Origin: a virus
DNA: 32,909 bases
Strand: one strand, 5' to 3'
Virus record (IMG/VR): IMGVR_UViG_3300009537_000091
Coordinates: 1-32,909 of that record
Shown here: positions 1-32,909 of the stretch, one piece after another
Layout of the letters: every line of letters begins with the position of its first letter
Position numbering within the stretch: position 1 is the first letter of the stretch
The notes under the pieces: generated by a model
Seen by the model: the letters and a program-made list of their open reading frames with translations, nothing else
What the model was told of the DNA's origin: nothing
Databases searched by the model: none
Position numbers and translations under genes: made by a program

Positions 1-99
1 CTAGCGAGATTGACGCCTTGCGCGCCAGCTTGCCAGAACTTGTGGCGAGGCAAGAGATTGATGCTGAGTTTGTGCAGTTGGCCGGGGCTTTATTCAAGC
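1..99. repeat. Terminal direct repeat, copy 1 (circular-contig overlap)
   Basis: Bases 1-99 are identical to 32811-32909. An exact overlap of this odd length at contig ends is what a de Bruijn assembler leaves when it closes a circle, so the unique sequence is most likely 32810 bp. It lies inside the terminase large-subunit gene, whose reading frame runs through the join without a break. It therefore reflects circular or circularly permuted DNA and is probably not a biological terminal repeat. Confidence 0.93.
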
Positions 100-629
100 G
101 GCAGAACGTGATTGTGCTCGACGCCGAGCCGCCGGGCCTGTCGTGGGTGCGGTCGTGGGACTTGGCGTTCACCGAAAAGACCACCAGCGACTTTACCGCC
201 GGGGCGAGAGTGGCAATGGACAACGACGGGCGCATCATCGTGGCCGACATGGTACACCTGCGGGCAGAATGGCCTGCCGTGGTGCGCCTGATTGCCAATA
301 CCGCCAGACTTGACGGGCCGGGCGTGCAACAGGGAATTGAGGTTGTCGGGGCGCAGGTGGGCGCACTACAGACGCTTCTCCGCGATCCGCTGTTAGCCGG
401 GTACACCTTCAGGCCGATAGAGGTCACGAAAGACAAGCTCACGCGAGCACTGCCGTTGGTGGCGAGGTCGGAGCAAGGCAAGTTGGCCGTGGTGCGCGGG
501 GCTTGGTGTCAGTCGTTCCTTGACGAATTGAGCGCGTTCCCGGAAGGCCAGCACGACGACCAAGTTGACTCCCTCAGCGGCGCATTGCAGATGCTAGGAC
601 GGCAGGACTACTTCGTGGTCGTGGTGTGA
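1..629 (+). CDS. terL: Terminase large subunit, C-terminal part (continues from the window end)
   Basis: This is the nuclease half of the ATP-driven DNA-packaging motor that cuts concatemers and fills the prohead. The codon phase begins at base 3 (residue 189 of the joined protein); the 5' part is at 32249-32810. Visible features are the WDLAF segment (D241), a second acidic residue in TSDFTAG (D251), and the terminal HDDQVD motif (residues 372-377). Together these match the RNase H-like nuclease acidic cluster of TerL proteins. The joined protein is 396 aa, at the short end for the family. It stops at 627-629, and the next gene on this strand is the portal at 1128. In between is an opposed micro-operon. 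Confidence 0.93.
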   Translation, partial: SEIDALRASLPELVARQEIDAEFVQLAGALFKRQNVIVLDAEPPGLSWVRSWDLAFTEKTTSDFTAGARVAMDNDGRIIVADMVHLRAEWPAVVRLIANTARLDGPGVQQGIEVVGAQVGALQTLLRDPLLAGYTFRPIEVTKDKLTRALPLVARSEQGKLAVVRGAWCQSFLDELSAFPEGQHDDQVDSLSGALQMLGRQDYFVVVV

Positions 630-633
630 GGTT

Positions 634-741
634 TTACCAGCCGTGCTTTGCCAGAATCGCGGCAAGGCTATTCAGCCAGCTTGCGATTAAAGCCATCATT
701 GCCAATACAAACGCAGCTTTGGCGATTTGCCGGTCAGTCAT
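634..741 (-). CDS. 35-aa single-span membrane peptide
   Basis: A 35-codon ORF starts with MTDRQIAKAAF and has one hydrophobic stretch (about residues 9-28, FVLAMMALIASWLNSLAAIL) followed by a short basic tail, KHGW. An AAGGA Shine-Dalgarno sequence lies just before the ATG. The ATG at 741-739 overlaps the TGA of the upstream gene (740-738) as ATGA, which argues that it is translated. It is the last gene of a three-gene minus-strand operon running against TerL. I do not recognise a family. A small inner-membrane effector, such as an antiholin or exclusion peptide, would fit but is speculation. Confidence 0.62.
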   Translation of the reverse strand: MTDRQIAKAAFVLAMMALIASWLNSLAAILAKHGW

Positions 742-878
742 TTCCTTGCCTTTCGTTTCTTGTCTTTCCGTTCCAGTTCCCGAAAGATATACCGCAGTAG
801 GTCACTGTCCCGGATATACGCCTCGGTGAACCGGAAACGAATCGTCACCCCGCCTTTGGAGATTGCGAGTGCTTTCAT
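738..878 (-). CDS. Small basic protein of the HTH micro-operon
   Basis: This is a 46-aa protein (MKALAISKGG...) with a very basic C-terminus, ELERKDKKRKARK. I chose the ATG at 878-876 because it forms an ATGA overlap with the stop of the HTH gene upstream; a longer reading from 941 would overlap that gene by 67 bp. The middle, VTIRFRFTEAYIRDSDLL, could form a strand-helix unit as in small nucleic-acid-binding proteins, but no family is recognised. It is also coupled by ATGA to the membrane peptide downstream. Confidence 0.6.
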   Translation of the reverse strand: MKALAISKGGVTIRFRFTEAYIRDSDLLRYIFRELERKDKKRKARK

Positions 879-1057
879 CGCTTCTTTCGTTTCAGTAGCT
901 CGCGGACGGTCACGATATGCGACTCTGACCATTGCAGCCACTTTCGCCTTCCAAATCTCGGCACGTTTAGCCTCGCCATTGAATTAAGCCAGAGTAGGTG
1001 TTGTCGGCTACACTGAACGCGCTCAGCTACTTCCCCCGTCGAGTAGACGTTCCCCAT
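875..1057 (-). CDS. MerR/excisionase-like helix-turn-helix protein
   Basis: This 60-aa protein begins MGNVYSTGEVAERVQCSRQ. The pattern STGEVAERVxCSRQHLLWL followed by GRRKWLQW and ESHIVTVREL resembles the winged helix-turn-helix of MerR-type regulators and phage excisionases. It is the first gene of a three-gene minus-strand operon placed between TerL and the portal. A TAATAT hexamer lies 6 nt upstream of the ATG, so the message may be leaderless. It faces the probable promoter of the structural genes (1090-1118), so a role in controlling the late operon or itself is a reasonable inference. No integrase is present, so an excisionase role is unsupported. Confidence 0.72.
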   Translation of the reverse strand: MGNVYSTGEVAERVQCSRQHLLWLNSMARLNVPRFGRRKWLQWSESHIVTVRELLKRKKR

Positions 1058-1063
1058 GACTCT

Positions 1064-1118
1064 ATATTACTACTGACAATCGTGAATCTTTGCAAGAACT
1101 TTTCGCAGGGCTTATACC
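1064..1118. promoter_or_regulatory. Divergent promoter region between HTH micro-operon and portal operon
   Basis: On the plus strand, TTGCAA (1090-1095), 17 bp, then TATACC (1113-1118) matches a sigma70-type promoter at 4/6 plus 4/6 positions and would start transcription just before the portal TTG codon at 1128. On the minus strand, TAATAT (1069-1064) sits 6 nt before the HTH ATG at 1057. TTGCAA is self-complementary and could serve both directions, though for the minus promoter the spacing is 20 bp, which is poor. The interval is only 70 bp, so any bound regulator would affect both directions. Confidence 0.42.
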
Positions 1119-1127
1119 TACCGCAAC

Positions 1128-3380
1128 TTGAAAGAGCAGCTTCGTAAATATGCGGCACGGCTAGTCGGCTGGTCACTCGCCAAGGGGATTCCCGGCGCGT
1201 GGCACCAGTTTTTCAATCAGGCTGGCAACTCTGAATCGGATGGCACAGCATCCCAACTCAAGCAACCATACGCACAATCGGCGTGGGTCATGCGCGCCAT
1301 CAAGCACGTCAGCGAGCCTATTGCTGGCGTGCCACTTTACTGGACGGCGGGCGACAGCGAGTACGAGGATGACAGCCTTGACGCCTTTTGGGATTCCCCG
1401 GTCATCGGCTTGGATTCGTGGAGTGATTTCGTGGAGGCATGGGTCGGTTGGTACAAGCTCAAGGGTGAAGCGTTCCTGATTGCCGATGATTCGTGGGTGT
1501 TGTCGGTTGCCGGCACAATACCGAAGTCCAAGCTGATTCTTGCCCGGCCTGATGAGATGAAAGAACTCCTGAGCGGCAACGCGCTTGTGGGGTGGGAATA
1601 CCGGCCTGAAGGCCAATCTTCAGTTCGCATACTTGCCGACCAAGTGTATCAGGTCAAGTCGTGGAACCCGTACAACAAGTGGCGTGGGCTGGGCGAGATG
1701 GAAGCGGCGATGATGGCGGCGGAGACTGACTACCTCGCCGGCAAGTACGAAGGAAATCTATCACGAAACAGCGGCGACCAAGGCATGACCGTCACAACCG
1801 ACGGCGGGCAGCCGTCGGCGGCACAGATTGACCAGATCACCACGCAACTGAAGCGGAAGCGCGACCGGCTTTTGCGCGGCGAATATACCGACCTGTTCCT
1901 TAATGGCGGGCTGAAGGTCATGGCCCCGCAAGTGCAAGGCGCGGACATCGCTTTTCAATCGAGCCGGGTCACTAAGCGGCATGAGATTTTCGCGGCGTTT
2001 GGAGTGCCGCCGTCGTTGGCCGATGTGAAGGCCAGCTACTCCTTCGGCAAGGACAGTGACTACCGGGCACTCCTAGTCAACACTTGCATTCCGACCGGCA
2101 AGAAACTGGCCCGGCTCGTGACCAAGCTCGGCCAGAAGATGACCGGCTCAGATATTGACGCTTCGTTAGATTGGGATGAGCACCCGGTATTACAGGAAGT
2201 CCGGCGGGAACGCATCACGGCGGTGCAGGCCTTGTGGGGTATGGGCGTCCCGTTGCGTGAGGCCAGCGAATACCTCGACCTCGAGTTGCCGACGGTCGCT
2301 GGCGATGATGTTGGCTATCTGCCGTTCAGTGTTGCGCCGGTTGGCGATGCTGGGTTCAACGCTGAGGATTATTCCGAAACCGAACCCGCCCCGGCCCCGT
2401 CGCCGGTAGAGGAGATGGTCAAGGCATTGCGGGCGGGCGTGAATAGCATTGCAACCTGTCCGGCCTGCTCATTCCATTTCGAGTACACCGCGCAACCAGA
2501 GATTGCGATGGGCAGCGTGGCCTGCCCGAACTGCGGAAAGCCGGTCAATCAATCGGCAGTCGGGAAAAGCGGCAACGGCCACAAATCGCACGTCTGCGGC
2601 GACCTCAGCGATATTGAACAGAAGGGCGTCAATCCGAAATGGAAAGCCAAGATGCTCGCCCGGCGCGGCACCATCAAAGCGTTTGAGTCCAAGATTAGCC
2701 GGGTGTTGATGGATGCCCGGCGGCAAGTACTTGGAAAACTGGAAGCATACACGCCGGAAGGCAAAGGCATCACCACTCGCGCCGTTGCTGCGGACTTCAT
2801 GTTTGACCTTGCAGATTTCGCCGCCAACTTTTTCAAGGGGATGCGCGCCGTGTCCGCGCAGGCCGTACTCGATGCCGGTACAGCCGAATGGAAAGCGGTA
2901 GGCCGTGACGACCCGTGGGCTGTCCCGGCTCACGATGTTCTGAAGTTTGTGCAGGAACGCGAGAATAAACTGAGCAACGTGCCGCAAAGTATTTTTGAGC
3001 GGGTCCAACAGGAATTGACGGACGGGTTCAACGAAGGCGACAGCCGGGATGCTATCGCCAAACGGGTGCGCGGCCTGTTCAACGACATGTCCACTGGCCG
3101 GAGCAAGACCATTGCACAAACGGAGACCAGCGCGGCGTATGGCTACGGCGATTATCAGGCGCAACGGGGCGCAGGGATTCAATACCGGGAATGGCTGACG
3201 TCTGGGTTGGGCAACGTCCGGCCATCGCATCAAGAAGCCGAAGGCCAGACCGTGAGGATTGACGAAGATTTTGTGGTGGGCGGCGCACGACTCCAATTCC
3301 CCGGCGACCCCAGCGGCCCGCCAGAGGAAATAATCAACTGTTTTTGCACCACTGCCGCCATCGTAGGAGACGAACCATGA
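1128..3380 (+). CDS. Portal protein fused to MuF-type head morphogenesis domain
   Basis: This is a 750-aa fusion. Residues about 1-420 are an HK97-type portal, the dodecameric DNA gate at one capsid vertex; RNSGDQGM, RHEIFAAFGVPPSLAD and KLARLVTKLGQKM are typical segments. After a Pro-rich linker comes a four-cysteine zinc-ribbon-like motif (C444, C447, C466, C469). Residues about 560-750 look like the MuF/SPP1-gp7 minor head protein, with a RPSHQEAEGQTV segment, LQFPGDPSGPPEE and a closing INCFC. Portal and MuF are normally separate adjacent genes of about 400-500 and 250-300 aa. The start is TTG, in frame with the portal N-terminus. The stop overlaps the protease ATG as ATGA. Confidence 0.9.
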   Translation: MKEQLRKYAARLVGWSLAKGIPGAWHQFFNQAGNSESDGTASQLKQPYAQSAWVMRAIKHVSEPIAGVPLYWTAGDSEYEDDSLDAFWDSPVIGLDSWSDFVEAWVGWYKLKGEAFLIADDSWVLSVAGTIPKSKLILARPDEMKELLSGNALVGWEYRPEGQSSVRILADQVYQVKSWNPYNKWRGLGEMEAAMMAAETDYLAGKYEGNLSRNSGDQGMTVTTDGGQPSAAQIDQITTQLKRKRDRLLRGEYTDLFLNGGLKVMAPQVQGADIAFQSSRVTKRHEIFAAFGVPPSLADVKASYSFGKDSDYRALLVNTCIPTGKKLARLVTKLGQKMTGSDIDASLDWDEHPVLQEVRRERITAVQALWGMGVPLREASEYLDLELPTVAGDDVGYLPFSVAPVGDAGFNAEDYSETEPAPAPSPVEEMVKALRAGVNSIATCPACSFHFEYTAQPEIAMGSVACPNCGKPVNQSAVGKSGNGHKSHVCGDLSDIEQKGVNPKWKAKMLARRGTIKAFESKISRVLMDARRQVLGKLEAYTPEGKGITTRAVAADFMFDLADFAANFFKGMRAVSAQAVLDAGTAEWKAVGRDDPWAVPAHDVLKFVQERENKLSNVPQSIFERVQQELTDGFNEGDSRDAIAKRVRGLFNDMSTGRSKTIAQTETSAAYGYGDYQAQRGAGIQYREWLTSGLGNVRPSHQEAEGQTVRIDEDFVVGGARLQFPGDPSGPPEEIINCFCTTAAIVGDEP

Positions 3381-4078
3381 ACACAGACGTTACCGTAAAG
3401 ATTTTACGCCGCACCATTCATCCGACCGTTAAGGTGCTCGACGCCAAGACCGGCACCGCTGAGTACGTTGCGTCGGATTCTAGCGTGGACAGTTTCAAGG
3501 AAGTCATCCGGGCTGACGGCTGGCGGTTCACAATGTTCAGCAAGAACTCACCCTTCGTGGACTCGCACGACTACAGCAGCATCAAGAATCTTCTCGGCAA
3601 GGTTGTGGATTTCAAGGTGGCGGGCAACAAACTCGTGGAGACGGTGCAATGGGCAAAGGATGTAGCGGAGAACACACTGGCGCAGATTGGTTGGAAGATG
3701 ACCGAGGCGGGCTTCTTGAAAGCCGTTTCCGTTGGGTTCTGGCCGACGAAATGGATAACCAAAGGCGACGCCGAGTACGCCCGGCACCTGAAAGAGTTGA
3801 ACATCGAGCCGATGACCGACGTCCGTACAATCTTCACCGAACAAGAGCAGATTGAACTCAGCGCGTGCATTATCGGGGCAAACCCCAACGCCCTTGCCCG
3901 CAGCTACAAGGACGGCATCATCACCGATGCTGACCTTGACTTACTTTCGACAGAGCAGGCCAAACGTGAAACCGCAACCAACGCTACTCACCCTGCCGGC
4001 GCGTTGATTGCCGAGCGGCAGGCACAAGAGGCGTTCTGGCGACGAATCGAAAACGCAATCAACAACAGGAGAGCATAA
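3377..4078 (+). CDS. Prohead protease, HK97 family (serine peptidase)
   Basis: This is a 233-aa maturation protease that cleaves the capsid delta domain and itself inside the prohead. The likely catalytic His is H64 in VDSHDYSS and the Ser is S118 in LKAVSVGFWP, matching the family's His and SVGF blocks. ELSACIIGANPNA (about residue 160) is the usual strand after the active site. I take the ATG at 3377 because AGGAGA precedes it and it overlaps the portal stop as ATGA. The longer reading from 3344 is less likely. The tail after about residue 200 (QEAFWRRIENAINNRR) is charged and helical, as expected for a scaffold-binding end. Confidence 0.92.
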   Translation: MNTDVTVKILRRTIHPTVKVLDAKTGTAEYVASDSSVDSFKEVIRADGWRFTMFSKNSPFVDSHDYSSIKNLLGKVVDFKVAGNKLVETVQWAKDVAENTLAQIGWKMTEAGFLKAVSVGFWPTKWITKGDAEYARHLKELNIEPMTDVRTIFTEQEQIELSACIIGANPNALARSYKDGIITDADLDLLSTEQAKRETATNATHPAGALIAERQAQEAFWRRIENAINNRRA

Positions 4079-4082
4079 GATT

Positions 4083-5303
4083 ATGCCAAAGACACTCGAA
4101 GAAATCGCCGCCTCGGTAGAATCCGGGATGAGCGCGCTCCAAACGGAGCAGAAAGTGGTCGCCAAGAAGTTTGACGACTATCAGGTTGAAACCAAGAACG
4201 CCATCGGCGAATTGACCAACGTCAAGAACACGGTCAACAGTCAGGCTCAAGTCATTGCCAAGCTGAACGAGGCCGTGGCTGCGTTGGGTAAAGAGAATGG
4301 CCGTCGTGACCCGATGGCCCGGTTCTTGGCCAGCGAACAGCGTTGCAACTGGCTAGTCGGCTGTTTCAAGAAGGCCGCCGGGATGCAGTTGACGCCCGAA
4401 CAGCGCACCGCAGTAGTTGGCGACGGCGGAACTGGCACCATTGGCGGGGCCTCGACCCCGGTCGAAACCAACGCCATGATTTACGACAACCTCGTAAATT
4501 ACGGCGCGTGGAACACGCTCGGCGTGGTACCGATTGGCAGCCGCACACAGATCATCCCGATCATGACCAGTCGCCCGACGGCATACTGGTTGGCGCAAGA
4601 CGCAGCGGCCACAGAAGGCGCTATTGCCGGCAGCAGTGTGACATTGACCATTCAAGAAGCAATGGCGTGGGTGCCCGTTTCGCGGGCAATGCTGGAAGAT
4701 GCGACCGGCGACATGGCTGGGTATCTCATACAGCAGTTGGCGGAAGCGGTTGCGTTGCGGCTCGACTGGGCTTGCTTCGCGGCTGACGGTACTGCCGACA
4801 CCACAGACGGCTCGTATGTCGGTATCGCCTCCGGCGGCACGGCAGCGACCGCCGCTGACGGCAACACGACGGTCAAGGAGTTGCAGTTGGAAGACTTCGT
4901 GCGTTGTCTGACGACCGTGAGCGCAGGCATCCTGAATCGGCCTTGCAAGTGGTGGATGCACCCGACCGCGCTGGCGAAGATTGTCCAAATCCGCGACAGC
5001 AATGGCCGGCCTTTGTTCCAGACGGCGCTTGAAGCTCCGGCTGGCAACAACATCGGCAGCATCCTCGGTTACCCGGTTGTGTTGGCGGCAGCGATGCCTT
5101 CGACGGACAGCGCCGGGAACGTGGTGGCCGTGTTCGGCGACCCGCAAGGTGCGGCGGTTGGTATCCGCAAGCAATTCGAGTTGGCGCAGTCTGACCACTT
5201 CGAGTTCACCAGCAACAACAGTGTCTTCCGTGCGTTGATTCGTGCGGGATTCATCATTAAGCGGGCGGACTCGTTCGCCAAACTGACTCTCGCGGCTCAG
5301 TAA
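4083..5303 (+). CDS. Major capsid protein, HK97 fold
   Basis: This 406-aa protein starts MPKTLEEIAASVESG. Residues 1-80 are a heptad-rich coiled coil, corresponding to the delta/scaffold domain removed by the protease just upstream. The rest has HK97 capsid signatures: TPVETNAMIYDNL, VVPIGSRTQIIPI, WVPVSRAMLEDA, and an ILGYPVVLAAAMP stretch leading to VAVFGDP near the C-terminus. AGGAGAG lies about 8 nt before the ATG. It is followed by a strong hairpin (5310-5357). Length and order are normal for an HK97-like head. Confidence 0.95.
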   Translation: MPKTLEEIAASVESGMSALQTEQKVVAKKFDDYQVETKNAIGELTNVKNTVNSQAQVIAKLNEAVAALGKENGRRDPMARFLASEQRCNWLVGCFKKAAGMQLTPEQRTAVVGDGGTGTIGGASTPVETNAMIYDNLVNYGAWNTLGVVPIGSRTQIIPIMTSRPTAYWLAQDAAATEGAIAGSSVTLTIQEAMAWVPVSRAMLEDATGDMAGYLIQQLAEAVALRLDWACFAADGTADTTDGSYVGIASGGTAATAADGNTTVKELQLEDFVRCLTTVSAGILNRPCKWWMHPTALAKIVQIRDSNGRPLFQTALEAPAGNNIGSILGYPVVLAAAMPSTDSAGNVVAVFGDPQGAAVGIRKQFELAQSDHFEFTSNNSVFRALIRAGFIIKRADSFAKLTLAAQ

Positions 5304-5309
5304 TCAACT

Positions 5310-5357
5310 GTGGGGTTTGGGTGGTCTGGGGAGAGAAAACCCCAGCCACCCGCCCAC
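5310..5357 (+). other. Strong hairpin after the capsid gene, no U-tract
   Basis: GGGTGG-t-CTGGGG (5319-5331) pairs with CCCCAG-CCACCC (5340-5351) around an 8-nt A-rich loop. An outer GTGGG/CCCAC pair (5310-5314 with 5353-5357) extends the stem across an internal loop. It starts 7 nt after the capsid stop. The following bases are not T-rich, so a classical intrinsic terminator is unlikely. It could act as a 3' stabiliser or partial attenuator that keeps capsid mRNA in excess. Confidence 0.6.
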
Positions 5358-5377
5358 AATCAACAGGAGAAAACAAA

Positions 5378-5827
5378 ATGAAGATTCTGAAAATCGCAGT
5401 AGCGGTGCTGGCGAGTGGGTTGGCGTTCGTTGCCGACGCGCCCGCGCAGCAGTACGGCTCGGCGTTGTCGTACACCTTGACGCCAGTCTTGGCCGGGGTG
5501 ACGGAAACCAACCCGGTGCAAGTAGCCACGGTGACGAAGTATGAGGATGTCAGCATTCAAGTCAGCGGCAAGCTGGACGCTGCCGGCACGGATGTAACGA
5601 AGGTCAAGTTCGCACGGTCAGTGGACGGTGTGAACTATGAGACAACGCCATCGATGATTATCTCGCTGACGCACGCGGGAACCGTGACGACCAGTGTCGT
5701 ATCCAACTGGAACATCGGCGCGGTCGGCTACCTCAAATGCGTGGCGGTGACCAACGCGGCGGCCACAGCCAACCTCACGAACCTGACAATCCGGGTCAGC
5801 ACCAAGCCGTCGAGGTACGGACGATGA
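5378..5827 (+). CDS. Signal-peptide protein, paralogue 1, next to the capsid gene
   Basis: The 149-aa protein has a textbook Sec signal: MKILK, a hydrophobic core (IAVAVLASGLAFVA) and a likely APA|QQ cleavage site near residue 23. The mature part (about 125 aa) is Thr/Val-rich and probably an all-beta domain. Its blocks TKYEDVSIQVSG, SVDGVNYETTPS, GAVGYLKC and a closing KPSRYGR recur in the next gene, so the two are tandem paralogues. AGGAG lies before the ATG at 5378. The position suggests a capsid decoration role, but an export signal on such a protein is unexpected. No family is recognised. Confidence 0.85.
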   Translation: MKILKIAVAVLASGLAFVADAPAQQYGSALSYTLTPVLAGVTETNPVQVATVTKYEDVSIQVSGKLDAAGTDVTKVKFARSVDGVNYETTPSMIISLTHAGTVTTSVVSNWNIGAVGYLKCVAVTNAAATANLTNLTIRVSTKPSRYGR

Positions 5828-6255
5828 AAAGCATCATCCTAGCCCTCTTGGCCGGGTTGGTGGCCTTCAGCGCACAAGCGCAGCAGTACGAGGTAACAAT
5901 CGTCAAGACTCAAATGGTGGCGACGACCGGCACCAGCAACATCAACTCCGTCATCACGCTCACCAAGTATGAAGACATTGCGGTGGGGTTGCGGTTACTG
6001 GGCGGCAGCGTGGCCACCACGAATGGGAATGTGACGGCCTCGTTTGCGTTGTCCACCGACGGCGTAACCTACGAAACCACGGCCAGCCGAACGGTTGTGG
6101 GCGCAGCCAATGGTGTGACAGCGGTGCAAACCGTTGGGACAATCAACACCGGGGCGGCGGGATACCTGAAGCTGACTACGCTGGCGAACGCTAGTTATGG
6201 AACAGTGACGGGCGTTGTAACTATCTCGAAAAAACCGCAGCGGTTCGGTCGGTAA
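5824..6255 (+). CDS. Signal-peptide protein, paralogue 2
   Basis: The 143-aa protein begins MKSIILALLAGLVAFSAQAQ, a clear Sec signal with an AQA|QQ cleavage site near residue 19-20. The mature domain repeats the layout of its neighbour: TKYEDIAVGLRL, STDGVTYETTAS, GAAGYLKLT, KPQRFGR at the end. Signal sequences and mature domains both align, which points to duplication of a whole exported protein. The ATG overlaps the previous stop as ATGA, so production is coupled and perhaps stoichiometric. The gene is followed by a second strong hairpin. Function is unknown. Confidence 0.85.
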   Translation: MKSIILALLAGLVAFSAQAQQYEVTIVKTQMVATTGTSNINSVITLTKYEDIAVGLRLLGGSVATTNGNVTASFALSTDGVTYETTASRTVVGAANGVTAVQTVGTINTGAAGYLKLTTLANASYGTVTGVVTISKKPQRFGR

Positions 6256-6262
6256 TCAATCA

Positions 6263-6294
6263 GGGCCGGGGCGGGTTGATTCCTGCCCCGGCTC
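6263..6294 (+). other. Strong hairpin closing the two-gene exported cassette
   Basis: GCCGGGGCGGG (6265-6275) pairs with CCTGCCCCGGC (6282-6292) around a 6-nt loop TTGATT, with two further pairs outside. It starts 8 nt after the stop of the second paralogue and has no following T-run. With 5310-5357 it brackets the pair of exported genes. Confidence 0.65.
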
Positions 6295-6306
6295 ACAAAG
6301 GAAAAC

Positions 6307-6504
6307 ATGGCACGCAAGAATATCTTGAATCGAGCGGTGAAGGTGGAAGCGGACTCGCCGGCAGTTGCGCCGGTCGCATTCGTAACCGTGCGGGCGTTGG
6401 GGTGGATTGGCGAGGATGGAATCACCTACAAACCCGGCGACACTTTCCAGACGACACCACGCCGGGCGGCATCGCTGGGCGGCAATGTGGAGATTGTGAA
6501 GTAA
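6307..6504 (+). CDS. Small head-module protein (GD-turn type)
   Basis: The 65-aa protein has a C-terminal pattern DGITYKPGDTF...RRAASLGGNVEIV, like many small phage proteins with a DGxxYxxGDxF turn and a helix ending in a short strand, found between capsid and connector genes. AAAGGA lies before the ATG. Its role is unknown; it probably supports head completion. It sits directly upstream of the gp6-like connector. Confidence 0.7.
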   Translation: MARKNILNRAVKVEADSPAVAPVAFVTVRALGWIGEDGITYKPGDTFQTTPRRAASLGGNVEIVK

Positions 6505-6511
6505 AGGCAAC

Positions 6512-7480
6512 ATGGCAACCGAACGCATCACGTTTGATTTTCCGGGGCTACTGACCGTCGCGCAGACAAGTCAGCAGGCACGAGCGAGCTACAAACGCAC
6601 ACTGACGAAGGTGCGAATGAGCACGCTCGGCGTGGCGTCGGCGGCGACGGACATCAAGGTGCAGTTGCGGATTGCCGAGGCGGCGCAGGCCGTCGAGTAC
6701 GTTCTACCAGCGGGGCTGAAGTCGGCGGAGAATACGGCGGCAAGCGTGGTTGTGGCGGCTGGTACTTGGCATGATTTTATTGTCACGGCGACCGGCGATG
6801 CGGTTGATCTGAAGGTGGAAGCGGAGTTTGAGGTTGCGGTAACGGTAACTGGCGGCAGCACCACCGACTTGGGGCTGGGTACGCTGGGACAGTTGAAGCG
6901 GTTTGTGGTGGGAGCAGATGCCGCCTCGACGACCTATGACGAAGCGTTGACGTTGCTCGGCAAGGGCGTGGCCGGGTTGATTGACCGGCATTGCAACCGG
7001 ACATTCAAGCGGAGTGCGACGGCGACGGAGGATTTTCGTGGTGGCACAGACGTTTTACTTTTGGCGCGGTATCCCGTCGAGTCGGTTTCGACTATCGGGT
7101 TGAAATCCGTTGGCGAAACCTCATTCACCACGCAGACCGACGCTGTTGATACCGCCGCCGTTGACAGCGGAGTGGTGTTGTTGGTGTCCCCGGTGGGCAC
7201 CCACCGCGACCGGTTGCGCGTCACCTACGCGGGCGGCTACTGGTATGACACCAGCGATGACGATACCGGGACGCTACCGGAAGGCGCGGCATTGCTGCCG
7301 GCGGACGTGCAGATGGCTTGGCTGTTGCAATGTCAGCAGGTCTGGCAGAGCCGGGACGCGCTAGGCACCGCCCACGTTGAAGCGGAGACCGGAACGCTGT
7401 TGAACACGCGGCTGGGTATTCTAAAACTCATTCCGCAGGTCGAGGCGATGCTGGAACCATACCGGAGGTTGATGTTGTGA
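6512..7480 (+). CDS. Head-tail connector (gp6-like) with an extra N-terminal beta domain
   Basis: The 322-aa protein is in two parts. Residues about 140-322 resemble the gp6/gp15-like head-tail adaptor: TYDEALTLLGKGVAGLIDRH, CNRTF, FRGGTDVLLLARYPV, RVTYAGGY and a helical C-terminus (PADVQMAWLLQCQQVWQSRD). Residues about 1-115 form an additional Val/Thr-rich beta-type domain (DIKVQLRIAEAAQAVEYVLP) not normally present; usual family members are about 100-200 aa. It should form the ring below the portal. The stop overlaps the next gene's GTG (GTGA). Confidence 0.8.
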   Translation: MATERITFDFPGLLTVAQTSQQARASYKRTLTKVRMSTLGVASAATDIKVQLRIAEAAQAVEYVLPAGLKSAENTAASVVVAAGTWHDFIVTATGDAVDLKVEAEFEVAVTVTGGSTTDLGLGTLGQLKRFVVGADAASTTYDEALTLLGKGVAGLIDRHCNRTFKRSATATEDFRGGTDVLLLARYPVESVSTIGLKSVGETSFTTQTDAVDTAAVDSGVVLLVSPVGTHRDRLRVTYAGGYWYDTSDDDTGTLPEGAALLPADVQMAWLLQCQQVWQSRDALGTAHVEAETGTLLNTRLGILKLIPQVEAMLEPYRRLML

Positions 7481-8028
7481 TTGCGTTGACCATCAACGAG
7501 ACGGCCAGTGAGATGCTAAAGCAGGCATGGCAGCCGGCGGTCATGCGCGATTTACGGTGGACGATGGCCGAGCAGAATCAGGCAACCGTTGGCGAGATTC
7601 GCCGGTACAATCGGGGCAAGGGGCCATATTCACCTGAGCAGCACCGGCTCGGCGTTGTGACCAATCGGTGGCGGTCAAGTGTCCGAGCAACCGTCCCTCG
7701 TGTCAGCGGCGATGTGTTGACGGCCAGCATCGGCAGCAATGTCGAATACGCCGGAGCGCATGAGTTTGGGTTTCGTGGGCAGGTACAGGTCAAGGGGCAT
7801 CTGCGGCACGTCAAATCCCGTAACAAATATGTGAAGATTTTCGAGGGCGGTAAGTTGCGGCGGCGGTTGTCAGTCACCGGCTACACGACTGTTGCGCCAC
7901 ACAGCAAGAACCTAGACCTCCCCGCCCGCGCGCCGATCACCTACGGCATCGAGCAGCACAAAGCGAAATACGAAGCGGCTTTCAGCCGGAGCATCATCAA
8001 CACCCTGAAAGGGTTGGGGTTTAATTGA
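7477..8028 (+). CDS. Head-tail joining / tail completion protein (HK97 gp10-like)
   Basis: The 183-aa protein has the GSNVEYAGAHEFGFRG block and LPARAPITYGIE near the C-terminus, matching HK97 gp10/virion-morphogenesis-type proteins, where 'YA..HE.G' and 'PARPF' mark the fold. The basic middle (KSRNKYVKIFEGGKLRRR) is longer than usual. The start is GTG in a GTGA overlap with the connector. It likely completes the neck between head and tail. Confidence 0.8.
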   Translation: MIALTINETASEMLKQAWQPAVMRDLRWTMAEQNQATVGEIRRYNRGKGPYSPEQHRLGVVTNRWRSSVRATVPRVSGDVLTASIGSNVEYAGAHEFGFRGQVQVKGHLRHVKSRNKYVKIFEGGKLRRRLSVTGYTTVAPHSKNLDLPARAPITYGIEQHKAKYEAAFSRSIINTLKGLGFN

Positions 8029-8726
8029 GCAGCTATTTTGAACGCTTACAGAACGACATCACCGGCGCGTTACTCGCCGACATGGACAGCTATTTCTCTG
8101 ACGTGACGGTGGTCAGTGTGCGGTCGTTGGAAGCCGACAACATCGCAGCGGCGGCAGTGGCTGGTACGAAGGTTAAGAACGGCAAGTCCGGGGTGGCCGT
8201 GCGGGTGTTAATGCCGACGATCCGCAAGACCAGCAAGGAAGTCGTTTCGCTATTGCGCGCGCGCGTGGTGGTGCGCGTGGTGGAGAATCCGACCATCAAC
8301 AACGGCAGCATCGGCACCGGGAAGTCCGCCGAGGAAATCAGCGCGAAATGCTACGACATCCTTGACCGGCTGAAGCTGGCGTGGAGCAAGAACGAACTGA
8401 AGGCCGACGAAAGCGAGGTTGAACCGGCCATCGTGGACGGGATGCTACAATACGATTTGAGTTTCTATACGTTCCTGCCGACGGTTGGCCGCGCCGTAGT
8501 CGCTACTCCTAGCATCATCGTATCCTCAACCGTCGCTCTCGCCACCACGACCAGCGGCGCGGCTATCTATTACACGACCGATGGTGTGACGTTTCCCAGT
8601 GCGGCCAATGGCGCAACGCTCTACTCCGCGCCGATCACCACGCCGGCGAGCGGCACACTCATCCGGGCGGCAGCGTTCAAGGTCGGGCTGAGGCAATCAG
8701 ATGTTATCCACTACGAGGTCGCATGA
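8025..8726 (+). CDS. Probable tail terminator with C-terminal chitobiase-type (CHB_HEX_C) domain
   Basis: The 233-aa protein starts at TTG in a TTGA overlap. Residues about 1-155 fit, by position and size, the tail terminator/minor tail family (ARVVVRVVENPTINNG, SAEEISAKCYDILDRLKLAW). Residues about 160-233 read ATTTSGAAIYYTTDGVTFPS...YSAPITTPASGTLIRAAAFKVGLRQSDV. This is the pattern of the chitobiase/beta-hexosaminidase C-terminal Ig-like domain, usually found on secreted glycan-binding proteins. On a virion it could lie on the tail surface near the neck. Terminator assignment rests mainly on gene order. Confidence 0.7.
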   Translation: MSSYFERLQNDITGALLADMDSYFSDVTVVSVRSLEADNIAAAAVAGTKVKNGKSGVAVRVLMPTIRKTSKEVVSLLRARVVVRVVENPTINNGSIGTGKSAEEISAKCYDILDRLKLAWSKNELKADESEVEPAIVDGMLQYDLSFYTFLPTVGRAVVATPSIIVSSTVALATTTSGAAIYYTTDGVTFPSAANGATLYSAPITTPASGTLIRAAAFKVGLRQSDVIHYEVA

Positions 8727-8911
8727 GTTACCAGCATCCATTTGCTGACGCGCCGGAGAATGTGGCGATGATTTACACCCGGCCCGGCTGGGCGTCCCGG
8801 CTGGCGTGTGTCATTCGGGATGGGATTCTCTACACCGACAAGGGCGGGCGGCTCGATAAGCTGACAGACTTGCCGGCGGATGCCGTGTTGGAGGAGGCCG
8901 ATAATGGCTAA
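8723..8911 (+). CDS. Hypothetical small tail-module protein
   Basis: The 62-aa acidic protein (MSYQHPFADAPENVAMIYTR) has no recognised family. Its ATG overlaps the upstream stop as ATGA. Its 3' end overlaps the glycosyltransferase start by 8 bp and carries that gene's Shine-Dalgarno GGAGGAGG. The motif DGILYTDKGGRLDKLTDLP suggests a compact beta/turn fold. Its location next to the glycosyltransferase hints at a shared task, without direct evidence. Confidence 0.6.
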   Translation: MSYQHPFADAPENVAMIYTRPGWASRLACVIRDGILYTDKGGRLDKLTDLPADAVLEEADNG

Positions 8912-9650
8912 AATCCTCATTGCAACACCCTGCTACCACGCCGAAGTGTCGTTGAACTTCATGGCGTCGTTGCTGTACCAGACGCCGAAGCTGACGGCAG
9001 TGGGGCATACCGTTCAATTCATCTTCACCGCTGGCGATGCCGTCAACCGGCAGCGCAATCATCTCATTGCGGAGTTCCTGAAAACGGATTGCACACACCT
9101 GCTATTTGTGGACAGCGATACCGGATTCAACGGCGAAGACATCAACCGAATGCTCGCCGCCGGGGTGCCGGTCGTCGGGGTCAACTATCCCAAGCGGGAA
9201 TACTTCTGGCAACAGGCGGGCGGGGAGACGGTTGGCGATCTGCGTAACTCACTACTGCGCGGCAGCGTCGTAACCTACGCCGACCCGCAGGCCGTCGTGA
9301 GTGGCATGGTGCCATGCGCGTATATCGGCATGGGCGTCGCGTTGATTGACCGCGATGTGTTCACCGTCTTGATTCATCAGAAACGAGTGCAACCACTAAT
9401 CGCCGGCCAGCACCGGTTCTTTGCATTCGAGGTCGTCAACGGTGAAGACCTAGGCGAAGACTACAATTTCTGCAATCTCTGTCGGCAGGCTGGGTTCAAG
9501 GTGTATTACGATCCGGCGGCGACGGCGAGTCACATGGGCTGGCATGAGTTCAAGGGCCGGCCCCAACCGGCGGGCCTCGCGTCCGCTATAACCCAACAGC
9601 TTGCCGGCAACGGCGAGCACCAAGCAAAACAGGAGGCCACAAATGGCTGA
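8904..9650 (+). CDS. Glycosyltransferase, GT-A fold (GT2-like), inside the tail module
   Basis: The 248-aa protein transfers a sugar from a nucleotide-sugar donor to an unknown acceptor. It opens MAKILIATPCYHAEVSLNF, a nucleotide-binding strand-loop, and has a DxD metal site at D70-S-D72 (LLFVDSDTGFNG). A late acidic block, GEDLGEDYNFCNLCRQAGF, is followed by YYDPAATASHMGWHEF, as in small GT-A enzymes. GGAGGAGG sits 5-7 nt before the ATG at 8904. Being co-translated with tail genes suggests modification of a virion or fibre protein; receptor or cell-wall modification is an alternative. No membrane segment is seen, so it should be cytoplasmic. Confidence 0.85.
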   Translation: MAKILIATPCYHAEVSLNFMASLLYQTPKLTAVGHTVQFIFTAGDAVNRQRNHLIAEFLKTDCTHLLFVDSDTGFNGEDINRMLAAGVPVVGVNYPKREYFWQQAGGETVGDLRNSLLRGSVVTYADPQAVVSGMVPCAYIGMGVALIDRDVFTVLIHQKRVQPLIAGQHRFFAFEVVNGEDLGEDYNFCNLCRQAGFKVYYDPAATASHMGWHEFKGRPQPAGLASAITQQLAGNGEHQAKQEATNG

Positions 9651-10023
9651 CTATGCAGGAGTATGGCAACTTGGCGCTGGCTTTACAGTCGCCTTTGCCG
9701 GAACGACCTATGCGAACCCGCTGAAGGTTCAACTACCGGAGGTTTCAGTCTTTACCAAAGACCTCGTAACACTCGCGGGCTGCACCCCGTTAGTCGGGAA
9801 GAAACGGAACAAGCTCGGCGACATCGGCGTGACCGTGGCCGGGTATGCTGACGGCACGCTCGTAGCCGAACCGCCGACCAGTGGCGCGTTGACCGTAACG
9901 TGGCCGGATGGCACGGCGAAAAGCGCGACGGCGTATCTTGTCAAAGACACACCGGGCGATGCCGATCCCGAAGCCGAAATGACCCGCGTCATCATGTTTA
10001 AACCGGTGGCGGTGTTAGCATGA
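9643..10023 (+). CDS. Probable major tail tube protein
   Basis: The 126-aa protein (MADYAGVWQLGAGFTVAFAG) has a mostly beta composition. It lies directly before the tail chaperone pair and tape measure, where the tail tube gene is expected. AGGAGG precedes the ATG at 9643, giving an 8-bp overlap with the glycosyltransferase. It is on the small side for tube proteins (often 130-250 aa), and no signature motif is visible, so the assignment comes from gene order. Confidence 0.6.
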   Translation: MADYAGVWQLGAGFTVAFAGTTYANPLKVQLPEVSVFTKDLVTLAGCTPLVGKKRNKLGDIGVTVAGYADGTLVAEPPTSGALTVTWPDGTAKSATAYLVKDTPGDADPEAEMTRVIMFKPVAVLA

Positions 10024-10415
10024 GCAATCTGCGCGAGGCGATTACAGCCGCCGCGCAGAAACCGCCGGTGGCATTTGTATCTGCGGCTCACGACGGGCAG
10101 ACGGTGTACATCCGCCGTCTGTCCGGTCAAGAGGTCGGGGCGTACTGGGTGAGCATCAAAGACAAGGCGGCGGGCCAAGTCCAGCAGATGCTTGTCCAGC
10201 GGTGCCTAGCCGACGAAGGCGGCGCGCAACTGTTTACCCCGGCAGAACTGGCGGATGTGGCGAAACTCGACAACGCTTTTCTGGAGGAAGTGGCCGGGGA
10301 GGCGCAACGGGTGAACTGTCTCACGACGCGGGATGTGGAAACGATGCGGGCAAGTTTTTTCGAGAAGCGGGCGACCGCTGGCTCTACGAGTTCGCCCGTG
10401 ACTTTGGAGAATTGA
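10020..10415 (+). CDS. Tail assembly chaperone, short (gpG-like) product
   Basis: The 131-aa protein is made when ribosomes stay in frame. It should bind the tape measure and recruit tail tube subunits, as lambda gpG does. It is helical from about residue 35 onward (QEVGAYWVSIKDKAAGQVQQ). It overlaps the tube gene as ATGA. A slippery heptamer at 10355-10361 lies 55 nt before its stop codon and leads to a longer product. Confidence 0.78.
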   Translation: MSNLREAITAAAQKPPVAFVSAAHDGQTVYIRRLSGQEVGAYWVSIKDKAAGQVQQMLVQRCLADEGGAQLFTPAELADVAKLDNAFLEEVAGEAQRVNCLTTRDVETMRASFFEKRATAGSTSSPVTLEN

Positions 10416-10597
10416 ACCCGGAGGAAATGCTATCACGACTCCGACCAGAACAAGTCGCCAAGTGGCAAGCCTTCTACGCGGTATCCCCAGCGACGGGGCC
10501 GCGTCTAGACCGGCTCGTGCTGGAATTGGCGAACGTGCTGATTACGCTGAAGGGCGGGAAGGCAATCAAAGGCGAGTCATTGGTTACATGGCGGTGA
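10020..10597 (+). CDS. Tail assembly chaperone, long (gpGT-like) -1 frameshift product
   Basis: Translation reads frame 1 from 10020 through TTC at 10359-10361, then slips back one base and continues from 10361 to the TGA at 10595-10597. The fusion is 192 aa: 114 shared residues plus 78 from the -1 frame (REAGDRWLYEFARDFGELNP). The downstream frame has no good start of its own, ends just before the tape measure and has normal codon usage, as in lambda G/GT and many siphoviruses. The long form is the minor product that bridges tape measure and tube. Confidence 0.82.
10355..10361 (+). promoter_or_regulatory. Programmed -1 frameshift slippery site T_TTT_TTC
   Basis: The heptamer is in the canonical X_XXY_YYZ phase for the zero frame (TTT 10356-10358, TTC 10359-10361). 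After slippage both Phe tRNAs re-pair with TTT. The -1 frame then stays open for 78 codons. Confidence 0.82.
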
Positions 10598-10601
10598 CGG
10601 C

Positions 10602-11852
10602 ATGCGCGCGAAGATAGACATCATCGCCCAACTGTACGGCGCGGAGCGTGTGCAGCGGGACATGGTCGCGATGACCAATTCCGCGACAGCGATGCAGCAG
10701 CGCATCAACTCGACAACCGGGATTGGCGGCGGGAGTGGATACACTCCAATGAGTGCGGAGGCGGCGGGGCGGCAGATACAGGCCAAACTCGAAGCGGGGA
10801 TTGCTGGCAACACAGAGCAACGGCTGGCAAGGATGGCCTCGGGGTTCAAGATTGCGGCAGCGGAGTCTAATGGGTTCGGTTCGGCGATGGCGCGGCTTGA
10901 CCCGCGCATGGCGATTGTCGCCAGCCGACTGACCGGCATCGATCCAATGCTTCTGCGGATTGGTTTCCGGTTTGGGGTGTTCGGCGCGGCGGCGGCAGCG
11001 GGGTTAGCTGTACTAAACAGCAGCATCGAATCAGTGCGGAGCAACCTAAAAGAGTTGGAGTTACAAGACCCCGGCAAGCTCGGCACGCTGGCGAACATTT
11101 ACGGACTCGGTGGTGGTTGGCAGACGGACATGGAAGCGCGGAAGGCGCGACAATCGTCACGAGCAGAAGGCATCGCCGCGATGACGCGGGAGCAGTTTGC
11201 GGCCCCCGATTGGGAAAAGGAGTTTGAGAAGTTTACCAAGCCGCTGGTCGAAGTCGGGATTATCAGCGCGGCAACATATCGGCAGTGGTACGAGGCGGCC
11301 AAGAAAGCAGTGGACGAGGAAACTAATCTTGCCGAGAAACGCAAGGCATGGGCGGAGTCTAGTCGTGATGAGGCGGCGAAGCAGGCGAGGTTACAAGAAG
11401 ATTTAACGACAGCCCAAGCTAATAATCGGTGGGCGGGATTGAGTGCCGAGGAGAAGCGGGCTGACTTAGTGAAAGAGATTGCCGATAATGAGAAGTTTAT
11501 TGCAGAGTTTGGTAAGACCGCGGCGCTGCCGACCATGATAGAAAATGAACGGAAGAAGGGGCAACTCGCGGAGATTGACCGAGGCATCGCCGCCAAGAAC
11601 GCGGCCCAAGCAGCCGAGAATCGACGCGAGGCAATCGCGCCGTGGTTGTCGGAAATGAAGAAGCCCGCCGGGTTCGCGGCAACGACTCTCACGAATAGCT
11701 TGGAAGGCTCGCAATCCGTCGCGCTGGCGTCGTCAGCCAAAGAACGGCAAGAAGCCACACAGCGAGCCATGCAACAGCAGATTGCCTTGCTCGAAGCCAT
11801 CAAAACCAACACCGGCAAGAATGCTGGTGGCACTGAAACTTGGAGCAACTAA
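10602..11852 (+). CDS. Tape measure protein (short)
   Basis: The 416-aa protein has a hydrophobic region around residues 115-150 (RIGFRFGVFGAAAAAGLAVL). Long charged coiled coils follow (residues about 180-350, rich in E, K, A, R). The C-terminus QQQIALLEAIKTNTGKNAGG is typical of phage tape measures. It follows the frameshifted chaperones by 4 bp. At about 0.15 nm per residue it predicts a tail of roughly 60 nm, short for a siphovirus. No lytic transglycosylase or peptidase motif is visible, so it does not supply the missing muralytic activity. Confidence 0.8.
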   Translation: MRAKIDIIAQLYGAERVQRDMVAMTNSATAMQQRINSTTGIGGGSGYTPMSAEAAGRQIQAKLEAGIAGNTEQRLARMASGFKIAAAESNGFGSAMARLDPRMAIVASRLTGIDPMLLRIGFRFGVFGAAAAAGLAVLNSSIESVRSNLKELELQDPGKLGTLANIYGLGGGWQTDMEARKARQSSRAEGIAAMTREQFAAPDWEKEFEKFTKPLVEVGIISAATYRQWYEAAKKAVDEETNLAEKRKAWAESSRDEAAKQARLQEDLTTAQANNRWAGLSAEEKRADLVKEIADNEKFIAEFGKTAALPTMIENERKKGQLAEIDRGIAAKNAAQAAENRREAIAPWLSEMKKPAGFAATTLTNSLEGSQSVALASSAKERQEATQRAMQQQIALLEAIKTNTGKNAGGTETWSN

Positions 11853-11855
11853 CCC

Positions 11856-12806
11856 ATGCCAGCGAGCGTTCAAGCGGTCTATGAGTTGCCGGAGATTGAG
11901 GGCGGCGGCGGATTTAACCTAGCCGACTTTACCCGGCGACGGTCATGGTGTGTCACCTTAACTGAGCCGGCAGCGAATGGCGGGGAGTTGGCGTTGGCGG
12001 GCAGTGGTATCCCAGCCATCGGCGCGGCGCACCCGACCTTGACCGGGTTGCTGGCGGCGCGGTACGGATTCCGCCTTGACTCAGACATCCGGGACGGCTC
12101 GGTCTGGGTGGTCTCGGTTGACTACGAAATACCGCAATCCGATAACAACTCTGACCCGTGGAGCCGGGAAGACCGGATTTCGTTTGGCGAATCGCGGTAT
12201 GAGGTACCGGCGACAGTGGACAAATCCGCCACGCCATTGGCCTACAAGAATGCCGTCGGTGAACCGTTGGCGGTAACCGATACGAAAATCAACCCTGTGC
12301 TGGTTGTCAATCGCTACCGAAAGCGCACCACGTTTGACCCCTTCTTGGCTTATGCCGTAGTGAACACACTGAACAGTTCCGGCTTCTCGATTCGTGGGGC
12401 GTCAATCCCTAGCAAGAAAGCCTTGCTGCTCCGGTTCACTGTGGATGACCAGACATGGAGCGACGGCACAACGCTCTACGCGATTCGGATGGAGTTAGAA
12501 CTTGAGGCGCAGATGCCACTGGAAACACAGAAGTATCACAACAAGAGTTTCTACTGCTACACCACCGCGAGCACGCCCTCATCCAAGACGCGGGTGGAAG
12601 TTGAGGTCAAAAACTGGCTGGTGTCCCCGGCGGCATCCTATTCACCGAAACGCACCGCGCCGGTCGTTGAACCCGTTTTCTTGAATACTGACGGCACGGT
12701 AATGACAATCACGGGCAGTGACGCTACCGACAGCGCGGCAGTGGTTGCTAATTCCATCACGCGCGTGCGCTACGCGGCAGCCTCATGGTCGGCATTATTG
12801 GCGTGA
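11856..12806 (+). CDS. Tail structural protein downstream of the tape measure
   Basis: The 316-aa protein opens MPASVQAVYELPEIEGGG. The order WVVSVDYEIP, PWSREDRISFG, YEVPATVDK, YKNAVGEPL, VLVVNRYRK, AVVNTLNSSGF resembles a recurrent family of phage tail proteins of unknown exact role that follow tape-measure genes. I know the pattern but no name. A distal-tail or hub role is likely from position. The ATG is 4 nt after the tape measure stop. Confidence 0.65.
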   Translation: MPASVQAVYELPEIEGGGGFNLADFTRRRSWCVTLTEPAANGGELALAGSGIPAIGAAHPTLTGLLAARYGFRLDSDIRDGSVWVVSVDYEIPQSDNNSDPWSREDRISFGESRYEVPATVDKSATPLAYKNAVGEPLAVTDTKINPVLVVNRYRKRTTFDPFLAYAVVNTLNSSGFSIRGASIPSKKALLLRFTVDDQTWSDGTTLYAIRMELELEAQMPLETQKYHNKSFYCYTTASTPSSKTRVEVEVKNWLVSPAASYSPKRTAPVVEPVFLNTDGTVMTITGSDATDSAAVVANSITRVRYAAASWSALLA

Positions 12807-12809
12807 TTT

Positions 12810-13418
12810 ATGAGCACCGGCATCAACTTCGCCCCGCCGTTGGCTCGCCGGATTGTCACGGTCACGGATGCGTACTATGCGCGAGCGAAACACACCACGG
12901 TCGGCGGTGAGGCGGTATTCAGCGGCGGGTTTGAGCCGCAGCTTCTGTTCGGCACCCTGACCGGCAATTTTACTGGCCCTGCCGAAACGTTCGCGGTTCA
13001 ACCTTCAGACGTGTTCGGCGTGGCGATTGACGGGGCTGACCCGGTGACCGTGCAGATTCTTGCGAGTGGCGACAGTGTGTACTTGACCGGCATCACCGGG
13101 GTGAACCTACCGACCGGCACCGTCATTCCGTATGTGGCCGGGGTAGTAGGAACAACCCCGAAGAACCTGAGCTTGCTTGACATCCCGACCCGGTGTTGCA
13201 CCGGCGAGATTCAGGTTTCGAGCGGGATGTTCCAGACGAAATACTTCTGGAACATGGGGGTGGTGAGCAGCACGGTCTCAGAGTTTACGGACTTAGTGGG
13301 GCTGCAGTTGACCGTATCCTCTAGCACCCTGAAGCTACAGTATAAGTTGAACGGTGGAAGCTGGACAGACCTTACCTCGTTGACCACCAGCCCGACACCG
13401 GACGGAGGGTGCGCGTAA
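12810..13418 (+). CDS. Hypothetical distal tail protein
   Basis: The 202-aa protein (MSTGINFAPPLARRIVTVTD) is rich in Thr, Val, Gly and Ser, predicted mainly beta, with a paired CC (TRCCTGEI) near residue 130. No family is recognised. It lies 3 nt after the previous gene and shares one base with the next (TAATG), so it belongs to the distal tail block. The C-terminal KLQYKLNGGSWTDLTSL looks like a small carbohydrate-binding-type beta module. Confidence 0.6.
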   Translation: MSTGINFAPPLARRIVTVTDAYYARAKHTTVGGEAVFSGGFEPQLLFGTLTGNFTGPAETFAVQPSDVFGVAIDGADPVTVQILASGDSVYLTGITGVNLPTGTVIPYVAGVVGTTPKNLSLLDIPTRCCTGEIQVSSGMFQTKYFWNMGVVSSTVSEFTDLVGLQLTVSSSTLKLQYKLNGGSWTDLTSLTTSPTPDGGCA

Positions 13419-13909
13419 TGCCTTCTGTTTTAGTTAATTGTGACGGCGACAAGATACTGGTCAACTGCGCCGGCGATAAAGTCTTGGTGGATGCGCCGTG
13501 CTCGCTTTGTGTGTGCATCCCCGAATCATTCAACATCGGCTATCAGTGGCGGCATGTTACCGACGGCGGCTCTACCGCTTGGACTCCCGCGACTTTAGAA
13601 GTACTCGCCGGTAGTTTCTACCAAGACGGCGATGATTGTGCAACGGCGTGGTTTGACCCGTTCGACACCGGCGGCACCTTTTTCCGGTTGTTCATTACCG
13701 ACACGCCCTCGCTGCAATCGGCGATCCAATATGGCGGGGTTGAGGGCGTTTGGAATCCATACCCGCCGGTCACGCTTTCTACGCTGGCGCAATGTCCAGA
13801 CCAGAATCATCCATTTAGTGGGACGGCAACGTGGGTGGAGAACATTGAGGGCACGAACGTGTACCAGATGAAAGAAATCACCGTGCAGGTGCCGGAGGTG
13901 GGGATATGA
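13418..13909 (+). CDS. Hypothetical tail protein with short N-terminal tandem repeat
   Basis: The 163-aa protein begins with two near-identical units, VLVNCDGDKI and LVNCAGDKVLVD, followed by CSLCVC. The remainder is aromatic-rich and beta-like (GYQWRHVTDGGSTAW, YQDGDDCATAWFDPF, GGVEGVWNPYPP). GGAGGG lies before the ATG at 13418. No family is recognised. The cluster of six cysteines in the first 40 residues could bind metal, and resembles in style the Cys-rich proteins encoded next. Confidence 0.6.
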   Translation: MPSVLVNCDGDKILVNCAGDKVLVDAPCSLCVCIPESFNIGYQWRHVTDGGSTAWTPATLEVLAGSFYQDGDDCATAWFDPFDTGGTFFRLFITDTPSLQSAIQYGGVEGVWNPYPPVTLSTLAQCPDQNHPFSGTATWVENIEGTNVYQMKEITVQVPEVGI

Positions 13910-14127
13910 GTTGCGGGCGCGGCGCAGCGGCAAGCCCGGCCACCATCCGGTTGCGCCGGGATGTTTGCCGGGATTGTGACCAAGCCACCCGCAGCGCCGC
14001 CCCGTGCTTCGCCAAGCATAACGGGCTGACCACTCTGTCCACCTGCCGGCTCTGCAACTGTTTCATCGCCACCAAGACCAAACTCGCCGCCGAAGCCTGC
14101 CCCGCAGGAAGGTGGAGCCGACAATAA
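13906..14127 (+). CDS. Small cysteine-rich zinc-binding protein
   Basis: The 73-aa protein carries VCRDC, PCF, TCRLCNCFIATKT and CPAGRW. This is a recurrent pattern in small phage proteins (CxxC...CxxCxC..AKT..A...CPxGxW) that probably folds around zinc. It overlaps the upstream stop as ATGA. The role is unknown; such genes often lie beside distal tail genes. Confidence 0.68.
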   Translation: MSCGRGAAASPATIRLRRDVCRDCDQATRSAAPCFAKHNGLTTLSTCRLCNCFIATKTKLAAEACPAGRWSRQ

Positions 14128-14141
14128 AGGGAGAGGAACCC

Positions 14142-14285
14142 ATGCTCGATATTTATCACCACTACGTTCACCAGACCTGCACGATGAGGAAGAAGCTGCC
14201 GGGGCTGGCCTGTTGCGTTGGGTGTTCGGACTATCTGAAACCGTTGCAAGCGCGGCAAGAAAATGTTATAGGAGACCCGAAATGA
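14142..14285 (+). CDS. 47-aa Cys-containing small protein
   Basis: The ORF (MLDIYHHYVHQTCTMRKKLP) encodes 47 aa with a CCVGC cluster near residue 24. GGGAGAGGA lies before its ATG, and its stop overlaps the next ATG at 14282 as ATGA; both support translation. No family is known. It fills the gap between the Cys-rich protein and the first exported fibre-like gene. Confidence 0.62.
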   Translation: MLDIYHHYVHQTCTMRKKLPGLACCVGCSDYLKPLQARQENVIGDPK

Positions 14286-15664
14286 AAAGAACTTTTGTCT
14301 TACTGGTTGCGGTGCTCCTCACTGTGCTCAACACCTTCGCCGCGCAAGAATACTACTTCACGATCACCGACGGCACCAAGACCGGCATTGTATCCCGATT
14401 GAGCGTCAGCGGCACCGGCGTAGCGAGTCTGACCTTGACCAATGCGGGCGGGTATCGGTGGGGGATTTTAGATATTGCCGGCGGCGGTGGGTCTACTTCC
14501 ACCAACGGGCTGGCGACGATAGTGTATGTGGACGGCGCGACGAATGCGCTCTGGCAATCGGCGTTGACGTTGACGAATGGCGTGGCCTTGTTGACCGGGG
14601 CGACGTTCAGCGGCTCGGTCGCCGCGCCGAGCTTTGAGGCCACACCGGGCCAGCCGGGAACGCCGCAGTATCTCTCGCGGGCGAACACCAATCAAACGCA
14701 GGCGGTGTTGATGGCTCAAAATAATTCCGGCAGCGAGACCTTTTTCCTGATTGGCCCGGCGGGTGGGGTGAACATCGGCGGCACGAACTATCCCGGACAC
14801 GGCAACCTCCAGTGGTCAGGCGGGGCGACCGGCGACGGCAGTGGAATTAGCAACGTAACGGCGGCGAGCCTGACCGGGGTGGTGACGGCGACGAACCCGG
14901 CAACATCGTGGGTATTGACGTTGGATACGGGCTCGATTGTGCAATACACCAACACTGCCGCCAACATCACCTTCTACCGGCCAGACGGCGGCGACTGGAC
15001 GCTGGGCTGGGAGTACTCCGGCCAAGACGCGGTCAACGCCGCCTACGCCAGTAACTCCACGCCGTTACCGGTCGCAGTGAACTACAACGACGGCGGGCTG
15101 ACGTGGCCAGCGGGCTGGTACGGTGGGGTAGTGCAACTCGGCTTCGGCAACATCACCAGCAACCAGTTTCTGGCGCGGGTGGGGGACCAGATTGTCGGCA
15201 CGAATATCACGACCGGCGGCGGCGGCTCGACCATCACCAACGACTTCCTGCGGTTGATGGCGCGGAGTGCGCTGATTCGGCAAGGCACCGCCAGCCGCAG
15301 TATGTTCGGGGAGCGAATCATCATGCAGTCCGCAACGGACGAGTTTGCGTGGCCTCAGATACCGGCCTCGCGCACCGTGACCACCAATAGCGCAGTCGTG
15401 GCAATCTGGGCAATCAGTCCGACCGGCAACCAGACTTCGACTTGGGAGTTGGCGTTTGCTCCGTCGATTGGCTCGACGAACATTCCCATTTACACGCAGG
15501 TGACGAACCTAACGGTCATCGGCGGGGGCAGCGCAACGTATGTGCCCGTCAACATCTTCACCAACTGGCCCGCGAATCTGCTGGGCAACATCCGCATCAA
15601 ATACGTTTCAGGAGGAACCAATGAAGCTGTCGCTTTGGCTATTGACCGGTCTGCTACCCCTTAA
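14282..15664 (+). CDS. Tail-fibre-like protein with N-terminal Sec signal peptide
   Basis: The 460-aa protein starts MKRTFVLLVAVLLTVLNTFA, a strong signal peptide with a likely TFA|AQ cleavage site. After it comes a Gly/Ser/Thr/Asn-rich beta protein with phage-fibre wording: TGATFSGSVAAPSFEATPGQ (residues about 118-137) and GDGSGISNVTAASLTGVV (about 203-220). The C-terminal part (TTNSAVVAIWAISPTGN onward) looks like a receptor-binding beta domain. AGGAG precedes the ATG at 14282. A signal peptide on a tail fibre is highly unusual, since tails assemble in the cytoplasm. Whether it reaches the virion is unknown. Confidence 0.82.
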   Translation: MKRTFVLLVAVLLTVLNTFAAQEYYFTITDGTKTGIVSRLSVSGTGVASLTLTNAGGYRWGILDIAGGGGSTSTNGLATIVYVDGATNALWQSALTLTNGVALLTGATFSGSVAAPSFEATPGQPGTPQYLSRANTNQTQAVLMAQNNSGSETFFLIGPAGGVNIGGTNYPGHGNLQWSGGATGDGSGISNVTAASLTGVVTATNPATSWVLTLDTGSIVQYTNTAANITFYRPDGGDWTLGWEYSGQDAVNAAYASNSTPLPVAVNYNDGGLTWPAGWYGGVVQLGFGNITSNQFLARVGDQIVGTNITTGGGGSTITNDFLRLMARSALIRQGTASRSMFGERIIMQSATDEFAWPQIPASRTVTTNSAVVAIWAISPTGNQTSTWELAFAPSIGSTNIPIYTQVTNLTVIGGGSATYVPVNIFTNWPANLLGNIRIKYVSGGTNEAVALAIDRSATP

Positions 15665-15956
15665 CGTGCTCGCGCAAGGCAACGTTTGGACGGCGCAAGT
15701 GGAACAGCGGGTGAACCGCTCGCGCACGGATTACCGGTGGAACGGCGAGAAGTATCTACCGGCCACCCCACAACCGCCGCTGGTGGAGTTCAGCGTGTTT
15801 GTGACTAACCTTAACCAACGGGTGACGGTGGAGTTTCCCGCGCAGGCCAACGCCAACGCACTCACCAACCGGCTCAATGCGGAAGTCCTCTCCACGCTGG
15901 CGCAACGAGGAACACCGACGGCGGGCAAACAACTCAAATGGATATCGGCCCGATGA
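15621..15956 (+). CDS. Small exported protein downstream of the fibre gene
   Basis: The 111-aa protein starts MKLSLWLLTGLLPLNVLAQG, a Sec signal with a VLA|QG site. The mature part includes VFVTNLNQRVTVEFPAQANA and a helix (ALTNRLNAEVLSTLAQRG). AGGAGGA lies before the ATG, inside the end of the fibre gene (44-bp overlap), so translation is deliberate. No family is recognised. It may be a partner or chaperone of the exported fibre. Confidence 0.75.
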   Translation: MKLSLWLLTGLLPLNVLAQGNVWTAQVEQRVNRSRTDYRWNGEKYLPATPQPPLVEFSVFVTNLNQRVTVEFPAQANANALTNRLNAEVLSTLAQRGTPTAGKQLKWISAR

Positions 15957-16264
15957 AATGGCTCGCACTCATTTTGCTGGCAGCAACCGGCGCGGTTCTG
16001 GCCTCGGCGCCGGTGGTCAAGGTCGCCATCTTGGAATATCTCGTCAGCGAAACCGTGATTGACGAAGTGAACGCCGTCACCAACACCACGCACCGCTACA
16101 TCTTCGGCACCGATGCGCCAGTCCTCGGCACGTCGCGGGGCGCGGTGGTGTTCAATACCCAACCCGACAGTCTTACGCTCTCCAATGCGGTCGTGGCCGG
16201 GACGCGGGCATTGATGAAACCGTTCGGGCTGGAATCGGCCACGGTGGAGGTGAAGCTGCCATGA
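15953..16264 (+). CDS. Small exported or membrane-anchored protein
   Basis: The 103-aa protein starts MKWLALILLAATGAVLASAP, a signal peptide with a possible VLA|SA site; without cleavage it would be a membrane anchor. The rest is a mixed alpha/beta domain (VVKVAILEYLVSETVIDEVN). I chose the ATG at 15953 because of the ATGA overlap; the ORF opens five codons earlier. No family is recognised. Confidence 0.72.
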   Translation: MKWLALILLAATGAVLASAPVVKVAILEYLVSETVIDEVNAVTNTTHRYIFGTDAPVLGTSRGAVVFNTQPDSLTLSNAVVAGTRALMKPFGLESATVEVKLP

Positions 16265-17703
16265 AGCGACTGCTAATTTTAGTGATTCTGTGGCCGCTGC
16301 TGGCGTTGGGTCAGGTCACGAACATTGCCACTGGCAACTGGACTAACTCGGCAACATGGGCCGGGTCAATAGTGCCAACCAACACCACCGCCGAAGCGGT
16401 AGTGACCGGCTACGTCGTCACGGTGTCGAGTAGCATCAATCCGTCAAATGTATGGTTGACTGGCGGTCAGATTACGAGGAGCGCGGGGAGTCCTTTGTTT
16501 AAGGGGACGTTAACAGTCAGCGGTGGCACGTTAAATCTCGGTGGCGGCGGCTGGTACGTCGCTGGAATCGGAACGGCAAATGGCGACCCAGCGGCACGAT
16601 TTGTCATTACCGGCGGCGTCGTCACCAATGGGTCGATTGGTGTACAATCTTATACTGGGTCCACAACCGTTGACTTTTCTGCGCTCGCCAATTCTCCCTA
16701 CCTATTCAACGTGCGCCTCGAAACGCAAGCCTCAGGCACCGGAGCACGGAATATTATCGTTACAAATGCAACCAATAGCGGCATCATCAATACTGAATTT
16801 ACCGGGCCAGCCGCCCATTCGGTTTTGATTTCAAATTGTACGCTTCGGAGCACTTCATGGCGCTTCGGTGGGAACTCCACCAACACGCTCGTCGTGGACA
16901 GCACCCTGACACTCCAAGGCGCGCTATACAACATCGGCGGGGCCAGCACCACCAGTTCTGTGATTCGGAGTACGCTTCTGTTTGTGGGTAGCGGAGCGTC
17001 GATGCCGATATCCCCTCGATACGCTTACGATTCTATCTTCGCAGCGACAAACCAAACTGCGAGCACGGGTATTTTACTAAACGGGTTGATCAGTTACTCC
17101 AACAACACCGTGCGGATCGAGAACGCAGCGTCCACGGCGGTTTATACTCCAACCGATGTTGGGGTTTCATATATTGATATTAGATCGGGTGGGACATACC
17201 GGGCATTTGGCCCTATCAACGCCAATGCGATTGATACCGCCGGTACGTTGCAGACTTCTGGTTTTCAGTTGACCGCCACCACCATCACCAATGCCGGCAC
17301 CATCGTCGCCAGCAACAGCACCATCGTTGTTGATCGCAGCTTCCACAACACTGGCGTATTCAGCCAAATGACGAGTGCCGTCCATTTCAATGTGTCCACG
17401 AACACGGCCACATCGAACCTCACCAACTACAACAACGTGGTCTGTACGCGAGCCGGGAAGACGGTCAACCTCACCAATGCGGCCATCACCATTGCCGGGG
17501 TGTTGACCTTCACCGGCAGTCCCGGCCTGCCGGTCGTGCTCGACGGCAACGGCGCGACCTTGACCCTTTCTACCGGCAGCGTCAACCCGTTTACGGCAGC
17601 GCGCAACCTGAACATTCAAGGTGCGATTGCCACGTTCAGCGATGGCAACCACGACCGGGCCAGCGGGCGCATCAACCTGTTGCCCGTGGGAGATAACCCG
17701 TGA
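16261..17703 (+). CDS. Exported beta-helix / G8-like adhesin or tailspike-like protein
   Basis: The 480-aa protein starts MKRLLILVILWPLLALGQV, a Sec signal with an ALG|QV site. Residues about 22-60 (NIATGNWTNSATWAGSIVP...VVTGYVVTV) follow the G8-type 'GNWsdpaTWggxxP...VtV' pattern. The remainder is a run of short Gly/Thr/Asn-rich turns (LTVSGGTLNLGGGG, TTITNAGTIVASNSTIVVD) expected of a right-handed parallel beta-helix. This would suit glycan binding or depolymerase activity, though no catalytic residues can be identified. It ends the exported block and overlaps the previous gene as ATGA. Confidence 0.78.
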   Translation: MKRLLILVILWPLLALGQVTNIATGNWTNSATWAGSIVPTNTTAEAVVTGYVVTVSSSINPSNVWLTGGQITRSAGSPLFKGTLTVSGGTLNLGGGGWYVAGIGTANGDPAARFVITGGVVTNGSIGVQSYTGSTTVDFSALANSPYLFNVRLETQASGTGARNIIVTNATNSGIINTEFTGPAAHSVLISNCTLRSTSWRFGGNSTNTLVVDSTLTLQGALYNIGGASTTSSVIRSTLLFVGSGASMPISPRYAYDSIFAATNQTASTGILLNGLISYSNNTVRIENAASTAVYTPTDVGVSYIDIRSGGTYRAFGPINANAIDTAGTLQTSGFQLTATTITNAGTIVASNSTIVVDRSFHNTGVFSQMTSAVHFNVSTNTATSNLTNYNNVVCTRAGKTVNLTNAAITIAGVLTFTGSPGLPVVLDGNGATLTLSTGSVNPFTAARNLNIQGAIATFSDGNHDRASGRINLLPVGDNP

Positions 17704-17716
17704 TAAAAAGGATACG

Positions 17717-18073
17717 ATGAGTCCCCAACACAATCAGACGTTACCGGAATGCCAAGTCAAGTTTGAGGCGGTGGACAAAGGATTTGAGCGACTGGAAGCC
17801 AAGATCGACCTTTTGCACGTAAGAATCTCCAACGGGATTGCCGACCGGATGCACGCTTTTGATGTTGACCTCGCGCTGCTGAAACAGGAACGCGCCCGGT
17901 CAAGTAGGATTGTGGCAACCGTCCAGACGGCGGTTGTCTCGGCGGTGGTGGGGTTGGCGGGGCTGTTCATCTCGCAGACGATCTCGTGGAACTATAAGCA
18001 GGCGGTGAAAGACCGGCAGGAGATGGAACAGCAACTCAAGAAGATTCTCAGTGAAGTCAAAGACATCCAATGA
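17717..18073 (+). CDS. Coiled-coil single-span membrane protein, XhlA/holin-like
   Basis: The 118-aa protein has an N-terminal amphipathic helix (CQVKFEAVDKGFERLEAKID), one membrane span at about residues 67-90 (VATVQTAVVSAVVGLAGLFI) and a charged C-terminal helix. This resembles the coiled-coil-plus-TM layout of XhlA-type lysis accessory proteins, though there the TM is nearer the C-terminus. AAGGA precedes the ATG at 17717. It opens the putative lysis/membrane block after the tail genes. Confidence 0.65.
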   Translation: MSPQHNQTLPECQVKFEAVDKGFERLEAKIDLLHVRISNGIADRMHAFDVDLALLKQERARSSRIVATVQTAVVSAVVGLAGLFISQTISWNYKQAVKDRQEMEQQLKKILSEVKDIQ

Positions 18074-18261
18074 GCAAACCGGAAACCATTGTCGGCAAGA
18101 TTGAGTTCGCGCCGGGCGGCAGCACCAGTGAATCGGTGTTGCGGGCTTTACTGGAAATGCGCGACGCGGAAATAGTGGCCGTGCGGAAAGAGCTAACGCG
18201 AACCCAACGGTTTCTCAAGGCCGCATACGACATGCTCGAAAATCGGCGGGTGCTGAAATGA
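18070..18261 (+). CDS. Small helical hypothetical protein
   Basis: The 63-aa protein (MSKPETIVGKIEFAPGGSTS) is mostly helical after residue 20 (ESVLRALLEMRDAEIVAVRK). It is joined by ATGA overlaps to both neighbours, which are membrane proteins. It has no membrane span and no recognised family. Confidence 0.62.
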   Translation: MSKPETIVGKIEFAPGGSTSESVLRALLEMRDAEIVAVRKELTRTQRFLKAAYDMLENRRVLK

Positions 18262-18833
18262 GTCCCGGCTACGACCAACATGCTGAACATTCGCTTGGCT
18301 GGATTGCCGTCAGTCTGATGCTGTTCGCGTTGATTGCCGGGTTGATGCTGTCCACCTGTGGGTGTGGCGGGGTGCTCCGGCAGACCCAACCGGTCATGCA
18401 GGCTGTGGAGAAGGTGGCCACGCGGTTGGAAGAAAAGACGCTGCCGGTGTTGGAAGTTGCGGTGGAACGGATGGGCGCGGCGGCCACGAACGTCGCGGCG
18501 CGCGTAGCGGTCTCGACGAAACATTCCGAGGAACGGCACAACTGGTTTATGGCGAAGTTGAACGAAGTCTGGCCATTCATCACGGCAATCCTCGGCGGGC
18601 TGGCGTTGTATGTCGGCGGTCGCTGGCACAAACACAAGACGCTGGTGGACGCCGGTCAACGGCAGGGCATCCTTTTCCGGCGGCTTGACCCCGAAACAGA
18701 GCTTGAGCGGGAACTGGTGAAGTCCGATGTGCTGGCTTCTTACGTTGCCAAACTCGCGGCGCAGGACAAACCGGCGGGCACCCCGCCACAATCCTTGAAT
18801 CAACCGGTCAACTCCGTTACTGTCGCGCCATGA
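18258..18833 (+). CDS. Two-span membrane protein of the putative lysis block
   Basis: The 191-aa protein has a first hydrophobic segment at about residues 14-34 (WIAVSLMLFALIAGLMLSTC) followed by CGCGG. That is reminiscent of, but not strictly, a lipobox. A helical middle (QPVMQAVEKVATRLEEKTLP) and a second span at about 109-126 (WPFITAILGGLALYVGG) follow. The C-terminus is charged then Pro-rich. Candidates are a holin or spanin-like protein. It overlaps both neighbours as ATGA. No catalytic motif is seen. Confidence 0.62.
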   Translation: MSPGYDQHAEHSLGWIAVSLMLFALIAGLMLSTCGCGGVLRQTQPVMQAVEKVATRLEEKTLPVLEVAVERMGAAATNVAARVAVSTKHSEERHNWFMAKLNEVWPFITAILGGLALYVGGRWHKHKTLVDAGQRQGILFRRLDPETELERELVKSDVLASYVAKLAAQDKPAGTPPQSLNQPVNSVTVAP

Positions 18834-19120
18834 AACCGATTGAATCAGAGTTCAAGAAAGACGGCTACCAGTTCCGGTTGATTGATCGGGTGGGCGACTT
18901 CGGCCTATTCCGTAAGACCAAAGGTGAGGCCGTGGAATCGTTCGAGGTAGTCAAAATCCAGAAGTGCAAGGCGCACACCTGGCCGGATGGCCGGACAACC
19001 GAAGCTCGCGAATCCATGCCCTGCTCGGAGCAGTGGGGTACTTATGGCTGGACGCATAACACGATTCAGGCGGCTAGACAGTGTTTAGGGGTCAAAAGCG
19101 TCTTAACGGCCACCGCCTAG
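18830..19120 (+). CDS. Hypothetical protein
   Basis: The 96-aa protein (MKPIESEFKKDGYQFRLIDR) has the layout of small phage proteins with a GDFGLFRK strand pair and a W/C-rich end (SEQWGTYGWTHNTIQAA). No family is named. It is coupled by ATGA to the membrane protein before it. A 52-nt gap follows that contains a weak GGTTA/TAACC hairpin, so it may end a sub-operon. Confidence 0.62.
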   Translation: MKPIESEFKKDGYQFRLIDRVGDFGLFRKTKGEAVESFEVVKIQKCKAHTWPDGRTTEARESMPCSEQWGTYGWTHNTIQAARQCLGVKSVLTATA

Positions 19121-19172
19121 AGAACCAGAAGGGGTTACAGGCCTAACCAGAACCAACCAAAGAGAGGAAACC

Positions 19173-19643
19173 ATGAAGAAACTAATCACCGTAACACTTG
19201 CGGCGTTTATCGTCGCAATCTCCGCACAGGCACAGGAATCCGCCAAACCGCAACCAGCGTGGTTTAAGGTGGCCTTGACCTTGCTCGACAAATCGCCGGC
19301 CAAGCAGATTCACTTCTCCGGCGTGTACCTCGCCGACCTCGACACCCAAAAGATTCACCGGGGCGGCGTCGCGGTGGAGTATTCGTTGCTCGACTGGCGC
19401 GTGAAAGATTGGATTGAAGGCAAGGCCGGCCCCGCAGTCGTCACCCCGGCGGACTTGGAACATCTGTTTGTCGGCATCGCGACCACGCTGTCACTGGTCA
19501 AGGACGGCGCACCGGAACGCTGGATTGCCGACCGGACACCGGTCAAGGAAGCCTCACGGTTCTACCTGTTCATCGTCGGCGGCAGCCAAGTGGACAAGTC
19601 GAACGCCTTTGTTGCCGGCGGCGCTGGTGTGAAGTTTTGGTGA
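19173..19643 (+). CDS. Exported protein with Sec signal peptide, near the end of the late operon
   Basis: The 156-aa protein starts MKKLITVTLAAFIVAISAQAQ, a clear signal peptide with an AQA|QE cleavage site near residue 20. The mature region (FKVALTLLDKSPAKQIHFSG, EYSLLDWRVKDWIEG, FVAGGAGVKFW at the end) suggests a small beta-barrel or outer-membrane-type fold ending in an aromatic residue, but this is inference. AGAGAGGAAA precedes the ATG. It is the seventh signal-peptide protein of the late region. No muralytic motif is visible. Confidence 0.8.
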   Translation: MKKLITVTLAAFIVAISAQAQESAKPQPAWFKVALTLLDKSPAKQIHFSGVYLADLDTQKIHRGGVAVEYSLLDWRVKDWIEGKAGPAVVTPADLEHLFVGIATTLSLVKDGAPERWIADRTPVKEASRFYLFIVGGSQVDKSNAFVAGGAGVKFW

Positions 19644-19647
19644 AGCC

Positions 19648-19773
19648 GTGTCTGACCTGCTCCTAATCATCCTCGGCGGCGTGGCGGGGTTTCTCCTCTC
19701 CACGCTGCTCTGGGCCCGGTGTTGTACCGGCTGCCGGCTCCGGCGGTTCCGGATGATGTGCGGTGAGGATTAA
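19648..19773 (+). CDS. 41-aa membrane peptide at the end of the late operon
   Basis: A GTG-started ORF (MSDLLLIILGGVAGFLLSTL) has one membrane span in residues 3-22 followed by a basic Cys-rich tail (CCTGCRLRRFR). It begins 4 nt after the preceding stop, and its end overlaps the convergent minus-strand gene by 4 bp. No strong Shine-Dalgarno sequence is seen. A small late membrane peptide could take part in lysis; this is conjecture. Confidence 0.45.
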   Translation: MSDLLLIILGGVAGFLLSTLLWARCCTGCRLRRFRMMCGED

Positions 19774-19976
19774 GCCAACGGTTGCAGCGACCGGTAGTGG
19801 CTAGTCACTGAGTCCCAAGTCCGGCCCAGCTTCTCCGCCAGCAGTTTAACCGGCACCTTGCCGTAAAACTGCCGAACTAAGTCCGATTCCGCTGCCGTCC
19901 ATGCCTTGTTCCGGGGCCGGTGCGCTTTGGCGGCAGCCTCAAGATCGCGCGCCAACACCGCAAGGTCAACCTGCAT
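19770..19976 (-). CDS. Myb/SANT-like DNA-binding protein
   Basis: The 68-aa protein has NKAWTAAESDLVRQFYGKVP followed by LLAEKLGRTWDSVTSHYRSL. This is the W...E...L...Y..V....LA..LgRt..sV..R pattern of SANT/Myb-like helix-turn-helix domains found in small phage regulators. The start at 19976 shares one base with the upstream stop (TAATG). It is the last gene of the long minus-strand early operon and converges on the late operon. Confidence 0.68.
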   Translation of the reverse strand: MQVDLAVLARDLEAAAKAHRPRNKAWTAAESDLVRQFYGKVPVKLLAEKLGRTWDSVTSHYRSLQPLA

Positions 19977-20764
19977 TACACCCGCAGCGCGGCGCGCCTT
20001 GCCTGAACCTCTAGCAGTACTGGTTCCCACGAATAGCCTCCCTTGTTGACGGTGAACACCACAAAACCGAAATCCACAGTACCCGAACATTGCCGGGTGC
20101 CATAGTTGCTACCCAACCCTTGCAGGGCCGGGGTCGTCATCGCCAGCCAACCCCGGCCACCGGCGTAGTCGTAGTAGTGAACGTGCGACCGCACCAGTAC
20201 GTCGGCATTAGGGAAGCCGCTGTGTTCCGCCCATAACTGCGCCCACAGATGTTCGCGCGCAATGGCGGTATGTCTGCCGTGCGGCACGCCGCTGCTCCCG
20301 ACCTTATGTTTGAAATCAAACGTCACGCCCTCGCACTCTAGGTATTCGTGCCCGCCAATCTTCGCCCCGAAGAACTCGGCAATGTTATACTCGAAGTCCT
20401 CCCCCTCGGCTCCGGTGTGGTACGGCGTCCCATAGGTCATCAACAACGTGGTCTTGGCTGATAGTGACCGCCCGATAGCTTTCTTGGCAATGTCCACTTG
20501 TTCGTTCCGGTCGGCAGTGACCGCCTCGCAACTGCCGCCACGGGTGCCCTTGCCATCAATACAATCACCGTTCCAAACTGCGACATCGAACGGGCCGTGC
20601 TTGCGGATGGCGTTGCAATAGAACTCCCAATAGGCTCGCTGGTACTTGGCAATCCGGCGCAAGTGCGGCGTGGGATGCTTCGGGTCAAGCTGCCAGCCCG
20701 GTGGCGTGAGGCCAACGATATGCCCGCAGTGTGGATCACTAAATACGCCTATCCGTTTGCTCAT
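19976..20764 (-). CDS. Calcineurin-like metallophosphoesterase
   Basis: The 262-aa protein has the family's metal ligands in order: D10-x-H12 (VFSDPHCGH), GD at 66-67 (WNGDCIDG), a GTPYH block (H116), and a late SHVH (H194, H196). It would hydrolyse a phosphodiester or phosphomonoester; the substrate cannot be read. The ATG at 20764 follows AAGGAG by 5 nt and forms an ATGA with the tiny ORF upstream. No signal peptide, so it is cytoplasmic. Such enzymes occur in phage early regions, possibly in nucleic-acid processing. Confidence 0.87.
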   Translation of the reverse strand: MSKRIGVFSDPHCGHIVGLTPPGWQLDPKHPTPHLRRIAKYQRAYWEFYCNAIRKHGPFDVAVWNGDCIDGKGTRGGSCEAVTADRNEQVDIAKKAIGRSLSAKTTLLMTYGTPYHTGAEGEDFEYNIAEFFGAKIGGHEYLECEGVTFDFKHKVGSSGVPHGRHTAIAREHLWAQLWAEHSGFPNADVLVRSHVHYYDYAGGRGWLAMTTPALQGLGSNYGTRQCSGTVDFGFVVFTVNKGGYSWEPVLLEVQARRAALRV

Positions 20765-20865
20765 TCATTCTCCTTGGTTGTGCAGCTTGGTTTCTCCGGC
20801 AACTCTACCGGGCCAATCGTGTCCTCATCGTCGTCATCCAGCCATAGCCCGTCCACGTCGCTCAC
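20761..20865 (-). CDS. 34-aa acidic micro-protein
   Basis: A GTG-started ORF (MSDVDGLWLDDDDEDTIGPV) encodes 34 aa with eleven Asp/Glu in the first 25 residues. It overlaps the upstream gene as GTGA and the metallophosphoesterase as ATGA, so it neatly bridges the two. Its 3' end carries the Shine-Dalgarno AAGGAG of the downstream gene. Function is unknown. Confidence 0.5.
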   Translation of the reverse strand: MSDVDGLWLDDDDEDTIGPVELPEKPSCTTKENE

Positions 20866-21275
20866 GGTTGCCCCTGCTTTCGGCACTCGGCAAGTTGGCG
20901 TTGCAGGTCGGAAACCTGTTTCTCGGCGGCGAGTAGTGCTTCGTGTCTGTCGTCCTCAAGCAACACCATATTCGATTGCTCTGACATTGTTGCCTCCAAC
21001 TCCCTGACCCGTTCCCGCAGCTTGGCGTGGGCGGATTCAGCAACCTCGGCGCGGTGCAGCCAGACAAGAAGGTTCTCAAAAACTACGCGCAATCCGAGTT
21101 CAGACGCCTGCTTTGCCGCCGACTTCCTTGCACAGCTTACACAGAGCCATTCGTGGTCTCCATCATCAAACACTTGCTTCACCCAAGCTGTACCGCCTTT
21201 AAGTTTTGGTTCGGGCTTGGTTGTCCGGCAATAACAGCACCGGAGCGGCTCACTCACCTTGATAGGCTCAGTCAT
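20862..21275 (-). CDS. Zinc-finger plus coiled-coil hypothetical protein
   Basis: The 137-aa protein begins with a four-cysteine finger (RCCYCRTTKP ... WLCVSCARK, residues about 12-50) and continues into a coiled coil (residues 70-135, HAKLRERVRELEATMSEQSN). It may bind nucleic acid and dimerise. No family is known. It lies 15 nt after the next upstream gene. Confidence 0.65.
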   Translation of the reverse strand: MTEPIKVSEPLRCCYCRTTKPEPKLKGGTAWVKQVFDDGDHEWLCVSCARKSAAKQASELGLRVVFENLLVWLHRAEVAESAHAKLRERVRELEATMSEQSNMVLLEDDRHEALLAAEKQVSDLQRQLAECRKQGQP

Positions 21276-21290
21276 TTCCTCACCCCTTTC

Positions 21291-21530
21291 TTATTTGCAG
21301 TCCTCCCAATATCGTTCCACCGCCGCCCGCAGGTTGGCCGGTCTTGGGCCAAACCGGTGCCACTTCACCCGGCATTTCTCGCATCGCCAGTAACACACCC
21401 CGTCGTATATCCCGACCACCTCCACCCCGGTCACGCTGGCCGACGAATGACACCGGGGACATTCCTCCGTGTCACGCCTCGGCTTCTGGCCGCCAAACAG
21501 TATCTCAAACCCGTCAGGTAGGTCGCTCAT
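21291..21530 (-). CDS. Zinc-ribbon hypothetical protein
   Basis: The 79-aa protein has CPRCHSSASVTG near residue 24 and CYWRCEKCRVKWHRFGP near residue 46, a four-cysteine ribbon typical of small phage and restriction-associated proteins. It ends with a helix (LRAAVERYWEDCK). It is coupled by ATGA to the gene upstream. Confidence 0.7.
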   Translation of the reverse strand: MSDLPDGFEILFGGQKPRRDTEECPRCHSSASVTGVEVVGIYDGVCYWRCEKCRVKWHRFGPRPANLRAAVERYWEDCK

Positions 21531-21781
21531 TCGTAGTACCTCCTTAGTATGGTTAATCTTCGCATGGTATCGCGTAAACTCCGCAACTCAAACGTGCTGC
21601 GCTCGCCGGTCAGCCGGTCGGTGACAGTGACCGCAAACCGGTTCCAACGCACCATGCGCGGCTCCGGTTCCCGGCTCAGGCGGATTTCGGCAAGGGCGGC
21701 ATTCCCAAGTGCTGCCGTCCGCTTATCCCATGCACGGAAGTCGCGCTTCCGCCTAGCTTTGCGTTTTGGGAGTGCCGTCAT
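21527..21781 (-). CDS. Basic hypothetical protein
   Basis: The 84-aa protein is strongly basic (MTALPKRKARRKRDFRAWDK) with the C-terminal block DRLTGERSTFELRSLRDTMR. It probably binds nucleic acid, judging only by charge. The Shine-Dalgarno sequence is weak. Twenty-five nucleotides separate it from the gene upstream. Confidence 0.62.
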   Translation of the reverse strand: MTALPKRKARRKRDFRAWDKRTAALGNAALAEIRLSREPEPRMVRWNRFAVTVTDRLTGERSTFELRSLRDTMRRLTILRRYYE

Positions 21782-21806
21782 TTCATCATATCCGGTCTGT
21801 TCGGCA

Positions 21807-22142
21807 CTACTTGCCTCCCAGCCGTGAGAGCACCGCGTCAGCGATGCGATCTATCTGCGATTGGCTCAGCCGTAGCTCGGTCGGTTGCGGCTCCGGTATC
21901 GGTTCAGCTGCTGGCGCGTTCACGATCCGCTCTTTCACTTCTTCCACGTCAGTACGGAAGTAGAGCACCGAGAAGGCGCGTTCCGTTTCGCCTGCGCTCG
22001 GTATTTCCACACGCACGGCTTGCTTTTGCAGTCTCATTTGCTTGTGGCCGCTCCTCCCATCATAGAGGTAGTCCATTGCTGCCGCCTCTGTCATCATGCC
22101 GAGTGCCAGTAGTTTATCTTTCACTTCTTGGTGTCCGTTCAT
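21807..22142 (-). CDS. Hypothetical protein
   Basis: The 111-aa protein (MNGHQEVKDKLLALGMMTEA) is helical at both ends with a Pro-rich linker (APAAEPIPEPQPTE, residues 77-90). It ends in a short helix, QSQIDRIADAVLSRLGG, which resembles a docking tail. The linker-plus-terminal-helix form suggests a protein partner. It overlaps the upstream gene as ATGA. Confidence 0.65.
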   Translation of the reverse strand: MNGHQEVKDKLLALGMMTEAAAMDYLYDGRSGHKQMRLQKQAVRVEIPSAGETERAFSVLYFRTDVEEVKERIVNAPAAEPIPEPQPTELRLSQSQIDRIADAVLSRLGGK

Positions 22143-22456
22143 TGTTCTTTCCTTTCGTTTGTTTGTTGTTTATCGGAGTGCCGAACCACGGGCTGGAGCG
22201 AACGCGCAGGAGCGCGTCGCTCATCCCGGACGTTGTGCGTCAGACGTTCGCGCAGTGATTCTACTTCTTGCGCCAGTGCCAGTATTAGCCCGTCTCCGCA
22301 GCAGTCCCGCCACGGTTCATCGTAGCGCAGTGCGTGGACATGGCCGGTCTTTTCTTGGATGACGGTATATTTTCCATCACCCACAGAGACGCACAACAAT
22401 CTCTCTGGAGCTAACGGGCGACCCGCCGCTCCGGTTGTGTTTTCAGTAGTTTCCAT
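22139..22456 (-). CDS. Hypothetical protein
   Basis: The protein is 105 aa from the ATG at 22456 (METTENTTGAAGRPLAPERL) or 111 aa from a GTG at 22474 that would overlap the previous gene by 8 bp. Both are possible. The middle reads LLCVSVGDGKYTVIQEKTGH, a beta-hairpin, followed by a helix LILALAQEVESLRERL and a basic end. No family is recognised. Confidence 0.6.
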   Translation of the reverse strand: METTENTTGAAGRPLAPERLLCVSVGDGKYTVIQEKTGHVHALRYDEPWRDCCGDGLILALAQEVESLRERLTHNVRDERRAPARSLQPVVRHSDKQQTNERKEQ

Positions 22457-22466
22457 GATGTTCTTT

Positions 22467-22877
22467 CTAGCCACGGTCGCCGTCCGCCCGTAGCTCAGTT
22501 CGGTCGTTCGCCATACTGAGCAGTATGTCAGCGTGGCACATTTCGTTTTTCTTGCACCAGCACGCGAGATTTCGCCCCCGTAGTTCCGTGAGAGCGTGGC
22601 CGCGATTGATGCGCCCTTGTTGCAGTGCGTGCCGGTAGAGTGTCACGGCCATTTCGTTTGTCGTAGGTCGGTTCTCTGTCCATTCATCCCGCCCGATGCC
22701 GGCGAGTATTGCCGTGTTGATTCCACACTGCGATTGCACCGGCACTCCCACCTTGTACGGATTGCCCCACTTGCTCGGTCGCGCCACATTTACCGCCGTG
22801 CGATTGTTCAGTAAGATGCTGGCGTGTTGCAGGTTGTAGCCTGCCGTGCGTTCAAGTCGCATTCGCTGAGGCTTCAC
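22467..22877 (-). CDS. DUF4326 domain protein
   Basis: The 136-aa protein has the DUF4326 landmarks NVARPSKWGNPYKVG, TLYRHALQQG, and LRGRNLACWCKKNEMCHADI. The ARPSKWGNP start and the CWC...CHAD end may form a metal site. The biochemical role of the family is not established as far as I know. I use GTG at 22877 (GTGA overlap with the methyltransferase stop, AAGGG upstream). A longer start at 22937 would overlap the methyltransferase. Confidence 0.85.
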   Translation of the reverse strand: MKPQRMRLERTAGYNLQHASILLNNRTAVNVARPSKWGNPYKVGVPVQSQCGINTAILAGIGRDEWTENRPTTNEMAVTLYRHALQQGRINRGHALTELRGRNLACWCKKNEMCHADILLSMANDRTELRADGDRG

Positions 22878-23461
22878 GCTTTCCCTTTCTCGGATGGCGA
22901 ACCAGCCGATGATGCCAACGGCGATGCGCCGTGGCATATCTTGTCGTTAGGGACATTGAGTTCATTTGCATCGAACACGCTGATTATCTGTGCGCGTCCA
23001 AAGTAGGTTCGTGGCTGCCAGACGTAGCAGGCCGTCATCCCGAAGCGGTGCGCCTTCTTGTATCGCCCCATCGAGTTTGCTGGGATGTACCAGTGTTGGA
23101 AGATGATTCTTTGTCGGGCGATTCTCGCTAGTTCGGTTAGCAGGTCGTGATTCCATTGCAGCTTGCCGTTATACGGCGGGTCACATAGCACCGAGTCGAA
23201 GCTGCCGTCTGGCACTTGCTCTTTCATGTTCGCCGCGTCGCATCGGATGTCTGCCGTTTCTTCGTGCAGGTCTAGGCGCACATCACCCAGCTTGCTTTTT
23301 CCACAGCACACATGCAGCGAGCGTGGGACTAGCAGCGTGGCCAGCAGTTGCGAGATTGAGTCTGGCCATAGCACCTTGTTCACCGTGTAGATATGGCTTG
23401 TTCCCGCAAGCGGTACGTTGCCGTGGCTCGCTTGTATCCCCGGTTGGTTTCGGTATGTCAC
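22874..23461 (-). CDS. SAM-dependent DNA methyltransferase (N6-adenine type)
   Basis: The protein is 195 aa from the GTG at 23461 (GTGA overlap) or 198 aa from the ATG at 23470. The SLHVCCGKSKLGDVRLDL segment (residues about 48-65) is the SAM-binding loop and CDPPYNGK (93-100) the catalytic DPPY motif of N6-adenine or N4-cytosine enzymes. It is short and I see no clear target-recognition domain. It could protect phage DNA from restriction. No cognate nuclease is adjacent; the DUF4326 gene follows. Confidence 0.83.
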   Translation of the reverse strand: MTYRNQPGIQASHGNVPLAGTSHIYTVNKVLWPDSISQLLATLLVPRSLHVCCGKSKLGDVRLDLHEETADIRCDAANMKEQVPDGSFDSVLCDPPYNGKLQWNHDLLTELARIARQRIIFQHWYIPANSMGRYKKAHRFGMTACYVWQPRTYFGRAQIISVFDANELNVPNDKICHGASPLASSAGSPSEKGKA

Positions 23462-23625
23462 TGTTCCCATATCCGTGCGTTGGGGCGATTAGCCCACCGT
23501 GCTTTTGCAGCATGGCTGGCCGCCGCCGTTCGTTGTTTCTTGGTCATTCCGCGCCATCTGGCTTTTCCGGCGCTGGCGCGCTTCTGGTCTTTCCACTGGT
23601 GGCCGCATTTGGGGCATTTGTTCAC
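23458..23625 (-). CDS. 55-aa zinc-ribbon/basic protein
   Basis: A GTG-started ORF (MNKCPKCGHQWKDQKRASAG) begins with a CPKCGHQW half-ribbon and continues with two related basic stretches, AGKARWRGMTKK and AAKARWANRP. GTGA overlaps at both ends, with the coiled-coil gene before and the methyltransferase after, support it. It is probably a nucleic-acid binder. Confidence 0.62.
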   Translation of the reverse strand: MNKCPKCGHQWKDQKRASAGKARWRGMTKKQRTAAASHAAKARWANRPNARIWEQ

Positions 23626-23819
23626 TTGCCGTACTTCCTCTCCGCGAGCACTAGCCAGTCAGCCCCGATTTTCTTCGCCGCTTTTTCTGCCGCGTTTTTG
23701 GCGCGGATCGCTTCTGTTGCTTCTGCGCGGAGTTTGTGTACCCGGCGGTCAGCTTCGGTTCGCGCCTCCGCTAGCCGTTCCATCCTCACTTCTTCCTCTG
23801 CTGTCAGTGGTGTATTCAT
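23622..23819 (-). CDS. 65-aa coiled-coil protein at the head of a sub-operon
   Basis: MNTPLTAEEEVRMERLAEAR and the rest are almost entirely charged helix, so it is likely a coiled coil. It has no Shine-Dalgarno sequence. Instead the ATG sits 6 nt after the -10 of a well-formed promoter (23826-23854), so its mRNA is probably leaderless. It is the first gene of the sub-operon leading to the methyltransferase and DUF4326 genes. Confidence 0.68.
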   Translation of the reverse strand: MNTPLTAEEEVRMERLAEARTEADRRVHKLRAEATEAIRAKNAAEKAAKKIGADWLVLAERKYGK

Positions 23820-23825
23820 GCCGCT

Positions 23826-23854
23826 ATAGTATGCGTGCTAGCTTGCATTGTCAA
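23826..23854 (-). promoter_or_regulatory. Sigma70-type promoter driving a leaderless transcript
   Basis: On the minus strand TTGACA (23854-23849), a 17-bp spacer and TACTAT (23831-23826) form a strong promoter. Counting 7 nt from the -10 places +1 on the A of the ATG at 23819. It lies in a 75-bp gap between genes. Confidence 0.75.
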
Positions 23855-23894
23855 GCGTGATTCGCGCCCCAACAAATCGCCGCAGCGAATGTCG

Positions 23895-24152
23895 TCAGAC
23901 TCCATCGCTGACCTCTGCGTTCGGTTTGCCCGGTTTGATGGCTTTCCCGCAGAAGGGACAAAACCTGTAGTGGTTTTCCGTCACCCCGCCCGTCTCAAAT
24001 ACTTGACCCTCGCCACAAGTCGTGAACCAGTTGCCGTCGTTGTCTTCCGTCCAGACGCACCCCGAAAGGCAGCTTGGGTGTACTGTCGTGTCAGCATTCA
24101 TTCCGCCAAATCCATGCGCTATTTTGGGCTGGCGGTTCTGTTTTGTTTTCAT
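23895..24152 (-). CDS. Zinc-binding hypothetical protein
   Basis: The 85-aa protein contains CLSGCVWTEDNDGNWFTTCG and RFCPFCGKAI. This is a common small-phage-protein pattern (CxW.E...G.W.T.CG....F.FCPxCGk) that likely binds zinc. I use the ATG at 24152 because AAAGGA precedes it; longer readings run into the upstream gene. Function is unknown. Confidence 0.72.
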   Translation of the reverse strand: MKTKQNRQPKIAHGFGGMNADTTVHPSCLSGCVWTEDNDGNWFTTCGEGQVFETGGVTENHYRFCPFCGKAIKPGKPNAEVSDGV

Positions 24153-24163
24153 CGGTTGTCCTT

Positions 24164-24523
24164 TCACCATTTCCCCTCTCTGGCCGGGGCCAGCCCGTCG
24201 GCCTTGCGGACGGCGAGAGTCATCTTCATTACCCACGTTCGTAACTGCGCGCTCCCGTTTTCGGCCAGTTGTTCCCACCGCCGGAATACCTCGCCTTGCG
24301 CCACCGGGTCCTTATTGGCGATCTTCTTGGCACACTGCCCGTCGGCGGCGTCCAGTTGATAGTTGGCCTCGACCTTCCGGTCGTAAACCTCCCGGCACTC
24401 GTTGCAAACGTTCGGTTTCAGGTTGCAACCCAGCCGGGTCAGCGCGGTGACATTCTCCGTGTCCGCCGCGAAGCTGAACCCACGGTGACAAAATTGGCAG
24501 GTGTAGTTGACGGTCGTGGTCAT
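24164..24523 (-). CDS. Zinc-finger hypothetical protein
   Basis: The 119-aa protein has an N-terminal finger, CQFCHRGF ... CNLKPNVCNECREVY (residues about 8-45), followed by a helical C-terminus (VFRRWEQLAENGSAQLRTWV). The start at 24523 is an ATGA overlap with the DUF1376 gene; longer readings are shadows. It may assist the replication protein upstream. Confidence 0.7.
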   Translation of the reverse strand: MTTTVNYTCQFCHRGFSFAADTENVTALTRLGCNLKPNVCNECREVYDRKVEANYQLDAADGQCAKKIANKDPVAQGEVFRRWEQLAENGSAQLRTWVMKMTLAVRKADGLAPAREGKW

Positions 24524-25335
24524 CGGCGTTGCCTCCGTTTGGTTTCCTCGCGCTCGTGGTGATTGCGTTCGGACGTGGTCAGCCACTGGACAAACCGGGC
24601 CGGGTCGGTGGCGGTGACGAATGACAACGGCGCCCCCTTGCCCGCCTCCGGGTGTACCGCCCACGCAATCACATCCTCGATCTGGCCGGGCTTATAACCA
24701 CGGCTCAGGAGTTCCCCGATGTTGGCCCGGCACCGTTCCCGCGTCGTGTCTAGCGGGGCCATCCTGAATCTTTCCATGCCATACTTCAGGACGGCGGCGA
24801 CGGCCTTCGGGTCACACGCCGGGAGTTCCTCAGCATCGGCGTCGTGGAGGTCACGCCGGGGCGGGGGCCGGGAGATTATCATCCCCTCCGACTCCTTACT
24901 GCCAACACCAGAGCCAGAGCCAGACCCACGGTGTTCAACATCTGCTGAACGGACGTTGAACGTCTGTTCAGTTGTAAGTGGTTGATGTTGCCTGCTAACA
25001 CCTGAAGCGCGACCGGCCTTGCTCGCTTTCGCGCTCTTTTCCTCGAACCTCAGATACTCCTGTTCCAAACGGACGTTCAACAGACGTTCGTTGCGGAGCG
25101 TGAAACAACGTAGCACTGCGGGCTTCACACTCAGCCAATCCGCTAGACTCGGCATCCCTGATAGGGAGGCCAAGTCGGCGTCGTCGTTGGGAAGTGTGGC
25201 CGGCGGAGTACCTTGCCACGCCCGGCAGAGGAGCAGGATGTATGCGCCGCGTTCGGCGGGTTTCATCAACAGCACCTTTGGGCTTGCGAGAAAATCATCA
25301 ACATAAAATTGAAAGTACGGGGGTATGCGCCTCAC
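24520..25335 (-). CDS. DUF1376-type replication protein
   Basis: The 271-aa protein starts at GTG. Residues 3-90 match DUF1376: IPPYFQFYVDDFLASPKVLL, MKPAERGAYILLLCRAW, LPNDDADLASLSGM. The linker is Ser/Gly-rich (HRGSGSGSGVGSKES), followed by a C-terminal helical domain (DTTRERCRANIGELLSRGYK). Proteins of this form usually sit where phages encode an O-like initiator and may recruit a host helicase. It is the best candidate for initiating replication here. The start overlaps the upstream ORF as GTGA. Confidence 0.82.
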   Translation of the reverse strand: MRRIPPYFQFYVDDFLASPKVLLMKPAERGAYILLLCRAWQGTPPATLPNDDADLASLSGMPSLADWLSVKPAVLRCFTLRNERLLNVRLEQEYLRFEEKSAKASKAGRASGVSRQHQPLTTEQTFNVRSADVEHRGSGSGSGVGSKESEGMIISRPPPRRDLHDADAEELPACDPKAVAAVLKYGMERFRMAPLDTTRERCRANIGELLSRGYKPGQIEDVIAWAVHPEAGKGAPLSFVTATDPARFVQWLTTSERNHHEREETKRRQRR

Positions 25336-25511
25336 GATTGTCTTACTCCAAAAGCAATCAGGCCACCACTGGCCGCGCAAGCATTACCCGGCAAGGATAG
25401 AGTTGTTGCGCTGCCGCCAATGGTGGCTTGACTGTTTTCGTTTCTGAACCTTGCCGGGTGCATTGCGGACATCCTACCGGAACCGTCTTTTGTTGTCAAG
25501 GCCGGGGTCAT
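25332..25511 (-). CDS. 59-aa ORF with embedded promoter and second start
   Basis: This ORF (MTPALTTKDGSGRMSAMHPA) is linked by ATGA to the gene before and GTGA to the gene after. A consensus-like promoter lies inside its first 14 codons, positioned so that the internal ATG at 25463 would open a leaderless message for a 43-aa form (MHPARFRNENSQATIGGSAT). The composition is Ser/Ala/Gly-rich and no family is recognised. Coding is plausible, but this may partly be a leader region. Confidence 0.45.
   Translation of the reverse strand: MTPALTTKDGSGRMSAMHPARFRNENSQATIGGSATTLSLPGNACAASGGLIAFGVRQS
25471..25499 (-). promoter_or_regulatory. Internal promoter upstream of the DUF1376 gene
   Basis: On the minus strand TTGACA (25499-25494), 17 bp, TAGGAT (25476-25471), then 7 nt to the ATG at 25463. 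The predicted start is at the ATG or one base before it. It would drive the replication gene independently of the long early transcript. Confidence 0.62.
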
Positions 25512-25732
25512 CGCTGTTGCCTCCACTGCCAGAAATCGTCCAGCCAAGTATGCCCCAACCGCTCGCGCAAGTACTGATCCATCATCGCGTCCACAGGGCG
25601 CATCAACCGCCAGTATTCGTCGTGACAATCATTAGTGCAAAAGACTTGCCACTTGCGGTCGGGGGTGAATGCTTTGCCACAAGTGCGGAGCTTGCAAATC
25701 GGCAGTGGTAACGCATGGCGCGGATTCTTCAT
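25508..25732 (-). CDS. Zinc-finger hypothetical protein
   Basis: The 74-aa protein carries CKLRTCGKAFTPDRKWQVFC and TNDCHDEYW, a pattern of small phage zinc proteins (CxxCgkxFxPxxxxQ.FCsxxC...YW). It ends with an aromatic helix (LDDFWQWRQQR). The ATG at 25732 shares one base with the upstream TGA. Confidence 0.72.
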   Translation of the reverse strand: MKNPRHALPLPICKLRTCGKAFTPDRKWQVFCTNDCHDEYWRLMRPVDAMMDQYLRERLGHTWLDDFWQWRQQR

Positions 25733-25941
25733 CACTTGAACAAGACCTCTCTGACGATACAATCGGTGGCGTGCGTTGGCCGGGCGCACCCGCAATGGCG
25801 GCACACTGTAAAGCCTCGTTCCATCTTCCAAGTCAGCGCCAGCACCGCCGCGCCGAGCCGGTCTAGCTCCGCCTGCATCAACGCGATCTGGTCGGGAATA
25901 TCCCGGTCAACGGCGAGGCTCTGGTCGTCGGGGTGGGTCAT
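25732..25941 (-). CDS. Small helical zinc-motif protein
   Basis: The 69-aa protein has an N-terminal helix (DIPDQIALMQAELDRLGAAV) and CRHCGCARPTHATDC near the end. It is linked by ATGA to the nucleotidyltransferase upstream. Function is unknown. Confidence 0.68.
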   Translation of the reverse strand: MTHPDDQSLAVDRDIPDQIALMQAELDRLGAAVLALTWKMERGFTVCRHCGCARPTHATDCIVREVLFK

Positions 25942-26501
25942 GGCCGCTCCTCCGGTTCAAGATAGGGGACTCCACACAACTCAAAGACGTGTTTCTCGCT
26001 TGTCGCCGGAATGATGCTTCGGTCAGAGCAAGTCACCCCGGATCCGTAGGCATTCAACGACCGCCCGATTCGCTGCGCCCCCATCGCAAGTCTAAGGTTC
26101 GTGGCTTTCCCGCCAGTCCTGACGACCAGACTCACCCACCAATTTCTTTCCGTGGTAGCGAACAGGTCAAGCGGGATGCCGCTGGTGGTGTGGATTGCCA
26201 GCTTATTCTTTGGCCCCCAAGTAAAACAGCCCTTGACGTTCGGGCGTTGTGCGATGAGGTCTTTCCGCACCCATTCCGCAATCAGTTCGTCGGCCAGTGA
26301 GTAGGATTCCTGTGACAACAAATCAAGCTGCCGTTGGCCTTCGCGCGGGACAAACAGTAATTCAATGTCGCCCACGTCCGGCTTGTGCCTTCGCAGGCTC
26401 CCGGTAATCTCGATGCGGCAACAGGTAGAGGCGAGCGCGTCTTTCAGTTTTTGAGCGACTTCCAATGCCTCGGCATAGGGATAACGTTTGGGGTGGGTCA
26501 T
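25938..26501 (-). CDS. Pol beta/PolX-like nucleotidyltransferase
   Basis: The 187-aa protein has ITGSLRRHKPDVGDIELLFV (residues 32-51), the G-S...G-D-x-E/D nucleotidyltransferase signature with metal ligands D45 and E47. The third acidic residue is D112 in GIPLDLFATTERNW. The layout matches the palm/fingers of family X polymerases and related phage proteins. The helix-hairpin-helix and PHP domains of full PolX are absent. It could add nucleotides in repair or end processing; whether it polymerises is unknown. It is coupled by ATGA to both neighbours. Confidence 0.82.
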   Translation of the reverse strand: MTHPKRYPYAEALEVAQKLKDALASTCCRIEITGSLRRHKPDVGDIELLFVPREGQRQLDLLSQESYSLADELIAEWVRKDLIAQRPNVKGCFTWGPKNKLAIHTTSGIPLDLFATTERNWWVSLVVRTGGKATNLRLAMGAQRIGRSLNAYGSGVTCSDRSIIPATSEKHVFELCGVPYLEPEERP

Positions 26502-26782
26502 CGTGCTTTTCTCCTATCGCCAAGTTTCCATTCGTCCAGTTGCGCCGGGGTCGGTTCACGGTCAAGGCAATCGCAGTTGCAAATCCTGCCGGTGACAGTG
26601 TACCCGCAGTCTATCGGGTGCGGCCACTCCGGGTTGACTCCACTCCCGCCGCAATCCTCGCACTCGCATTCCAGCCGGTCGGGGCCGGTGAACCACTCCC
26701 AGTAGCCGGTGCCGCCGCATCTGCTGCATTTGATGGTCACTTGTGGCCTTCGTTGTTTGCGATAAGTAAAGAATGCGCTCAT
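26498..26782 (-). CDS. DnaJ-type zinc-motif protein
   Basis: The 94-aa protein includes CSRCGGTGYWEWF and CECEDCGGSGVNP, repeated CxxCGGxG units like those in the DnaJ zinc domain, then CNCDCLDREPTPAQ. No J domain is present. Such proteins are frequent in phage early regions with unknown roles. It overlaps its upstream neighbour as ATGA. Confidence 0.74.
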   Translation of the reverse strand: MSAFFTYRKQRRPQVTIKCSRCGGTGYWEWFTGPDRLECECEDCGGSGVNPEWPHPIDCGYTVTGRICNCDCLDREPTPAQLDEWKLGDRRKAR

Positions 26783-27006
26783 TCGGTTTCTCTGATGATA
26801 TGCTTGGCTTGAAACTCACCGCACCAGTTGTCTGGTTGCGTTTCCGGCCACCAAGCGTTTGTGTTTTTGATGCCCCAGAGTAGGGTTATCTTCGGCGGGT
26901 GTCGCCTGCACTGTCCGTCGGATGAGTTGTCGTACTTCATGTAGTAAAGGCAAGCAGAACAAGCCGCCTCTGCCAACTCGCAGGTCGATTTCGCGTTATC
27001 TGCCAT
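26779..27006 (-). CDS. Cys-rich small protein (WCGEF family pattern)
   Basis: The 75-aa protein shows C..AACSACLYYMK, GQCRRHPPKI, WPETQPDNWCGEF. This recurrent phage/bacterial small-protein pattern (CxxCxY...G.CRR.PP...WP.....WCGE) probably binds a metal or cluster. AAAGGA precedes the ATG. Confidence 0.75.
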   Translation of the reverse strand: MADNAKSTCELAEAACSACLYYMKYDNSSDGQCRRHPPKITLLWGIKNTNAWWPETQPDNWCGEFQAKHIIRETE

Positions 27007-27055
27007 CGGCGTCCTTTCCGCCCTGCGCGCGGCAGGGCTTTTCGTTCTCCTTCAC
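26996..27055 (-). CDS. Possible 19-aa micro-ORF
   Basis: A GTG-started ORF (MKENEKPCRAQGGKDADGR) overlaps the HNH gene stop as GTGA, has GAGGA upstream, and ends 11 bp inside the next gene. The junction pattern fits the rest of the operon. The length is too small for confidence; it may just carry ribosomes across the hairpin at 27020-27042. Confidence 0.28.
   Translation of the reverse strand: MKENEKPCRAQGGKDADGR
27020..27042 (+). terminator. Terminator-like hairpin read on the plus strand
   Basis: GCCCTGC (27020-27026), a GCGCG loop, then GCAGGGC (27032-27038) followed by TTTT. It has intrinsic-terminator form only in the plus direction, opposite to the surrounding genes. It might stop plus-strand read-through or antisense transcription; in the minus direction it is only a hairpin between two genes. 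Confidence 0.4.
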
Positions 27056-27429
27056 TTGCATTCCTCCTTCAGCCCGGCAATCGTGCGCTCCAGAAAATCC
27101 AGCGTGACGATCTGCGTCTTGATGGCCTTCACCCGGAGTCCCTTGATTTCCTTCATTCCGATTTCGTCAGCCAACCAGACTAAGTAAGGCGTGTTGCAGG
27201 CCGCGTGCGCCCACCACTTGTGCAAGCCCTGAGCGAGCGTGATACCGTTGTCGGTGTCCCACCGGGTTGACTTGAACCGGCGGCTCTCGATGTGGTGCGC
27301 GTTCAACACCACGTCAGGATTGCCCCGACCCGTCTTGCGGCACTTGTACCCATCCCGTTTCTTGACCGCCTCGCTCCACAAGTCGTCAGCCTGTTTCTCC
27401 AGCTTCTTGATGCGGGTGCGCTTTGTCAT
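27052..27429 (-). CDS. HNH-type nuclease, NinG-like
   Basis: The 125-aa protein begins with a helix (IKKLEKQADDLWSEAVKKRD), then GYKCRKTGR, LNAHHIESRR, TRWDTDNGITLAQGLHKWWA. The AHHI...N...H order is an HNH nuclease core, and the context resembles lambda NinG/Rap-type recombination nucleases. Only one zinc cysteine is visible, so the zinc knuckle may be lost. It lies among recombination genes. The ATG overlaps the gene upstream. Confidence 0.8.
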   Translation of the reverse strand: MTKRTRIKKLEKQADDLWSEAVKKRDGYKCRKTGRGNPDVVLNAHHIESRRFKSTRWDTDNGITLAQGLHKWWAHAACNTPYLVWLADEIGMKEIKGLRVKAIKTQIVTLDFLERTIAGLKEECK

Positions 27430-27653
27430 CGCACGTCTTCCTTGTTCGCGGCATCGTATTCCTTGATGGCTTGGTCAACCACTGCACCAATCTGAGCAAG
27501 CCCGGCGGCAGACTCTACCGCCCAATGCTCAGTTTTCAAGACCGCATACGCCCCGCCGCCGCCGTCCATAATCTCAACCTCTAGTCGCCCGTCAATATCT
27601 GAGCAACAGTCCTTCTCTTGTGTGGCCTCAAATCGTGTAGCAACGAGTCTCAT
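27426..27653 (-). CDS. Hypothetical protein
   Basis: The 75-aa acidic protein (MRLVATRFEATQEKDCCSDI) has a beta-like first half and a helix AGLAQIGAVVDQAIKEYDA. GGGAGG precedes the ATG. The start overlaps the stop of a 13-codon ORF. No family is recognised. Confidence 0.66.
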   Translation of the reverse strand: MRLVATRFEATQEKDCCSDIDGRLEVEIMDGGGGAYAVLKTEHWAVESAAGLAQIGAVVDQAIKEYDAANKEDVR

Positions 27654-27691
27654 ACCGCCTCCCGATGAATCGCCCGGAGTTCCCGGCTCAT
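27650..27691 (-). CDS. Possible 13-aa coupling micro-ORF
   Basis: MSRELRAIHREAV starts 4 nt after the previous stop and ends as ATGA with the next gene. It preserves the coupling chain seen throughout this operon. There is no direct proof of expression. Confidence 0.25.
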   Translation of the reverse strand: MSRELRAIHREAV

Positions 27692-27695
27692 GGCA

Positions 27696-27920
27696 TCACC
27701 GGAAGAACTGTGGCAGTCTCCCGGCTGCGTCCAATTCGGCTGCCAGCCTCTCGAAATAGAGCGTGCAGTTCTCGCCATAATCCTCAACCGCCTTGCCGTC
27801 TGTCCCCAAAATATTGCTGAAGCTCTTGGGGTCGTCAGCATACCGCTTCGCCCATTCGTTGAATATGATTGTCATCCGTTGTTGTGTCGTTGTCATCTTG
27901 TCCTTTTGTTTGTTGTTCAT
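27696..27920 (-). CDS. Hypothetical protein
   Basis: The 74-aa protein (MNNKQKDKMTTTQQRMTIIF) contains FNEWAKRYADDPKSFSNILG and CTLYFERLAAELD, the wording of a common small phage early protein of unknown role. An in-frame ATG nine codons in is an alternative start. It overlaps the exonuclease stop as ATGA. Confidence 0.72.
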   Translation of the reverse strand: MNNKQKDKMTTTQQRMTIIFNEWAKRYADDPKSFSNILGTDGKAVEDYGENCTLYFERLAAELDAAGRLPQFFR

Positions 27921-28687
27921 AGCTGCCCGCCTGTCTGCCGCGTGATGTTCTCGGCAACGGACTTCTCAGCCTGCGGCACCTTGTACCCGACCTTCTTCTT
28001 GGCGTAGTAAAGCGCCAACGCCTTGTCGAACACCGCCAGATACTTCTTCAGGTCGCCAAACTCTCGCGCCTCGAAATCATTAGGGTCGTCCTTGCCCAGC
28101 CGCAGAATCAGGCGGCGGACAATGGTGCGTCCAGCTTGTGAAAAGTTCCTCCAGCGCGCCGCACCGCCCACCATCTCCAATCCTGCCTCATTCCACAGCC
28201 GCTCATACCCAGCCAACTGACAAACGTGGTCGTGGTAGATGTCCTTACTTGTCTTATGGTCAAGCAGGATGATGTCGCCGTTCTTCGGGTCACGCGCCAC
28301 AAGGTCAAGCGTCCCGCCGTATTTCTTCTTCTGGTGGACAAGCTGAATCTCCGCGCAAACAAACTCCAACCCCGACGCATCCCACCACCGGCGGAAGTTG
28401 TCGTGGGCAATCTGTGCCTGCTTGACATCGTTCGGCGTGAAGTCGCCCAAGTCAGCAGCCTGCCCTTGAACGTAACACTCATTCATCAGGTGGGCGCAAG
28501 TGCCGATGTTCCCGGCCTTGTCGCGCACTTTGGCCGGGTCAAGCCCGTCCGCGCCGCACTTGGCCGCCCAGTTGATTAACCCCTGCAAAGCATCGCCGCC
28601 GTAGGCCAGCTTTGCAATCGTGCTGCCGCCCGGTACTTTTGTGCCATCCGGGAGTTTATAGGTCTGGTGTGCCTTCGTTGCGCTCAT
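27917..28687 (-). CDS. PD-(D/E)XK exonuclease (RecB/lambda-exo-like)
   Basis: The 256-aa protein has GTLDLVARDPKNGDIILLDHKTSK (central part: D128, then D143-x-K145), followed by HVCQLAGYE (about 154-162), the RecB-family nuclease motif with a downstream Q..GY. H66 in GTCAHLMNE and E113 complete the usual metal site. It would resect dsDNA ends to feed the annealing protein encoded two genes upstream. The pairing is the Red/RecET logic. Coupled by ATGA on both sides. Confidence 0.87.
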   Translation of the reverse strand: MSATKAHQTYKLPDGTKVPGGSTIAKLAYGGDALQGLINWAAKCGADGLDPAKVRDKAGNIGTCAHLMNECYVQGQAADLGDFTPNDVKQAQIAHDNFRRWWDASGLEFVCAEIQLVHQKKKYGGTLDLVARDPKNGDIILLDHKTSKDIYHDHVCQLAGYERLWNEAGLEMVGGAARWRNFSQAGRTIVRRLILRLGKDDPNDFEAREFGDLKKYLAVFDKALALYYAKKKVGYKVPQAEKSVAENITRQTGGQL

Positions 28688-28857
28688 GCTAGTCCGATCT
28701 GTGTCTTGGCCATGCTCAACAACGACTGCGCCGACTTGAAACTAATCTCGGCGGCGTCGTGCGTGGCGATTGTGGTTTCAGCGGCAGCGTGGTCGCGCAG
28801 GAAAAGACGGGCGGCCTCCATGCGTTTCTCGATTTCGATTAGGTCTAGTGCTTCCAT
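28684..28857 (-). CDS. 57-aa helical protein between annealase and exonuclease
   Basis: The ORF (MEALDLIEIEKRMEAARLFL) is helical and acidic. AGGA lies before the ATG and the stop overlaps the exonuclease ATG. Its location inside the recombination pair suggests an accessory role, which is inference only. Confidence 0.68.
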   Translation of the reverse strand: MEALDLIEIEKRMEAARLFLRDHAAAETTIATHDAAEISFKSAQSLLSMAKTQIGLA

Positions 28858-28879
28858 TATGGCTTCCTATGGGTTGGTG

Positions 28880-29695
28880 TCAAAAAGGAACATCAGCAGA
28901 TTCACCGTCGCCCGGCTGTGCTGGTTCTGGTTCACCGGCTGGCACATCTTGGAATCCCGACTTCGCCCACTCGCACGCCGCCTCGTAATCTTCCGGGGCC
29001 AGCAGTGTGATGTGCGTCTTGCCTTCTTCGACGATGTACGGGTAGCGTACCGTCAACAGCCGGGCAATCTCGTCGCCGTCAACCAAGGCACCCTTGCCGA
29101 TAGCCCACAACCGTTTGGCCTGCTTCTCGGTAATCGTCTTGAACTTACCGGACGGCGCACGTTCCGCCGGTGGCGCGGTCGGCGTCTTGGCCGAGGCCGG
29201 CTTCGGGGCCGGTGTCCCGCGCTCCGGTTCTGTGACATTCTTGGCGCTCTCGAATCCGCCATCCGGCACTTCCTCTGCCGGCGTGGTTTCTAGCCCGGCA
29301 TCCATGAGTACCACCACATGAGCAAAGGCACTCCGGCAAGCCCGGCTAATCGCCCGCGTCTGCGCCATTGCCCGGCGAGCGTACTCAGGCCGTCCCGCCC
29401 AAGTCTTTTCATCGTCACCCACAAAGCCCTCTGCCGTGGCGATCACTGCGCCGGTGTCCATGCGCCGAATCTCGCCGATGGCAACAATGCCGCCGTCAAT
29501 CTTGGCAACGTCACGGGCTGAAGCAATGCACCCGTGCGCGGTGGCGATGGCCTGCCATCCTTCGCACTTGACATACTTGCGCCCGGCGATATTGCAGGCC
29601 GTCTTGACGACGATGGCCTTGCACACCCCGGCCACGTCCGTACTGTGCCGGTAAAGTTCCCCGGCGTTCTCGCGTTTAACCATCTCGGTTGTCAT
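28880..29695 (-). CDS. Single-strand annealing-type recombination protein
   Basis: The 271-aa protein contains RPEYARRAMAQTRAISRACR and LETTPAEEVPDG, a block recurring in phage ssDNA-annealing/ERF-like proteins. The front half (GRKYVKCEGWQAIATAHGC) fits the same group. A Pro/Ala linker (about residues 155-180) leads to a C-terminal region with ITEKQAKRLWAIGKGA. The last residues, ESADVPF, resemble the acidic-DxPF tip of SSB proteins, which recruits replication partners. With the RecB-like exonuclease it would form a Red/RecET-like pair. Confidence 0.75.
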   Translation of the reverse strand: MTTEMVKRENAGELYRHSTDVAGVCKAIVVKTACNIAGRKYVKCEGWQAIATAHGCIASARDVAKIDGGIVAIGEIRRMDTGAVIATAEGFVGDDEKTWAGRPEYARRAMAQTRAISRACRSAFAHVVVLMDAGLETTPAEEVPDGGFESAKNVTEPERGTPAPKPASAKTPTAPPAERAPSGKFKTITEKQAKRLWAIGKGALVDGDEIARLLTVRYPYIVEEGKTHITLLAPEDYEAACEWAKSGFQDVPAGEPEPAQPGDGESADVPF

Positions 29696-30222
29696 GTTCT
29701 ACTGTCCTTTCTTGGTTGGTTGGTAAAGTGCCCGCCCGGACAAGCGCGGGGTGTCTCCCCACTTCGTAAAACAGGCGACGGGGCTAACAAGGAGTTGTGC
29801 GATGTGGTGTTGTCCGACCCCGTCACCGTAGAGAGATTGCAGGCGGCACCGGTGTCCTCACCATGTACGGTCGGAAATGACCGGTTTCGGCTGGCGTCCG
29901 ACAGCGGATTTCCAACGCCATTCAAAGGACTCGCCGGAACGTCCGGCTCGCTTGCGGGTCGTTGCCGCAAGGCGCTGCCGCCTGCAAATTGACCGGCCAC
30001 TAGCCCCGTTCCAGCATCGAGGATGGCCGGTGTGTGCAACCGCCCCGCGCAGGTTTTAGCCACGCTGGAGCGATCACAGCTAGAATCCGATAGTTCTTCT
30101 TCGAGCGTCCGGGCATCATACTCCGCATCGCAGACCCGGCTACCGCACAGCGGCGCGCAACCGCGTTCCAGTCCGCACCGCACGCCGCAGACGATACAGT
30201 TGCCCCGGAAGTAGCTGCTCAT
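29692..30222 (-). CDS. Cys-rich protein with long low-complexity C-terminus
   Basis: The 176-aa protein has an N-terminal cysteine cluster, GNCIVCGVRCGLERGCAPLC (residues 7-26), plus CD and SSC, up to about residue 50. The remaining 120 residues (GLVAGQFAGGSALRQRPASE, then SDNTTSHNSLLAPSPVLRSG) are low-complexity, with little predicted structure and rarer codons. The N-terminal part is probably real and zinc-binding. The C-terminal part might be a disordered tail or a former non-coding stretch read in frame. ATGA overlaps exist at both ends. Confidence 0.58.
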   Translation of the reverse strand: MSSYFRGNCIVCGVRCGLERGCAPLCGSRVCDAEYDARTLEEELSDSSCDRSSVAKTCAGRLHTPAILDAGTGLVAGQFAGGSALRQRPASEPDVPASPLNGVGNPLSDASRNRSFPTVHGEDTGAACNLSTVTGSDNTTSHNSLLAPSPVLRSGETPRACPGGHFTNQPRKDSRT

Positions 30223-30518
30223 AACACCTTCCCCTGATAGTTGTTGAACTCCGTTTCTATCGTGCAGCCGCGCCGCTTGCAGAAGTTTTCATACCCCACT
30301 TTTACATCCGAATAATTCGACCGTGACAATGCTCCCGCCTCAAACCCCACCGCGAGTGGCGCGTAATCACTCGCGCTGTATTTCCGTCGGCGCTCATGGT
30401 GCGTTGCGTTGAGCCGGTGCTCGATGTCCCGGCAGCGCTGGCAGACGCGCCCTGCGTTGCTATTTGTTACCGCAACATTTCCGCACGCGCAAAAATGATT
30501 TCTAGCGGTGCTGCTCAT
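30219..30518 (-). CDS. Zinc-finger hypothetical protein
   Basis: The 99-aa protein begins FCACGNVAVTNSNAGRVCQRC (four cysteines, residues about 9-30), followed by HERRRKYSASDYAPLA and a basic end (FCKRRGCTIETEF). It is likely a nucleic-acid-binding zinc protein. ATG 30518 overlaps the HNH gene stop. Confidence 0.68.
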   Translation of the reverse strand: MSSTARNHFCACGNVAVTNSNAGRVCQRCRDIEHRLNATHHERRRKYSASDYAPLAVGFEAGALSRSNYSDVKVGYENFCKRRGCTIETEFNNYQGKVL

Positions 30519-30718
30519 GGCAGATTGTCTCCCCGCCGATAGTTGCACGGCTCACAAGCCAAGACGATGTTATCCCAATCCGGTGACCCGCCAAGCGACC
30601 GGGGGATGGCGTGGTCGCGGGTCATTTTCTCCAACGGGAAGTCCCGGCTGCACCAAGCGCACCGGCCTGATTGTAGTTGATACTGTTGGCGAGCCTTGCC
30701 GCTGTCCGTGATTTTCAT
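30515..30718 (-). CDS. HNH endonuclease
   Basis: The 67-aa protein is a minimal HNH domain: RCAWCSRDFPLEKMTRDHAI, then NIVLACEPCNYRRG. DH (residues about 36-37), N and the CxxC pairs (CAWC, CEPC) form the beta-beta-alpha metal finger. Small HNH proteins near terminases can aid DNA packaging cleavage in HK97-like phages. Here it lies about 1 kb from the terminase genes but on the opposite strand. Start by ATGA overlap. Confidence 0.86.
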   Translation of the reverse strand: MKITDSGKARQQYQLQSGRCAWCSRDFPLEKMTRDHAIPRSLGGSPDWDNIVLACEPCNYRRGDNLP

Positions 30719-30873
30719 CGCAACCCGCCTTCCAGCAACGGCATCGTGGCCGTCGCGCCGTAGTACATCGCCACCCCCAGCACCAGCCCGATGCAGATGC
30801 ACAGAAAGTAACTCGCCAGCCGACCGGTATTCAATCGCGGAGTGTCCCATGATTGCTCGTCTCGTGGACACAT
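30715..30873 (-). CDS. 52-aa single-span membrane protein
   Basis: MCPRDEQSWDTPRLNTGRLA is followed by a membrane span at about residues 20-40 (SYFLCICIGLVLGVAMYYGA). GGAGG is about 11 nt upstream. The stop overlaps the HNH start as ATGA. It is encoded second in the early operon, where phages often place small host-takeover or exclusion membrane proteins; its role is not known. Confidence 0.65.
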   Translation of the reverse strand: MCPRDEQSWDTPRLNTGRLASYFLCICIGLVLGVAMYYGATATMPLLEGGLR

Positions 30874-30875
30874 GA

Positions 30876-31139
30876 TTACTTGACCTCCACTTTGGCGAGT
30901 ACAGCGCGGGCCATTGTGCGCGCGCCGCAAATGATCTCGCCGTTCTTTTTCCCGCGCCGGTTGATTATATCCATGTCCCCGGCAGCGCCACCGATGCCGG
31001 CAATATGTTTCAGCGCCGCCGACAACTCGTCACGCTCGGCCAGCAGGTCCTTAACGTCTGACCAGCCAAGCTCGATGAGGCCATGTTTTGCGGTTGTAGC
31101 CAGCAGCCTTTTCAATTCGGCAATCATCTCAGTAGTCAT
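30876..31139 (-). CDS. First gene of the early leftward operon, hypothetical
   Basis: The protein is 87 aa from the ATG at 31139 (MTTEMIAELKRLLATTAKHG), which has GGAGG 7 nt upstream. It is helical, with AERDELSAALKHIAGIGGAA in the middle and a basic RRGKKNGE loop. An in-frame ATG at 31268 would add 43 low-complexity residues, but that stretch is occupied by inverted repeats and reads more like a structured leader. No family is recognised. Confidence 0.68.
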   Translation of the reverse strand: MTTEMIAELKRLLATTAKHGLIELGWSDVKDLLAERDELSAALKHIAGIGGAAGDMDIINRRGKKNGEIICGARTMARAVLAKVEVK

Positions 31140-31156
31140 CTCTCTACCTCCACTCA

Positions 31157-31270
31157 CTAGAGCCGGCACCGGAGAGCCATAGACTTGTTGAGATGAAGAA
31201 CAGGTCGGCTCTGCGCCGATGCCGGCTTTAGTGGTTGGTTGGCTATTCGTTGTATTCCTGTTCTTCATCT
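31157..31270 (-). promoter_or_regulatory. Structured 5' leader of the early operon
   Basis: In the minus-strand RNA, AGATGAAGAACAGG (31270-31257) is perfectly complementary to CCTGTTCTTCATCT (31204-31191), giving a 14-bp stem with a 52-nt loop. The loop ends with a second hairpin, TCGGC-GCAGA-GCCGA. A further pair, AGCCGGCA (31227-31220) with TGCCGGCT (31168-31161), crosses the first stem and could make a pseudoknot. The predicted transcription start is exactly the first base of the 14-bp arm. The Shine-Dalgarno sequence of the first gene follows at about 31147-31151. Confidence 0.62.
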
Positions 31271-31276
31271 ACTTGC

Positions 31277-31304
31277 AATATAAGGGCGCCCCCGCGCAAT
31301 GCAA
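31277..31304 (-). promoter_or_regulatory. Early leftward promoter
   Basis: On the minus strand TTGCAT (31304-31299), 16 bp, TATATT (31282-31277, 5/6 match). Seven bases on, +1 falls on A31270. It drives the long minus-strand early operon. The -35 is weak, so an activator may be involved. Confidence 0.55.
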
Positions 31305-31319
31305 CAACTTTCTGGCCTG

Positions 31320-31347
31320 TTTGTGCGATTTCTATTAGTGGCACAAA
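31320..31347. promoter_or_regulatory. Inverted repeat, possible operator
   Basis: TTTGTGC (31320-31326) and GCACAAA (31341-31347) are a perfect 7-bp inverted repeat with 14 bp between. Its centre is about 65 bp upstream of the predicted early leftward start, a position typical of activator sites; repression is equally possible. Confidence 0.45.
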
Positions 31348-31359
31348 ATACACAGGCAG

Positions 31360-31377
31360 ACTACTACCGGTAGTAGT
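31360..31377. promoter_or_regulatory. 18-bp perfect palindrome, possible operator
   Basis: ACTACTACC followed by GGTAGTAGT is a perfect palindrome without a spacer. It lies 12 bp before the -35 of the rightward promoter, centred about 57 bp before the predicted start. A dimeric regulator site is the simplest reading. Confidence 0.6.
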
Positions 31378-31389
31378 TCACGCCGGGAC

Positions 31390-31418
31390 TTGACAACTTG
31401 CGGGGCGCGCTGTAATCT
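31390..31418 (+). promoter_or_regulatory. Rightward promoter of the terminase operon, leaderless
   Basis: TTGACA (31390-31395), 17 bp, TAATCT (31413-31418), then 7 nt to the ATG at 31426. The predicted +1 is the A of the ATG or the base before. The -10 is only 3/6 but has the TAnnnT form shared by the other promoters here. Confidence 0.62.
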
Positions 31419-31425
31419 GTCGGCC

Positions 31426-31563
31426 ATGCGCTCGTACAATAAACTTTGCTCTGTGTTCAAGCCAACGGCACTCCGCCACGGCTGTCTATTCACCGGCCTT
31501 GAATTAGAATCAGAGAACCATAAGATTGCCACCGCAAGACTGGCAGAGGAAGCGGGGCAGTGA
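31426..31563 (+). CDS. 45-aa first protein of the terminase operon
   Basis: The ORF (MRSYNKLCSVFKPTALRHGC) encodes 45 aa and ends with a helix (SENHKIATARLAEEAGQ). It has no Shine-Dalgarno sequence but lies immediately after a promoter, so a leaderless mRNA is likely. Its stop overlaps the next GTG as GTGA. No family is recognised. Confidence 0.58.
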   Translation: MRSYNKLCSVFKPTALRHGCLFTGLELESENHKIATARLAEEAGQ

Positions 31564-31916
31564 CACGGCAAGAATCTACAGGTGAACGCAGCTTAGAGTT
31601 CTCGCGCTGGATTCGTAAGAACCTCCCGGATTCATCTACGGGTTACATGGTCGGAAACCTTGACTGGATTTTCTGGGACTTCAAGAGACGACGGTTGATT
31701 ATCGCTGAGGAGAAAACACACGGAGCACAAGTAAAAACGTGGTTTCGACGGATGATGCTAGAGATATTCGAGCCAGCACTTCGAGCGCATTGTGCGGCAA
31801 ATGGTATTGAGTTCAAGGGCTTTCATGTAATAACTTTCGAGGCAACGTCGCCGGACGTTCTTATCCGGCACTTGACACTCTCCGGCCCCGGTGTTACAGG
31901 TAGCCGGTATGGCTGA
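31560..31916 (+). CDS. PD-(D/E)XK-like protein preceding the terminase genes
   Basis: The 118-aa protein starts at GTG. It contains SLEFSRWIRKNLPDSSTGYM, then GNLDWIFWDF and LIIAEEKTHGAQ, i.e. an Asp followed after two strands by E-E-K. This matches the core of PD-(D/E)XK nuclease-fold proteins common next to phage terminases. The fold is probable; activity is unproven. It overlaps TerS at its end by 8 bp. Confidence 0.72.
   Translation: MTRQESTGERSLEFSRWIRKNLPDSSTGYMVGNLDWIFWDFKRRRLIIAEEKTHGAQVKTWFRRMMLEIFEPALRAHCAANGIEFKGFHVITFEATSPDVLIRHLTLSGPGVTGSRYG
31872..31900 (+). promoter_or_regulatory. Possible internal promoter before the small terminase
   Basis: TTGACA (31872-31877), 17 bp, TACAGG (31895-31900), 8 nt to the ATG at 31909. 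The -10 is poor (3/6), but the spacing repeats the leaderless pattern. AGG in the same place could instead serve as a weak Shine-Dalgarno sequence. Confidence 0.35.
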
Positions 31917-32289
31917 TATGGCTGCCAACAGCGAACAGAAACGCAAGCGCAGGCCGGGTAGGGGGCGACCGTTCCAACCCGGCCAGTCCGGAAACCCGCA
32001 AGGCCGACCGAAAGCCATCTTCAAGTTCGGCGAGTATCTCCGCAAGTTTCTTGGGGACCAGCATCCACAAGCCGGTCAGATCAACGAGAAGCTTGGCTAT
32101 CAGGCTGTCAAAACCCGGCTCGATGAAGTTGTGCTCCGGTTGCTGAAAGACAAGCCGGAAGTCCTGTTGCACTACGGGTTCGGCAAGCCGATTGAGAGTT
32201 TTGAGCATACAGTGAACGCGCCGCCAGTCATCAACGTCCGGTTTGCCAATGACAATCAACCTCCCGCCGCTCCACCCGAAGCAGCTTGA
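31909..32289 (+). CDS. terS: Small terminase candidate (DUF5681-like)
   Basis: The 126-aa protein (from the ATG at 31909; a GTG at 31891 would add six residues) begins with a basic region and the GRPFQPGQSGNPQGRPKA motif characteristic of DUF5681 proteins. A helical centre (LRKFLGDQHPQAGQINEKLG, TRLDEVVLRLLKDKPEVLLH) and a Pro-rich tail follow. It overlaps TerL by 41 bp, the place of the small terminase, which recognises phage DNA and loads the motor. The fold differs from classical TerS, so the role is inferred from position. Confidence 0.72.
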   Translation: MADMAANSEQKRKRRPGRGRPFQPGQSGNPQGRPKAIFKFGEYLRKFLGDQHPQAGQINEKLGYQAVKTRLDEVVLRLLKDKPEVLLHYGFGKPIESFEHTVNAPPVINVRFANDNQPPAAPPEAA

Positions 32290-32909
32290 GGTTGTCCGGC
32301 ACCCGGCCCGGTTCAAGGTGGTCAGCGCCGGGAGGCGGTGGGGTAAAGGCATCCTCGGTGTGGGCGAATGTTTCAGGCGTGGACTACTCGGCCAGAAGTG
32401 CCGGTGGATTGCGCCTTCGTATGCGTCAGACTCGTATCAGGCCGGGTGGAACGCCAGCACGGCAATGGCCGGTCAGATACCGGGCGTCGTAGTTCATCTT
32501 CAGAAGCGGCAGATAGATTTCAGCGCGCTGGGCGGCGCATGGTTGCAATTCAGAACGGCAGAGGAACCGGACGGCTTGCGTGGTGAGGGGATTGATTTCG
32601 TGGTATTCGATGAGGCGGCGCACGTTGCCGGACTGGAATCCATGTGGGAGCAATGCGTCAGGCCGTCGCTCATGGATAGGAAGGGCGATGCGTGGTTCAT
32701 CTCGACACCTGCTGGGTTCGGCTACTTTCATACGCTGTTTCTGCGCGGGCGCGAGGATAAGGCGTGGGCTAGCTTCCAGTTCCCGACCAGCGCAAACCCG
32801 TGGATTGATGCTAGCGAGATTGACGCCTTGCGCGCCAGCTTGCCAGAACTTGTGGCGAGGCAAGAGATTGATGCTGAGTTTGTGCAGTTGGCCGGGGCTT
32901 TATTCAAGC
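32249..32909 (+). CDS. terL: Terminase large subunit, N-terminal part (continues at base 1)
   Basis: This is the ATPase half of the packaging motor. Reading from the ATG at 32249 (MTINLPPLHPKQLEVVRHPA), Walker A is AGRRWGKG (residues 27-34), Walker B is FVVFDEAAH (D121, E122) and the coupling motif is STPAG (152-156). The gene overlaps TerS by 41 bp. The real unit ends at 32810 within codon 188 and resumes at base 1; bases 32811-32909 duplicate 1-99. Together the parts give 1191 bp without frameshift. Confidence 0.94.
   Translation, partial: MTINLPPLHPKQLEVVRHPARFKVVSAGRRWGKGILGVGECFRRGLLGQKCRWIAPSYASDSYQAGWNASTAMAGQIPGVVVHLQKRQIDFSALGGAWLQFRTAEEPDGLRGEGIDFVVFDEAAHVAGLESMWEQCVRPSLMDRKGDAWFISTPAGFGYFHTLFLRGREDKAWASFQFPTSANPWIDASEIDALRASLPELVARQEIDAEFVQLAGALFK
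32811..32909. repeat. Terminal direct repeat, copy 2 (circular-contig overlap)
   Basis: Identical to 1-99; the same terminase codons are read twice. It should be removed when the sequence is circularised. Confidence 0.93.

Follow-up and report, generated by a model that had tools for sequence, protein, structure and literature searches.

Particle assembly in tailed phages is thought to take place wholly in the cytoplasm. Virion proteins carrying Sec signal peptides are known from the coat proteins of filamentous phages, and inoviruses assemble at the inner membrane. We know of no precedent in tailed phages for the attachment of exported fibres after lysis. In the literature searched, no virion protein of a tailed phage was found to have a signal peptide, in agreement with a first-pass annotation of the DNA studied here, whose author knew of no described phage system with this arrangement. 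The absence of a signal peptide has been used to support the phage origin of a protein as opposed to its display on the bacterial surface (PMC6199706). For the cultured verrucophage P8625, compared here by its description only, no protein with a signal peptide was reported (PMC4642752).

The DNA studied is the IMG/VR virus record IMGVR_UViG_3300009537_000091, positions 1-32,909, one strand, 5' to 3'; this whole stretch is called the window. The gene used as anchor to find relatives and the seven genes with predicted signal peptides are the following (the slash marks the predicted cleavage site):

4080..5303, plus strand: major capsid protein, HK97 fold (Pfam Phage_capsid PF05065, 1.6e-40; PHROG 10, 3.3e-46)
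5378..5827, plus strand: jelly-roll family member 1, predicted to be exported, signal MKILKIAVAVLASGLAFVADAPA/QQYG (Shine-Dalgarno-like AGGAG upstream; family alignment; profile match)
5824..6255, plus strand: jelly-roll family member 2, a tandem paralogue, predicted to be exported, signal MKSIILALLAGLVAFSAQA/QQYE (scorer; family alignment)
14282..15664, plus strand: fibre-like protein of 460 aa with a GDGSGISN motif, predicted to be exported, signal MKRTFVLLVAVLLTVLNTFA/AQEY (scorer)
15621..15956, plus strand: protein of 111 aa, predicted to be exported, signal MKLSLWLLTGLLPLNVLA/QGNV (AGGAGG upstream; scorer)
15953..16264, plus strand: protein of 103 aa, predicted to be exported, signal MKWLALILLAATGAVLA/SAPV (scorer; 4-base overlap with the preceding gene)
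16261..17703, plus strand: repeat-rich protein of 480 aa, predicted to be exported, signal MKRLLILVILWPLLALG/QVTN (scorer, lowest of the seven, A-x-G site)
19173..19643, plus strand: protein of 156 aa, 3' of lysis-like genes, predicted to be exported, signal MKKLITVTLAAFIVAISAQA/QESA (scorer)

The first-pass annotation had read Sec signal peptides in these seven ORFs, and this was borne out for all of them at the coordinates given: none scored as non-secretory, and signal features were found in 7/7 N-termini by a purpose-built scorer combining a 15-position cleavage-site matrix, the charge of the n-region and an uncharged hydrophobic core. Every one of them has an n-region charge of at least +1, a 9-residue core with a mean Kyte-Doolittle value of 1.8-3.6 and a (-3,-1)-compatible site, with scores ranging from 24.9 (5824) over 9.0 (15621) down to 5.9 (16261, the A-x-G site). 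By these sequence features, the seven proteins are predicted to be Sec-exported and of the signal peptidase I type. Wrong start codons were rejected as a source of the signals: the starts are in frame, most of the seven have a Shine-Dalgarno-like sequence upstream or overlap the preceding gene by 4 bases, and the cleavage site is placed by family alignment. For 5378, the matrix favours ADA/PAQQ and the family alignment backs APA/QQY, the site of the earlier annotation.

Chance hydrophobic N-termini were rejected as well. Under comparable criteria and with any start codon allowed, positive scores are obtained by only 2/308 homologs of the portal, protease, capsid, connector, gp10, terminator, major tail, tape-measure and terminase proteins, and at this background rate seven signals among about 30 late genes correspond to p of about 1e-9. 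The positive controls behaved as expected: in lambda, HK97 and T1, with 57 annotated genes together, both the score and the core criteria are satisfied by lom, Rz and cor only, and by none of the tail fibres. An internal negative control is provided by a gene close to the jelly-roll pair:

6512..7480, plus strand: head-tail connector (C-terminal 200 aa) fused to an extra N-terminal domain

More than 40 relatives have a homolog of it, in no case with a signal, and the window copy is likewise signal-free.

In the relatives, 27 matches (21 distinct) to the conserved jelly-roll family were found, usually encoded directly 3' of the capsid gene; an export-type N-terminus is present in 27/27, with a matrix score above 5 in 25. 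Other members are 16-39% identical to the window copy and their signals vary in length and sequence, while the junction is usually A-x-A/QQY, with A or G almost invariably preceding Q-Q-Y. AlphaFold2 predicts the mature part of 5824..6255 as an 8-strand beta-sandwich jelly roll (pLDDT 83.7 on average, over 90 in the core and about 50 in the signal region). These observations bear on the view that the hydrophobic N-termini stay uncut and do not export, serving instead in membrane-proximal assembly, in trimer nucleation or in insertion during infection. We regard this as highly improbable: the scorer is indeed home-made, but the three-part n/h/c design, the conserved A-x-A/Q junction immediately before the folded domain with variable sequence and length upstream, and the low confidence and lack of structure of the segment in the AlphaFold2 model all argue against it.

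Small, rich in beta structure and encoded next to the capsid, the jelly-roll protein resembles capsid decoration or cement proteins. It shows neither sequence nor specific structural kinship to a known decoration family: no PHROG or Pfam family is related at a significant level, and the Foldseek matches are generic, including the KHP40 cement protein as well as CBM and lectin folds. The earlier term "capsid-adjacent" holds for gene position, which is all that it covers.

The capsid profile search retrieved related contigs from IMG/VR (53) and from Verrucomicrobia MAGs (two), and the hosts of this tailed-virus group are probably Verrucomicrobia. Within the named-phage collection, capsid searches gave distant matches only, all below 30% identity, and tblastn with the jelly roll and two signal-bearing fibres gave no match, so that no named relative was found. 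IMG/VR scans with 5824 alone, 14282 and 16261 as queries recovered no relatives; the full jelly-roll alignment was too divergent to serve in the viral scan. The first-pass annotation had asked for conservation in related genomes, and the signals proved to be conserved both in the jelly-roll family and in fibre-like proteins of the relatives. Being spread across the capsid tree with 2 inferred changes, the trait is lineage-wide, and the notion of a single odd genome was rejected; one clade is mostly without it.

This spread also argues against host-like exported genes having been captured repeatedly as morons for lysogenic conversion. Phages are well known to carry exported morons, among them lambda lom, which was positive in our control. 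Good matches were obtained, however, in only 1 (jelly roll) and 2 (capsid) of 388 Verrucomicrobiota genomes and the lineage is therefore rarely seen as prophage; moreover, no integrase was found among ten early genes scanned. We give this origin a very slight chance.

Signal peptides on N/T/S/G-rich fibre-like proteins of the tail module, sometimes of the head module, are present in 21/26 assessable relatives, and the genes lie mostly between those of the major tail protein and the tape measure. Several carry domains of the fibre or tailspike type: a pectate-lyase/epimerase-type beta-helix (PF12708, 3e-12, L032), YadA head repeats (4e-7, L022) and, weakly, a GDSL-like domain (2e-5, under Pfam's cut-off, L023). 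In several of these fibres, the domain following the signal has the neck fibre of cyanophage A-1(L) as top Foldseek match (E 1.8e-4, the sole match below 1e-3, from a moderate model with pLDDT 66), followed by the phage XM1 neck, the DEV collar and the Ur-lambda tail tip and also by CnaB/pilin-like domains. Searched against host genomes, the profile of this domain gave weak matches only, and these lay in giant repeat proteins or in ORFs of no relation. Four contigs of 30-38 kb (G390, G391, G392, G399) show no obvious signal-free fibre, as all listed proteins of fibre-like N/T/S/G content bear signals. Furthermore, a Verrucomicrobiota genome has a separate phage region encoding a 413-aa protein with a signal, whose PHROG matches (1e-27 to 2e-3) are to virion structural, baseplate and tail-fibre proteins; it adjoins a weak jelly-roll homolog without signal.

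In the window itself, tail-fibre character is suggested for 14282 and 16261 by composition and motifs only, on which the labels "fibre-like" (14282) and "beta-helix-like" (16261) also rest; neither has a meaningful Pfam or PHROG match, and a beta-helix is suspected for 16261 from its sequence only. PHROG and Pfam searches led to no family assignment for the exported proteins of the window. The N-terminus of 14282 did not match the fibre-domain profile A5, and the 15621 and 19173 proteins have no relatives within the fetched loci. Between the block and 19173 lie two further genes:

17711..18073, plus strand: small protein with one C-terminal hydrophobic segment (PHROG 1863, unknown function, 3e-4)
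18258..18833, plus strand: membrane protein with an N-terminal LMLSTCGCG (lipobox-like) and a second hydrophobic segment, without family match

The architecture of the former suggests a holin-like protein and a lysis module beside the exported block.

This neighbourhood is one point in favour of the main rival, in which the exported proteins never join virions and act as soluble periplasmic or secreted depolymerases, lectins or adhesins conditioning the infected cell or its surroundings, for example by loosening the envelope, dispersing capsule or slime, or aiding release or the finding of new hosts. They would look like fibres because both bind polysaccharide, in line with the polysaccharide-active domains (PF12708, GDSL-like) and the CBM and lectin folds among the structural matches. 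Yet the genes are located inside head and tail modules, usually by the capsid gene or between major tail and tape-measure genes, several fibres carry the neck/collar-fibre-like domain after the signal, and several contigs have no evident second fibre set although a phage requires a receptor binder. We consider this rival rather unlikely. That the proteins coat the infected cell as a surface or periplasmic layer, acting in superinfection exclusion or receptor masking, is improbable. The signal peptides and known exported exclusion proteins, e.g., T1 cor, a lipoprotein by sequence, speak for this option of the earlier annotation; the mature parts, however, lack a lipobox at +1 and any clear transmembrane helix, their C-termini show on reading no sorting signal, and exclusion usually relies on one small protein rather than on a series of long fibres. 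The secreted decoy set, another option of that annotation, found no specific support.

Best supported among the options originally listed is that the proteins join virions only at lysis, given their place in structural modules, the lack of surface anchors and the several neck/collar-fibre-like N-termini followed by fibre or tailspike regions. We infer, with a probability of roughly 0.5, that Sec exports fibres of the virion type together with a capsid-associated jelly roll, and that these proteins, once folded in the periplasm, join the particles at or after lysis. The late operon would produce a set of fibre/tailspike-like proteins and, from next to the capsid gene, one or two small jelly-roll proteins; after Sec-mediated passage through the inner membrane, they would be cleaved by signal peptidase I at A-x-A/Q, and they would fold and presumably oligomerise in the periplasm, while heads and tails are built in the cytoplasm as usual. 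Lysis would then mix the compartments, allowing the exported fibres and decoration proteins to bind the particle, the fibres via the neck/collar-fibre-like domain in those relatives that have it. Counted against joining at lysis are the missing neck-fibre-like domain in 14282, the moderate fibre model with CnaB/pilin-like domains among its matches, the generic jelly rolls, the lack of a known precedent in tailed phages, the report on P8625 and the clade mostly devoid of the trait. That this tailed-phage family relies on fibres and capsid decorations exported by Sec and matured in the periplasm to complete its particles, by a two-compartment pathway undescribed for Caudoviricetes, we put tentatively, at just short of even odds.

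If the signal-tagged proteins join virions, part of the particle may be finished outside the cytoplasm. If the fibres are exported, tailed-phage assembly gains a periplasmic route, the rule that a protein without signal peptide is phage-derived breaks down, and annotation pipelines would mislabel receptor binders as host surface proteins. It would then become directly testable whether the fibres can be supplied in trans following lysis, acquire disulfides or glycans, or coat particles nearby.

Compared with known systems, the proteins are reminiscent of the tail fibres and tailspikes known from tailed phages, PF12708 beta-helix tailspikes among them: they are long N/T/S/G-rich tail-module proteins, with pectate-lyase-type, GDSL-like and YadA head domains and a neck/collar-fibre-like N-terminal domain in the relatives. 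Known fibres, however, are both made and assembled in the cytoplasm and bear no signal, whereas here a Sec signal precedes the domain. With jelly-roll decoration or cement proteins, the window family shares the small all-beta fold and a gene usually adjoining that of the capsid, but it bears a Sec signal in every member and its capsid-binding role is putative. Sec or lipoprotein signals on phage-encoded proteins are also a feature of exported morons and envelope proteins (lambda Lom, T1 Cor, spanins); those are host-envelope proteins, in contrast to the several long fibre-type proteins across structural modules here. Filamentous phages have Sec signals on virion proteins, as would be the case here for putative virion proteins, whereas the phages described here are tailed, have dsDNA and encode terminase, portal and an HK97-fold capsid.

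The first-pass annotation had described seven late-operon proteins of the window with Sec signal peptides (ORFs at 5378, 5824, 14282, 15621, 15953, 16261 and 19173), and both the ORFs and their signals were borne out. The signal peptides were scored with a purpose-built scorer that was checked against controls. On its own training list, 29 of 30 signals reached a score of at least 12.5 and one failed, and of the 57 annotated lambda, HK97 and T1 genes three were positive, namely lom, Rz and cor. For homologs of core structural genes of the same phages, 2 of 308 were positive with any start codon allowed; at this rate, the presence of signals in seven of about 30 late genes has a probability of about 1e-9.

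The window is an IMG/VR virus sequence of 32,909 bases. Its terminase genes lie partly at one end of the record and partly at the other (1-629; 31891-32909), which suggests a circularly permuted, near-complete genome:

18-629, C-terminal part of the large terminase, split over the record ends
31891-32289, small-terminase-like ORF

The head genes encode a portal with a head-morphogenesis domain, a protease and an HK97-fold capsid. Two related capsids were found in MAG contigs labelled Verrucomicrobia and Akkermansiaceae, so that the host phylum is probably Verrucomicrobiota, MAG binning errors being possible. L010 and L050, of which one is a MAG contig of Akkermansiaceae and the other comes from IMG/VR, have identical capsid proteins, which may link their clade to a host. 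In the window, the connector protein (6512-7480) has an additional N-terminal domain of about 115 aa, which only the relative L002 shares in full; the other relatives match the connector part alone. In L006, a portal-like ORF (2985-5201) lies downstream of the capsid gene, representing a rearranged head module. The early genes of the window include a DNA polymerase beta-like palm/thumb protein and a DUF4326 protein (25938-26501 and 22467-22937, both on the minus strand).

ORFs 5378 and 5824, which are paralogues in tandem, belong to a jelly-roll family. A profile search of the window and the fetched relatives recovered 25 members, and two further loci contributed two more (27 hits, approximately 21 distinct). 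In all 27, the N-terminus has a charged n-region and a hydrophobic core, and 25 reach the matrix threshold; in the two below it, L007 and the second L018 copy, the hydrophobic core is clear. The signals are between about 17 and more than 30 residues long, and nearly all members have A or G immediately before a conserved Q-Q-Y (or Q-x-Y/F) that starts the folded part. The AlphaFold2 model shows an eight-stranded beta-sandwich whose core has a pLDDT above 90, the signal being unstructured, and the Foldseek matches are generic jelly rolls (spore appendages, carbohydrate-binding modules, lectins, a phage tail-needle knob and a phage cement protein). In most loci the gene immediately follows that of the capsid; the copy in L025 and L032 is found about 5 kb upstream instead. 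On the contig of L032 (G391), a 497-aa signal-bearing protein (reverse complement, 22930-24423) occupies the slot right after the capsid gene.

For the most part, the large signal-bearing proteins of the relatives are encoded in the interval from the major tail protein gene to the tape-measure gene. They include a 1190-aa protein in L032 with a pectate-lyase/epimerase domain and fibre-like proteins with YadA head repeats in L022 (both Pfam) and a GDSL domain, sub-threshold in Pfam, in L023. Several fibre-like proteins share a domain, A5, directly after the signal, which in L012 and L049 heads a signal-bearing protein of the head module that comes directly after the jelly roll. The A5 model is of moderate quality (pLDDT 66); its best structural match is the neck fibre of cyanophage A-1(L), and lower-ranked matches are the phage XM1 neck, the DEV collar and the Ur-lambda tail tip, with CnaB-type pilin domains also among the matches. 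L004 encodes, between its fibre genes and tape measure, a small protein (20413-20958) that matches PHROG 1128 and by eye resembles an NlpC/P60-type peptidase; it may be a lysis enzyme in the tail module.

Signals without anchors would give the mature proteins a periplasmic location. Gene position, fibre and tailspike content and the neck-fibre-like domains suggest a role in the particle. If these putative particle members joined it at or after lysis, both the periplasmic placement and the particle-type features would be accounted for. The strongest rival explanation takes them for polysaccharide-active proteins, secreted or periplasmic, that do not become part of the particle at any stage. For ORFs 14282, 15621, 15953, 16261 and 19173 of the window no relatives were detectable, so the case for these five is drawn from signals, composition, position and analogy. 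A hint of independent support for signals on virion-type proteins comes from an unrelated phage region within a Verrucomicrobiota genome (L058/L102; G232 contig 87). Here, a signal-free weak jelly-roll homolog (hhalign 90%) downstream of a capsid-like ORF is followed by a signal-bearing 413-aa protein matching PHROGs of virion structural, baseplate and tail-fibre proteins, showing that an ordinary virion-type domain can carry a signal.

Signal-bearing fibres were found in 21 of 26 assessable contigs and in all main branches of the capsid tree (47 rows), a count that is approximate because some calls depend on start codon choice and on contig fragments, many of the contigs being incomplete. The five lacking them (L038, L047, L054, L055 and L056, the last with a collagen-like fibre without signal) fall into one well-supported capsid clade that also holds one positive, L043. 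This distribution is explained most economically by an ancestral trait with one or two losses. The cultured verrucophage P8625, which is of similar size, was reported without signal peptides (PMC4642752), and the trait is thus not universal among Verrucomicrobia phages.
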